NCBI GenBank assembly: GCA_030062745.1
Contig: CP099841.1
Span: 2,480,001-2,544,000 of the forward strand
Reading direction: 5' to 3'
Source: Capitulum mitella
Taxonomy: Eukaryota; Arthropoda; Thecostraca; Pollicipedomorpha; Pollicipedidae
Length of the DNA stretch: 64,000 nt
Under the pieces are notes generated by a model. The model made no database searches. It saw nothing but the letters and a program-made list of their open reading frames with translations, and was not told the origin of the DNA. The translations under genes were made by a program, and so were the position numbers. Of this stretch, positions 1-64,000 are shown one piece after another; position 1 is the first letter of the stretch; every line of letters begins with the position of its first letter.

Positions 1-2290
1 CCGTTTCCTGGCTTTCGATGTTCTGTGGCCTTAAAACCTGCGAGTTGAACGCTATGCCTTACAAGACTGTGTAATGCCTAGATGGCGTATTCGGAACAGG
101 CCTGATTGCCGAACAGCGATAACGCTTGTTCCATTTCTTACAACTAAATGGAACTTTAAACGTCAAGTAACACTACGTGACGTTCGAAGTCTCAGTCCAT
201 ACGGAGTGGAGACGGCGCTGGTCCGACAGACATCGATGATGCTCTTCATTACATCATGCAAACATAGGCCAGTCCGAGAATTAAGGAGCGACAGAGAGGC
301 CGAGAAACAGCACGAACCGGTAAGATGCTCAGCACTCGGGTATGCAGACCTACCCGTTTCGGCCTCCGGCGGTCGTCATTGAGTGATCCAGTAACGAGGT
401 GGCATTAGGCGTCGCCATGATGCCGCCGGCCTGACGTCTGAAATAAAGCAATTTAGATAATCCGATCAACCTTGATTGAGTCCCCCACGAAGACAGATTA
501 TGAGCGAGATTGAATGCAATTTTGCGCCGACGCGGTGAGAATAAACAAGTGTGCGAAGAGTTATACATCCTCAGCCACTTTCGCTGTGCCCTATTCTGCT
601 CTAGTCGCACGGATATTATCAACATTTAATACACTGAGGTGTTTTTACGATACAGGAAGATGGGGGCACAGGGCTATGAAGCTGGTCGAGACAGGGCGCT
701 GGCACATACATTGACTGGGAAACCAATACCTCCGAGCTACCACCAGCACAATTTATATCCCAGCCTGCGTTACAGTGCAGAGCAACGGCCAAAACCTTCC
801 CACTGCAAGCTCAGACACCTCGCGAACCCCTCACCTCCGGCCGGACTTCGAACCCAGCCCAGCGACACGCTGTCGACAGGTCATGACCTATAGATTCGTG
901 CCGGTGCTGATTACCGAGAGTGTAATTAACCGGACATTGTAATTAGCCAGGCATTGTCCGGGGCCGCTGGGTTCGTCACGTGCCGTAGCCTCTTGACGTC
1001 CCCCATACAGGAAAGCCGGAGACATGGACAGTCTGAACAGAAGAGTCGACGAGCTGAACGGTGGCCATTGTCGACAGAATGCCGCCGGTACCATCGCCGG
1101 TGCAGCGTCTCTTCGCTGTATAGAGAGGCGCCTCTTGCCAGACAGCTGGAGACTCGGAGCTCTTCAGACAACCAGAGTCAGCGTCCAAGATTCTCGGTTT
1201 CCCCAAGATGGAAATGTCTGACTGAAGCCAAATACCTATTCCTGTTAGCTCTCGTCGGGATTGTTAAGGTTTTGTTTTACGCGTTTTGTTCAGTGAGCTT
1301 GATAACGGACTAAACAATTCTTAAATTTAATTCAGGCTTCTTTGAAAGTCCCACCATGGACATCTGTTTTGGCTCCCAACGTTTTCCTCAGTTCCTCGTT
1401 TCCGTTCATGGTTCGAAATACAACAGGCCTGTATCAAAATCTCCAATGTTTAGGAGAAAACGCTTCATGATTTGATAGTAATAATTTTCCGTGAAAGTTG
1501 TAGCGAGAGGTCAGTTAACTCTGCCGAGGGCACCTGAGGAGAATTTAGTTATTAAGTGCTGGGTGCACTTGCAAAATCGTGACACACCTTGCCGCTGCTA
1601 AGATGTGACATCGACTAGGGTTTTGAAATGCACACTGGCTAGTAGCCGATGATGTCGCGAACCTAGACTCGTCGTTTTTTAGTCCGAATTTCTCAGTCCT
1701 CTCATCCGACAGGAAAAGCAAAGTACCGACAAGTTCCAGGGAGTGTTGAAATGCGAGTCATCTTGTCACAGTCCTGAGGCACATTTTCATTTACATGACA
1801 AAGGTGGCGCGCAGGTGGCGATGCCGCTGGTGGCAACGCCGCTCGGCGGCCGGCCATTTTGTCGCCCACGGACCGTGCCGCGGGCCCAGATCAGGTGACC
1901 CGGGCGTGACTCACAGATCCGAGACCGTAATCCAGTTTGTCGCCGGATGAAGTGGACTAATGATGAAATATGGCAGCGGTCGGCCACTCTCGATACCGCA
2001 CAGCCGTTCTCACGATTATTTTCGGCGGCCGTTGGCGGTGCATTTCAAGAGACCGTGACGCGCCGTAAATGGGGGGATTTCTGTCGGCGAAACAGCGGCC
2101 GGAGGCAGCACGGTCTGCCGAATGATGATGTATCGTTCACCAGCAGGCTCACGCAGATGCACTCGGCTCTGGATGGAGCCTGTACCGTCGTGCATAATGA
2201 TCTCGAGTAAGACATCGAGCCCGTTCTCGAGATCACCTGCGACGCGCTTCGCTGCAAGATTGTTAATCACGAACAACACGAACCGGGACG

Positions 2291-2450
2291 CGGGAACTCC
2301 TCCACAGCTGCACAGCTGGAGGGGAGGGGTGAAGAGGAATTTTGCGTCAGTTTTTTCCAGTCAACGCCCATAAGGTCAATGATAAATAAAAAAAATTGGG
2401 AGCAGCGGCTTCGTTGCCCCCCCCCCCCACTTTCCGCACCCTTGAGCACG
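2291..2450 (+). repeat. Dispersed repeat, copy 1 (partner at 18.55 kb)
   Basis: This segment and 18,550-18,680 share a GGGAACTCCTC start, a TTTTTTCCAGTCAACGCCCAT-like core of about 45 bp, an A-rich stretch and a C-rich end. They are two diverged copies of one short interspersed element in the same orientation. No clear terminal inverted repeat or target duplication was found, so the family is not assigned. Confidence 0.45.
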
Positions 2451-4429
2451 AGTGATTGTAGTGTCTCAGATAGCAGCAGGTGTCGGCAGAAAATGGCATG
2501 TCTTCCCAGTCCACCCAATACTCCTGGCACAGCTTATGTGATGTGCGCTGCTTTGCTTGTAATGTACTTCAAAGATGCAGGTTCCCAGCATTCTCTTGGT
2601 GACTTGAAGTAACGAGGTGCTATGAAATTGCCAATGGAATAACGGCGTTATCAAATTTACGTAACGGTCGCTAAGTGAGCTATAACGAGTACTAGCTGTC
2701 GTATCAAGTTTGCTTTAATGCAGCGACCTTCAGTGGCTCGGAGGAGAGATCAGATTTCTATCGTCACCACTTTCAGTCGCTTTCATACGTAATCAACGTT
2801 ACGAAGTACGATTCAGTCATCTAACGAAGTATTTGTTCGGGTTTTGAGCGATGGAGATGAACACGAAGCTGCTAAAGCATCAACATTGATCACAACTCCG
2901 CTGTTCCAGGAGGGGTCAAGGATCAATCGAGGCCTTCTGGGTGGGGGATACAATGAATCCTCTGCTCACCAAACTTGAAGGAGACCGCGTCTGTTTCACT
3001 CTCGTTATTCGATTACTCAATGCCCGCGATGAGACAGTGACGTGTGTCTTCTAGTGCTTCGCGCTACTTGTCCTTCCTCGATAAAGAAAGATGAATATTC
3101 AAAACATACGCCAGATGGAACTTACTTTTCGATGGTTATACAAGCACTCGTGTTCAAAAGAAATATTTTTGTCATCCTTTCCTTTCGGTGCACTAATGAA
3201 AGGCTGACCTGACTGACTAGCTGTAGCTAACTGACTAGCTGAAAGGCTGACTAGCTGTAAGATTCGTTAGATCCATACGGAGTGACGACACACGGACAAA
3301 TGAACCCAGTAGTTGTACATCGGATGTGTTACCGTCCGTCGTGGCAAGATTCGCCAGTGTTTGATTTGTACCGTCCAAGATGCGCAAAATTCCAATGCTG
3401 AGCACTTTTTTTTAGAGAGCAAAAATTTCACACTTGACGCCTGCGTTAAGTTTTTTTGTCAGCGTATTTCTTTGTGGGTGATGATAATCTACGCATATCA
3501 TGTTTTTTTGTATTTCCTTGAATTGAGCCGTGACTAATTAACTCTCACTTGTTTAGGAAGCAAGGAAATGATAGTCAACGCTATCGATGTCGTTCCAGCA
3601 AAAGAAATAAATCTTTAACTATCTGGAGGGACCTTTTGGAAAATCCCACGAGATCAAAGTTTTCCGACCTCTCCGATCTGCGCCTTGCACAAACAACAAA
3701 CTGGCGATGACACACGCGCTAGCAAAGCCGGTGGCACCTCCCCGTTGCTCTCCCCATCTCTCCCCGTGCCATAAATTCCATCTGGTGGGATCATGATGCG
3801 TGTTTCGAGGCGCGCTCCCCGCCCGAATCGTTACGAGAACAGCCGTGGGCGGCTCAGGGCCGGGCTGCGTTCAATTTCGCGATCTCGGAGACCCGGCCCC
3901 GGTTGAGTCACCGGCCGGCGACTTCGCCTCACTCGGCGGCCGTAAATTTCAGACGGGCTCTGAGAGATCAGGTGGCTGACTCAGCAGAGTCCATTATCGA
4001 CTTCCGTGCGTCGTGTCATTTTTACCGGGTCCCATATTCAATCCGACGCCACGTGAAACAAAGCCACGCGCAACATGCGGTAAGACATATTGAAGAAAGG
4101 CCTCAAAACGACACTTACTTCATGTTATGTTGCATTTACCAATGATCGTATGTATGCTCCGAACGTGTCAAGTTCGAGGCCAACGACATCGGCCCAAGGC
4201 TACGCATTTCACGATACGAGTTCTCGGAATCAATGGCGTCATTGTCATGCATTATTTTTATCAGGAGTTACTGCACGTTTCCGCGCATATATTTTCATTA
4301 CCATTCATGAGAACAATGCTCCTGCCCCAGATGGGGTGGCTCATGCAATATCGGTGGCCATCGCGCCGGTCGTATTTCTTGGTCCTGTATAGAGGCTAAT
4401 AGTTGACAGTCCCATTCATCGTTGGCCGT

Positions 4430-4805
4430 TTACTGCGGACCGGTGCGGCAGCGGGGCCCGGCGGGCCGGCCCGAGCCCGTTTCCGCGCCGCCCAGTTTTA
4501 GCGGCAATTTCGGGGGCCGTTTGTCGGGACACGCATCTCATAGCTCTCTCGGTGCCCGTTCGGGCCGCATACGACGCGCCGCAGTCCGGACAGCTATTGC
4601 CCCCGGCCAGATAAATGATGGAGCGCCAGTGGTCAGCGGGTGGAGGAGGCCGCCTCGGTCCACCGCCGGGGCCGTATTAGTGGCCCCCGCCGCCGAGCGC
4701 CCCCGGCCACTCCCGAGCGCGCCCCGGGGGGCCGGCCGCAAGTGCAGGGAGATGGATGTCGCCGCGGGGTTATTGTTTGGTCCGCGTTCGTGGGCCGGGC
4801 TATGA
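4430..4805. other. GC-rich island
   Basis: A strongly GC- and CpG-rich block rich in GGCCGG and CCCCGG words, with reading frames open on both strands only because stop codons are rare in such sequence. No protein family is recognisable. It may be a regulatory island; nothing in the sequence proves this. Confidence 0.3.
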
Positions 4806-4929
4806 TAGCCAGACGGCACGCGGTGCTCTCAACCTTCATTCACCAAATATTGCAGGGGCTCATTCCATTAGAGGACATGAGCATGGTTACCATTGCCATG
4901 ACCCAGTGCTCAAGTTCATAAGAGTGACA

Positions 4930-5036
4930 GAGAGTAAGAACAGTTTCCAGAGAGAGAAAGAGAAGGAGAAAATGAAAGAAAGAGAAAGAAGGCGAGAGAA
5001 AGGAGAGCAAGCGGGAGAGAGAGAAATAGAGACAAT
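4930..5036 (+). repeat. Purine-rich (GA)-like tract
   Basis: About 100 bp of nearly pure A/G with GAGA and GAAA words. It is an imperfect microsatellite related in composition to the longer GA tracts at 11.3 and 63.0 kb. Confidence 0.6.
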
Positions 5037-5730
5037 GTGCGTTTGTTAAAACCATTGTAATGGACTACAAAAAACCTGCAAAACTACAAAGACTGCAAAA
5101 CAAAGACTACAAAACCTACAAAGAAACGGAATGCATTTATATTAAGCTTGTTGTTGAAACAGCTTTAGTCAAATCGCTATAGCACGCTTTTTTAGGGAGC
5201 CAGGTTGCAGCTTGCTGTCTTGGAAATCAATTTTTCTGTACAATTGCCCAAAAATTGCACGTTTGCAAAGTTTCAAAGCGTTTTCAGGCAAATTTGGCTA
5301 TTTCTGCCCTATTTTCATTTGCCAAGTGACGTCACGAGAGAGCGTAGTCCAACGATCATCAGAAGAAAATCCGTACTGCGTCGTCATCCGTGTGTGACGT
5401 CAGAACATGCTTTTTGATCAACTTTATTTTTCTTGTTATTTACGGTTTAGGATAATAGAACGTTCCGACGAAAGCTCAGTCACCTGATAGCTCTGCGTGC
5501 TAAAAATCTAAAAATACTATGAATGGAAAAAAAACTGTTTTGGGCATCTACTGATTTTTTGTACCAATATGAGGTTTTTAATCCCATACCACAGAATTTA
5601 TTTTATTGTATATATATAAAAATATATCTAATAAAATAAAATGCTCATCTACTTATTTGTGATATCAATATTAAGGTTTAAATCTCACGGCCATAACATT
5701 TTATTTTACTGTATATTTGTAATATATATA

Positions 5731-5761
5731 TACACATATATATATATATATATATATATAT
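5731..5761 (+). repeat. (TA)n microsatellite
   Basis: An almost perfect run of TA dinucleotides interrupted by one CACA, set in AT-rich sequence. Confidence 0.85.
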
Positions 5762-6767
5762 CATTATAAGTACATTTTGGGCAAAGACAAGGCAAATGCT
5801 GTGTAAGGGCGATCAGCTGCTGGGACAGATCACTTGCAGATTCTTCTGAAATTAAGGCAATCAGAAGATTATCGTGAGTAGTTGATTTAAGCCGACAAGT
5901 TATAACAGATAAGCTTATATTTTTAAGGAGATCTATGTTGATACATTTATGGGCAAAAGTTTGCCCAGCTGCTGGTGTTTATGTGTGTGCAAGATACCTT
6001 AAGAACAGAAACTGCGCACAGCGTACTAGAAAAACTCACGATGTAATACGTTACAGTTCGGTACGCACTGTCGCCGGATATCAGTCGTATTATAGTCATG
6101 GATGTATCCCTAATCTAAGTTATGCTTATGTCTACAAATACGTTTGGTTCGTGTGCCTCATTTAAAATTTCTGCGCAATAAAAGTTTGATTCTTTGATGC
6201 CCAGCACCATCTAGCTTTGTTTCCTCATGGAAAATTCCTTTATAGACTTTAGAAATATGTCATCGACAGCTTTTGGACCGGCCAAGTATGTCTATGAAAA
6301 GTTGACCAATGCCAAACATTTCCTTTAACACGAAAGATGCGACGCCGCGGCAATAAACCTTCATTCTTCGCGTGTGGCCAGGGACGTTAATGTTGCTGAA
6401 TAATACTGATTACGTGAACCAATAGAACATGTGTTGGTCTGGAGGTATGACCTCATTGGAGGGAGGAGAATGGGTGTGCGTCGTAGCTTTCATGAATAAC
6501 TGAGAGACGATCAGGTCCTGAAAGAACTATCCTGAAAGGTCAAGTGACACCGGTATGACAGTCTACCGCTGCATCTTCGACCACCTCCCGCTACACAGTC
6601 CTCGGCCACTGTTCGACCTCTTCCTCCTGCGGCAACGTCTTCTACGACTACGCCTTACTAGCCTTGCGATATTTGCAGTCTCTCAAAAGCATTGTGCGGA
6701 ACAATACGTGTCTGTTTTGTCTGAACAGACTCGTATATGTTGCGCAATGGAAGTTAAACACAATGAT

Positions 6768-6916
6768 CAGGGGCGAAGTCAGGATTTTCTTAAGGGGGGG
6801 GGGACGGAGTTCAGAATGAACTGAAATCGCACAAAAAACCGCCTGCCGGGAAGACGATGTGCAATGGTTTTCACATAAATGTGGGGCCTAAGGGGGACCC
6901 CTTGGCTGCGCCCCTG
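6768..6916 (+). mobile_element. hAT-type MITE, copy 1
   Basis: A 149-bp element with inverted ends: CAGGGGCGAAGTCAGG on the left, and the complement of CAGGGGCGCAGCCAAGG on the right. It is flanked by an 8-bp near-duplication (ACAATGAT at 6,760-6,767 and TCAATGAT at 6,917-6,924, 7 of 8 matching). A reverse-complement relative lies at 25,143-25,310. The CAGGG-type ends and 8-bp target duplication are typical of the hAT superfamily. It has no coding capacity, so it is non-autonomous. Confidence 0.7.
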
Positions 6917-7558
6917 TCAATGATTGTGTTTTATCCAGAGTAATTACTGATGTAAATATCCTTAAGAATAAATTATTCATAAATGGCAAATGAATGTTTT
7001 TCTACACATAAAAATTCTGCATTGATGAATAACTGTATTACGCATCGGCGAACACACGCATTCATATCAGATGAACGATCCATTATATCCTACATCTGCG
7101 TTTCCAAGCAAAACGCACTTGTTTAAGATGAGTGTTTCGCACCGAATACGACAATTCATCAAGCATCAGCAGAAACGCTTCTTTTCTGCAGGTGCACTCG
7201 CTTCTGGAGCTGCCAGTTAAAGTAAAAGGTAACACTGAGATCATCTCTCGAAAAGTCGATCACCTGACGCCGTGGAACACTATATTCTCCAACGTCAGAT
7301 CACGTGTAAATACCATCTGAAAAATCCGCCCGGCTTGACAGACACGCATAAATCAGCGCGTATGACCATCTACAGTGCTGCGCTGCTGGATATGTGGCCC
7401 AGTGTGGCGGAAACAGCTGGCCGTCTCGTTAGCTCACAATAATACAGATGTCACAGTTACATAGCACCAGACTGAGAGGGAGAAAAACACAGAGAGTCGG
7501 GGGACCGGGAGATATGATCGCTGGCTCATATCACTGTAAAATAATGACAGGCGGTCTT

Positions 7559-7867
7559 TTATCGCTGGTCACAAGAGGAGAGTTTAAAGTGGGCATTTCT
7601 TCGCTGCAGCGTGTCGCGGATCTCCTTGAAGGAGGGCCTGCTCTGCGGGTGGAGCCTCCAGCAGTGCGCCATCAGCTGGTAGAGGTCCGGTGGACAGGCG
7701 TTGGGCTGCTGCAGGTACGGCTCCAGCGGCAGCTCCCCACAGCGCGACAGACGGTCTGTGACAGCCGCGTCCGACAGATGGGCCAGCGGCTGCAGCCGAC
7801 ACCAGGTGAGAACCTCCCACAGCGTCACAGAGAAGGACCACACGTCCGAGCAGGAGTCCATCTCCTC
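7559..7867 (-). CDS. Ddr: DDR exon 10, kinase C-lobe and stop
   Basis: Begins EEMDSCSDVWSFSVTLWEVL, continues with CPPDLYQLMAHCWRLHPQSR and ends at TAA (7561-7559) after LSSCDQR. The conserved SDVWSF, ACPPDLY and CW....RP landmarks are those of DDR kinases. The acceptor is GTTTCAG|GAGGAG. Confidence 0.93.
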   Translation of the reverse strand, partial: EEMDSCSDVWSFSVTLWEVLTWCRLQPLAHLSDAAVTDRLSRCGELPLEPYLQQPNACPPDLYQLMAHCWRLHPQSRPSFKEIRDTLQRRNAHFKLSSCDQR

Positions 7868-10800
7868 CTGAAACCAGGAAACACCAGGTCAGCACCTCCG
7901 ACAGCGTCACAGAAAAGGACAACACGTCCGAGCGAAAACCACCTTACCCGTATAAATTTACAGGAAGCCTCTTTGCATACCAAACCCAAATGACGCACGC
8001 CTGGCATCTTCAGTTCCTCAGTCATTCCTTGTCCTTCGAGAGAAACTTCAGCGTGAATACCATGACCTTGGAAAGGCGTCCCACATTCAAGCGCTGAGTG
8101 AGCTGGTGTCTGACTCACCGTGAACACGGCCTCCGGTGCTCGCCAACGGAGCGGAATGACCCGACCGTCGGCCAGAGTGATGTAGTCGCCAGCGTACTGG
8201 GACCGACTGGGACCCAGGTCACCGACCTTGACCTTCAGGTGGTGACCCACCAGGCAATTGCGGGCGGCCAGGTCACCGTGGACAATGCCAAGAGACTCCA
8301 GGTGTTCCATGCCGGCGGCTATCTGCTCTGACACGTACACCAGCGAGTCCACGCTGTAACGACATTGGACGGTATTAAATAGATGACATGCACATCTCTG
8401 AGTCCAGACTGTAACGACATGGGCCGATATTAAATGCGTCGTACGCACGCCATCGAATCCAAGCAGATCCAGACAGACCAAGTTCAGATAGGCAAGGACC
8501 CCTTCGTTACTCTGTGAAAAATGCCCTGCTCGTAAAATGACTGTTCTCAGTGTTCGTAAGTTAAAGTCACATCGAGTCGGAGGTGTGACAAGAAGGAAGA
8601 TCTTTGGCACCGGTAACTCGAGACAGCTCGCCGTATTACTGGTGAGAGTCACGCCAGCGGAGCGGGAGTGGTGACTCACTCCAGCGCGCCGTGCGGCCTG
8701 GCCGGGTCGTGCGGTGCTCGGCGGAGAAACTCGTTGAGGTCTCCGTTCTCCATGTGTTCCACCAGCAGTCCAGGCGACTGGTCCAGCGTGCAGAGGCCCA
8801 GCAGCCGGGTCACGTGTCGGTCAGTGACCCGACAGAGGGGGCCGGCCTCCAGCCGAAGACAAGCGGCGGCCTCGGCCGGAGCGGCCGGCCTGAGGGTGCG
8901 GGCCGTGGCCAGACGGCTGGGTGCCTGGTACGGACTGGCCGGAGACGAGCGGCTGTGCACCTCGCACACTCGAATCTGAAACACACACACGGAACAACAG
9001 TCATTTGCTACGGCGGCTCGGAACATGCCAATGAACAGGGCACGACTGTGCAGGCTTGGCAAAGAAGGCGTGGAAATGCCTGCGATTTATGGATTTTGCG
9101 GTAATAAATGAACAGGATAATATGTTTTGGAGGTCTTCGTAACAGAACAGCAACAGTCGCCTCCCCACACTGGTGTGACCTCTCCGTATCGTCCCTGACC
9201 GATCCTGTCGCACATTGGACTGACCTCTCCGTATCGTCCCTGACCGATCCTGTCGCCTCATTGGACTGACCTCTCCGTATCGTCCCTGACCGATCCTGTC
9301 CCGCATTAGACTGACCTCTCCGTATCGTACCTGACCGATCCTGCCCCTCATTGGACTGACCTCTCCGTATCGTACCTGACCGATCCTGTCCCGCAGTAGA
9401 CTGACCTCTCCGTATCGTCCCTGGCCGATCCTGTTCCGCAGTGGACTGACCTCTCCGTATCGTCCCTGGCCGATCCTTTCTCGCAGTTTGATGAGTTCGC
9501 CGCTGATCTCGGTGACCCCGGCTCCGGTGTCGGCCTGGCCGGCGCCGCGGTCCGTCCAGATGCACGTGCCGACCACGCCCTGCACGCCGGCAGCCAGCAG
9601 GCGGCGGCGGCGGCCGCCACTGGCGCCGGCCGGCTGCGGCGGCGGCGGCGGGATCGGCGGCGGCGCCGGCAGCAGCTCGCTGATGCTGCACACGGACGGC
9701 TGGCTGCTCGACTGGGTGGTACTGTGCGGCGACTGTCGGTAGTTGGGGTTGTCCCAGGAGCGGGGCGGCGTGCCCAGCACGGCAGGCGTGCTCTCGGCGC
9801 ACGACGGCCGACCGGCGTCCACCGGCACGGCGTACTCGTAGCTCGTGTCTGTGGTGGACAAACGGGACATCACGCACTAAAACATACTGCGATAACTGCG
9901 AACAGAGATGGCCTTTTGCTGTTTGCATTCCTCTTTTTCTGCCTTTTGTCGCTATTCACCACCACTGACCTGTCAGTCCGGCCTGCTGTCGCCGTGTCAG
10001 AGTGTTGTACTCGGAGCTGAGTCGGACCACGTGGCAGCGGTCGTCGGCCAGGTCCACCTTGTCCTCGTCGCCGGAAAACGGTCCGCAGAGCTGGTCGGGC
10101 GGCCGGCAGTAGCCGTGCCGCGGCGTCAGCTGCATGCTCCTGCTGAGCTGCTTCATGTTGCGCGCCAGCGGCAGCTGCAGGGTGCCGGGGCCCGGGCCGC
10201 CGGCCACGCGCCGCCGCCGGCCGGCCCGCACCACATAGCCGACCAGCGCCGAGAGCAGCAGCAGCACCAGGCCGAGCGCGGCCAGCAGCGCCGCCAGCGA
10301 CACCGCCGACTCCGACTCCGACTCCGACTCCGACTCCGACTCAGAATCAGACTCCAGCTCCGGCTCGGCCGAGAGTGGCCCCGACTCGCCAGTGTCGTCC
10401 ACCAGTGACGTCACGATGCCCGTCACGTTGTGACTGGACGGCTCTGTCAGCAAGTGTGACGACCAGCCGTCACCGTCAGTGGTATGATAATATCCCTACT
10501 TTGGGCTGGGTGGATGCGGGTGAACAGCTTACATGGATACTGAGACTACCATTTCCATTGAATGATATCACTACATCACGCTGCGAAAAGAAACGGTTAC
10601 TGAGCATGCGGGATACTCACCGCTGACGAAGGTGACCTCGGAGAGCAGAAGCCACTGATCAGCCGCCGTCAGCTGGACTCTGACGTATTGACCCACTTGG
10701 CGGTACAGCCGGACCTCCAGCTGGCGGCTGTTCTCGAAGATGCGGTCGACCGCCGGCTCCAGGCTCAGTGGGGAGCTCGTGTACTCGGCGCCGTCCACCG

Positions 10801-11508
10801 AGAAGTACAGACTGGCCCGGCTGAACATCTGGTGGCGACGCCAGGCATGGTGGGAACCTTCCAGCTGAGCCATTACCATTCCCGAGAACAAAACATCAAT
10901 GAACTTCCCTTGATGGATTCTGAGGAAAACTAATATGACGAAACAGGACTGCAACAAAAACATACGATTCAGGCTGCTTACCCTGACACCACTGGTGAAA
11001 CGATTGCTGACGTGGAACGAGGCCGACTCCAGTTCTCTGACGGCATCGAACACGAACGTGATGGTGACCAGCTCTCCGGGCCTCCTCCTCCAGCCGACCC
11101 ACTCCGGTTCTGTGGACAGGCGACAGGTGAGTCCTCACGCGGTTCACAGGTCCACCCACATCTGAGCCCGCCGTTAATGGCGTGTAAGTGCAGGGAAGAG
11201 AGAGTCGGCAAAGGCTTCTTTTTGCGGCGCTTTGTTGGGTCGCAGACGCCGCATCTCCATCTAATCGACACGATCTGCAGAACAGACTCCTGCAATCAGA
11301 ACGCCCTCAGCGAGGGAGGGGAGAGAGAATGAGAGAGAGAGAGGAGGAGGAGAGAGGAGGGGGGAAGAGAGAGATGGGAGAAATAGAGAGGGGAGCGGAA
11401 AGAGAAGGGGCAGAGAGAGAGAAAGAGAGAGAGAGAGAGAGGGAAAGAGGGAGAGAGGGAGAGGGAGAGAGAGAGAGAGGGAGAGAGAGAGAGGGAGAGA
11501 AAGAGAGG

Positions 11509-11550
<42 letters not shown>

Positions 11551-11558
11551 CAGAGAGA

Positions 11559-11630
<72 letters not shown>

Positions 11631-14600
11631 AGCGCTCCCTGGGGCTGGCACGGCGGTGGCCATGACCGTGGACCGCCGTACGACGGTCCACCTGAGACGG
11701 CGCCGCGCCGCCCGGCCGGTCCCCGATAAAGCCCGTTCGATTTCGTTTGAGTAACGTAATCCGGCGCGGTTGATGCCGGTCTGTCAAAGCAATTCGGCCA
11801 GGATTACATTTGCATGCCATTTGGGAAATGGCTGCCCGTTTGGCGTGTCGTTTAGCGTGACCAGCCGTGCAGTCAGTTACAGCTGAGTCGAAACAGAGCC
11901 AGGGTCGCGCCGCACACGTGACCCGTCACGGCCAGCAGCGGCCGGCTGCGGCTGTTTGGGTGCGAGTCGTCTGATGACGCCGCGACGGAACAGCCTGATA
12001 ACGGCGCCCCTCGGCGGCGCCGCGCCGGCGCTGCCGCTGACGTCATCGAACCGGCGGCGGAAATGGACAGCGTGCGCGGGCTGAGGTCGCCGGAGACGCC
12101 AGCGGGCGGGGGCGACACGTCCGAACAGGCAGTCGTCAGCGGTCACACGTCCGCCGGAGCCACGCGAGCTGCACTGAGCTGTCCCGAGACAACAGGCCAA
12201 GACACAGGTGCAAGGAAAGTATCTAAGCACATGTTGGCTTTTAATTTGTTTTTAGTTTACTTCGACTTCAAACGACAAAGGATTGAATGGCATTGCTCAA
12301 AGGTGTCGTTTACTGAAAGGGGACCAAGCAAATATAATGAAATGACGGATTACCGTAACTATAAAGTGAAACAGACGAATGCATATCGTGCATATCGTGA
12401 TTACGGGCAAGGATTCACGCGTCACGCATTGTCATTCGGCGCTTTTTCAAACATCACACGTCTAACGAAAAAATGTTCCAGTATTTTTTTCGGGACACCG
12501 TGCTAAAATGCCCGCTTTAGTTTAAAGGCAACAGCATCCAGGTAACTTTTATCTTTTAACATCAGGTAACATCAAATCACCATTATTTTCTCAGCGAACG
12601 CGATCTAACTGAGGCCACTTGAAGTATTCACGCTCTTCCGGGAGGACAGGGCTTACTAACTCATCAGGGTATTCGCCTGTCTTTGCTGAACCGTTTGAGG
12701 TAAAGCCATGAATCCCTATGACACTCCCCAACTTTCCTTTTCTCCTACAACGTAGACATTTCAGTTTGCATACTCTTTCATGAGCAGACCAAGAAGCGCT
12801 CTTTTAGGAGGCATGTTCGGTCGTTTTCGCAACGTTGGAGGCTACGATCAATCTGTTTGCTATTCGACGCACGGACGTAGAAACGAGAGGAGCGGGGGCC
12901 AATAACATCCCCACTTTAAGAAGATTTAGCATTAACCCTAAACGTCTTTGTTCTCCCTCACACACACCTTTCAGATGCTCTTGTGCTCCTGATTTGACCT
13001 TGGGAGATCTAGACGACTGTGAATTGCTTTGTGACTTACAGGTGTACAATGCGTTTTTTGACATTTAAAACATGGCGCATCGTATCAGGATGGATCTAGC
13101 AGATCATTCCTTTGTGCCCACAAATTGCAGTACGCACTAAGGTAGCATTTCAGCTTGGTAAATAAGAGCAAAAAGATGCATATATAATATCATATACAAA
13201 GAAGGTAAATACACATGCAAAAAAATATAGTTCCGCCTTCCACTTTCAGACTCCTGATATCGCCATTCTTCGATAGCGTCTTAAAAAAAATGCACTTGGG
13301 TCACTAGCACCGGAGTAGTTCGATAGTATCTCAAAATGCACGTTGGGTCATAATAAATATTCTAAGCTCGCCCTAAACTCCATAAGACACCCACAGAGCC
13401 AAGAACGCAACAAATATTGATTGCCCTCATTTCGAGGTTTCGGATGCGCCACTGATGTAGGCTGTGAAGTATACCACCAGGTCGACGTAATGCCAGACTC
13501 TCAGATCTCAGGGGTATACGTTCACAACATAACCAACGATAATACTTTCGCATACAGCACAAAGTTTAAGAAGCACTCCCTCCTCCGTGATTCTTGGTTC
13601 ATAGAGCCCGCCGCTGCAAGGTAATTCTTGTTTTATTGCGCTTGCAAAAGATAAAAAAGGTTGCATTGTTTCGTTTCAGGTCCTTTCAGACCGTAACGGT
13701 TTGGAAAAGTACAAAACTGGATGCAACTGAAATTGCCCTCAATTTTACGGCCCTTGGAAGCACTAATGATAGCGTCCAAATATGCCTTGACCTGAAATAT
13801 TTGCATTAGACCCTTGGGTTTCATTTCCATCCATTTTTGAAAACATTCTGTCGACGATGCTCGATCAAAGGGCAAGCCATAAATATCCCATCAATCTCCT
13901 TTTTACAGTTCCTTTTGAATTTCGACGTCTTGGATTTAAGGACTTAAAGAACTTTACAATAGGTGCCATGGATTCGTTTCAGCTATCTTCCAGCAAAATC
14001 AGACAATTGGTTTCCAAGATATCAAAGGAGCCGAATAAGCCCTCCAGCGAGATTAGCAACGAAATTGAGGCCGGCAGGAATAGAGTACAGACGTTTTATT
14101 TTTATGTGGCTGATATTTCAGCTATCACACATCTGCTACTAGTTATCATTCCACACCGAATGAGGGTTTCTGTAAGTTTCAATGCATGTCTCTTCGACGT
14201 AAATAACCAAAAATCATCTGAATACCAATGGTTATCTGAATATCATCAGACGAGACAAAGAGGTGTGTGTGACCGGTGTAACAAACGGGAGATAAATCTG
14301 TGTGCTCTGGTGCACTTGAATAGTGTGCATGTTCGCAGAAAAACAACCACATTTGTCATCTTCGGAAACCTCTACGAGGCCCTGAATCACTGCAAAGCCC
14401 ATCTAACAAGAACATTGATCACTGTCCTTGTCTTCGAGCGCATGCAAATGTAGGCGCAGAAATGCATTTGCATTTGCAGAGAACATTCTTCTCAGCGCGA
14501 ACACACGAGTATAAGCGCACATAGCTGTATAAATGATGGCTTAATGTCTTCGAGAAGGATTTGATCCGCAAGCTTTCTTTGGTCACTAGATGTAGGCTGT

Positions 14601-17600
14601 ACCAGTTCTTACAATGTACGCACAGTACTGCCAATGTTTGGAAAAATTTTGTCTGTCCTTACTAAATGTCTTTTAACCTCTCTCCTTCTCCCTCTTTCTG
14701 TTTCGCCCTCTCCACCCTTTCTCTCTCTCCTCTCTCTCTCTCTCCCTCTCTCTCTCTCTCTCTCCCTCTCTCTCTCCCCCTCTCTCTGTTTCTCTCTCTT
14801 ATTCCTGACCCTCTGCCTGCTGCAGACATACAACGTGGCGGAGCGGTGCCGCTCCCTGGTCAGCTCAGAAGCGTTTCCCGGCGATCGGTCTCGCTCCACC
14901 GGAAATGGCTATCGTTCACGACTGGCATTTTGCGCTCGAAATGGCAGTCCGCTCACCTCACGCCGGCGACCAGCAGTCACCGCACTGGAAGGCCAGCTTA
15001 TGTCATCGCGCAAACAAAGCCTTCGTCGACGTGCCGTCACTGCCTCGCTTCTGACCGGAAGCAGACGGCTCAGATGCGTCGTCATCCTTCGTTTGGAGCA
15101 TGGCTGGAGATCGTGGGAGGCTGGGGATCTTGAGCCCCGCACCACTTTTCAGAAATTATTAAAACTAGTCTCATGGCATTAACTGGAGAAAGAGCAGTCT
15201 AAAATCCAAGCGAGACCTCTCAACAATTCAACGGGAAATTTTCGGCCATAGTTACCCAGCCCTAGTGCCGGCAGCTAATGGGGGTAGCCTTCCTCTCGCC
15301 TCCAACTCTTGGTCTCACTGATGAAGCAAGGTGCCGCCACAGATCAAGCTGCAGGCCTCACCACCTACAAACCCAACAACGGACCCTGCCGCACATCCTG
15401 TCGCTTGTCTGGCTTTAAGTCCTGCTATTAACCCAGCTAATTCCAGCCCCGAACTCAGCTGTAGACACTGTCAGACGCAGTTCCAGACTCAGCCACAGAC
15501 TTGGCTAAAGACCAAACTGCAAACCTGTCCCCAGACCCGGGCCCAGATCCAGTTCCATGCGATCCAGATGTCGCCGGACCCTACCACAGGCCCAGCGCTA
15601 ACACCGGTCCCGGCTCTGAGGCCAGACGACCGGCAGACGGCGGCCGCGCACGCTGCCCGCGGCCCCTGCCCCTCTCTTTCGTTCGCCAATCGCAGTCGGC
15701 AACCCGCACATCATGTAAAATGCAGCGGCGGCGGGCGGCCGGTGGCGCTCTGCGGCTCTCGTCGCCGGCAGCCCGCCCTCGGGCGGCGGGCCCGCCCTGA
15801 GACGGTGGCCGGAGCCTGTCAGCCACGGGCGCCCCTCTGACGCGCCAGCACCCGCCGGAGCGAGCGCAGGGGCGCCGGGGCACGTACTTGTGACGTCATC
15901 CTCGGCCAGCTGGCCGTCCGTCAGCTGACCCAGGCCGTCCGCCATGACCTCGGCCGAGGCCGTGCCGTCGTAGGTCAGGTCAGGTCGGCTCTGGTCAGGT
16001 TTGTCCATGCTGTAGCTCTGAATCCCGTCTGGAAATTTAGACCGATGTTCAGTTCCGTTGAGATATTGATGAGAAGCGAGTATATGCTATATGCAATTAG
16101 ACATCCATGCTTTAGTCAATAATGCATTCAAAAACATTAGAGCGGCATTTCTGCATGAATATTTAATTTTCAATGCGCCGCATGCGGGCAAAGTGCGCAG
16201 GTACTGATATGCGCAGTTAAGATCGGGAGGACTGCTGCATCTTTACGTTCTGCGGACCAACAAGCCACAAAAGTAGCGGGTGACGGTTCCTCGGCCTGTA
16301 CGCAATGACTGACACGTACTGCGCATTTGTGTGCCGCAAAATATGTGAGGTATAACATAATGTGATGTGGCAACATGCCATGGCAGTATGACATACCTGT
16401 AAACTATTTTTTAACATTGTGTTGCGTTCGTCTTAATCGTGTGCCTATCCACAAAAGCCTCAAACAAACATATTTGTCACTTTTTATGTATATTTTAACC
16501 TGGATCCAGCACCCATGCGCCCCAGTTGTTCTAGTGAGTCTCCATCCTGCGTCGAACTGTGACTGCTAGGCCTGCATACAACTCTGCTCTGAGACAGACG
16601 ATGTACTTCTGTGTATCGCATGCCTGCGCACGGACAGCCGCACAGCTTTGCCCTGGGGCAGATGGTGTAACTATATCTACCATGTGCCTGTGTACAGACA
16701 GCCATACAGCTCTGCCCTCAGACAGACGGTGTAACTCTGTGTACCACGTACCTGTGTACAGACAGGCGTACAGCTCTGCCCTCAGGCAGACGGTGTAACT
16801 CTGTGCACCACGTACCTGTGTACAGACAGCCGTACAGCTCTGCCCTCAAACAGACGGTACGCGGGTGCTCGCTGCGGGGCACCAGGCGAACCTTGATGGC
16901 GATCAGCGGCGGGTTGAGCGGCATCTTTTGCGCCAGGTACGAGTTGACGTTGCCGTCCAGCAGGGTGTGGCCGGAGGCGTTCCGGTAGGTCCTCCAGCCG
17001 GTGTCACCGTCCCGGCCGGGCCGCCAGTACTGCAGCGAGTACCGCTCGGCCCACTCCCTGCCGCGGCCGTTGCCGAAGCGGCCCTGCGTCTCGGCGGCGG
17101 TGACCACGGTCGGCCGGCCGAGGTCGATCTGCAGGAACTCGTGCACGTCGGCCGTGATGACCGAGAGGGGGCACCAGGCACCGCCACGGTGCTCGGTCCG
17201 GATGCGGCCGCTTTGCGGACCCACGCTGTTGTCGTTGTGTGCCGAGCTGGCCGAGATCTGACTGTCCGAAATGTCGCCCGACTCCATGCCCAGAGGCCGG
17301 TCGCACTGACCTGAGGTCACAGAAGGTATACCAAAAATCACGTTGGTCCAGGGGCAATGTTACGTTCACGTCGGTTACACTGGCCTGAGGATACACGGGG
17401 TACACCAGGCAGATCACGCTGACCTGGGGTCATACGAATTATACCATGTGGTCGCACTGATTTCAGGTCACACGGTGTACTTCAGAGGGTCATAACGCAG
17501 AATATACCAGACGGTCATCGTCACCTGAGTTCAAAATGGATACACCTTCGCTCGCAAGTCACATTGGCCTGGGGAACTTGGGGAGGAAAATTGGGGAACC

Positions 17601-18188
17601 GGGGAACAGCAACTCTGGCCGGCAGGCACAACTGGTTCCCCACCGTCTTCAGTGACCCAATACTACATACCGTACACAGGACGGTCAGATCGATTTAGGG
17701 AACGCATAGGCTGAGTAATATCCCAGATTATCGCGTTTAATTGGACACAATATCAACCTTTACGACAGATACCCTCGCAGCTGGTCAGTCGTATCGTAAT
17801 TACTGCGCTGTAAATAAACACAGACGATGCTCTAATAGATGGCATGGGTTATGAGAGGCGTGCTTGTGATGTGGTCGGCATGGTTGCCACAGTAATTTGC
17901 CGAAACTGAAATTGATGGAATTGAGATAATGCGAGTAAGGTTGCATCCGGAATGTCTTGCATTACCATAGTAATCAGAAACATTTTGGCAACCCAGAAAA
18001 ATGAAGTCAACATTTTGAAAGCATTCACGAAGTACGCTGTCACACTGGCAATATTTGCCAGATGACGAAGATCGGTCTGTGGTGTCCTTACCGAGAGACA
18101 GGGCGTCTGTTGGCATCATCCTCATCAGCAACAGCAGTAGCATCACGGTGCCGGAGCGGCCCACGGCTACTCCGGTAAACCGCTGCAT
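7559..18188 (-). CDS. Ddr: Discoidin domain receptor tyrosine kinase (10 coding exons, 926 aa)
   Basis: Type I membrane receptor of the collagen-binding DDR family. Coding exons, 5' to 3' on the minus strand: 18188-18092, 17310-16816, 16028-15888, 11109-10982, 10828-10621, 10443-9970, 9848-9451, 8975-8680, 8353-8119, 7867-7559. All junctions are GT-AG, phases agree throughout, and the total is 2,781 nt. Order: signal peptide (about 1-30), discoidin domain (33-190), discoidin-like domain (about 195-355), acidic Ser/Glu stalk, one membrane span (about 405-430), cytosolic juxtamembrane region with an NPNY (NPxY, Shc-type) motif, then the kinase (about 635-920). Length matches human DDR1 (913 aa). 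The oddity is the kinase: the beta-3 lysine is arginine (about residue 673), HRD is HGD (771-773) and DFG is DLG (791-793). Several splice junctions are tandemly duplicated into the introns. The exon 3/4 linker is about ten residues shorter than in vertebrate DDRs, so a small exon may be missed. Confidence 0.93.
7883..7933 (-). repeat. Degenerate copy of DDR exon 10 sequence just upstream of its acceptor
   Basis: About 51 bp closely matching exon 10 at 7,801-7,850. It would read SDVLSFSVTLSEVLTWC where the exon reads SDVWSFSVTLWEVLTWC. The two tryptophan codons are changed, so it looks like an unconstrained intronic duplicate. Confidence 0.8.
8119..8353 (-). CDS. Ddr: DDR exon 9, kinase catalytic and activation loops
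   Basis: Encodes SLVYVSEQIAAGMEHLESLG, then VHGDLAARNCLVG (HRD changed to HGD, with Asp and Asn kept), VGDLGPSR (DFG changed to DLG), and an activation loop SQYAGDYITL that keeps two of the three DDR tyrosines, followed by RAPEAVFT. Acceptor TTACAG|CG, donor TTCACG|GTGAGT. Confidence 0.92.
8347..8450 (-). repeat. Two-copy tandem duplication spanning the DDR exon 9 acceptor
   Basis: About 8,347-8,395 and 8,402-8,450 are two roughly 50-bp copies sharing GAGTCCA, CTGTAACGACAT and GATATTAAAT-like blocks. The true acceptor is ATGTCGTTACAG|CGTGG. The intronic copy, 55-60 nt upstream, keeps ATGTCGTTACAG|TCTGG, a ready decoy acceptor. Confidence 0.75.
8680..8975 (-). CDS. Ddr: DDR exon 8, kinase N-lobe
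   Basis: Begins at TTTCAG|ATT and encodes IRVCEVHS, then LATARTLRP where DDR1 has LLVAVKILRP, so the ATP-anchoring beta-3 lysine is arginine (codon CGC). The alpha-C glutamate is kept (LRLEAG), followed by VTRLLGLC and MENGDLNEFLRR, a DDR hallmark. Donor CTGGA|GTGAGT, phase 2. Confidence 0.9.
9176..9485 (-). repeat. 45-bp tandem array of the kinase glycine-loop exon end plus splice donor
   Basis: Seven units start at 9176, 9221, 9267, 9312, 9357, 9402 and 9447. The last contains the genuine end of DDR exon 7. On the minus strand every unit reads as RIGQGRYGE (or RIGQVRYGE) followed by a candidate donor; six keep GAGAG|GTCAGT and the outermost has GTCACA. Units are 45 bp (15 codons) except the second at 46 bp. 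The five units nearest the exon therefore stay in one open frame, and the other two are shifted. Confidence 0.93.
9451..9848 (-). CDS. Ddr: DDR exon 7, cytosolic linker, NPxY motif and kinase glycine loop
   Basis: Begins TSYEYAVPVD, includes WDNPNYRQSP (an NPxY motif where DDR1 has NPAY for Shc binding), a polyproline stretch, and ends with LRERIGQGRYGE, the kinase glycine-rich loop. The donor GGAGAG|GTCAGT lies in the first unit of a 45-bp tandem array. Phase 0 at the 3' end. Confidence 0.9.
9970..10443 (-). CDS. Ddr: DDR exon 6, stalk, transmembrane helix, juxtamembrane region
   Basis: Encodes an extracellular stalk with an NVT glycosylation sequon, a Ser/Glu dipeptide run, a hydrophobic helix beginning AVSLAALLAALGLVLLLLSA and followed by an RRRR stop-transfer, then an intracellular segment with EYNTLTRRQQ. 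The order matches the family. Acceptor CTGACAG|AG and donor ACAG|GTCAGT, phase 1 at both ends. Confidence 0.9.
10312..10346 (-). repeat. Hexanucleotide repeat coding (Ser-Glu)n in the DDR stalk
   Basis: About six tandem GACTCC units (plus strand), read on the minus strand as alternating GAG TCG codons, giving a strongly acidic Ser-Glu tract just outside the membrane helix. Such coding repeats usually vary in length between individuals. Confidence 0.85.
10621..10828 (-). CDS. Ddr: DDR exon 5, end of discoidin-like domain
   Basis: Begins at CACCAG|ATGTTC and encodes SLYFSVDG, RQVGQYVRVQLT and WLLLSEVTFVS, matching the RVARFLQCRFLFAGPWLLFSEISFIS block of DDR1. Ends in phase 1 at AGCG|GTGAGT. 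Confidence 0.88.
10982..11109 (-). CDS. Ddr: DDR exon 4, discoidin-like domain
   Basis: Starts at CCACAG|AA and encodes PEWVGW, TITFVFDAVRELESASFHV and NRFTSGVR, matching the VGW...FEFDRLRAFQAMQVHCNN block of vertebrate DDRs. It ends at CAGG|GTAAGC in phase 0. An in-frame stop upstream of the acceptor limits its 5' extent. Compared with DDR1, about ten residues before VGW are missing, so a small exon may lie in the 4.8-kb intron upstream. Confidence 0.85.
11321..11629 (+). repeat. (GA)n microsatellite, about 300 bp
   Basis: A long polypurine tract of GA with GGGA variants in DDR intron 3. The long Glu/Arg or Ser/Leu reading frames across it are artefacts of the repeat. Confidence 0.95.
11630..14670. 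other. DDR intron 3 interior, no gene recognised
   Basis: Contains a GC-rich block (about 11,880-12,120) and AT-richer sequence (about 12,500-14,600). A 198-codon plus-strand frame at 13,857-14,453 matches no family known to me and has no supporting features. It may be an unrecognised repeat remnant or chance. Confidence 0.5.
14674..14800 (+). repeat. (CT)n microsatellite
   Basis: A polypyrimidine tract of CTCTCC/CTCTCT words in DDR intron 3, in opposite orientation to the GA tract at 11.3 kb. Confidence 0.9.
15888..16028 (-). CDS. Ddr: DDR exon 3, start of discoidin-like domain
   Basis: Encodes about 47 residues including LTYDGT and GLGQLTDGQLAEDD, matching the STYDG...GGLGQLADG signature of DDR discoidin-like domains. 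The acceptor TTTCCAG|AC and donor ACAA|GTACGT keep phase 1 on both sides. Confidence 0.88.
16571..16860 (-). repeat. 64-bp tandem array of the DDR exon 2 3' end plus splice donor
   Basis: About 4.7 units of 64 bp. The unit at 16,815-16,860 is the true exon end. Further units end at donor-equivalent positions 16751 (GT kept), 16687 and 16623 (both now GC), with a partial fifth unit at 16,571-16,622. Each unit repeats the codons for RAELYGCLYT and the following intron start. Sixty-four is not a multiple of three, so reading through the array breaks the frame. Copies nearest the exon are the best preserved. Confidence 0.88.
16816..17310 (-). CDS. Ddr: DDR exon 2, discoidin (F5/8 C-type) domain
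   Basis: Encodes residues 33-198 and nearly the whole discoidin domain. Landmarks are CDRPLGMESG, SDSQISASS, GAWCP, EFLQIDLGRP, TQGRFGNG and the closing CLRAELYGCLY. The cysteines of the fold are present. In human DDR2 the collagen-contact tryptophan sits just after ITASSQ; here the corresponding SSAHNDNS lacks it. The donor ACAG|GTACGT is copied several times in the following intron. Confidence 0.92.
18092..18188 (-). CDS. Ddr: DDR exon 1, start codon and signal peptide
   Basis: The ATG at 18188-18186 opens a 32-residue segment beginning MQRFTGVAVG, with a leucine-rich core (MLLLLLMRMM) and a small-residue end (PTDALS), a good signal peptide. The exon ends at a CTCTCG|GTAAGG donor in phase 1, which joins exactly to the discoidin exon. 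Upstream in-frame ATGs exist, but the leucine core lies correctly behind this one. Promoter and 5' UTR limits are not resolved. Confidence 0.8.
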
Positions 18189-18549
18189 CGTTCGCTTGAG
18201 GCCTGAACGATAGCACGGGCAGAGGTAACTCGATCCTCTGAAAAGGGAAATATCGCGCAAGTAGACAGGACATTTTCCTATACAACTCCTCGTCGCTCGG
18301 ACGCCATTCATTTTCCTCGTCGCTGCCAAATGTCTGTTCTTATACACAGAACACAGTTTCTACATCACCTGATCCCAAGGTCTGGCAATCGTGGGAACTC
18401 GTGGAATCGTGGGATCATCAAAACGTTTTTGTTTGCTGAAAAATATGCCTTTAAGTATGACATAGTTATTGGACCTACTGACATAATTTCTGCACGGTAT
18501 TCATTTATACAAAGGGGTCGGTAACAGGGAAAGGTGTTCGCAGGGGCAC

Positions 18550-18680
18550 GGGAACTCCTCTTCATTTGGGGGGAAACATTTTGGGTATTTTTTTTCAGTC
18601 AACGCCCATGGGGTCAATGTTAAATTTCAAAAAAGCTGGGGGGCTGAAGCCTCCTGGCCCCACGGCTTCCGCGTCTATGG
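18550..18680 (+). repeat. Dispersed repeat, copy 2 (partner at 2.3 kb)
   Basis: Same element as 2,291-2,450: GGGAACTCCTC start, TTTTTTTTCAGTCAACGCCC core, A-rich middle and C-rich end. Family not assigned. Confidence 0.45.
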
Positions 18681-21600
18681 GTGTACGTGCGTGGACAGAG
18701 GACCTAACAACTAAAGATAAATCTATCACAGAAAGCCGAACACCCGACGAAAAAAAACGGACGAACGGGGCCATGGCTCCTTCGCCATGTTTCCCACATA
18801 TATTTTTTAACACATGTGTGACCCGTATGTTTGTCACGATAATGTTTGGAATCAAAGTACCAAACAGGGCTCGCTGCATGGGCAATGCAATTCCGGGTGT
18901 TGTCTGATTTGCGGCAAAAAGTTTACGGGCTGTTAAGAACGCAACCTGACCGCGTGGTAGTAGCGTGGCCCGCTTTAGGCCCGTCTATGCTAGCTGACCG
19001 CGGGCCATATACCAATATCAAGCGCCGAAGCGACTCGCGCTGTTGTGATGGGCCAGACTCTTCCCTTGCTCTTTACATACATCGCAAATATGCGGTAAGA
19101 AAAAAAGAGAGACGGCGCAGAAGCTACTTACCTACTGATCCCCACACAAAAACTTAACCTCTTTAATCTATTTAGGATGGCATCGCCAAAAGAAGTAAAC
19201 AGGGAGAGTCATCGTGAGCACCGAAATGACGTCGACGAGGATCCAAAACACCCATCGGTAACATCCTGACACAGCGACCATCTTTCCCACGGCGTTCTGC
19301 CGAGGGCCCACGCCGAGGAAGCGGCTATTTTCGGGCAGCACATGCGCCTCTGATACCAGCGCGTTTTCTCCTGACGCCAGGCTCGCCTGTTACGCAAGTG
19401 TTTCCTCTGGGTTTCCGGTTCCGACGCGACAGTCCTGGCGCAGATGCGTTCGGCGACGGGACGGGGGACAAACGTGTCCCATGTCCAACGTTCGGTTGTA
19501 GTGCTTTACCTTGCAAACGTCACGAGCCATTAGCTTCCAGCTGCAACAGCCATTGACCGACTTAACATAAGCTGTTAGTTTGTGGTGGTATCACGGCCAA
19601 ATCAAGGATATTTTTCGCTATTTTCTCGTAAACCTACTTGGTAACGAAAATCCTCGTTAATGGTATTAGAGCCAAGCAATGTGTCACAAATAAAGTACTC
19701 CAAGAGCACTGTTGGCTCAATATTCGTGAATTTGTCTCATAACAGGATATGAATTTGTTCTCAAGCAATTAGTTCTTCATGAAGCGACGAAGTGCTTTCG
19801 GTCTAAGAAAGGTCTGGGGATCTCTAGGCATAGCGGCAGAACACCACATGTACAATTTGTCTGTTCTTGACGTAATCCAAACCATGTCTAATGAGTCCTA
19901 TTGAGATCACCGGACCAGGACCAGCCTGTGTCTGTCGCAGCTGTGTCGAACACACACACGTGGTCCAATCTGAGCACAGTGCATCTATCTTGGAGCATCG
20001 GACACCTTCCAGCAGGAGCCCAGACGCCCCGTGTCCGCAGCCCTCCGGGAGCCCGGACATGGTCCAGTCCGAGCCCGGCCGGCCCGGCCAGAGCAGTATT
20101 TACGGCCGTCGTAAATCGTGCGGAGACAGGTACACCGCCGGGGTGTCGCAGTCCGCCCTCGGACGTATTTACGAGCGCCGCCTCTAAATACCGGTAGCGG
20201 CCAAAACACAGTCGGATTTCACCGGGCTATCTGGCCTGTCCGGGAGACGACGGCGCGGCGCGGAACAGGAGACGGCGGCGCGCTGACAGCGGCCACGCGA
20301 TACGGCGCCAGACGGTATCGCGCGGCCATCGCTGGCCGAGTGGCACCGTCGCTGACGGCATCACCGGCAACGGTGACGGTTCGCGGGAGCGGTGGCGTCG
20401 TGATAAAGAACGGGTGCGCCGGCGCACCAAGATGGCGATTCGGTCATAAAGCCGAGCTAGCGCCGCGGAGTCAACATTGCTGATTTGTTATCGCGCTGGC
20501 TTTCGGAACGCTTAACGAGGAGACGACTGAAGCTTCCGATTCCGATTCCGATATCAGCGGCGACATCATCAGCCTATCACCGACACCGCCGATCCCTTTG
20601 ACGGCGTCGCTAATGAATACCGATGCTGTCATCACAGACAACGAGCAAGCCAAACGACCGCTTGGTCGCGACACGGGCTGGCAGTACGGACACCGATGGC
20701 TCGGGCCTCGGTCTGGCAACACTGGCACCGCTGGTGTCGCCGGCGGGCGATCCCGCCCTGCGAGCCCCTCTCCCGCCCCGTTCACCTCGCGGCGATGGCC
20801 AGGTCCGGTTTTGGCCGGCCGCCCATTCGTCCAGAGCGATCCCTCACTGTCCAGACGACAGGACAGCCTGCGACAGTGCGGCCGGGGAGCCCGGCGGCCC
20901 GGCAGGCAGGGCCTGCCAGAGCACGACACTCAGAGCTCGGCTGACCACGGGGCGCCCAGGAAAAACGCCACGTAAACCTCAGCTGAGTTGTCATCGCGTT
21001 TAGCTGTGCGTTCTCATACGCTGGAAACCTTTCAAGAATTAATGCCTTGTCATGAACGCATTGCGTCATTTGGCCACAAATAGGGAGGGGATCTGAATAT
21101 CATTTCAGACTTTCTTTCCAGCCATTACACAGGCCTAATGCTTAACTCTGAAGAGCGGGAGTTCAAGCCCCCCCCCCCCAGAATTTCCAGCCGCGATGGA
21201 TAAGCTTTACAGCCATCCGCCGCATTTCTCCGGCGGCCGTCAGGCCGTGGCTCCTGACCAGAACACCTAACCTCGGCCAGTTTCGCCAGTGTTCTGTCTT
21301 CGTCGCGTGCCGCTGCCAGGTTCGTCAGTCCGTCGCGCCTCAGCTGACGTTGGCGGGCGGTTCGGAGTCGGTCCAGTCGGCCACTCGAGCACCGTCCGTC
21401 CCGGGCTCGGCGAGCCCTCTCCGAGTCGGAGACGTGAGGAGAGTGCCGCGCTCCTGGCGCACCAGCTCAACGTGCTCTGAGTCTACGAGGAGCCGACATG
21501 CTGCGCGTCTCCCCACACAGCACAGAGGTCGGAAAATACTAAACCATTGATCATGCGTCTGCTGCTTGCTTCCGTACTAAAAAAAGAACAAACAAAACAA

Positions 21601-22774
21601 ACAAACAAAAGCATGGCTAAAAACGAAAGTATTCTCGGACACGTATGTAGAGTTGCATCGTTTTAGGGCTGTTGGGTGCCATGAGAGGTTGCATCTAAGG
21701 TGCGAATTAAAGTATTACGTTCCAAGGGTAAGTCCGTTCTGACAGCTAATTGTAGCTGTTAGTCTAACAACCAGCGCTTCAAAGTAGCAACGTCTGTGAA
21801 TTTCATCTCCGTAGGTAGGGCGTCCTACTTCCTACATAAGTTAGTCATGCAAGCAACAGCATATCTGCAATTGCTCAAAGTAGCAAGGATCCAAACAGCA
21901 TTTAAATCACGTTAATTGAAGCGCGGCCCCTTTCGACCACAGCTTTTCTCTCATGCGGTGGACAGATTTGCTGGACTCATCATACTCTTACGTTGTGTAA
22001 TTTGGCCTGATGAAGACACGACCTCAGTAAAGACACCGCTTTTCCATGTTCTACCATGCCCAGTCTCTTCGCAACACAACACTAGAGGCTGAGTTCATCC
22101 TCGATATCACGCAGGTGCAAGTACCATGCCTCTTCATCGTCTCACAGATGAACGTTGACATTCTTCGTCGCTCTGCTGGGCTTAGGCCTCGCGACGAGCG
22201 CAAATATACGGGAGCTTATGGGATAATCTCTCAGGAGTACGAGCCAGACTGATATGATACGGGCCTGCACCCGACAGCAACGTAATTTAAACTGTAAATC
22301 ATTCGCATGTCCCTTGGACACTTGAGCGTCCATGACATTGCACGTCGCAGTGAACAAACAAGTCAAGCTGATGGCATTCCACGTCTCGTGGTGATGATTG
22401 TCTATGGAAGCTCAGTGTGTCAGAGATGTCCAAATCGGTGCGACTGCATTAGATTGCTGACAGCTCTAAAACGCGCACTGGTGAGGGGCAAAGATCGCCC
22501 CAACCCTCATGCTTTTGCACATAACTTGCCCGGCAATTATGCTGGAGTACTGAAATTTGGTTCTCTGCCGTACTCCTCGCTGAATTCTTAACGGATGAAA
22601 CTTTAAAATCGGTGCGCATCTTTTCCCTGCAGCCCGGCGAAGTTGGAAGTCGGTCTCGCGACAGATCGTCTCAGGCGGCGAACGAATCGCACGCATGTCG
22701 GACCGGAGGACGGGTACCATGCTGCGTGCGGAACAGTTGCTGCCGCGCAGCCAACCATCTGTATGCAGGTGGCC

Positions 22775-23010
22775 CTTCTCTGTCTTGACCGCAGACCCTG
22801 GTCTGGCCCGTTGTCGGTCGGATCTGCTCTGCCCTCGTCTCGACGTCAGACTCTGGTCTGGCCCGGTGTCGGCCAGCCCCGCTCTGGTCTGGTCTCGACC
22901 TCAGACCCTGGTCTGGCCCGGTATCGGCCGGCCGCGCTCAGCTCAAGTCTGGACCCGATCTCAGCCCCTGGTCTGGCCCGGTGTCGGCCGGTCCGGCCCT
23001 GGTTCTGAGC
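22775..23010 (+). repeat. Minisatellite, about 60-bp unit, about 4 copies
   Basis: Imperfect repeats of a unit containing CAGACCCTGGTCTGGCCCGG followed by TGTCGGCCGG. No exon could be recognised next to it, so it is not shown to be a junction array. Confidence 0.75.
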
Positions 23011-24849
23011 GCACGGCCACGGTCAGAATGGCAGCCGCCGGCGTAGGCCGCCCGCAGTCACGTATTTCATTTATATGCAAAACGGCCGCAGCTTCAAGGA
23101 GTTTTATTCCGCTCCGGCTTGAAATCTGGCCGCTAATGGCCTCTTGAACATCGCATCCGTTAATGACGTGAGAACGTATACGCGCTACCTTCCTGTTTCA
23201 GCGAAGGATTCAGATCTCGAAGACTGCCTGTTAGGCCATATTTGTGGGGCATCGCCCATTCAGCTAAAGCATCATTAAATAGGAATGATTATTACACTTG
23301 GCAGGAAACCAAATGTTTGACATGCAATATGCCAGCGGAGTATAAACGCTATATCATGGTTTCATCGCCTGGTTTTAGTGCTAGAAGTCACACCATCTGT
23401 CAAATACGCCCGCCGGAACGTCTTCCAACGTTGAAAAACGGTCGTATTCCCATCGGATTACAATAAAGTGTTTGATCTCGCTATGCCAAAAACTGTTCAT
23501 CAGATGCGAAACAGATTGACGTTACGTTAGCTGTACATTATGTTATGCGATAGTTATGGGCGCTATATGGTCATATTGCCGGCGTTCCCTTAAGCCCAAA
23601 TAACTGGCTAATTAAACACCAAGAGTGCTATGCTATCAATTCAAAACACAGCATACAGATAACCTACCAAGGAATGCACAGGAAGAGACACGCCTTTCTA
23701 AGAAATCGGAAAAGTACTTGGTAAAGGCTATTTTAATGAAGATGTTCCTAATAGTCAGGTTATAATGAAAGCCATTGAGCATTTATTATTGGATTAGAGT
23801 AACATGTCATAGCTCGAAACCACGAAATGATATTAAAATGATATTGTCAGCGACGAAACAGATTGTGTTCATAATATTCCCTGTGTTACTCATGGACCGT
23901 GAACGACTGTCAGTCCCCCAGAAATAAGCGTGAATGCCTGTGTGACCCTTAGTCTTTTTCCTTTATCGGATCATAAGGCCAAGGGTGGAACGTTACAGGC
24001 TTGAAACCCAAACACAAATTTTAAAGTCCATTCTTTCCATGGAACACGGCACGCGTAGGAGTAAGCATGTGACATGTTTGAAATCAAGTGGCATTCTTAA
24101 ACGAACCAACAAAGTTCAAAGGGCTTTTCCGTTATCTGGAGAATGCCTGCGAGATAGAGTGGTTACTCTCAGTAGAGACACGGTTACCAGGGACTTCGAA
24201 ATCGAAGAGGCAATCTCACTTCAACCTGTCGTAGACTTACGACAGCCACTTTGACGATCTTGTCCAGTTTTATAGACGCTGCCGTGGTTTTATGACGGGG
24301 GTACAAACTTAGCGAATAACGAACACATGATATGGACACGGCTGTCAAAGGTGGGACATGCATTACACAATATCATGGACCGTTTTACATGGGGCATATA
24401 TCGATGTTAGTAAAACAACTGGAATGTGGACACATAACTCGTCTCAACTCCAGGAATAGGGAACACATGCACCCATTGCGTCCTCTGTTGGTGACACCCA
24501 CGCTTACCTTCACTGATGGGTAAACACGTGCCTGTCTCCGATTCTTCCAGCTCGAGCGGCCACACTCCACAGCTTCGCCGTGCGCCGGGAAGCTATCCAG
24601 AGGCACAACAGGCATATAATGGCTGCGTTCGGCGTTCGCACCAGTTATCCACAGATAGTTCCCAGAGGTGTCTTCTGCCGCGTCAGACTGTGACCGTGGG
24701 CACGTGCCCCAGCGTCCCTGTCCTCTGCCCGGCTCACAGCCGACTGCCGCCCGGCCGAGCCGCCGCCGCCGCCGCCGCCGCCAGCTCAGGAGCCGGCGAC
24801 GCCGAGCTCGAGCGCTGATTGGCGGACAGCCTACCTGCCGCTCTCAGCG

Positions 24850-24985
24850 CACTGCTGACCGGTCACCGCCGACTCTCTGCTGACCTGTCAGCACCTGCGC
24901 AACGCTGACCTGTCGCCGTCGGCTTTCTGCTGACCTGCCAGCACCTGTGCAACGCTGACCTGTCGCCGTCGGCCTTTTGCAAACC
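24850..24985 (+). repeat. Minisatellite, about 60-bp unit, about 2.3 copies
   Basis: Repeats of a unit with GCTGACCTGTCGCCGTCGGC and CAGCACCTG(C/T)GCAACGC. The unit contains CAG/CACCTG words, but no flanking exon was recognised. Confidence 0.65.
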
Positions 24986-25142
24986 TGTGGCCGCCGATAC
25001 ATCAGACATGTTTCCGGCCTGTCATTCGGTAAACAGTGTTTGCATGTTACACGTAGCCCTCTTGACCTGCTACTCTTCCTCCTGCTTAGGGTTGATTTGC
25101 TGTGGCCGACATCACTAAGCCAGAATACTAGACAGAATGTTG

Positions 25143-25310
25143 CAGAGGCGCAGCCAGGGGACTCGGGGGGCCGGGTCCCCTCCCCCTTAGGCCCACGTTT
25201 TTTTGTAAAAACATTGCACATCGTTTTCCCGGCAGGCGGTTTTCGTATGATTCCAGTTCACACTGAGCTCCAGCCTCCCCTCCGTAAAGAAAATCATGGC
25301 TGCGCAGCTG
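25143..25310 (-). mobile_element. hAT-type MITE, copy 2
   Basis: A 168-bp reverse-oriented relative of the element at 6,768-6,916. The shared internal block includes GTGCAATGGTTTTCACA-like and CCGGCAGGCGGTTTT words. Flanks are GAATGTTG (25,135-25,142) and CAATGTTG (25,311-25,318), an 8-bp target duplication with one mismatch. Non-coding. Confidence 0.7.
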
Positions 25311-26407
25311 CAATGTTGACCTGCAGAACCAGGTTCAGCACGACTAGAAGCTCAACCATATTTTCAGTCTGCCGCCCCAGAGGCGTCGCTAATCCTTCAT
25401 TGCCGACAGACCGCCGGTCATTCCACACGCAACTGACGTGACGCTTCCTCACGCTGTTCGCTGTCACCGTTGACACGCAGCCGATCTGCCGCGCTCGGCC
25501 ACTTGGTAATTCACCTGATTAGGTAATTCGCCTGATTTGGTAATTCAGCGCACAGACGAAAGCTTTGCATTGACTTCTTCCTGGAGCATGTATTAATTAC
25601 AAGATGTTATGGCTGACACGTGGATCCCGCAGTCATATTGACTGCATTTCGTGTATTTTGCGCATTTTTGACTTTATTCCCCATTGGGCCTCTGTTTCTT
25701 GCACTTCTCGCACTTGCAAAAAATGCCAATGTTGTTTTCGCATAGATCTGAAGCAAGCATTAGTCGCTAAACGTGCGACTCGCAGCTACGCGCTACATCA
25801 GACCAGCACGATGCGAAAGGCTCGCTTTCACCAGCTCTTTACTCGTCATCAAAAAGCCCCGCGCGTATGCGCATATCGCTTATGTGTCCACGCGACGCAT
25901 GCGCAACATTGGGCGTGACTCACCGACTTCCCGCGAGCACTGGCAGATGGTGAGCGTCACGTGCGATTTAGACGGGATGGAGACCGCGATCTGGCGCCTC
26001 CGGCCAGCGCCGACCTCCGGGCAGCGTTTCTGCATTGGCCGTGCAGGCCGCGACGGGACGATCACGCCGTCAATGCGGCCGCGGCGCGCCGACCACATCT
26101 CATTGTCACAATGATGAGGCCGCAATCATCATAAGTCAGCCGTTACGGAGAGCTGATTGGACCCAATCTGACGCCGGTGTATGCCGGCGACGCACGGGGC
26201 TGGCAACAACAGGCCTAACTTCCCCGCTGACCGCCCGCGTCACTCGGTCTATAGTGCTGCCAAACAGGGAAGGTGGGCGGGGTGGGTCCCGGAACTCAGA
26301 TGGCATGGTGGTTGCCTGTCCCACGCCCTCGACTAACTTGTCAGAACTTTCGCGCTAGTTCGCCGGTGTTTAATTTGAAACGACGCTGAGAGCGTTTGTC
26401 AGATAGC

Positions 26408-26412
26408 CTCCG

Positions 26413-26447
<35 letters not shown>
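26408..26447 (+). repeat. (TC)n microsatellite
   Basis: A short, nearly pure TC run. Confidence 0.85.
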
Positions 26448-26449
<2 letters not shown>

Positions 26450-29400
26450 AGAATGAAGGTGTGACGTGTGGGATTTGTGAGTTCCTGAAGAGAGTACTGA
26501 CGCAGAGGAGCAAGATAACATCACAGTCGCTTGGGGCGCGATCATCCAGGAAACAGAGCGTCATGCGGTTTACGCTCACATCCGAATCACCAATGATGTG
26601 CTGACTGAGAGGTTATGAACGGATCCTTCGCTGTTTACACAAAAGGGTAATGGATGGGGTGTCTTGGAAAAGGCAAGCTTTATTTCTGTGTCTGACTGTC
26701 TCGGGTAAGGCGTTTATCGATACATCAGTTGGGTTTCAGTACTGTAGGAAGAAGAAATTATCGGGTGAGCGAAATCTTTATAATCATTCCGTATCGCTCG
26801 CCAGGATAAAAGATTTTGAGGGTACGGGGCAAATGCTCCTGAAACGTTAATCCTCTTCATGTTGTACGTTAAACGAAGATCTGTCATTCTCGACAAGCAC
26901 ACCATGGAACATTTTAACAGAAGACATCATTTAAATCTGGCAAGATCAACACTTCTCAAGCTATGACCGCACATCCATCGTAGCCAAACAGGTATGAGGT
27001 AGGCCATCTTTCCACGTCTGTCCGGGAGGCTTACCCGTCATCAAGTTGGACACTACTTGCCCCTGCCTGGCAGAGCGTCCCTCCACGGCCGCCACGGTGA
27101 GTATCCCCACATCTGTTGACACGTGACACAGGACCGCTGCCGGAGAGCGATGTTACGCTCTCAGGGTCAATGGCCGGCCGACACGGCGGCACACGGACCA
27201 GGTCGACCCGTCCCGGCGGCGCCCGTCAGCCGCCCGCGACGCCCTGCTGTTTACCCGGCCGACCGGCCGGACCTGCGGCAACAACGCCGTGACGCCGCGT
27301 GGCGAGATGTGACGCGGCGCGACTCGGCACCCGAGCTGGCCCCGTGACGTCAGGGCGGACGGCGTCGCTGCGACGTGACCGACGGTGGCCCTGTGACCTG
27401 TGGCGCGTTTGACCCACCCGCTGTTCGCCCACCGCCGTAGGACCGCCCCGACTGACTGGTGGGTCACAGGCCACGGGTCAAAGACGCCGACTGGGGTGGG
27501 TCGTCGGTCTCAAGTGCCGTCCCAGATCGGAGGTCACAGGTCAGAGGTCACGGACACGGTACGCGCAGACCAGGCAGAACGGCCAGCGGTACGTCCAGCG
27601 TCAGTGACGTCATTGCCGCGAACGACGACAACGATGGCAGCTCAGCTCATGTGCCAGTTCGTGGTCAAGTCCTTCTGCGACACCCAGTGTTCCGCAGGAA
27701 CCTGTCGACTTGTGTCGCGGGACTATCCTTCGTCCATGTCCTGTCAAGCTGTTGCCTCTGTTCCTGCCAGCTCCTGAGACGTCCTGCGTCAAGGCATGGC
27801 CTCTGCAAATCCCGCGACACAGACGGTTCAGTGGGGATTTCAGACAGCTGAGCCGGTCAGACGAGGAATGGCACAGCCTGAGCCGCAGGCCGCCGACAGA
27901 GAGAGCTCCTACAGGTTGCTGCGGCCCGGTCGCGACCGCCCGCGGCGGTTTTGTGGAGCCGGCCGAGCCGTCCCGGGGAACACACCGGCGATGACGTCAG
28001 GCTTTCTATGCACCGGATGACTGGGGGATTTTACTGTTGAAAGGAGCCCGGCCTAATGGACGCAGTGTTCGGAGTCGGCGGACGGGGCGCACAAAGTTGT
28101 CAAGTCAGCGACAAACTGCGGCCGGCCGTGACAGCGGCCGGGCTTTTATGAGATCGGGTTTACGGCCGAGACGGTCCGAGTTCTGCTCGTATCGCTGACG
28201 AATAGGCCGGTGTACGATTTACTGTAAGCGGCTGTCTTCGAGAAACTCTTAGATGGGAGTGAACGAAGAGCGCCTAGACCTGGAAATGGAACGTCGGATC
28301 ACATTAACAGTCAGTGTTTGGCCAATGGCAATATCTGTAGGCGTCTTTGCAGTTCTTTGACGTTCTTATTTTTGCTTACTTGCGACTTGCAGAATGAACT
28401 GAGCCCTCAAGAGTGCATCCTCCATAAACGTTTTGAGAAAAGTTATGTTGTAAGGTGGTTTGTCTTTGCCTTGGCTTCCCCATCATGTGACCGAAGGCCA
28501 ATCACGCTTTGGGTTATGATTGTCCATGACGCATGAGCACGTCCTGGTCACTAATAAAATACAAAAAAAAAATATTTCTTTCATTCACGGAAAGAAAACA
28601 TTTCGCTTTTGGCCCAGAAATTGGGTACGATGATGCCCCTCACAAGAGCGCCTCCCTCGCCTCGCTCCCGAGCCCGCCAGTTACGTGCCGGTCCGGAGCC
28701 TCTCTGCCCCTCTGACACACACTCACAGCGGCCTGTCATCGGCAGCGTCTGTGAGCCGCGCCGTCTGTTGTCATAAACCGTGACCGTCAGTCGCGCCCCC
28801 GCTGCAGGCCGCTGCAGCTGCCGCACCGTCCCGCCAGCCGCCGTCACCTTCGGCCGCGGCGGCCACCGCCAGTCAGGCAGCTGCAACTGGTGCCCCGCCG
28901 GCAGCTGCAGCTGGCGTTGGGGATCCGCTCTGAAGACTGACCGTCTGACGGTCAGCTGGCTCCGTGCCGGGTGATTAACGCGGCAGTCAGGCGGCAGACT
29001 GTCAGGTCCTGGGGCCTTATGACGGCTGTCAGTAGTTGTATCAGACGGCGCAGTGGTAACGGGGGCCCCGCCCGAGCGTGACGAAACAGGCGTTCAGCAG
29101 CCAACGGCGACGGAGAGGGCGTCATGCGGCAGGTGATCTCCCCATTCACCGAGCACCAGGGGCAGCGTCAGTAGCTCAGTCAGGTCAGTCAGGTTAGTAA
29201 CTCCTGCAGACTGACATGCCCTGTTTTAAAGGCAAGGCCCATCGCTCCGACAGCGGACAGCGAAAATGGAGAAAAATGGTGAGACCTTTATCCAATATAC
29301 AGAGCCAATTTCGCGACTGCCTCCCCGTTGAATATCTCACGCCGTGGTTATGTAATCTTCATCACTGCGGTACACACCTAAATTTTAGATATGGTTTTAG

Positions 29401-29829
29401 TGTTCTGTGGAAGCTCTCAGGGCTATGCGCTTTTCGTGACACATTCAATTACGGGGTTCAGATGAGGAAATGTTCTTTGCCAGCAAACTCCTGCTGTCAG
29501 CCGGTATACCAAAGCCACTTGGAAGGTTGAAAAATTGATGCTGGCCCGCCGCGAATGGAGCACTCCAGCCGCGATCCAGAATATATTTCCGTTCAGCAGC
29601 GCTGGTGAGGGTCGCTCAGTTCAACATTCTGCGTGTTGTCGGAGCGTCGGTGCGCCCATGCCTTCGGCCCCCGGCTCTGGATCGTTACACGCCGGCCGCG
29701 CCCGGTCCGCACGGCGAAAGAGGCGTGCGCGCCGCCGGGTCCGGTGATTGTGACCGGATCCCCGGATCCCGCGGGATCCGCCGCCAGATGAGCCAAGCCT
29801 CGACGCCCGAAATCGATGCGGCCGCCGGT

Positions 29830-30055
29830 GAGCGGCGCCGAGACGATGACGGGCGGGCGGCGGAGCGGCGGAGCGGAGGCACGCGGTCCAGGAGCGGGCC
29901 GGGACGGTGGCGGGCGGGCGGCGGAGCGGCGCTGAGCGGCGCTGAGCGGCGGAGCGGCGGAGCGGCGCTGAGCGGCGCTGAGCGGCGGAGCGGCGGAGCG
30001 GCGCTGAGCGCAGGCACGCGGTCCAGGAGCGGGCCGGGACGGTGGCGGGCGACTC
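29830..30055 (+). repeat. GC-rich tandem array of AGCGGCGCTG/AGCGGCGG units
   Basis: Many short AGCGGCGG and GCGCTGAGCGG units, flanked by two copies of a GTCCAGGAGCGGGCCGGGAC segment (about 29,886 and 30,028). Open frames on both strands reflect the composition. No gene is supported. Confidence 0.7.
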
Positions 30056-32085
30056 GAGGCGGCCGGTGGAGCGAACTCGCCACCGAGCACGCGTCACGGT
30101 GGGAATCGCGGCGTCAGGAGGAAAGGAGCTGGCTCTCAGCACTGGAGGACGGACGACGCTGTTTCGGGGCGGGGCGGGAGATTCTCGGATGAGAAGGTAC
30201 GGAGTAATTCCTCATGAGAGGAGGTTTCGCATAATTGGAGGAGACTGGCGGTTTCGGGAGCGGCATTTGTTCAGTGCTCCAGGCGCGGAACTGACAAGGC
30301 CGGCACGAATTACTGATTATGGTGGACATTAGCGCATCACTGAAATGGTGTTTCGTTCGCATAATGCATCATGCAATGCGGGAGAAAAACACAAAGAAAC
30401 AACCATATGCCTGGAGTATACCTTTTCGCATTCAGGTGTGTATGTCGGTGTTATATGGATCGATGTCCTAAAAGAGACAAAGATGATACGGGTTGCCAAA
30501 TACATATATAAATTCAGCCAACGATGGTCTACTGCACGGACTTAAAGTGGCCAAATCAGGTTGGCCCGGGGCTGACGTTCAATCTTTGAGCGTATTTCTT
30601 TCTGCAGTCGCCGTCGTGCCTTTGCAAGGTTGCAGCTTTTGTCAACGTATGGCAGGCGACTGCCTTCCTTCAGCCGAAAAGCACTGACGCAGCAAAACTG
30701 CTCAGGACGCTCGTCAGCACGTTCGGCTTCTCTATGGTCACGACCTAAAAAATAACACCGGGGCGCGGATTGGTATTCCCGCAGCACGGTGCGCCGTTTG
30801 CGAGCAGCTTTCATTAGCCTGCCCCGCCCCCTCGGCGTTCGGCTGTATCGGCGCCGCCTGGAGCTGCGCACCCCGCCGCCGCGCGCCCGGGTGGCCCGTG
30901 TTGATATTGAAATGAGGATGGGTGGAGACATGCTTTATGGGCCGCCATCGGCTTCCATCACGGCGACCGCCTTTAAATTGCGCCGGTGCAGGCTATAGTA
31001 ATTAGAGGAGGCTTTTATCCGGCGCGGCCGCCGGCCAGCAGCTGATTGCCGGCCGCTCAGGTCGGGACAGAAGGCGGACGTCTGCGGCTATTTACGCCCT
31101 CGGTCCGAGCGTTCCTCACTCGCCGCGTGCGCGGGCGGCCGGCGGCCGGCAGGCGGCGCTGCAGCTTTACGAGCGCGTCAGTCTGCAGTCGACGGGTGCC
31201 GGCCGTCCTCCGGGGGGGGGGGACGTGAGAGATGAGGGACGAGCGAGTCGGCGGGAGCGCCCGCCCCGGCGTGAGACACCTGAGACGGCTCAGTTAAAAT
31301 GCATGACCTTATTTAAGGCCGCGTGCCTGTTTCGGACGCGGCTGAAATGACGCAGGCAACAGGGCACGGCAGCGTCCTTCCCACGGCAGGAGGATGCTGT
31401 CGCCCGTTGCTGCAGCGCGCCCAGGCTCCGTGCAAACAGCTTCAGCACAAGTATCTCGGCGGGGGGGATTGAGAAATCGTAATGAAGGAACCTTCGCGTG
31501 CTGCTTTCATGGTGGTTCACCGTGGAAATAAACACAAACGTAAGCTTCAGTAATTCAACAAGTAGGTACACTGGTTCTAGTTGATGTACCTATTTGCTGA
31601 TTATATATATAAATAAATATACATATACATATATATTAAGAGACGCTCACCAAACAACCTGCTTGGCAAATGGCACGAATGGTGGATGTACAGACCCAGA
31701 CATGGTCCGATCTGAATCATTCACAGACTGTCAGGCGCGACCACAGGTGGTGTTCCCGGACGATCCGGGCCCAGACAGCGCTGACGTCCCCCGTAATACG
31801 CGTCTGATCAGTAGGCATCAGGGCGACCCATTCTCGTGGAAATGGCCGCTGTCTCTCTGGGGGCGGGGGTCGCTCGGGCGCTGGGAACCGCACCCGTGGA
31901 TGGATGACGCGTATTCGCCGAACGGCCAGTCTGTGGCGTCTGGCGTTTCCGACCGCCCGGGGAGATGCTGTAGTCAGAGGTTGCCAACATGTCACGCCGC
32001 ATCTGCAGCAGTCATCGCACGGACACGATATGACTGAAGCGTGCGTCAAAATTCAGACCGTCTCCACGGGAAACGGCGGCATTAA

Positions 32086-34526
32086 CCCGCCCACGACCGT
32101 CGGTCCGTTTCGAGCACGGGCGACTGCGGGGGGGGGGGGGCAGTTGACTGCCCCCGCTAACTCACGAACGGTTGGCCGCACGGTAAAATTAAGCACACCG
32201 TTGGAAAGCTTGTGACGAGTAGAGCTCGAAACTGGGCTCATTTTTAGTTTTAGATAATATGTAAGCCAATTTACGCCCTATATATGTTTTCTCATAGCCG
32301 ACTGCATGAGACCGAGAAATGGCCTGAATCTCAAGGGCTGTGACTAATAACGCATAGGTAAAGGCACCAGCGCACAAGTAAAGGTCCCCGGACGCCGATA
32401 CACGTCTCCTTTCCCCAGATTTATTCAATCTATACGCCGAAATGTTGAGTTAACCCGTCCCCGACTGGGGAGGGGGCAGTTGACTGCCCCCCTGAGATTT
32501 TTCTGGGATTGCGAGAGAACCAACAAACACAGAGTCACGAAACTTTGTGGACCTTTTGCTCCATCAATTTTACATCTCGTGTCAAAATTTTGACATCAGG
32601 TCACGTCAGGCACCTAACCTAGGTCAGGTCAAACAGACCTATGTCCAAAAAAGTTTAGCGCCCTGTAACGTTTTCGCAAAACAAGATATCTCAATAATAC
32701 CTTCAACGATTAGTGATCGTGATAGACGCAACAAATCTACGATCTCAGATTTTTCGGAATTTTCCGGGTCATTGACCTCAGGTCATGCCCATTTTTAAGA
32801 CATATCGCCGTTTTTTTCGGAAATTGACGAATATTTCATAACATTTTTAGTGTGGAGTAAAGCAGACATCTAGTTACCGTCATTGGGCAAAGTATCAGTG
32901 ACTTCCAGCCATTGACCTGAGGTCAGGTCACGAATAACTGTAGTGAGCCAAAATGTACCACCGTCAAAATCGACGATGAATTACTCAGAATGGGTAAAAA
33001 ATTGCAGAACTAGCTTGCACAGACGTAATTAATACCAGGAACCTCAAAAAGTTTGAAAAGTAGCATATTTTGGAAATAAACAGGCTCTCGCGAATAAAAC
33101 TCCACCAACCTTGTAGATTGGTAACTAATCAATTTTTCCAACATTTAAGCATGAGAAACCATCACAAGAACCACAAAGATCAATGAAATTGACATAGATC
33201 GTCTTTTTTCGCGACAATAAAGGAACGCTAAAATTAGTTCCCGTCAATTTGGTACCGCATACGGCAGCGGCGCACACCGACAGCTGGCGCGAAAATTACC
33301 GTGTCTTTAACTCAACGTTTCGGCGTATATATTGAACAAATCTGGGGAAATTAGACGTGTATCGGCATCCGGGGACCTTTACTTGTGCGCTGGTGCCTTT
33401 ACCTATGCGTTATTAGTCACAGCCCTTGAGATTCAGGCCATTTCTCGATCTCATGCAGTCGGCTATGAGAAAACATATATAGGGCGTAAATTGGCCTACA
33501 TATTATCTAAGACTAAAAATGAGCCCAGTTTCGAGCTCTACTCGTCACAGGCTTTCCAACGGTTTGCTTATTTTTATCGTGCGACCAACCGTTCGTGAGT
33601 TAGAGGGGGGCAGCCAACTTCCCCCCTCCCAGTCGCCCATGTTCGAAACGGACCGACGGTCGTGCGCGGATTAAAGACACGGCAATTCTCGCGCCAGCTG
33701 TCGGTGTGCGCCGCTGCCGTATGCGGTACCAAATTGACGGGAACTAATTTGAGCGTTCCTTTATTTTCGCGAAAAAAGACGATCTATGTCAATTTTATTG
33801 ATCTTTGTGGTTCTTGTGATGGTTTCTCATGCTTAAGTTTTGGAAAAATTGATTAGTTACCAATCTACAAAATTGGCGGAGCTTTATTCGCGAGAGCCTG
33901 TTTATTTCCAAAATATGCTACTTTTTCAATTTTTGGGGGGTTCCTGGTATTAATTACGTCTTTGCAAGCTAATTCTGCAATTTTCTACCCATTCTGAGTA
34001 ATTCATCGTCGATTTTGACGGTGATACATTTTGGCTCACTACAGTTATTCGTGACCTGACCTCAGGTCAATGGCTGGAAGTTATTGATACTTTGCCCAAT
34101 GACGGTAACTAGATGTCTGCTTCACTCCACACTAAAAATGTTATGAAATATTCAGTCAATTTCCGAAAAAAACGGCGACATGTCTTAAAAATAGGCTTGA
34201 CCTTAGGTCAATGACCCGGAAAATTCCGAAAAATCTGAGATAGCAGATTTGTTGCATCTATCATGATCACTAATCCCTGAAAGTATTAGTGAGATATCTT
34301 GTTTTGCGAAAACGTTACAGGGCGCTAAACTTTTTTGGACATAAGTCTGTTTGGCCTGACCTAGGTCAGGCACCGGATCTGACCTGAAGTCAAAATTTTG
34401 ACACGAGATGCAAAATTGATGGAGCAAAAGGTATACAAAGTTTCGTGACTCTGTGTTTGTTGGTTCTCTCGCAATCCCAGATCTCAGGGGGGCAGTCAAC
34501 TGCCCCCCCCCCAGTCGGGGACGGGT
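32086..34526 (-). mobile_element. Outer piggyBac-like MITE, interrupted by a second copy
   Basis: The outer element is 32,086-32,449 plus 33,675-34,526 (about 1.22 kb). It is bounded by TTAA at 32,082-32,085 and 34,527-34,530, with ends beginning CCCG as in the piggyBac superfamily (the right end carries one extra base). Subterminal palindromes of the GGGGGCAGTTGACTGCCCCC type lie near both ends. Its internal GTTGAG-TTAA-AGACACGG site was used as target by the inner copy. No transposase is encoded, so it is non-autonomous. Confidence 0.75.
32454..33670 (+). mobile_element. Inner piggyBac-like MITE inserted into a copy of itself
   Basis: A 1,217-bp element flanked by TTAA on both sides (32,450-32,453 and 33,671-33,674). 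Its 853-bp left part (32,454-33,306) is the reverse complement of 33,675-34,526, and its right part (33,311-33,670) is the reverse complement of 32,086-32,449. It is thus a second copy in opposite orientation. Each copy carries an open frame of about 80 codons beginning MNKSGE near the internal TTAA, nearly identical in both. With only two recent copies this is not evidence of function. Confidence 0.8.
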
Positions 34527-34530
34527 TTAA

Positions 34531-37500
34531 GAGAAATCACACGATGCGCCTATGATATGTTGAAAGTCTACAGCAGCTGAAGCTGGTCTGATGACCCTAA
34601 GTTGCTGATGTTGGCCCGCGTTGATCTACAATGGTCCGAAGGCGCTATGGGGTAATGTCCGTCTCGGAAGAGCCTGTGCGTAAATGAAGTATAACCAGTC
34701 ACGCATATCCTCGTATGCGCCGTCCGCATCAGATACCACGGTCGGAATTTCTGAACGGCTGAGTGGCCAGGCCAGGCCGAGCCCATTCAGGCTCAGACCG
34801 GGCTGTAACTTTAAACAGAGCCCCTGATTATCACGTGCGGGGAAACGGGATACTGAAGGTTGCGTTTACATTTACGGACATTTGGGTCCTGCTTAGTTCG
34901 AATGTGTACCTAGGGTCATGTTTACGTCCACTGACATTTATTTCATGTTTACCTGGAATGTGCTGCATTCATTGTCCAACGTGCTCTTTCTACCTTTGAA
35001 TGCCATGAAGCCCTATTTCTTAAGAATTGCTTCCGATCGTCCTCAACACAGAAGTGAATAGCAAGCTCATTTTATTGAAGGCGGGCCATTGCAAGCTAGC
35101 TTGCGTAGAATGAAAACAACCAAACAAAAGTTTCACACCGAGAAGACAAAAGCGGCATGTAACTAAGACGTAAGTAACGCATCGCCTCACCGACTCGTCT
35201 ATTCCAAAACTAAACACGACGGAGAGCTTTCACCCTGGAAGCACAACACCCACGCCTCGCTCACTAGCACAGGATCATCACGTCCGGCTACGTCAACTAA
35301 TGCGGCACACTGCCGCGACGCCAAACGGCACCGGATGCTTTTGTCATTGTCACAAGCATGTGAAACCGTAGAGGTGATGAAACATCGAACCAGTAAGGCT
35401 TCCAGCACCAAGACGGAGCCAAGTCAGTACCGATACCACCCTCGGCTCTCTACTACACGCAGTCCAGGGCTACACACCACACCGCTAACCAACAACACCC
35501 AACCATGACACAACACAACGAATACACCGAGTGACTAGCGCGCGCAAAGGCGTCCAGGGCCGGCCGCAGTCTCCGTCGCCGGCCGTCTCGGACGCGCGCG
35601 AGCGAGGCGCCGCAAAAAAACGACCCCGTCAGCGGCGCGCGCCGGCAATTTTGATACGCTTCATCACAGCGGGTTAGCTGCAGGTGTTCGGCCGTCCGGT
35701 ACACGGCAGCCGAGGGCACGGGACGGCCGACGCCGGGCAGGCGGACCGGACCATCTCCTCCCCGCGGCACCTCTCGGGGACCAGACCTCCGGTCCGGCCC
35801 GGACGGCCGACGCCGGGCAGGCGGACCGGACCACCCCTCCCGGCACCTCTCGGGGTCCAGACCTCCGGTCCGGCCCGGACGGCCGACGCCGGGCAGGCGG
35901 ACCGGACCACTTCCTCTCCGCGGTACCTCTCGGGGACCAGGTCACCGCAGCCCGGCCAGGACGTGGCCCCGCCGCCGACCCAGGCCACAGCTGACTGACC
36001 GGCCCGTGCTGAGCACGGACGCGTCTAAGCACGCGGTGATTGTCCGTGGTAAGGCCGTTTCTCTAACTCAACCTGACGCAATGGCGGGCTCCCTGACGTT
36101 CGGAGGACTCAGCGTTTCCGCCTCTCCGGCAAAACGCCTGGTAAAAAAGCCAAGCAAGGCGAGGCGAACGCGGACGGAGCGAAAGAATAGCGCTCAGGCA
36201 GGCCGGCTCCTCCGAAGAACAATTTGCATGGAGGGCAGGCGCGAGATAAGCCGAAAGCCACGGGAGAAAAGAGGGGAACGAACCGCAAGGAAAACTGAAC
36301 GAACCACAACAACCATTCGAAAACGGCGTCTCAACACGTGGCGAAGGCCAGTGGTTACTGGTGTTGTGGGGCGCACAAAATGCCCAGTTCAGCGGTGTCC
36401 CTCCTGCATTCTACGACGTCAAAATACGACGACTGCTAGCTTACATGAATACAAAACGCCCGAGGGCATGGGCGGCTGGCATAATGCGCCACTGATCAAT
36501 GGATGGCTCAAACGATTCCGACGGTCCGGCGGACCTGGCAGGACGCCGCTCGACTTCAATCCCTCGGCTCTCCCCTCCCTTGACGTCACCAGAGGGACCG
36601 GACGGTGCACGGAACGCGCAATTAAAAGACAAGGAGACGACAGACGTGCGAGATTCACGGGTGCTCCTGTGGACGTTCTCCCGGTGGCTTGCTTGCCTTC
36701 CGGCCGCGGCAAACCGCAGAATACGAGAATTTTGGGTGATATGTAGCGTGCATGTGCAGAAGTGTACATTCAGTGCACAGAAATATAACTGTACGATAGG
36801 AGACAAGAAACAAGACATACAGCGTGCCATATACATCGTCCCATCTAGCTGATACACACTGATCTGCTCTACTTTACGTATGCTATTGGCGTCACATTCC
36901 TCTTTTCCACAAACACATGCATCTCCCCTCCCAGTCCCAGGCCTTGAACCGACTCCGGGACTACGCCATGTCATGGCCACTTGCTGCATCGACTAAGACA
37001 CGCGTAAATTCGCGCGGTTTCTATCATACCGACTAGGTCATGCAAAAGCTCAGGACGTCGAGACTGCTCAACAGGTATCCGATCCACCACCGCTTCTCTG
37101 GGGTGTTCTTCGCGGCGGATCTCTTTACCACAGATCCAAGTTGCGTCACACATCACGCATCTACTCCGTCTAACGCAGGCCGATGACTATGGCGTAGTTC
37201 TAAAGCCCTGACAGACGTCACGTCAGATCCTGATTTGACTAAGCGACGTCCGCCTCGAATTCAGCGGTATTTCCGGCGTGAACCGTTCGGACGCGCATGC
37301 CCGTCGACCTCAATGAACTTGGTGGAAAATTTGTACACTTGCAAGACAGGTGGGGGCGTCATTCGATTTAACGGTTCCTAACAGTTTTGTCTCCATTTAA
37401 CGGTATTTCCCGCAAGGGTCCATCGGACGCGCAGTTGTCATGCCCGTCCGCCTCAGTGAACTTGATAACTTTGTACAGTTGCATGGTCCCGCTGGGGCGT

Positions 37501-37890
37501 GATTCCGCTTTGTAAATGGCGAACCAGCTCCGAGCTAATTTTAGCCGAAAGCACTTACTCGGTTTGTTCTGCTAGAACAGGGAGTCTATTTTAGAAGTGC
37601 ATAAACTTATGTACAAGGCGACACGTACTAAAGGCACACCCAGAACGTTACAGTTGGTGTGTTGACCGATACCATGACCAAAGAAAACGGATAACAAAGG
37701 TCGACTGCTGGCAGCTCTCAGTCGTCCATATACACGCGGCCAGTCCTCCGCGTGCAACACTCCGCGGTCCTCCGTGAAGGCAGAGTGACTGAACTGCGTC
37801 ACTCTCTCCAGCCCTACCCCCGGCCCGGCGGTCTGGCGGCGTTCAGTCGGGACGCCGGGCCGCGGCGGCGGGCTGTCCGCGGCCCGGCGA
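34531..37890. other. Gene-less stretch 3' of the WW/CUE gene
   Basis: No protein family recognised. A 246-codon plus-strand frame at 36,006-36,746 is Arg/Lys-rich and resembles nothing known to me. It is not called as a gene. A GC-rich minisatellite lies at 35.7-35.95 kb. Confidence 0.5.
35721..35955 (+). repeat. Minisatellite, 76-80-bp unit, 3 copies
   Basis: Units begin GGACGGCCGACGCCGGGCAG (about 35,721, 35,801, 35,877) and continue with GCGGACCGGACCA and a CTCTCGGGG-CCAGACCTCCGG stretch. Length varies between units, so a coding role is unlikely. Confidence 0.85.
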
Positions 37891-37982
37891 CTACACGCTG
37901 CTGACCAGGGTCTTGCGGACCGCCCGCACGTACTGCTTGATGGTCTGGCAGGCTGGGCCACGGCGCAGGCTCGGGTCGCAGC
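37891..37982 (-). CDS. WW/CUE gene exon L, C-terminus and stop
   Basis: Acceptor CCGCCGCAG|GC restores frame with exon K. Encodes CDPSLRRGPACQTIKQYVRA, then VRKTLVSSV and a TAG at 37893-37891. The RRGP motif continues the octad pattern, which supports the exon assignment. Confidence 0.82.
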
Positions 37983-40900
37983 CTGCGGCGGACAGCCGGA
38001 ACAATGGACTGACCGGCCGCCCTCTGGCTGGTCAACACGCAGTCCAGCAACACTGGAGTCACGTGCGCTCTGACAGGTTAGCTAGGTCACTTCGTGGAAA
38101 TGCGTGTTTTGCGGCACATCAGTCTCCACGTTGTCCGTGATGTTTTCGGTTTAATGCTACTCCGCAGATTTCGTAATGACCCTAAAAATGTCTGCAATAA
38201 AGGCAATGACTGCAACTTTCGCATGAATTAAAATACCATGGATCGCAATTCCGGCCTGGGTTTAAATGGCAAATGTTCTTCTCTGTCATCTACTTCTGCA
38301 GCACTGTGTGAAGCTATGAACAGTTCTCCGATGTTTTTCAAATTTTCCGACTTAGGAAAAGACTTCCGTCATAAAAATGTATGGCCCAACTTCTGCAGAC
38401 TGTGTGAAGCTATGAAGTCTCCGAGTCAATTCGGACAAAAAAGACTTGCGTCATAGAATTTGTTGCCTCTTTTTTAAGCAATGAATGTGCAGGAGTGAAG
38501 AGTCAAATACGAAGCAATCCAATACCAAGACTGCATTGGCGATGTCCAGAATGGGCCTAAAACAAAAACGAAAACAAAAAAGCAGGGAAGCTGCAATGCT
38601 GTAAACTGTGCGCCTTGTGAACAGTCCAAGCCTATTCCAGGACAAATCCAGTCCAGGAGGTAAATTTGTCCTGGAAGCAGTGAAAAAGGCCCATCAATCA
38701 ATGTTTCAGGCCATCGGAGACATCAAAACTGGCTGAGCTGTGATGTTGCAGACGTAAAGGGAACATGGTGCAAACGTAAAGGGAAACTTCCTGAAGAAGT
38801 AACCCAAGGCCGTGATCAAGGTCGTGAAATTAAAATCGGCAAAACAAGCAGATTCACAGAAGTTGCAATCGTTTTACATGTCGCACGAGGCTGCAAAGGA
38901 TAGTTGCAAGCTTCAAGCGCCTTGCTTCATTACTTTGGGTATCCTACGTACCATCTTTCAAAACTACTGACCACCGGCCTTTTGCATCTGGTCATTCGCA
39001 GCTCTTGCCAAATCCATGGCATGACCTTGGCAAACAGATCATATTTCAAACACGACATAATGGGAGATTTTCAAGTTCACAAACATGCTATAGAAATGGG
39101 CACAGCCTTGATACTAAAAACTCCAAGCTAGTAAATTAAATAAAAGCAAGTTATTGACCGAATCACACAGAGCTGTGTCCTGACGTTAGTCGGCCCCCCT
39201 GCCGTCAGTGCATACCCCTGGCGTTAGTGGGTCCGTCAGTACGTATCCCTGACGTTATTGGGCCGGAGCGCAGCCGCAGGTTTGGGCCGCGTCACCCTCA
39301 GTTCGTACCCCGGTCGTCAGTGGGCCCAGCAGTACGTACCGCGGTCGTCAGTGGGCCCAGCAGTACGTATCGCGGTCGTCAGTGGGCCCAGCAGTACGTA
39401 CCCCTGGCGTTACTGGGCCCAGCAGTACGTACCCCTGGCGTTACTGGGCCCAGCAGTACGTACCCCGGTCGTCAGTGGGCCCAGCAGTACGTACCCCTGG
39501 CGTCAGTGGGCCCAGCAGTACGTACCCCTGGCGTCAGTGGGCCCAGCAGTACGTACCCCTGGCGTCAGTGGGCCCAGCAGTACGTACCCCTGGCGTCAGT
39601 GGGCCCAGCAGTACGTACCCCTGGCGTTACTGGGCCGCGGTCCGGAGCGCAGCTGGAGGTCTGGGCCTCGGCGGAGGTCGGCATCTGGCCCGTTCCAGGC
39701 GATGTAGTCCGATCTGGCAGGCAACCGGCACAGGTGAAAATCACCAACGACCAACAACAGTCTCAAAAAGAAATCCAACCCGGATAAAGCTAACCACCTG
39801 CGATACCAAAGCATTCTCGTCAAGCCGTAACACTTTTCCATTACGCCATTTTTACGTTTAGTGTCCTCACTGGATTACACGCCCACAGTTTTTCCTTCCG
39901 GAACAACAAATCGGGCCATTTTATAACCGTAATATATAAAATAAGACCGTCTTCCGACAACGAACACCAATTAAGGCAAAATTATTTAACTCAAGCTAGC
40001 AACGGATGAAAGTGTTAACGTAATTTTCCAACGGTAGATGCATTCGAGATGGTGACTATACTCGACAATGAAAGAGCAGAAACATCAAGTGCTTCCTACG
40101 CACAGCTTTGCAGGTCGGCGGAACCAGGAAGTGTTTGCTCCACAAGCGGAATATAAACACCTTATATGTGCCCAAAAAATCAGCAAAAGTGAAATTTACA
40201 CAAACGTTCCATTCCACCGTCATCGCTTATTTGCTCCCTGAAACGCCAGTTATATCTACTGTATATAAAAGATAACGAATTTCACCCCAGTGTTCTGCTT
40301 AATCGGTGTCTGAGTTTGAACTACAGGCATTTTGCGTTTGACCTTGACGCAGAACGTTTCCCGGTCCCGTGCCGCCCCTGCCCGACTCACAGCAGGTTGG
40401 AGGCCTGCGGTCCTCGCGCCATGCGAGGGTCGGGGCCCCTGGCCGCCGTGCGGTACTTGGAGCGGTACTCCGGCACAGTCTCCCGCGCGCTCGAGCTGGA
40501 GGCCGAAAACGACAGTCAGACCGGCACAGGCCGACACCGTCAGACTTCAGCAGGTCCATCTACGACTGGCTGAGAATGGAATACATTCGCGACCTGGTGC
40601 CCTGGACTGACACTCACCCGTCACAGAGTTCACCTGGTCCCGCTCTGACGGCTGAAAACCGCATACATCCCACATCTGGTGCCCTGGAGTGACACTCACC
40701 CGTCACAGAGTTCACCTGGTCCCGCTCTGACGGCTGAAAACCGCATACATCCCACATCTGGTGCCCTGGACTGACACTCACCCGTCACAGAGTTCACCTG
40801 GTCCCGCTCTGACGGCTGAAAACCGCATACATCCCACATCTGGTGCCCTGGAGCGACACTCACCCGTCACAGAGTTCACCTGGTCCCGCTCTGACGGCTG

Positions 40901-41593
40901 AAAACCGCATACATCCCACATCTGGTGCCCTGGACTGACACTCACCCGTCACAGAGTTCACCTGGTCCCGCTCTGACGGCTGAAAATCGCATACATCCCA
41001 CATCTGGTGCCCTGGACTGACACTCACCCGTCACAGAGTTCACCTGGTCCCGCTCTAAAGGCTGAAAACCGCATACATCCCACATCTGGTGCCCTGGACT
41101 GACACTCACCCGTCACAGAGTTCACCTGGTCCCGCTCTGACGGCTGAAAATCGCATACATCCGACAACTGATGCCCTGGACTGACACCCACCCGTCACAA
41201 ACTTAACCTTTTTTGCTCCCTGGCAGGTGAGAACGGCATACATCACGCACTTGGTGCCCTGGAGCGGCACCCACTCGTCACAGAGTTAATCTGGTCCCCT
41301 CTGGCGGCACAGGTCCCACACCTGGTGCCCTCGAGTGACGGCCCACCGGCACAAGCGGTGTTTCATATCTCCCAGGTAATGCTCGAGCAACACCTAAAAA
41401 AACCGCATCACCTAACAAACAATAGCACCACCTGAAAAAACACCAGGTGCCGCATAGACAGGACTACGTAACAGGGTCTGGACACAATGCCTACTTCCTA
41501 AACCGATCAAAATTTTTTTACCAAACATTCTAATATGCACAATATAAAGGACGATTCTGTAAATGTAGGCAACCAAGTGCCTGCATCATTTCA

Positions 41594-41648
<55 letters not shown>

Positions 41649-44600
41649 TAATGTGCCGGAATAGGGACATACATAACAGACCGTTCTTGAAACCGCGTTT
41701 CATTGCATCTCGTTGAGCTGACAACATGAATGGAGGGGTAGCACCTGAAATTTGAGTTTTTTACGGAGGCTTTAGAAACTTTGAGGCAGACTCTAGAACC
41801 TTATGAACGTTGTGTGAAAGTAAGGGTCCTGGGACTACAAATCCGCCAGAAATGGAGCTCCACAACGCGCCCTAACGTTGTCCAGGGTTTGAGAACGGAT
41901 TTTGATTTGGCTGTTCCTCAGGATGTAGTCATTCCTGTGCCATTCTTTGCAGAATGGGAATTAGGTACGTTGCTACCTGACAACGCACACATTAGCATGA
42001 TGGCTATCTCACGCAGCTAATAAAGTGATGACCGCGTTGCATTAACATTCTGTACAGGTTCCACACATTAAAAAGCAGGATGGAATCAACAACAAAACAA
42101 CATACGCTTAAAAAGGAATTCGGTCTTGTCTCGTCTCAATCTTGTCTCCAAACAGTTCTGACTTCAAAATTCTATAGTCTCGTTAGAAGGTCAGAAGACG
42201 CAAAAAGTAGGCGCACGCACATACTAATTTTTCTTTGTACGTTTTTTTCATTTTTTTGTAACCGATTTTGTGAAGGGCCATTAGACAGGAGCAGACAACT
42301 AATGACGTGATCTTCAGGCAAAAGTTCGTCGGGCTGAAGGTCGCAAAGCGATAGTTTGTCGGGTAATAGTTCGTAAAGTCAAAAAATCGCCAGGCAAATG
42401 TTCGTCTAGGACAATAGTTCGTCTCCGTGACAGTTCGTATGGACAAAGTTCGTCCAGGCCAAAAGTTCGTGTAAGACAAAAGTTCGTCTCGCCTACGTCC
42501 GTATCGGACAAAAATTCCGTCCAGCAAAAGTTCGTATAGGATATATCTTCTAGCACAAGAGTTCGTCCAGGACAGGAGTTCGTCCAGGACAAGAGTTCGT
42601 CTGGCAGAAATTCGTTTGGGAGAAAAGTTCGCCAGGGACAAAAGTTCGTCCAGGGCAAAAGGGCAGATTAGGTTAGGTTACGTGACTTTTTAAGGTCCGT
42701 TCCTTTTCCGATACGAACCTTTCCCGACACGAACCTTATGTTTGCGAACTTTTGGTTACAAACTTTTTTCCTTACGAGCGTTTTCCCTTATAAACTTTTT
42801 TCCTACGAACCCTTTCCATACAAGCCTTTTGCTGTACAAACCTTTCCCATTTGCGTGACAAACTTGTCCTAGACGAACTTCTCCTCTTGACGAACTCTTG
42901 TTCTAGACAAACTTCTGCATGACGGACTTTTGTCCCTAGACAAACTTTTACCCCATACGACCTTTTGCCTTACGCGAACTTTTGTCCTAGACGAACTTCT
43001 GCGAGAACTTTGGCCCCAGACGAACCTTTGCCCTAGACGAGCTTTTGCTTTTGACGAACTTCTGCAAGACGAACTCCTGTCGTAGATGAACTTTTGTCCT
43101 CGACTAACTTTTACCCTCGACGAACTTTTTCCCCTACACGAACTTCTACCCGAAAACTGCGTGACTACGTAGACTGTACATCAACTAACTGAGAGGAGTG
43201 GCTACGTTCCTTCGCGAATTCTACTATGGGTGGGAGGTAGTGGTGTCAATGTTCAGTGGTGCCAGTCAATGCCAAAACCAGGGCCCTTCACGCCTAGCCA
43301 AAGCCCGGTTTGGACTCGGCTGGCCCCAAGCCGGGCCACTGTCCACAGCGCTTCATTTTCCCATTGACACCGCTCAAAAAGTTGGGCCCGGACGGGGCCT
43401 TGCCGTAGGATCGTTGGTCCCGGCCCTCACCGGTCCCGCAAATTCCCTAAGACACCTCTGCTGGAGGCTCCCATTGTTCAGTGGGCTCCCACCGAGCGAA
43501 CACACAGCGAAGAGCAGGCATCCTGTACCTACGGCAGCAGTTTAAACCTAAAGATAAGGGCTCAGTTTGGCGCCACGCGCTGGACATGCTTCAAGCCGGC
43601 GCCGACCTCTGTAGTGGCCGACTGGAGGGCCATTGGAGACGCCGAGGACGAGGTCGCAAACCATCCTACCGCTCAACCGGAGGCGCGCAGCACCGCGCCC
43701 GGATTTCTTGCGGGATTTCGACTTCTGGCGCTCGGTAAACCTGGCCTTGCCAGTGTACCGAATGGCCACACCGGTGGTTACGGTTATCCAGGACGAACAG
43801 CAGACAGTGGCGGCCAGCCTGGACCAAGTGAGGGTTCTGCGGCAAGCAGTGAGTGGCCGTCGCCATCGTTTCGAGCAGTTTTGGTCTGAGATACTGAAGG
43901 CCGAAAAACTGCAAATCGGCGAACTCTGGCTGTCGAGAACGCGCCCTCCACGCGACTGGATGAAGGCACCGAGCTTCACCACACGGCAACGTCAAGGGCA
44001 AATGCCGGTTCACGTATCCGACGACCGTGGACAGCCTGGGAAGCAGTTCGGAAAACTGGCATTTTGTAGGTGAGGACAAAGTCCTGGCTTAATCCGAGCT
44101 GGCAATGACCCATGCGACCTTGCTGCAACCGAACGCACCGACGCCCACTTCAGCCTGAACTCGGACCGGCTGAGGCTCCCCGTGCAGATGCTGCAGGATC
44201 GTTGTGGTGGACAGGATGCCTTCAAAACCCTTCACGGCGTCATCCCATTCTTCAAGGAATCAAAAAGCCGGCGGGCCATGCTGATGGATGCGTGAAACTT
44301 CTTCGCATCCTATTCACCATCCCGGCTACAACATACACTACAGCGAGAAGTTGAAGCACACTGCGTCGCCTAAATAACACCTCAGGCCAACCATGACCAA
44401 GCTGCTTCTCAATCCCATTGTCATGTGCGCGACCTACGGCGAGAACGTCCAAGTCCTCAATTGGGTGGCGCTCCTCCGGGAGTAGGTTGGAGCGACTCTG
44501 CAGTGAGTGAACGTGTTCGGCATTTTTTTTTAGTACGTTTTAGGGCATGGGAACAAAGCCGTGTGTCGGCCCTACGTTTGCTCATCACATGTATCGTTCC

Positions 44601-47600
44601 TGTGATTCACTGGAACAATGGGCACCTGACATTTGCTCGCGAACCGGGCTCGACATGTACCAGCACTGACACTTCTGATGACTTTTGTACCCTTTTTGGT
44701 AAGTTCTCCGTGCCCGCGTAAATCATTAGATCCAGAACATTAGCTTCGAAGCCAACTGAAGTTGACTGTCCCGTTGCGTAACTGACAGAGTGTGATGGCT
44801 AGCAAGAGTTATGAACATTTAACCCGTTGAGGAGAACGAGGAAATGTAAATAAATAGGTCATACTGGCATCACTGACACGTTTAGCGTTTTACATGAAAA
44901 GCAAAGTTTTTGGTACTGGAAACTAAAGTTTTCGGAATCCGGTGAGTTTATTTTTACTTTTTGAGGGGAAAGGGTAAGTCTGAACATAGCATCACCTGGG
45001 ATTTTTCAAGAGCTTCACACATGCCCACCAGTCAGAGACTTTACCTGGTCCCCCACTGGCAGCCTATGTCCGACACCTGGCGTCCCGGAGTCGGCCTCAC
45101 CCGTCACAGATTCCACCAGGTCCCCCTCTGGCAGCCCACGTCCGACACCTGGCGCCCCGGAGTCGGCCTCACCCGGCGCTGGCGGCTTCGCGGGCCTTCT
45201 TGCTGGGGCTGGCCAGCGGGCTGACGGACGTGGCGTCACTCGGCGGCCGCGGGCCGCGCCGCGGGGAGCGCGGCGACGTGTGCTTCGGAGACGGCACCGG
45301 CATCGTGTCCGTCCCGGCGGCGTCACTGCCGGCCCGACGGACGGGGGGGTCAGACGCAGACAAACAGACGGACGGGGAAGACTGACGCAACGGCACGGCC
45401 AACACTGACAGCCGCCGGAGACACGCGCCGGCTGCTGCCCCCATACGATCGCGGAAACATTCTGTTACGCCCATGATGATGGCTGGAAAGAATAAACTAG
45501 AAACAGTCCCACCTACAACTCCGAAAATGTTACGCCAAATAAAAACGCCGCCAAGACGCGCTCGCATGCACACGGAGACACGGCCAGGTGAACGACAGGG
45601 ACGCTCAATCCCCACGGTCAGAGTGCCGAAGGCCTGTCCTCCGTGCTCGGCCATGTTCGGCCCAGCGGAACAATGCAAGGGGGCGGTCGACAGCGGCCGC
45701 TGTCAGCCGGACGGCAGACAGCGATGATCGTCCGAGCTGCAGCGGCCGCTGGCGCAGCCTGGACAGACCACGGGCCGTGCAACAGTGGCCTCCACCCGGA
45801 CAATGCGAATACAACAGCCCGCTATATTGGGGCCCGCAGAATAATGGCAAGGTGAAGTGCATGACCGGAGCAACTGCAGAACAAGAGGAAGTTAGCAAGA
45901 CAACCGTATGTTATACCGTATCTTATCGAAGACTGAGTGCGCACAAAAACTGTCGGCCCCAGCACGGAGCGAATCCTCAGGCAGATTATTTGAAAATTTA
46001 AGCTGTGGATGCAGAGATGTCACGCCGAAGTTTTAGAACCTCCTATTATAATGTTTTGCAGTGCACAGACAACGGAAAATGTCTTGCATGCGGACTGACG
46101 ACTGACAAAGGTCTCTAAGAAAACATGACAGAGGGGGAACCAATTTGGATTGCGAAGGACACCGGATAAATCTGTCCAGGTTTCTTATGCCAGTGAAGAG
46201 GTTAACCTGGGCTCCTCAGCATATTGAAGAGGGTACTGGCGATAGTTTAAAACACTCCGTCCATAAAACGGACGTAGGATTTTGAGCATGACGATGCTGT
46301 CTCGGTTCCTCAGGACAATGAGGCGTCTCACTTCAGCTTCTCAGAGCACTCCGGACAGACTGACCTGGACCGCACAAGACGCCGGTGAGACCTGACCAGG
46401 AAACCAGACTGCCTGACCTGGCGCGTACGGACGGCGAAAGCGGAGACTGACCTGGGAGGAGAGAGGGAGGAGAGAGAGGAGAGGAGAGAGGGACGGCGGC
46501 GAGACTGACCTGGGCTGGGCGGCGGTGGCGGGCCGGGAGTCGGTGACCGAGTCGGCCTCCTGGCGCTCCACCATGTTCTCCAGCACGCTGCGGGCCTTTT
46601 CCAGGTCGTAGCCTGCCGACTCCAGCGCCAGCTTCATCACCGTGGCCGACACGGAGGGAAACTCACGCTCCAGGCTGTCCCGCACTGCCAGCAGAGGAAC
46701 GGCACAGTGGACCGCCGCACTGGCTAAGCATGGTATCTGTCACGAGACCATAAATGTGCTGGGATTTCGGCGCTGTCTCTGACGCACTGCTGTGGTACAG
46801 GACAATTACACTTAACGTCGGCAGACGTGATCAGTTTTATTGGGTATTAGGTATTAGTTAAGCAAAGCTTCCAGCCGACCCAACTTTATTTCTCAGGCCA
46901 GATGCGTCCGGTCAGCCAACTACCGAGAGAAAATCTCATCGAGTGCAACAGCGCAGAACATAGGAACACAATCTGGTCTCAATTATTCTCGCTTAATGGA
47001 TTGCAAAAATGCACACAGCTGTGTGCTTCGCTCGATACCATACAAACCAGAAGTGCAACAAACGAAGATGCTGAGTACGCAACAGCTATGCCAAGGGTGG
47101 ATTGGCCCTGAACCGTTCCTTCCAACTCCAGGCCAAGGTAAAGTCAGGGCCACCAGCCCAGACCGCCACCAGCCTGGCCCACACCTGTCCCAACTCTGCA
47201 ACGCCGGCGTCAGTCGCCCCACCCTCAGGCCGGCTACCCACCCTGCTGTCGGTCGGCCTCGCACAAGATCCGGGCGCGCGGCGACGGCTGCGGGCTTTCC
47301 GAGCGCCTGGATGCTGACCACGTCCCGCTGGTGGCGCAGGTCGAACCGCGCCGGCACCACCGGCGTCATGCTCTTGTCGTAACCCATGCCTGCCGGCCGG
47401 AGCGCGCGGTGGCCTCTCAGAACGGGCCGCTCGTTTCCCTGGGCTGCCCACTGCTCAGCCCTCCAGGCCGCCCGGACCCCTGGGCTGAGCAGACTGACGA
47501 ACGGTGACGTCTTCGACAGCCCAACTCATCGGCGGCAAACAACAATGACGTTTTGGCGTTCAGTACAATACCAGAAGTTATCTAATGCACCGAATTTTCG

Positions 47601-50600
47601 TTTCTCGAATGGGCTTTCCGTACCGACCCCTGTGGACTACAGCGCTGAATACGTTCCTCCGCACTAATGTTCAAACACTTAGTCATTTGTTCCACAAACA
47701 AAAAATTCACACCGCGGCAAAAAAGTACGTCGGTCTGTGCTGCTTTCATTAAATGACAGTAGCAAACCTGTCACCACCATTCCCCGCAAAGGTAAGGCGA
47801 CAATATGCGACAGTCCTCCTCCGCTTCCCACCAAATGGCAGCAGCGGACGTCGGTCCCCTCTGCTCTCACCAGGTGGCGCCGGAGGCGGCGGCGGCATAC
47901 CTTTGAGCTGGTCGCCGGCCTTCTGCACGCTGTTGTCGCAGTTTGTCAGCACGTCCAGCAGCAGTGCCTCGTCCGCCTTGGGGAACACCGACTTTAGGTA
48001 CCTGGATATCCGCAGGAGGACGGTTAACACCGGGCGAACGGCGACTTACTTTTTATAATGAACTGAACTCAATCACCCTGGCGTCCAGCTAAATATTTAT
48101 AAATGCAGCTAGTGAAGCAATTTGACAAAAACAAAAATTTACAGGAATTCCAACATTTTCAGATATGCTACTAAATTTCTAATGAAATTCTAGTGGGCCG
48201 TTCATTTTATATACAGTTATCGCAGTCAATTCATCACCAAACCACTGATTCACTCCGTTCACATTACCAGAGGAGCTATCCGCATGCATCATGCAATCCA
48301 CTTGGCAGTATAATTACCCCGGTGTTCAGTGCAGCGCAACACCCTCGCCAATCGCTGCCCGAAACCACCTGTAAACGTTACAGTGCTGAGACGCGCTTGC
48401 ATTCGCAGGCGGACAGTGCATGCGGTCTGGTCTGCGGGCGCACACAGCGCGCGGTGCGGGGAGGGCGCATGCGCTACCGACGGCCGGGCGCGGGCGCGGG
48501 CGCGGGCGCGGCGGAGGCGGCGGCCTGCGGGGACGCCGGACCATCGCTGCTCAGACGAGCGCGCCCACCGCCGGCCGCCAACCTAACAGGCTCGGTACGA
48601 CGATGAATCAGGCCGCTCTACGTCTGCGACGGAGGATGGGCCCGTGCGACATCGGGCGGCGGCGGCGGGTCGGGCCCCGGCCGGGACCAGCGGGCCCGCC
48701 GCCAGGGGACGCCGGGCGAGCGGAGGCGGCGCGCGGCGCCCACATTGACCTGAGCTTCATTTTGGGCGACGAGTGCGGTCTGGGCCGCGGGTCGGGCCGC
48801 GGCGAGGCGTAGCCAAGCACGGGCGACGGCCAGGAGGCGGTGCCGCCGCTGGGCGTCGAGCCGGGCCGCGGCGAGCCGGGGCCGGCCGCCGCCGGCGCCG
48901 CCAGCGGCGGCGACATGCGGTATGACGGCGGCGACGGCGACGGGCGGCCGCCGACGCGCGGGGAGCCGCCGCTGCCGGCGGCGGCGACGGCGGCCAGCGC
49001 GGCGGCCCGGAAGGCGGGCGGCGTGCCGAGCGGGCCGGGCGTCACCAGCGGGTGCCGCTGCACCTGCAGCGCCGAGATCACCACGGCCTCGCGCTGGTGG
49101 TACCTGCGACCAGGCCGGGAGGCCGTCAGTCACGCGCACGGCAGACAGCACGGCAAGCCACGCCCTCGTGCGGGTGCGGTGTTAGTGAGCCGTGGCGACA
49201 TGCGCGCGGCGCCGGCCGCCGCCTACCTCTTGAGCAGCTCGCGGATGCGCTCCTCGGAGACGGTGGGGAACATGGCGCCGATCTTGGTGGCCGAGTCGTC
49301 CGAGTCGGTCGACTGGTTCGGGTCCGGGTCGGCCTCGGTGGCCGGCGGCGAGACGCTCAGCGCGGCGATCACCACCTCCTCCCGGCTGCTGTACCTGCCG
49401 GCCGGCGGGGCGCGCGCCGCGTCACCCGGGAGCCGCCGCCGGGAGGGAGCGCGGCTCCGGCCTGCGACCTTTCACTCCGGCCTTTCATTCCGCTGCCCGC
49501 AGCTCGCACATCACCTTAGCCAGCATGGGGATCACAAGTCCAAATCATGGAGTCAAAGAGGATGTCACTAGGGAAACAGGATGCCACTATCGCCCTAATG
49601 GTCACAACCCACCACGTCGGCAGGTCACAAGTGACTCACCTGGTGAGCAGGCCAATGATGATGCGAGGTTCGATGTGTGGGAGAAGGGGGAGCTCAGACG
49701 TGACTCACATGGTGGGCAGGTCGCCGATGACGTGCAGCTTTATGTGTGGGGGGAGACGAGCTCACACAAGACTCACTTAGTGAGCAGGTCGCTGATGACG
49801 TGCGGCTCTATGTGGGGGAAGAGGGCGCAGATGCGCAGCGCCGCCTCGCCGCCGTCGGCGCCCCGCTCTGCCCACGGCTCGTCCCAGCCGTGCGATGCCG
49901 CCGAGCTGCTGACCACGCTGGCCGCCTGCCGACGAGCGGGGCGGCGTCACCGGCCGCAGGCGGAGCGGCGTCTCACGGTCCGCCAGCCGCCCCGGAACAC
50001 ACAGGGGGAGGCAGCCCGGCGGTCCGGCACTGGCAGACTGAGATCAGTGGTGCCAGCGTAGCGTGTCTCGTCCGCCAGCAAACGGCACGGAGATACCACC
50101 ACTGTAGCAGCATTGTGACCTGACTGTCAACGGTTCACGTGCGGGTTCACGTCAGTCATGTCGGTGTGATGCGACATTATTAGCACCCCACAACAGAACA
50201 AGTCAGTGCTATCCGACTTAATCCGTGGAAGGCTCCATGATACCACGGCATGTCTATGCACAGCACCACAGTGCCACAGTCTGTGGGCTGAGCCCGCTGG
50301 GCAGCGCTCACCGGCGCCTGGGCGTGCACGGCCAGCGGGCTGGCACGGTGCGGCTGCGGCGCGTGCTCGTCCCGTGGCCGGGCCGAGCCGGCCGGCCGGG
50401 TCAGCGGCGACTCCGGCAGCGGCGTCTGCGCCGCGGCACCCGGCTGCGCCGACGCCTGGTACCGCACCGGCGGCGACGGCGGGTACGCCTGCTGCGCCGG
50501 CTGGCCCGGCTGCTGCGGCTGGTATGAGGCGTGAGCCAGCGGCGGCGTGGCCGGGTACTGTGGGTGAGGGTATGGAGCATGGGAGTGTGGCGTGGCTGTC

Positions 50601-51379
50601 GGCTGTTGCGGGTGTGGGTGCGGGTACGGCGAGTGAGGAAGCTGGGTTGTTGCCGGCCGCTGCTGGTGGGGGTATGAGTGGCCAAACTGCTGGTGGTTGG
50701 TTGAGTGTTGCTGAGGTCGGCTGGGCTCTTGATGAGGCTGCTGGTGCTGCTGGTCCCAGAGACCACCTTGCTGTCTTGGGTCAAACCAACTTGTGGTGTG
50801 TGAGTTGTGGTCCACAAAATATCTGTGGACATAACAAACAATTTTACAAGACCAGACATGCACAATAACAAATGCAGTGCAAATGATGTTTTTACTGGGT
50901 GGAATGATAGCCTTCACAATACAATAGGCAGAAGCTAAATGAAATGCAACAAAAGCAACCTGATTAAATCTCCCAAAAAACATCTCATCAGCCACAGTTA
51001 AAACATTACAAAGAGCTGTAAAGGCAGATACAATGAACAGCAACTGTGTTCCTTCCAATAAATGCAACATGATGCAAACAGAAAATAGCAAAATGCTTTG
51101 TGTGTTGTTACTGTTTATGAAAATGCCTTTGCTTTGTGGAAATGGTGGTCAGCAGCACAAAGAGTACATCCTGTCACAAACAGTCTTGCCATCACACCAA
51201 GAACATGACAATGGGGAAGCATTTCCACTTTCATGAAGAAGTTCAGTACTGTGTCAGAGCCAAAGCCCCTCATCCTAGTACAAATTACTCACGCTTTCCC
51301 CCTTCGTGAATCCCACTTCATCTCCCAGCCTGGAGGAAGTGGTCCTCTATCCACAACCATGATGGTTTGTGCAGAATCT
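37891..51379 (-). CDS. WW-domain protein with CUE/UBA-like repeats and GP-octad tail (multi-exon)
   Basis: Exons on the minus strand: A 51379-51293, B 50822-50312, C 49925-49777, D 49388-49227, E 49103-48750, F 48001-47901, G from 47389 (end unresolved), H about 46684-46510, I 45325-45173, J 40495-40391, K 39713-39619, L 37982-37891. Phases agree at every junction except G/H, whose boundary is not resolved. The product has one WW domain, a Gln/Pro/His-rich linker, four CUE/UBA-like modules, Ser/Pro-rich linkers and a C-terminal run of short GP repeats ending VRKTLVSSV-stop. WW domains bind proline motifs and CUE/UBA modules often bind ubiquitin, so a ubiquitin- or endocytosis-linked adaptor is a reasonable inference. 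I do not recognise the orthologue. The N-terminus may lie in 52,437-52,074. Confidence 0.8.
39200..39642 (-). repeat. 31-bp tandem array of exon K end plus splice donor
   Basis: About ten well-kept 31-bp units (plus-strand landmark AGCAGTACGTACCCCTGGCG) plus two or three diverged ones at 39,200-39,300. Each unit read on the minus strand repeats the exon end AACGCCAGGG followed by GTACGTACTGCTGGGCCC, so nearly every unit offers the same donor. Plus-strand frames rich in WAQQYVP across the array are artefacts of the repeat. Confidence 0.93.
39619..39713 (-). CDS. WW/CUE gene exon K, GP-octad repeats
   Basis: Acceptor TTGCCTGCCAG|A. Encodes SDYIAWNGPDADLRRGPDLQ, then LRSGPRPSNAR, i.e. GPxxxLRx octads. 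Donor CCAGGG|GTACGT, phase 1. This junction is the first unit of the 31-bp array downstream. Confidence 0.82.
40391..40495 (-). CDS. WW/CUE gene exon J, GP-repeat region
   Basis: Acceptor GGCCTCCAG|C. Encodes SSARETVPEYRSKYRTAARG, then PDPRMARGPQASNLL, the first GP repeats. Donor CTGCT|GTGAGT, phase 2, joins exactly to exon K. Confidence 0.8.
40600..41335 (-). repeat. 83-bp tandem array, about 8 copies, with splice-like sites in every unit
   Basis: Units of about 83 bp recur from about 40,608, with the last copies (from about 41,185) degraded. On the minus strand each has GCGGTTTTCAG (acceptor-like), then 18 bases, then CCAG|GTGAAC, and later GACGG|GTGAGT (donor-like). The unit is related to the exon I duplication at 45.0-45.17 kb. 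No exon could be proven inside it. Confidence 0.88.
41594..41645 (+). repeat. (TA)n microsatellite
   Basis: A perfect TA run of about 26 units. Confidence 0.95.
42313..43156 (+). mobile_element. Foldback element with AAGTTCGTC subrepeats, copy 1
   Basis: The left arm is a run of about 20-bp units around GACAAAAGTTCGTCCAGG. The right arm is the inverse, with GACGAACTTTTGTCCTAGAC-like units. They are separated by a centre containing AGGTTAGGTTACGTGAC and TTCCGATACGAACCTT. Outer ends are TTCAGGCAAAAGTTCGTC and the complement of TTTTCGGGTAGAAGTTCGTG. A homologous element lies at 60.73-61.69 kb. Non-coding. Confidence 0.75.
43633..43985 (+). pseudogene. Probable remnant of a hAT-type transposase (C-terminal part)
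   Basis: A plus-strand frame inside a minus-strand intron reads TPVVTVIQDEQQTVAASLDQ, then HRFEQFWSEIL, LQIGELWLSRTRPPRDW. The spacing of a helical region, an F..FW block and an LxRxRxPPR segment resembles hAT transposases of the ZMYM1-like/52-kDa-repressor type. The rest of the transposase was not found, so it is a fragment. It could still be coincidental. Confidence 0.35.
44400..45014. other. Intron sequence, nothing recognised
   Basis: Part of the 4.7-kb intron between exons I and J. Mixed composition with no gene or named repeat seen. Confidence 0.5.
45015..45172 (-). repeat. About 72-bp intronic duplication starting at the exon I donor
   Basis: The GTGAGGCCGACTCCGG intron start recurs 72 bp downstream (donor-equivalent about 45100), with a degraded third copy near 45,027. 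Exon-side similarity is limited to the last few bases. The unit resembles the 83-bp units at 40.6-41.2 kb (GACCTGGTG, TCTGTGACGGGTGAG). Confidence 0.7.
45173..45325 (-). CDS. WW/CUE gene exon I, Ser/Pro-rich region
   Basis: Acceptor GGCCGGCAG|T after a pyrimidine tract. Encodes DAAGTDTMPVPSPKHTSPRS, then further SP sites and PSKKAREAAS, a disordered basic/Ser-Pro segment with several candidate proline-directed phosphorylation sites. Donor GCCGG|GTGAGG, phase 2. Confidence 0.72.
46510..46684 (-). CDS. WW/CUE gene exon H, CUE-like module 4
   Basis: Acceptor CTGGCAG|TG, or alternatively GGACAG|C ten bases further in. Encodes LEREFPSVSATVMKLALESA and GYDLEKARSVLENM, the fourth CUE/UBA-like module, then DSRPATAAQP. 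Donor CCCAG|GTCAGT, phase 2. A second ACCTGGG-type donor copy lies about 60 bp into the intron (near 46,450). Confidence 0.8.
47190..47389 (-). CDS. WW/CUE gene exon G (3' limit uncertain)
   Basis: Acceptor GGCCGGCAG|GC restores frame as GMGYDKSMTPVVPARFDLRH, then VVSIQALGKPAAVA. The frame stays open for some 65 codons. Two candidate donors, GCAGG|GTGGGT and GGACAG|GTGTGG, were not distinguished. Frame with exon H depends on this choice and on which of two acceptors exon H uses. Confidence 0.6.
47901..48001 (-). CDS. WW/CUE gene exon F, CUE-like module 3
   Basis: Acceptor ATATCCAG|G. Encodes YLKSVFPKADEALLLDVLTN, then CDNSVQKAGDQLK, a complete CUE/UBA-like helical module with the FP motif and a terminal L. 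Donor CAAAG|GTATGC, phase 1. Confidence 0.87.
48750..49103 (-). CDS. WW/CUE gene exon E, end of module 2 and Ala/Pro/Ser linker
   Basis: Acceptor TCGCAG|G. Encodes YHQREAVVISALQVQRHP (end of module 2), LVTPGPLGTPPAF, then a long Ala/Gly/Pro/Ser linker ending SSPKMKLR. The exon is extremely GC-rich. Donor CTCAG|GTCAAT, phase 2. Confidence 0.83.
49227..49388 (-). CDS. WW/CUE gene exon D, CUE-like module 1 end and module 2 start
   Basis: Acceptor GGTACAG|C. Encodes SREEVVIAALSVSP (end of module 1), an acidic linker with DPDPNQSTDSDDS, and IGAMFPTVSEERIRELLKR (start of module 2). Donor AAGAG|GTAGGC, phase 2. Confidence 0.85.
49630..49830 (-). repeat. 68-69-bp tandem array of exon C end plus splice donor, 3 copies
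   Basis: Donor positions (plus coordinates) are 49776 (true), 49708 and 49639. Each is preceded by a copy of the CCCCCACATAGAGCCGCACG region and followed by GTGAGTC. All three donors are intact, including CACCAG|GTGAGT in the outermost copy, which matches the consensus better than the true one. The unit of 68-69 bp does not consistently preserve frame. Confidence 0.85.
49777..49925 (-). CDS. WW/CUE gene exon C, start of CUE-like module 1
   Basis: Acceptor TCGGCAG|GCG. Encodes AASVVSSSAASHGWDEPW, then LRICALFPHIEPHVISDLLT, whose LFP...V..LL pattern is the first helix pair of a CUE/UBA-like fold. Donor ACTAA|GTGAGT, phase 2, duplicated downstream. Confidence 0.85.
50312..50822 (-). CDS. WW/CUE gene exon B, second half of WW domain and Q/P/H-rich linker
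   Basis: Acceptor GTCCACAG|A. Encodes YFVDHNSHTTSWFDPRQQ, completing the WW domain, followed by about 150 residues rich in Gln, Pro, His and Tyr with YPHP and PATP motifs. It ends HAQAP at GCGCCG|GTGAGC, phase 0. Confidence 0.87.
51293..51379 (-). CDS. WW/CUE gene exon A, first half of WW domain
   Basis: Acceptor CCTTACAG|A. Encodes DSAQTIMVV, then GPLPPGWEMKWDSRRGK, the first strand of a WW domain with its first tryptophan. Donor AAAGC|GTGAGT (phase 2) joins exactly to YFVDHNSHTTSW in exon B. It lies in a CpG desert. Confidence 0.85.
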
Positions 51380-51949
51380 CTGTAAGGAGGTACTATAACA
51401 AGTAAACCTGACATTGCTCATTTTCACGCATGTTTGCTTTCCAAGTATGGAGACCTTTCTTAAGACATCACATCAATACTGGCCACTATTTCTGCATGCA
51501 CATACCAATAACAATACAGGCCCTCAAAAAGCATCATTTCAATCTCACAGATCATAACACAAATCTTATTTTTCCCATAGCAATTCTCAGCTTCAAAAAT
51601 AACTGACAGGTTGTCTTAATGTTGTCACCATTTAAAAGACATGCTCAATTTTGGCCATCTTTTCATAACTGTATTTGGAAGGTCTGAAGAAACCACAAAT
51701 GAACTGGAACAGGCTACAACTTTGCTATTTCTCCTCAAAACAAATGCTAATAATGAAATTTTTAGCCCTTTAATAGAATGGACATAAAAATGCTTCTTAA
51801 TTACTATTAAATTGAAACAGAAGGAAGAATAGCCTTTATCATTACTTGGTCAGTTTCCAAAAGTGGGTTTACACATCAACCATCCCAAAGTTGTTGTGCC
51901 ATGCACAATAGGACCTCAAACAACTGATGGTTACATTTCTGCACACATG

Positions 51950-52475
51950 TGCATAAGGCGTCCAGTTTCCTTGTGTCTGCGTAAGTTGATTAATTGTGTG
52001 TCTAGCCTCAGAGTATGACTAATGGCTGGTCTGAAACCGTCTAACGCCCTCCTTGTAAAATAGGTAAGCTTACCGCTTTGCAGGTACTCCAATTTCGTTT
52101 CGAACTGTGGATCAATAAGCCGCAGAAGTTGGGCCACCAGACCATAAACCGATACTCTTGGAATGGTCAAGAATTTGGCGCCTCCCGAGTTCCAGTTTGC
52201 CTGAAGTGCTCTTCCGCAAGGCAGGGTCTGCTGCGCCAAAAGAAAATTACGGTTGCAACCATCTCCTGTGGCGTGCGCCGCTTCTGAAACACTCGCGGCG
52301 CTTCGCTGTCTCGCCTCTCGAACTGCCTCTCGCGGATCGATAGCATCCAGAAACAAGTGCGAGGACGGCAGACAAGTGCAAGACCGTACACACCGGTGCT
52401 TGCTGCTGCATTTAGGACTGTTTAACCGTCGAACCATTCGTTCTTCTCCCGGAAAACTTCTTTAAGGTACTCGTT
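51950..52475. promoter_or_regulatory. Probable bidirectional promoter (CpG-normal island between two CpG deserts)
   Basis: CpG is frequent here, while the flanks 50,725-51,957 and 52,477-53,552 contain about three and one CpG respectively by eye. The divergent WW/CUE gene (minus) and IBA57 homologue (plus) lie on the two sides. In animals with gene-body methylation, an unmethylated promoter between two methylated 5' gene regions leaves this pattern. No TATA box was identified. Confidence 0.5.
52074..52437 (-). CDS. Candidate first exon of the WW/CUE gene
   Basis: An open frame from an ATG at 52437 (MVRRLNSPKC...) through IPRVSVYGLVAQLLRLIDPQ to a CAAAGCG|GTAAGC donor, phase 1. It would join exon A in frame only by using ACAGAG|AT, two bases past the more canonical acceptor. 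It lies in the CpG-normal island upstream of exon A, where a promoter and first exon are expected. It may instead be 5' UTR or chance. Confidence 0.3.
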
Positions 52476-52476
52476 C

Positions 52477-53520
52477 TGGGTGAAATTTCACATGGATTTG
52501 ATTTTTAATTGACTGGTGACATTCCTGAGGTGAAGATTTCAAATGATTATTTCAGAGCAAGGTTTAGTGCAAATTTATGGCACATGCATTTGATCAGAGG
52601 TCCAGTGCGTGTCTTGTTGACTTTTATTTCATTTAGCCTTTGGAATGGCATGCAGAGAATTGTCTTTATGCCTTCCACTTCCACTGCCCTCCTGGGGTCC
52701 TTTTCACCAATATTCACAACCTAGTTAAAGATCCTAGTGTATTAAATAGACCTGTATTATTTGTGTTTTGTGGTCATCACATTTTCCAGTTTCCTGTAAT
52801 GCTCAGTATTTATCATGTCAAGTGTTTTTAAGTTAAGAACAGTGAATCTAGTTTTTCAGTCATCCATTACTAGAGCCCTCAAAATGATGGATGGTTGAGA
52901 ATGATTAGTTAAGAGTGTGACAGTTTACAAATACTGCACTATGGTTTAGGTAAATGCAAATATTCTTAAAATCAGGGTATGACAATATCATGGAGAAATT
53001 ATGGATTTTGTGTAGGTAGGTGAGTAGTTACTCAGCAATCAGATGTCTGAGAACAAGGGATATACTAATCTGGTTGCTGTCAGTTGGAGCACATGACAGA
53101 GAAGTATGCATACTTATTTAATGGTAAGATATGTTCAGATCATCTTTGATCAGAAGAAACCAATATCTATTGGGAGACATTCATAGCCATTCATTATCCT
53201 CACATCTAGGTTACTGGCCTGACACCCTGGTTGCCTCTATATGGATGAGGAAGTATATTCTATATGGATGGGGAGTTATGTGGCTGCACAGGAGTTCCAG
53301 AGAACTGAAACAACCAGTATGTCCCTCTCCAGAAGTCTGTTGTTTTCAAGGAACAGGAGAACTGGGATCAAATATTTGGTATGGTGGCTACATTGTCACC
53401 TCTGAATGTCAGTCAGCAGGCTGCAGTTGTCACATCTTCAATGGTTTCCTGTCCCCTGGCAAGCTGCTGAAGCCTGGCCATTGTTCACCTTCATAGGTGC
53501 ACTCTGGTTGGTTCTGGCTG
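52477..53520. other. CpG desert upstream of IBA57
   Basis: About 1.05 kb with a single CpG and many TG/CA. Probably 5' UTR intron or leader of the IBA57 homologue. A possible acceptor, CACCTTCATAG|GTGCAC, lies at about 53,496. No coding region was recognised inside. Confidence 0.5.
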
Positions 53521-54586
53521 ATGAGAATGGCAGGAATGACTTCCCATCTTGTCCGTCGTCTGGTACCGTGTCGTCTGGCGCGGCTGTGGAGCTCGGGTCC
53601 TCCGAGCCACTGGACTCACCATCTGACGTCGCGGGGCGTGCTGCGCGTGCGTGGACCCGATACGGCCTCCTTCCTGCAAGGCCTCATCACAAACGACATG
53701 CGCCACTTTGACGACGGCGCGCGCGCCATCTACGCGATGATGCTGAACACCAAGGGCCGTGTGCTGTTCGACCTGATCGTGTACCGGCACGACGACGACG
53801 GCGGCTTCCTGCTGGAAGTGGACCGCTCGCTGGCCAGTGCGCTCCAGAGCCTGCTCAAGATATACCGCGTGCGGCGCAAGATCGACATCGACAATGTCTC
53901 GGAGCAGACGGCCGTGGTGGCGGTGCGCGCGACGGAGGAGCCGGGCGCCGCGGCGCCGGCCGGCCCGGCCGACTGCACGGAACATGGTGCTGCCGCGCAC
54001 GCCACAGCGCCACTCGGCCTGCCGCTGGCCGCCGGCGACGGCGTGCTGGCCGCGTCGCGCGACCCGCGGCTGCCGGCGCTCGGCTGGCGGCTGGTGGTGG
54101 ACGCGTTCGCGGACGTGGGCCGCCTGCTGCCGGGCTCGGCGCCGGACGGCGAGCCGCGTCCGCTCCGCTGCCGGCTCGGCGTGGCCGAGGGCGCCGCCGA
54201 GGTGCCGCACGCCGCGTGCACGCCTCTCGAATACAACGCCGACTACCTGCACGGCGTCAGCTTCCACAAGGGCTGCTACGTCGGCCAGGAGCTGACGGCG
54301 CGCACCCACCACACGGGCGTGGTGCGCAAACGCGTCATGCCGCTGCGCTTCGAGCGGCCTGGAGGAGGCGACCGTCGGCGCTGCCGTGCTGGGTCCGGCC
54401 GGCGGCCGCCCGCTCGGCAAGGTCCTGGCCGTCTGTGGCCGCGACGGCCTCGGCCTGTTGCGCGTCGCCGAGAGCCTGGCCGCCGAGCGGCTGGTGCTGG
54501 AGGGCGGCCGGGGCGACGTCGCCACCCACCGGCCCGCCTGGTGGCCGGCCGTGGCCGCCAGTGAAGCCCGGACCAAGGCGGCCTGA
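53521..54586 (+). CDS. IBA57: IBA57 homologue, mitochondrial iron-sulfur cluster assembly factor (one apparent frame change)
   Basis: IBA57 is a folate-binding-like (GcvT-fold) protein that works with ISCA1/ISCA2 in mitochondrial 4Fe-4S assembly. The reading starts at ATG 53521 (or 53527/53536): MRMAGMTSHLVRRLV is Arg-rich without acids, a good mitochondrial presequence. Family blocks follow in order: GVLRVRGPDTASFLQGLITN, LNTKGRVLFDLIVY, GFLLEVD, YRVRRKIDI, DPRLPALGWRL, ESN-like EYNADYLHGVSFHKG, and the signature KGCYVGQELTARTHHTGVVR. After MPLRFERP (about 54,350-54,365) the similarity moves to another frame: GRPLGKVLAVCGRDGLGLLR, then PAWWPAVAAS and TGA at 54586. With this, the length is about 353 aa (human 356). 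One extra base in this GC-rich stretch would explain it: a sequencing or assembly error, or a real lesion. Confidence 0.9.
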
Positions 54587-57500
54587 GCGGGCCGCCACGG
54601 AACGGACTGGCCCGAGCCGCGCTGGGGGCGACGCGACGGCTTTGCCGCGTGGTCGGGACGGGCGCAAAACGGAAACGTCCGCGAACTAGTCAGGCGGAGA
54701 GGCTTTTCGAGCGTCCCGCCGCACTCAGACCGGGTGATGCAACATGAGATTGCCAGTGCAGTTTGTGGCTATAAGGTGCCACCTTTCAAGCGGAACGTAA
54801 TAGCTGAAGGTGTGTGTGGTGTGATGGCGTCGTCTTCCGTTGGCCCGCCTTAGTCGGCTGCCGCCCAGCCGTGCGTCTGCTCTGAAGACGCTCCGTCTGC
54901 CGCTGCGGCCGCAGCTGTGGGGCCGCCGTCTGCAGCTCTGCATTGTTCAGCCGTCTGAAGACGCTTTGCCGGCCGCACTGCTGGGGACATAGACCGTTCT
55001 GCCACCCTTCCGCCTGATGTGAGCTGCGGTGTCGTCTGGCGCGATCCACCGCCCCGCTGCTGGACCCATACTGGTCAACTCTGCTGCTGTTGAACCTGCA
55101 CTGGTCGGCCGCTCTGGCGCCGCTGAAGCGGTACTGATCCACCGCTCTGCTGCCGTGTCCATGCCGGGCCGCTGCCCGCACCAGCTGCCTGGTGCCCGCC
55201 TGGAGTTCAGTCTGCCGCCGCCAGTGGCGCCACCTGTGCTCGCCACACCTGGTCTGCGATGGTACGCCGCCAGGGGGCGCTGGTTGGCCGTGAGTACGTT
55301 TGTCCGGACGATGGCTCAGAGAAGGTTTCTGCCTGGTCTGTCTGCTGTTTCCGAAAGTGGAGTAGCTCTGCGAGGTTCCAGCTAATAAGCCCTGTTGCGT
55401 TGAGGGTTGTTCGATGTGTATTTTGATTGTGGCTCCTCATGAACGTTTTGGTCCCATTTGCCGTCAGTCTATGAGTTTTCCATCACTCGCTGGATACGAA
55501 GCAGTTATCATCTATAGCTTGTTGAGTTGTTTTTTAGTTTACCAATCCTTGTTTTCTACTCTTTTTGGGACAGGTGTCGTGAGAATCTGTTTCCTGTCCT
55601 GTTTCTGAGTTGGCCTTCTTGTTTTCCGTAGATGTGCTGGGGGTCGGTTTCTGCGTCTGGGTGTGATCCACCTCCGCTGGTGCGACATGACGCGCCAGTA
55701 TGACATCGGTCTGCTCGGGCGACATCAGCGCTTCCATCCTCCGGGTGCTGTCGCCGCCCGGAAGGTGGTGACCAGACAGCATGAGCAGGGCTGCGGACCC
55801 GCGTCCGAGGAAGCCATTAGGATGTGGCTCCGTGGCGCCGTCGGCTGAAATTCGCTACGCTCGTTTTCAGTCGGCAGCGTGGTGGTTAGTGATAAGTTTT
55901 GGCAAGAGATGGCGTGGTGGTCTCCGTGGGGCGACTGGTGGCTCACGCAGTGCTGTGAATTGGTGATTCAAACCAATAATACGCGTGGAGGCCGGGACTG
56001 AAGAGTGCAACCCAGATGTGTGGCTCAACCCGTGTGTCAGCAAGTTCGATGTAGGAAATGACGCAGCGACCTTCGGATTTCCGAGGCGGCTTCAGTGTGA
56101 CTCGAGCTCGGTTTTCCTGGACCGGAAACGTGCGAATGACTTGGGATTAGGTCATACAGTCCGGTCTAAGCCTCTCGCTTTCAGTGAAGTCGTAGCGTAT
56201 CGCTGCGTGTTTATGTTCCGCGTCTGACCCCGTGGTCGGACTGGCCGCGCGCGCTGAGTGGGGCGGACTGGTGTGACTGGGCCTCCATGGCTGCGGTTTG
56301 TTCCCGGCGGCGCCGTGTTTTCCGCACGGCTTTTGCGGAGGTTGTTTTCGTGGCGGCCGTTCCGGCTGGCGTGTTGCGTCAGACGGCGGTAAGCCCGGCG
56401 ATGGCGGTCTCTTTGTCTGCCTGGGGGACGGAACCGGCCTGCCCGGCGGGGTTCGACCGCTTCGACCGCTGCAATACACGCCAGATCAGGCGGCCAATCT
56501 GTTCGGCCGGCCGCGGCGCCGACGCTCCCGCGGCCAACGGGCCGGCGGACCGGCCGGCCGTCCGCCCGGCTGCATACCGACCGTCCTCCGCGCCGGCGCC
56601 CCTCCGACACGGCTAGTCACGGTCCGGACCGGTCGACCACACGCACTCCCCCCCCGTCCCTCCTCCCTGCTGGGTCCGGACGCCGGGAGGAGGGGCGAGC
56701 CCGGCCCCTCCCTTCCCTTCCCTCACACCTGGCCTTCAAGAGAGGGCGAGGGGAACGCCGTAGTGCCGGGGTCGGAAGGGAAGGGTGTACAGAGATTGTG
56801 GAGATACAACGTCCGTGACTCTGGTCCGATACAACCGCGTGTGATGGAGGTTTTGTGGACTTTTCCATTGTCTCTTGCCTGAGAATTCGTCACCTATGCA
56901 GCCTTGATATAAAAGCAAACATGGTATGATATTTCCTGTCATTGAACGGACATACACAGGGCTTAAGGGTTTCCAGATGAATTTGTTGACACACAGACGA
57001 GGTAATTGCTTAACGCAGAACCGTGTCTCCGTCTGAGTGAACCATGCAGAATAACTGCCCACGGAAATACTGAGGGGAGGGGCGATCACGCACACACGCC
57101 CGTCCGCGGCGGAGCAACCGTCTCGTGCTTGTCACGTACTATAACGAGGGCCCGCAGAGAGCAGTCGGCCGGCTGAGGCGGTAGCGTAGGCGCTCGGCTG
57201 AACGTGCAGACGGCGCAAGTGAACGGACACCGGGGCGGTACGCTAGGTCCCGCTGCCGCGCTGCTCCGGGCGATACGCTCCGGCTCGGGTCCGGTGGTCC
57301 CCCGAGGATGGGAGTTTCCAACCCAGGCCTAACCGTCGTGCTGGAGAGGCCTAATGGGTAAAATTACCTGCCAGAATAATGCAGCTGGGGAAATTTTTGC
57401 ATTCGGGAATCAGAACGGTTGCGCAATGGAGGTTTTTCTGACCAGTCGTTTGTCTGGCTTGCCCGCCACTCGTTCCCCTGAAGTCGTAAGTTCTAGGTGC

Positions 57501-59900
57501 ATCGCGTCTTGGAATGTCCCCTTGCATGCTCATGCAAATTATTCTTGCTCTCCACGCCTTAACCATCCCTTCAGACCAAACGCCTCACCGTCGGCTGCGC
57601 TCGTGGCACTGGACGTCTCGGCAAGCGCCATCGAAGCCGCTGTAAACACGGTTCATGCGCGACCTTATGACCAAGGCGTGACGACTTCGAGCATTTCATG
57701 GAAAGAGGTCCATTGATCAAGATCACCAGTAACGCATTAGATTATTCGGAGCGCTCCAGATGAGCAGACTGAAGCGGCCATCGCACGGCTGGATTCCGCC
57801 AGAGGCGATGCTGCCGCTCCTGATCGGACGCCGCGCGGCCTGCCGGCACGGTCCCCTCGTGCAGCGGCGGAGGCGCCGACGCCATCTGTCCGGCGCTGTG
57901 TTCCGCCGAGTGGACGAAATCCGACGACCGGCCGCCGGGTCCGGGCCCGACTGCCGACGGGCCGAGCCGGCCGGCACGATCTGCCTCGGCCGGGGTCACT
58001 GGGGAGAGCAGCCAGCCGCCCGTCGCCTTCGCCCCGCTCCCTGGCCTCGATCGCACGGCCGGCTGCACCAAGCGCGGCGGTGGTGGGCGGAGGAACCGGC
58101 TAACGTTTCACTGACATGGGTAACGAGGCTGGACCGGAGCTCTTGACCAGTGGGCGGTTCTAAATCGGGGGAAATTTTCCAAATCATCTTCCGTTGGGCA
58201 TGGCGTTTTTGGCGTATGGAAGGAAAACAGCGGGTCGTTCGGCCTGGCTGATTCAATTGTCGTTCGGTACGTAGGAAAACGGTACTTCGCGGGCAAGTCT
58301 GTGCCGACCGCTGCACGCTTCCAAAGATAATTTCTGTCGCGCAATTTTTGCGTCACTTTTCCGTGCGACACCGCTTCCTCTGCGACGGCCGGCCTTGAGT
58401 GAGGCAGGCTTTCTCTCTACGCCGATTCCCGCGGCACCGCCGATCATTTATCTCGGCCGCACCGGACACCGGCGTTTTTACGCGACTCGTCGAATTCCGC
58501 TTCGTTATCGGCCGCTCAGGCGCTGACCAGAGCCCAGCGTTTGGCTAATCTAACGGTACAGGACGGCCGGTGCCGGCGGCTCCAGCGGCGCCGGCCGCCG
58601 CCCCACCGCCGGAGACGGCCGGCACACGCTGTAACGGGACCGGCCGGCGCAGGACGCCGCGGCCGGCCCCGCGGCTGCTGCGCCGCGCCCGCCGTCACGG
58701 GGGCCTGCTGCTCTGCGCCAGCTGCCAAGGGCCGACATTACGGCTGGAGCTGCTGCGTTAGAATGGGCCCATACTCGTGCCGCCTCACGAGCTGTAGTGC
58801 TGTAACGGGTGTGTAAATGTGACGGTCTCATTGCACATTTGGCGTTCTGCGCGGTCTCATTGCACATTGCGGCGTTCATTGTACGTTTGGCAGCCATTGC
58901 ATGATCTGAAGCGTTCAAATGCCGCTCCGAACTCCGTAGATTCGTGCCCGCTACTCGAGCTCAGAGTTAACCGACAAACACTGTTTGGCACGCATCTCAC
59001 AGTCACTGGCATCCGGTGTTCCTGAGTTTACTTAACGGGTGTCCGAAACATTTACGGTCGAATTCGTCCGGGCCGCTTGTTCGGTAGCCATTGCGTCTAC
59101 GCTTCTGAAGCAGTGCCATAACTGATTTATGGTCCAGTTGAGCTGCGCTTTAGAAAAGAGACAGTGCGCGTGCATGCAGATTACTGCTTCCTCTGTCTGC
59201 GAAGAGCCCATGCCTTTGCCCTTTAGCGTGGTAAGACTCACCCAGCGTCTCCGAGAACTGTGGGCTGACGGGACCCGAAATATCAGTCCGGCAAAATTAT
59301 GCGAGATAGCCTTATGCGGTGCATGTTCGTGGCTGTACCGTTCAATGGCGCGCTGCTTTAAAGGATCCGAGTCCGTCTGTTCTCAGAAGCTGCGGCATTG
59401 TGAACATTGCAACGTATACTGATGTGGTATCTACAGTCGCCATCGTCGCCATACTCGTGTCTTGAGCCTGCTGAGACTGCCGATCAGTGGGGCCTTTCTG
59501 GCCAAACTCTGGCTTGAACTAATAAGACTGTGAGCCTGGCTTCACAAACACTGCGCCGCGTTTTACATAATAAACCAGTTAGTGTTATTTTTACACGCGC
59601 TGGGACCGACGTCCTAGCCACGGTTCCGGGCAGTCTGCTGTATTTAGACCATGGTCAGACTCCGTGCTGTTCTGTAGCCAGAGTATCACACAGAGACAGC
59701 TTCACTTCATCCTTACGTCTTTCAGGGTATGACCTTGCTTATCCGCTTTGTTAAGACTGTGACTTCTGGGCCGGCAGCATTTGACCTCTATCTGACCTTC
59801 AGGGCGTCCTGTCAGTGGCGCACGTCGGCGGACTGGACGCCGATGTCTGAACGCTCCGCCGGCCCTGTTGCAGCCGCTGCCGCCCGACCCCGACAGGACC
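54587..59900. other. Gene-less stretch, no coding region recognised
   Basis: Contains the 3' side of IBA57, GC-rich blocks (about 56,250-56,720, 57,780-58,080, 58,500-58,720) and mixed sequence. The frames overlap on both strands and match no known family. The right end is the upstream region of the CIDE-N gene and may hold its promoter. Confidence 0.5.
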
Positions 59901-60021
59901 ATGAGCGACGACACGTCCGTGTCGGAGGCGTCCGGCCGAAAGCCGCTGAAGCTGTGGGACGTGAACCGCAACAACAAGCTCGGTCTGGTGGCTGGCTCGC
60001 TGCAGGAATTCGTCGTGAAAG
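59901..60021 (+). CDS. CIDE-N gene exon 1
   Basis: Start codon, a short acidic leader, and the first strands of the CIDE-N fold (RKPLKLWDVNRNNKLGLVAG). An acceptor-like TGTTGCAG lies at about 59,873, so a non-coding upstream exon is possible. Confidence 0.85.
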
Positions 60022-62949
60022 GTGCGGCTGGCGCGCCGTGCTGGCTTCCGACGCCCCATGTTGGAAAGCTGGCGCACCGTGCTGGCTTCTGACGCCCTCT
60101 GTCGGACAGCTGGCGCACCGTGTTGGTTTCTGACGCCCTCTGTTGGATAGCTGGCGCACCTTGTTGGCTTCTGACGCCCTCTGTTGGACAGCTGGCGCAC
60201 CTTGTTGGTTTCTGACGCCCTGTGTTGGACAACTGGCGCACCTTGTTGGCTTCTAACGCCCTCTGTTGGACAGCTGGCGCATGTTCTTGGCTTGTGACGA
60301 TGTCTGATTGTGGATGCTACTGTATGACTTCAGGCGCCTCTGTCCAGAAATGCGTGCTTCCTGGCCTGTTTTGCTATGCGTTTTCGTTTCTCTTTTCCTG
60401 TCCTTTTTGTCTTCTGTATATCCCTTTGACATTTTACGGATCGTGTATGTTTGAATTAATGTTCCTCGCAGGCTGCCTTTTTGTAGTGGAATCAGACAGT
60501 TTAGTAAGCTGAGTGACAAATCGCAGGACTGGTTGTCAAAAGTCCAACCCTCTTTCCCCTCACCCAGAAATCCTAGGTTCTCGCCTTGACAACGATACGT
60601 CCGATGAGTGAGGTGTCGTGTTGCCTTCTGTACTGTTACTTGTTTGTCTGAAGACGCAGCGTTTTTCTTATCCTCTGACGTGTACGTTTAAATTGTGTTT
60701 CCCATTGCATGTCTTGCATGTAATCGGGTGTGCGGTTTTCGGGCAGAAGTTCGTCGGACTTAAGTTCGTAGGGCAATGTTCCATCGGATAGTAGTTCGTA
60801 AGGAGAAAAGTTCGTTGGACAAAAGTTCATCCAGGACAAAAGTTCGTCTTGCGAAAGCTTCGCATGGACAAAGTTTGTCCAGGACAGAAGTTCGTCTGGG
60901 ACAAAAGTTCGTGTCGCTTGAGTTCGTATAGGACAAAACTTCGTCTAGGACAAAAGTTCGCCCAGCAAAAGTTAGTATAGGACAAATGCGTGTAGGACAA
61001 GAGTTCACCAGGACAAAATTTCGTCTTGCAGAAATTCGTTAAGGACAAAAATGCGTCTGGGACAAAAGTTCGTCTAGGACATAAGGTTAGGGTCGGTTAG
61101 GTTAGATCAGTTGTTTAGGTCAGTTCTTTTTCCGATGCGAACCTTAAGTTTACGAACCCCTGGTTACGAACCTTTTTCCTTTCCAACGTTTTCCTGTACA
61201 AACCTTTTTTACGAACCTTTTCCATAGTAACCTTTTGCAGTGCGAACCTTTTCCATTAGCGAGAAGGACTTGTCTTAGACAAACTTTTGCGTTTGACTAG
61301 CTCTTGTTCTAGACAAACTTCTGCATGACGGAGTTTTATCGTAGTCAAACTTTTGCCCCATTTGAGCTTTTGCCTTATACGAACTTCTGTCCTAGACGAG
61401 CTCCTGCGAGAAGAACTTTGGTCCAAGACGAACCTTTGCCCTAGACGAATTTTTGCCGTAGACGAACTTCTGCAAGACGAACTTTTGTCCTAGACTGACT
61501 TTTACCCTCGACGAACTTTTGCCCTAAACGAACTTCTTCACAACGAACTTCTGCTCGACGAAGTTTTGTCCTAGACTAAGGTTTACACGATGAACTTCAG
61601 CACGACGAACTTTTGTCCGACGAACTAAGTCCGACGAGCTTTTGTCCGACGAATTTCCGAAATTGTCCGCGATACAAACTTTTGCCCTGAAATCGGGTGT
61701 GTCGTCTCAGTTGGCGTTGATGTCAGACGCCACTGCATACGTTCTGCTGACATCTGTTGTCGTATTGGAGGAAGTATTTTGATCGCCGCCTGGTGTTCGC
61801 TGCTGCTGGTGTGTCGCGGGGGGGGGCGGGGGGCGTTGTCTTCCCGCCATCCCAGCGCATACATGTGTCCTGCGTTGGATTTAAAACGGTTTCGTTTTGA
61901 CCGGCGGCGCTTGCGGCCGGCCTGGTTCATTTTATGGCCGGGCACGCTAAGGATCATGTTCGTAAACTGACTCTGACCGGTAATCAATGCCAGTGTATTT
62001 GAACTGCCTCCGTGTCCGCGTCAAGCCGGCGCAGACCGTAAACGTTCGCCGGAGCACGCTTTTCTCTTCCTGTCGTCTGTGCTTAGTGCGTGCGCCAATT
62101 AGTTCAGATACACCATACCTTCACTTTTGAAACGTGTTTTGCTGTCCAGCGCTGTGAATCCAACCATCCAAATGAGGCCAAGGCGACGATAGTCCTCCGA
62201 ACGTCCTTGGTGATGGTGTCCTGTCGGAAGTCAGGAGACGACATGGCGACGTTCTGTGGTCTGAGATGGGTGCCTAGTAATGCTGTCCGAGTCAGGCACT
62301 AAGTGCTGAGGCTGTTTTGCGTTGGAATGTGTTTGTAACGCTGTTGACGTTTATTCCGCCCGCGGTCGCAATGAGCGCGAAAAGTTCCTGTTCGATAGTT
62401 TTCACTGCGAAATGTTTTCAAATACTTTGTTTGTTTTTTTTTTGTTTTTTTTTGTTTCAAATCCAAACATTTGATTTTGAAATCAAATGTTTTCAAATTC
62501 AAATACGTTTACCCGCGTTAAAGACAAGTATTTCGTTCTAAACGACAGCGATTTTGAAAAACCAGGATTGCTTTTAAAATGTCTCTGAATTCATCACACA
62601 CAAACTGCCTTTGCTGTCGGACATTGGCAGTTGATGTTCATGGTGCGGATAGCGACGACCCGAATCCTATTAGAGGCCGCGTCAGTTCGCCAGTAACCTG
62701 TCTGCTTCACGGCCGGTCTCGGCACTGCTGAAGTCGCCTCCCTCCCAGTGACACGGTGGTGACGGTGACGCGTGCTGCTGCAGGCAAGGCTCGTCTGGGC
62801 CTGGACGAGGCGGCCAAGGTGCGCGTGGTGCTGGAGGAGGACGGCACGGCAGTGGAGGACGAGGAGTACTTCAGCACGCTCGAGCCACACACAGTGCTCA
62901 TGATGATCCCTCCTGGACACCGCTGGACCGACTCAAAAACGTTCGAATA
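59901..62949 (+). CDS. CIDE-N domain protein (DFF/Drep family), 5' part; continues past the window
   Basis: Two exons are recognised. Exon 1, 59901-60021, starts at ATG in a good context (AGGACCATGAG) and encodes MSDDTSVSEASGRKPLKLWD, then VNRNNKLGLVAGSLQEFVVK. It ends GAAAG|GTGCGG in phase 1. Exon 2, 62784-62949, follows GCTGCTGCAG| and encodes KARLGLDEAAKVRVVLEEDG, TAVEDEEYFSTLEPHTVLMM and IPPGHRWTDSKTFEY, ending ATA|GTGAGT in phase 2. Together they form a full CIDE-N domain with the LEEDGT.V..E.YF..L..T.LM signature. CIDE-N domains associate through opposed acidic and basic faces, in apoptotic nuclease regulators (DFF40/DFF45, Drosophila Dreps) and lipid-droplet CIDE proteins. The rest of the gene lies to the right, so the subtype is open; Drep-like is the likely choice for an invertebrate. 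Confidence 0.88.
60022..60295 (+). repeat. 41-bp minisatellite starting at the CIDE-N exon 1 donor
   Basis: About six units of CTGGCGCACCTTGTTGGCTT plus CTGACGCCCTCTGTTGGACAG, beginning within 12 bases of the donor. The unit does not include the GT donor itself, unlike the other arrays, but its position is the same. Confidence 0.88.
60733..61690 (+). mobile_element. Foldback element with AAGTTCGTC subrepeats, copy 2
   Basis: Second copy of the element at 42.3-43.16 kb. The left arm carries GGACAAAAGTTCGTC units, the centre has TAGGGTCGGTTAGGTTAG and TTTTTCCGATGCGAACCTTA, and the right arm has TAGACGAACTTTTGCC units. It is flanked by an exact 11-bp direct repeat AATCGGGTGTG (60,722-60,732 and 61,691-61,701), a clear target-site duplication. 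A long TSD and foldback arms recall MULE-like or Foldback elements. Lies in the CIDE-N intron. Confidence 0.82.
61702..62783. other. CIDE-N intron 1, remainder
   Basis: No gene or named element recognised. It contains a poly-G run near 61,820 and a T-rich stretch near 62,430. The 3' end provides the CGTGCTGCTGCAG acceptor for exon 2. Confidence 0.5.
62784..62949 (+). CDS. CIDE-N gene exon 2
   Basis: Encodes the second half of the CIDE-N domain, including LEEDGTAVEDEEYF and VLMMIPPGHRW. Phase 1 in, phase 2 out. The donor GTGAGT is followed within about 30 bases by the GA microsatellite. Confidence 0.9.
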
Positions 62950-62979
62950 GTGAGTGGCGACAACCCCGGCTCCAGGGTA

Positions 62980-63339
<360 letters not shown>

Positions 63340-63341
<2 letters not shown>

Positions 63342-64000
63342 CGTCGCGAACTATACATCCATTGGCGTCCGTGAATGCCCTTGTCAGGCTGAAGTGATGA
63401 GTCGGCGTTCCAGCGATTCTTCTTTACAGTGCCCCGTGTCGCGTGACCTCGACTCTGCGTGGCGCCGTCGTGCTCTGTTACCTACCTCCCGGCCCCGAAT
63501 GGATTTCTGGGCTACAGGTCGACGTAAGAGCAGCCCAGCTGGTTGTTGGGCCATGCGGGGCAACACGCATTGCGCTTGAAAATTGGAACCTTAGACAGCA
63601 TGGTTTTGGAATCATTGCAAAGAGGTCCTGGGTTACTTGCGCCGTTTTTCTGCAAGCCATTTATCTTTCCGAAAGAAAAGATAAATGGCTTGGCTAGTTG
63701 GATGGATTTCAGGGAGTGTGAAAACCATTCGCCTTCATTTGCGTTCTGCCGGGCTGATATGTTTGCCTCGGTGGCGTTGCTAAAATCATAACACGGCAGT
63801 CAGTCGCTTACGAATGTTTAAATCCCGGTCCACGCTCATTAATGCGTGTCAGCTATCAGAGGAGCGCCATTAGACTTGTCAGCTGTTCTTATCTCGTTAG
63901 TTCGGAATCGGATCGACACTGTATGGATATGACACTGTACGGATGTGACACTGTACGTTACGCGCACTCGATTCGCTCGGGTTCGGCAGAAAGGCAGATC
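63340..64000. other. CIDE-N intron 2, no exon recognised
   Basis: No segment continuing the CIDE-N protein was identified. A GGGCTACAG word at about 63,512-63,520 resembles an acceptor but is followed by no recognisable coding sequence. Confidence 0.45.

Follow-up and report, generated by a model that had tools for sequence, protein, structure and literature searches.

Tandem arrays at exon edges of barnacle genes: mirages, probably a tolerated by-product of short tandem duplication

The window analysed here, a stretch of 64,000 nucleotides from the barnacle Capitulum mitella, contains a DDR kinase gene, a WW/CUE gene and a CIDE-N gene. A first-pass annotation had noticed that at least four introns of the first two genes open with a minisatellite, each unit of which was said to contain the end of the preceding exon and its donor. 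The four arrays it located, listed in Table 1, are real and lie where they had been placed: TRF finds all of them, each with a homology-backed exon end and 5' splice site. Alignment of the units in register confirms that they start in the exon and run across the donor, and that unit length and sequence are different at each place. The presence of a donor holds for most units, though not for every one: GTCAGT is found in six of the seven units at DDR exon 7 (GTCACA in the last), and GT is kept at 10 of the 12 positions checked at WW/CUE exon 11, but at DDR exon 2 only two of the four units retain GTACGT, copies 3 and 4 having lost the GT (GCACAT and GCATGC).

Table 1. Exon-edge arrays and related features of the window (all on the reverse strand)
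Feature	Positions	Strand	Basis and remarks
DDR exon 10 segment (53 bp, 7799-7851) copied into intron 9 (7881-7933)	7799..7933	(-)	
55-bp tandem duplication, acceptor of DDR exon 9	8328..8435	(-)	first exon base 8353
45-bp array, donor of DDR exon 7	9176..9485	(-)	TRF, 45 bp x 6.9 at 9176-9485; first intron base 9450
DDR exon 7	9451..9848	(-)	junctions; ends in kinase P-loop GQGRYGE
64-bp array, donor of DDR exon 2	16577..16858	(-)	TRF, 64 bp x 4.4 at 16577-16858; first intron base 16815; distal donors decayed
DDR exon 2, discoidin domain	16816..17310	(-)	Pfam F5_F8_type_C
Degenerate array, acceptor of DDR exon 2 (17310)	17293..17472	(-)	copies 74, 113 and 151 bp upstream
31-bp array, donor of WW/CUE exon 11 (exon K of the first-pass annotation)	39206..39667	(-)	TRF, 31 bp x 10.9 at 39299-39636; first intron base 39618
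82-bp array, 8.7 units, inside WW/CUE intron 9	40594..41308	(-)	TRF
Two 73-bp copies (87.7% identical) from donor of WW/CUE exon 9 (45172)	45031..45175	(-)	
14-bp copy of WW/CUE exon 8 donor at 58 bp, weak (score 14)	46443..46514	(-)	first intron base 46509
68-69-bp array, 3 units, donor of WW/CUE exon 3 (exon C of the first-pass annotation)	49620..49825	(-)	TRF, 68 bp x 1.9 at 49690-49818, third, more diverged unit seen by eye; first intron base 49776

The junction of DDR exon 7 (...RIGQGRYGE/IRVCEVH, the slash marking the exon boundary) falls within the kinase P-loop, that of exon 2 within the discoidin domain (...CLRAELYGCLYT/DG), and both are backed by Pfam, PK_Tyr_Ser-Thr matching the DDR kinase at 5.5e-61, and by A. 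amphitrite DDR proteins. The WW/CUE junctions DLLTK/YSSREE and ...SNARG/CDPSLRRG match those of Pollicipes and Amphibalanus orthologues, and the orthologue junction places exon 11 next to exon 12, whose first base is 37982. Conserved domain sequence establishes that copying went from exon to intron at DDR exons 2 and 7, at WW/CUE exon 3 and in the kinases described below; at WW/CUE exon 11, whose last codons are less conserved, the direction is presumptive. At WW/CUE exon 3 the donor of the third copy scores higher (12.3) than the homology-backed first one (7.5), an observation which counts against the by-product reading preferred below.

Acceptors, absent from the first-pass annotation, are affected as well. 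The units at the acceptor of DDR exon 2 (...TGTGACCTCAG/GTCAGTGCGACC...) are weak in the window, with scores of 13.5-15.5, and the same array scores 40 in a second DDR copy, where the duplication at the acceptor of exon 9 also has a counterpart (score 17.5). The coding copy of exon 10 found in intron 9 is 90.6% identical to its source at a spacing of 82 bp, the acceptor itself being without a match in the copy.

The second DDR copy, which may be a paralogue or a misplaced haplotype, differs from that of the window by a pS of 0.029 (8/9 shared exons). Arrays are found at the same sites in both, with different unit variants: the units at exon 2 differ between this possible paralogue and the window gene, and the exon 7 array has seven units in each. 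The latter is in frame and open across all seven units in the second copy, and is frameshifted at unit 6 in the window. Its variation is unevenly distributed, affecting 10 of 408 cells in the P-loop and donor columns versus 19 of 132 in the others, and this sparing argues against plain neutral drift. Unit identity is 92.0% and 91.6% within the two copies, while between them units at the same position average 94.0% and other pairs 91.3%; these identities give no sign of homogenisation since the DDR copies, the second possibly a paralogue, split. A genome-wide search (477 Mb, common words skipped) with the exon 7 array and its exon end returned two matches, the locus itself and the second DDR copy. 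Introners are repeats with splice signals carried by many introns of one genome and belonging to one dispersed family, whereas each barnacle array has its own sequence, derived from its own exon; an introner or transposon origin appears unlikely from this genome-wide search with one array.

Similar arrays occur in other genes. Three paralogous kinases (L055, L056 and L057), with exons 97-98% identical, carry acceptor arrays that mirror the donor arrays; one holds 13 copies, one at least 29 and one 17, a copy being any match to a 30-nt unit with at most seven substitutions. The 33-bp unit consists of a branch-point-like motif, pyrimidines, AG and the start of the exon; the reading frame stays open in the final two to three units, and those farther away meet stops or shift frame. 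Another acceptor array was found at L032, and further donor cases, on other chromosomes, at L036, L062 and, weakly, L074 (score 15.5). The two-copy repeat at L036 was detected by our own scan with a score of 29.5, TRF remaining silent even at score 30. The longest arrays found are those at acceptors. Barnacle units include about 15-49 nt of exon sequence, and in the arrays that were read, the splice site at the other end of the intron sits outside the repeats.

The first-pass annotation had inferred a process that favours duplication at exon-intron junctions, on the strength of arrays at 5' splice sites. No excess at 5' sites was found in our sample of edges from other genes, where tandem duplications cover three donors and four acceptors out of 78 each (Fisher p 1.0). 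Coverage 60 nt into the intron is similar, 5/78 on the donor side and 6/78 on the acceptor side, that is 11/156 positions versus 7/156 edges: in 5 cases both edge and inner position are covered, in 2 the edge only, in 6 the inner position only and in 143 neither, so that no peak at the exon edge is seen within the 156-edge sample. In the window, 7 of 40 edges are covered, 5 of 20 donors and 2 of 20 acceptors, a difference with a p of 0.41. The window thus holds more covered edges than the sample (p 0.010), a post hoc comparison of a window picked for this very feature, and an observation which counts against the by-product reading. When duplications were rotated at random within genes, 5.1 +/- 2.2 covered edges were expected in the window versus 7 observed (39 edges, p 0.27), and for the 68 edges of 34 kinase introns the expectation was 5.5 +/- 1.8 versus 2 observed (p 0.99), so that random placement accounts for the counts. 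Tandem duplications make up about 7% of the 264 kb scanned and none of 92 kb of shuffled sequence; at score 12 shuffled sequence yields one segment in every 20 kb, at 14 it yields none, and the 92-kb block-shuffled control gave no segment at score 13.

Kinase segments were picked by exon adjacency among the matches listed out of 153 kinase matches, before their sequence was seen, and were followed by 20 of the remaining single exons, some from genes already sampled, whose edges were set by signal score alone. Nine kinase introns with no convincing junction were left out (L027, one of L031, L037, two of L039, L043, L044, L046 and L051), and no tandem duplication lies over their approximate edges among the best five per locus. 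Three of seven flanking introns were also left out, with no matches at the edges tried, as were the first myosin introns of L076 and L077; five non-adjacent myosin exon pairs fall outside the sample. Rows exceed independent events, L055-L057 being paralogues and L026, L028 and L050 apparently so by inspection; cases weak by score are L074 (15.5), WW/CUE exon 8 (14) and the DDR exon 2 acceptor of the window (15.5).

The barnacle arrays are mirages, a kind of sequence already named in amphioxus, and not a new phenomenon. We consider it very probable that they are a tolerated by-product of common short tandem duplication, and most likely a harmless one. Short tandem duplications, with units of about 30-90 bp and some amplified later, would arise freely in this genome, presumably by slippage or unequal exchange. 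Where a breakpoint happens to lie a few dozen bases within an exon, the unit would hold the exon edge together with its splice site, the extra copies lying 3' of the first donor or 5' of the last acceptor. Edge-crossing duplications would be tolerated since the splice site nearest the exon can still be used: splicing at that copy, which we infer for the barnacle, would leave the mRNA unchanged and make the event nearly neutral, and the copies, now minisatellites of the intron, could afterwards drift, expand or decay. Tolerance had been suggested before, on the ground that any copy can be spliced; tolerance fits, and RT-PCR in amphioxus agrees (PMC3087553), but protein homology, as read from the sequence, requires the exon-proximal copy and not just any copy.

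Transcription or splicing could drive a mutational process, such as one involving R-loops at the 3' ends of exons, that preferentially duplicates donor junctions, as the four clear donor arrays in two genes and the 5/20 donors versus 2/20 acceptors of the window would suggest. We rejected a donor-specific or R-loop process, since donor and acceptor counts, distance profile and rotation null show no excess; with the longest arrays at acceptors, and amphioxus mirages reported at both boundaries (PMC3087553), such a preference is highly unlikely. Extra splice sites might instead be kept for a function, either as decoys binding U1 or U2 or through distal use adding peptide units, namely an in-frame 15-aa P-loop in DDR exon 7 and an 11-aa HRD-loop in the kinases. 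The conserved donor and P-loop columns, the open frame of the second DDR copy and of the last kinase units, and the strong third donor of WW/CUE exon 3 would be consistent with this proposal. It is nevertheless unlikely, given the frameshift in the window DDR array, the stops and frame changes in farther kinase units, unit lengths of 64, 68 and 31 bp which are not multiples of three, the decayed distal donors of DDR exon 2, and a second P-loop or HRD motif which would probably disrupt the kinase fold. In-frame coding repeats were likewise rejected, only the 45-bp array among the four being divisible by three and frames breaking in the window DDR array and far kinase units. A broader version, in which many barnacle genes would carry mirages, a few of them comprising at least 29 complete 3' splice-site modules, and the copies would be partly functional, splicing being chosen by position with leaky or regulated distal use, and array length tuning isoforms or expression and constraining the exon-like part of the unit, is unlikely.

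Gain of introns by tandem duplication of sequences containing AG/GT is a known model (PMC4974935, PMC3087553), and AG/GT is indeed present in units at both ends of DDR exon 2, at DDR exon 7 and in the third unit of WW/CUE exon 3. It is missing at the junction in WW/CUE exon 11 and 33-bp kinase units, however, and the introns concerned already have their opposite splice site outside the array, with no new intron seen, which makes this origin very unlikely. Tandem repeats are also error-prone in assemblies, one amphioxus mirage was misassembled in the genome draft (PMC3087553), and the second DDR copy, with its low pS, could be a misplaced haplotype. Collapsed or stuttered repeats are nonetheless an extremely unlikely source of arrays whose units differ by substitutions, which recur at the same sites with different variants in both DDR copies, and which are found at several loci on several chromosomes.

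In amphioxus, mirages are minisatellite-like tandem duplications at both exon-intron boundaries, described in Adh3 (Canestro et al. 2002, cited in PMC3087553) and in the globin genes BflGb6 and BflGb9, where RT-PCR suggests no interference with splicing (PMC3087553). As in the barnacle, both boundaries and several genes of one genome are reported to be involved, the splice signal persists in many units though not in every one, and unit length varies by locus, from 10 to 72 bp in Adh3. The barnacle cases differ in their crustacean host and in reaching at least 29 units, versus the 3-6 given for BflGb6, for which concerted evolution within the cluster is also reported (PMC3087553). Splicing, length polymorphism and somatic instability have been demonstrated in amphioxus, while the barnacle arrays are known here from sequence. 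In the human ABCA7 gene, the VNTR of intron 18 (25-bp units, 23.7 of them in the reference) opens the intron with the donor of the exon, as do the four clear window arrays and those at L036, L062 and, weakly, L074; as described, it concerns one locus and a donor only, and begins at the GT, with no exon end reported (PMC5954066). The isoform using the donor of the next unit amounts to 2 +/- 1%, and VNTR length correlates with exon 19 skipping (PMC5954066), so that such arrays are not always inert. Intron gain by tandem duplication has been described by Hellsten, in potato RdRp (PMC4974935) and as 24-bp AGGT multiplications in fission yeast (Zhu and Niu, cited in PMC4974935); there too an exon segment with splice signals is duplicated in tandem and extra copies are spliced out, but in the barnacle the duplication extends one end of an intron that was already present.

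Our results add a crustacean to the cephalochordates in which mirages were described, give a first estimate of their rate, about 4-5% of the splice sites in the sample, and test whether they target splice sites, which they do not. Arrays in which nearly the same splice site recurs within one exon context offer natural experiments on the choice of the spliceosome among equal sites; copies of domain codons sitting within introns are also a hazard for annotation. Two minisatellites of the window had been regarded as weaker relatives of the main arrays. That of CIDE-N exon 1 adjoins the donor, placed by eye, but starts about 5 bp inside the intron, the exon end being absent from its unit, and the repeat at WW/CUE exon 9, although located at the donor, reaches only 3 bp into the exon. 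The latter is related, with 64-78% identity, to the 82-bp array at the opposite end of the same intron.

The four arrays that the first-pass annotation had placed at donors, with the end of an exon and its 5' splice site in each unit, are all present in the window. The exon ends were set by protein homology, independently of the repeats. The DDR gene encodes discoidin and tyrosine kinase domains (Pfam), and its top matches are two Amphibalanus amphitrite proteins (61% and 58% identity); the WW/CUE gene is 73% identical to its Pollicipes pollicipes match over 39% of the query, and 59% to A. amphitrite over 87%. Relative to its Pollicipes orthologue, WW/CUE exon 7 is frameshifted by one base, which may be an assembly error or a polymorphism. 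Several donors read GTCAGT and thus have C instead of the usual A or G at position +3.

Coordinates of genes, arrays and neighbouring repeats (window positions unless a contig is named)
Feature	Position	Strand	Exons
DDR gene	about 18190-7600	minus	10
WW/CUE gene	51360-37894	minus	12
DDR exon 7 donor array	9176-9485
GTCAGT donors	9969, 9450, 46509
WW/CUE exon 7	47250-47389
WW/CUE intron 9, 82-bp array	40594-41308
WW/CUE intron 9, 73-bp repeat	45031-45175
17-bp arrays with inverted complement	42390-43145, 60793-61626
Large inverted repeat	32150-34530
Second DDR gene	C3:2405000-2415000	opposite orientation

In the 45-bp unit of DDR exon 7, 37 nt of exon, encoding the P-loop RIGQGRYGE, are followed by the donor GTCAGT and 2 further nt, and the 64-bp unit of DDR exon 2 contains 43 nt of exon and GTACGT. 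WW/CUE exon 3 has three units, each of 42-49 nt of exon plus GTGAGT; the exon 11 unit joins 18 nt of exon to GTACGT. Arrays whose exon part is conserved domain sequence were, on this ground, copied from exon into intron, and we infer the same direction for WW/CUE exon 11. Variation between DDR exon 7 units falls largely in 11 of the 45 columns and mainly outside those of the P-loop and the donor. This pattern counts against plain neutral drift; it could be due to constraint, to conversion by the exon copy, or to chance, if the events were few.

Duplications on the acceptor side, overlooked in the first-pass annotation, are also present in the DDR gene. A degenerate array, in whose units TGTGACCTCAG precedes the junction and GTCAGTGCGACC follows it, lies at the exon 2 acceptor, and a 55-bp duplication spans that of exon 9; both are also carried by a second DDR gene. 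Intron 9 holds a copy of exon 10 coding sequence.

The longest acceptor arrays were found elsewhere in the genome, in three paralogous kinases (segments L055, L056 and L057, on contigs C16, C16 and C6, respectively), whose exons are 97-98% identical. Here, a 33-bp array closes the intron that precedes the exon of the HRDL catalytic loop, its unit, CTGACCTCCCTCCAACAG followed by TACATCCACCGTGAC, comprising CTGAC, which we take by consensus to be branch-point-like, a stretch of pyrimidines, AG and 15-18 nt from the start of the exon. Together with the stretches L079-L081, 13 copies were read in L055, at least 29 in L056 (up to the stretch end; TRF was also used) and 17 in L057. These arrays, the mirror image of the donor arrays, exceed all observed donor arrays in span.

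The genome searched comprises 477 Mb in 16 contigs, with the window in contig C3, and splice sites were sampled regardless of repeats, from exons matching the tyrosine-kinase domain (153 matches) or the myosin head (86). The kinase matches gave 30 segments with several exons and 20 single exons, and the myosin matches 12 segments. Fitting open frames and splice signals resolved 34 introns in the kinases and 20 in the myosins; of 7 introns attempted in flanking genes, 4 were retained, and the single exons, with signal-chosen edges, brought the sample to 78 donors and 78 acceptors. Duplications were scanned by calibrated self-alignment (periods 15-250), an edge being covered if at least 5 bp were reached to either side. 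Three of 78 donors (L036, a two-copy repeat absent from the TRF list, L062 and L074) and four of 78 acceptors (L032 and L055-L057) are covered.

The first-pass annotation had proposed either a process favouring duplication at exon-intron junctions or tolerance of such events. The former does not agree with these counts: 60 nt into the intron, 5/78 positions on the donor side and 6/78 on the acceptor side are covered, against 1/78 and 0/78 at 60 nt into the exon, so that the edge is merely where intronic coverage falls off. The window genes, with 5/20 donors and 2/20 acceptors covered at the edge and 6/19 and 2/19 at +60, show no peak either, and rotation nulls agree. Exon offsets -40 and -60 are covered at 1/312 positions in the sample and 4/80 in the window. 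Covered edges are commoner in the window (7/40) than in the sample (7/156; p 0.010), a difference to be taken as post hoc because this feature had guided the choice of the window; there may still be a local excess.

Tolerance could operate as follows. When a donor is duplicated in tandem, the first donor stays where it was, and when an acceptor is, the last acceptor does; provided that this exon-proximal copy is spliced, the mRNA would be unchanged and the event invisible to selection, and duplications deeper within exons would alter the protein. Copies would thereafter evolve as intronic repeats, like the third and fourth of DDR exon 2, whose donors are decayed. In WW/CUE exon 3 the top donor score belongs to the third copy, and use of the first is thus not obvious from strength alone.

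The barnacle arrays belong to an already known kind. In amphioxus, tandem duplications across exon-intron boundaries that resemble minisatellites were described in Adh3 and called mirages. They were later seen in globin genes, at an acceptor of BflGb6 (6 units in one haplotype, 3 in another) and a donor of BflGb9 (PMC3087553). According to that report, either boundary can be affected, many units, not all, carry AG/GT signals, clusters are unstable in length, RT-PCR suggests that regular splicing is undisturbed, and mirages are proposed as possible seeds of new introns (PMC3087553). Every feature testable against this account matches, except concerted evolution, which was not seen in the DDR exon 7 units between the two DDR copies. 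Searches of an open-access library, made with terms other than mirage, brought up no report from a crustacean, no arrays with as many acceptor units and no rate for splice sites. The human ABCA7 VNTR has the canonical exon 18 donor at its start; an isoform using the next unit's donor amounts to 2 +/- 1%, and exon 19 skipping correlates with VNTR length (PMC5954066). Arrays of this kind can therefore influence splicing without having to be maintained for that purpose.

The second DDR gene (segments L002, L005 and L006) lies upstream, at a distance of about 77 kb; the pieces of exon that align are about 96% identical, with pS 0.029 and pN 0.017 over 8 of 9 shared exons, and the large introns do not align. 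It may be an inverted paralogue or a misplaced haplotype. In WW/CUE intron 9, the 73-bp repeat at the donor and the 82-bp array close to the 3' end are related, as though later insertions had divided a single array. At two places, 17-bp arrays of AAAGTTCGTC-type units are followed by their inverted complement (GACGAACTTTTG), a foldback-like element. The large inverted repeat, recognized by eye, has pieces of 78-79% similarity beyond the downstream end of the window and is perhaps a foldback transposon.
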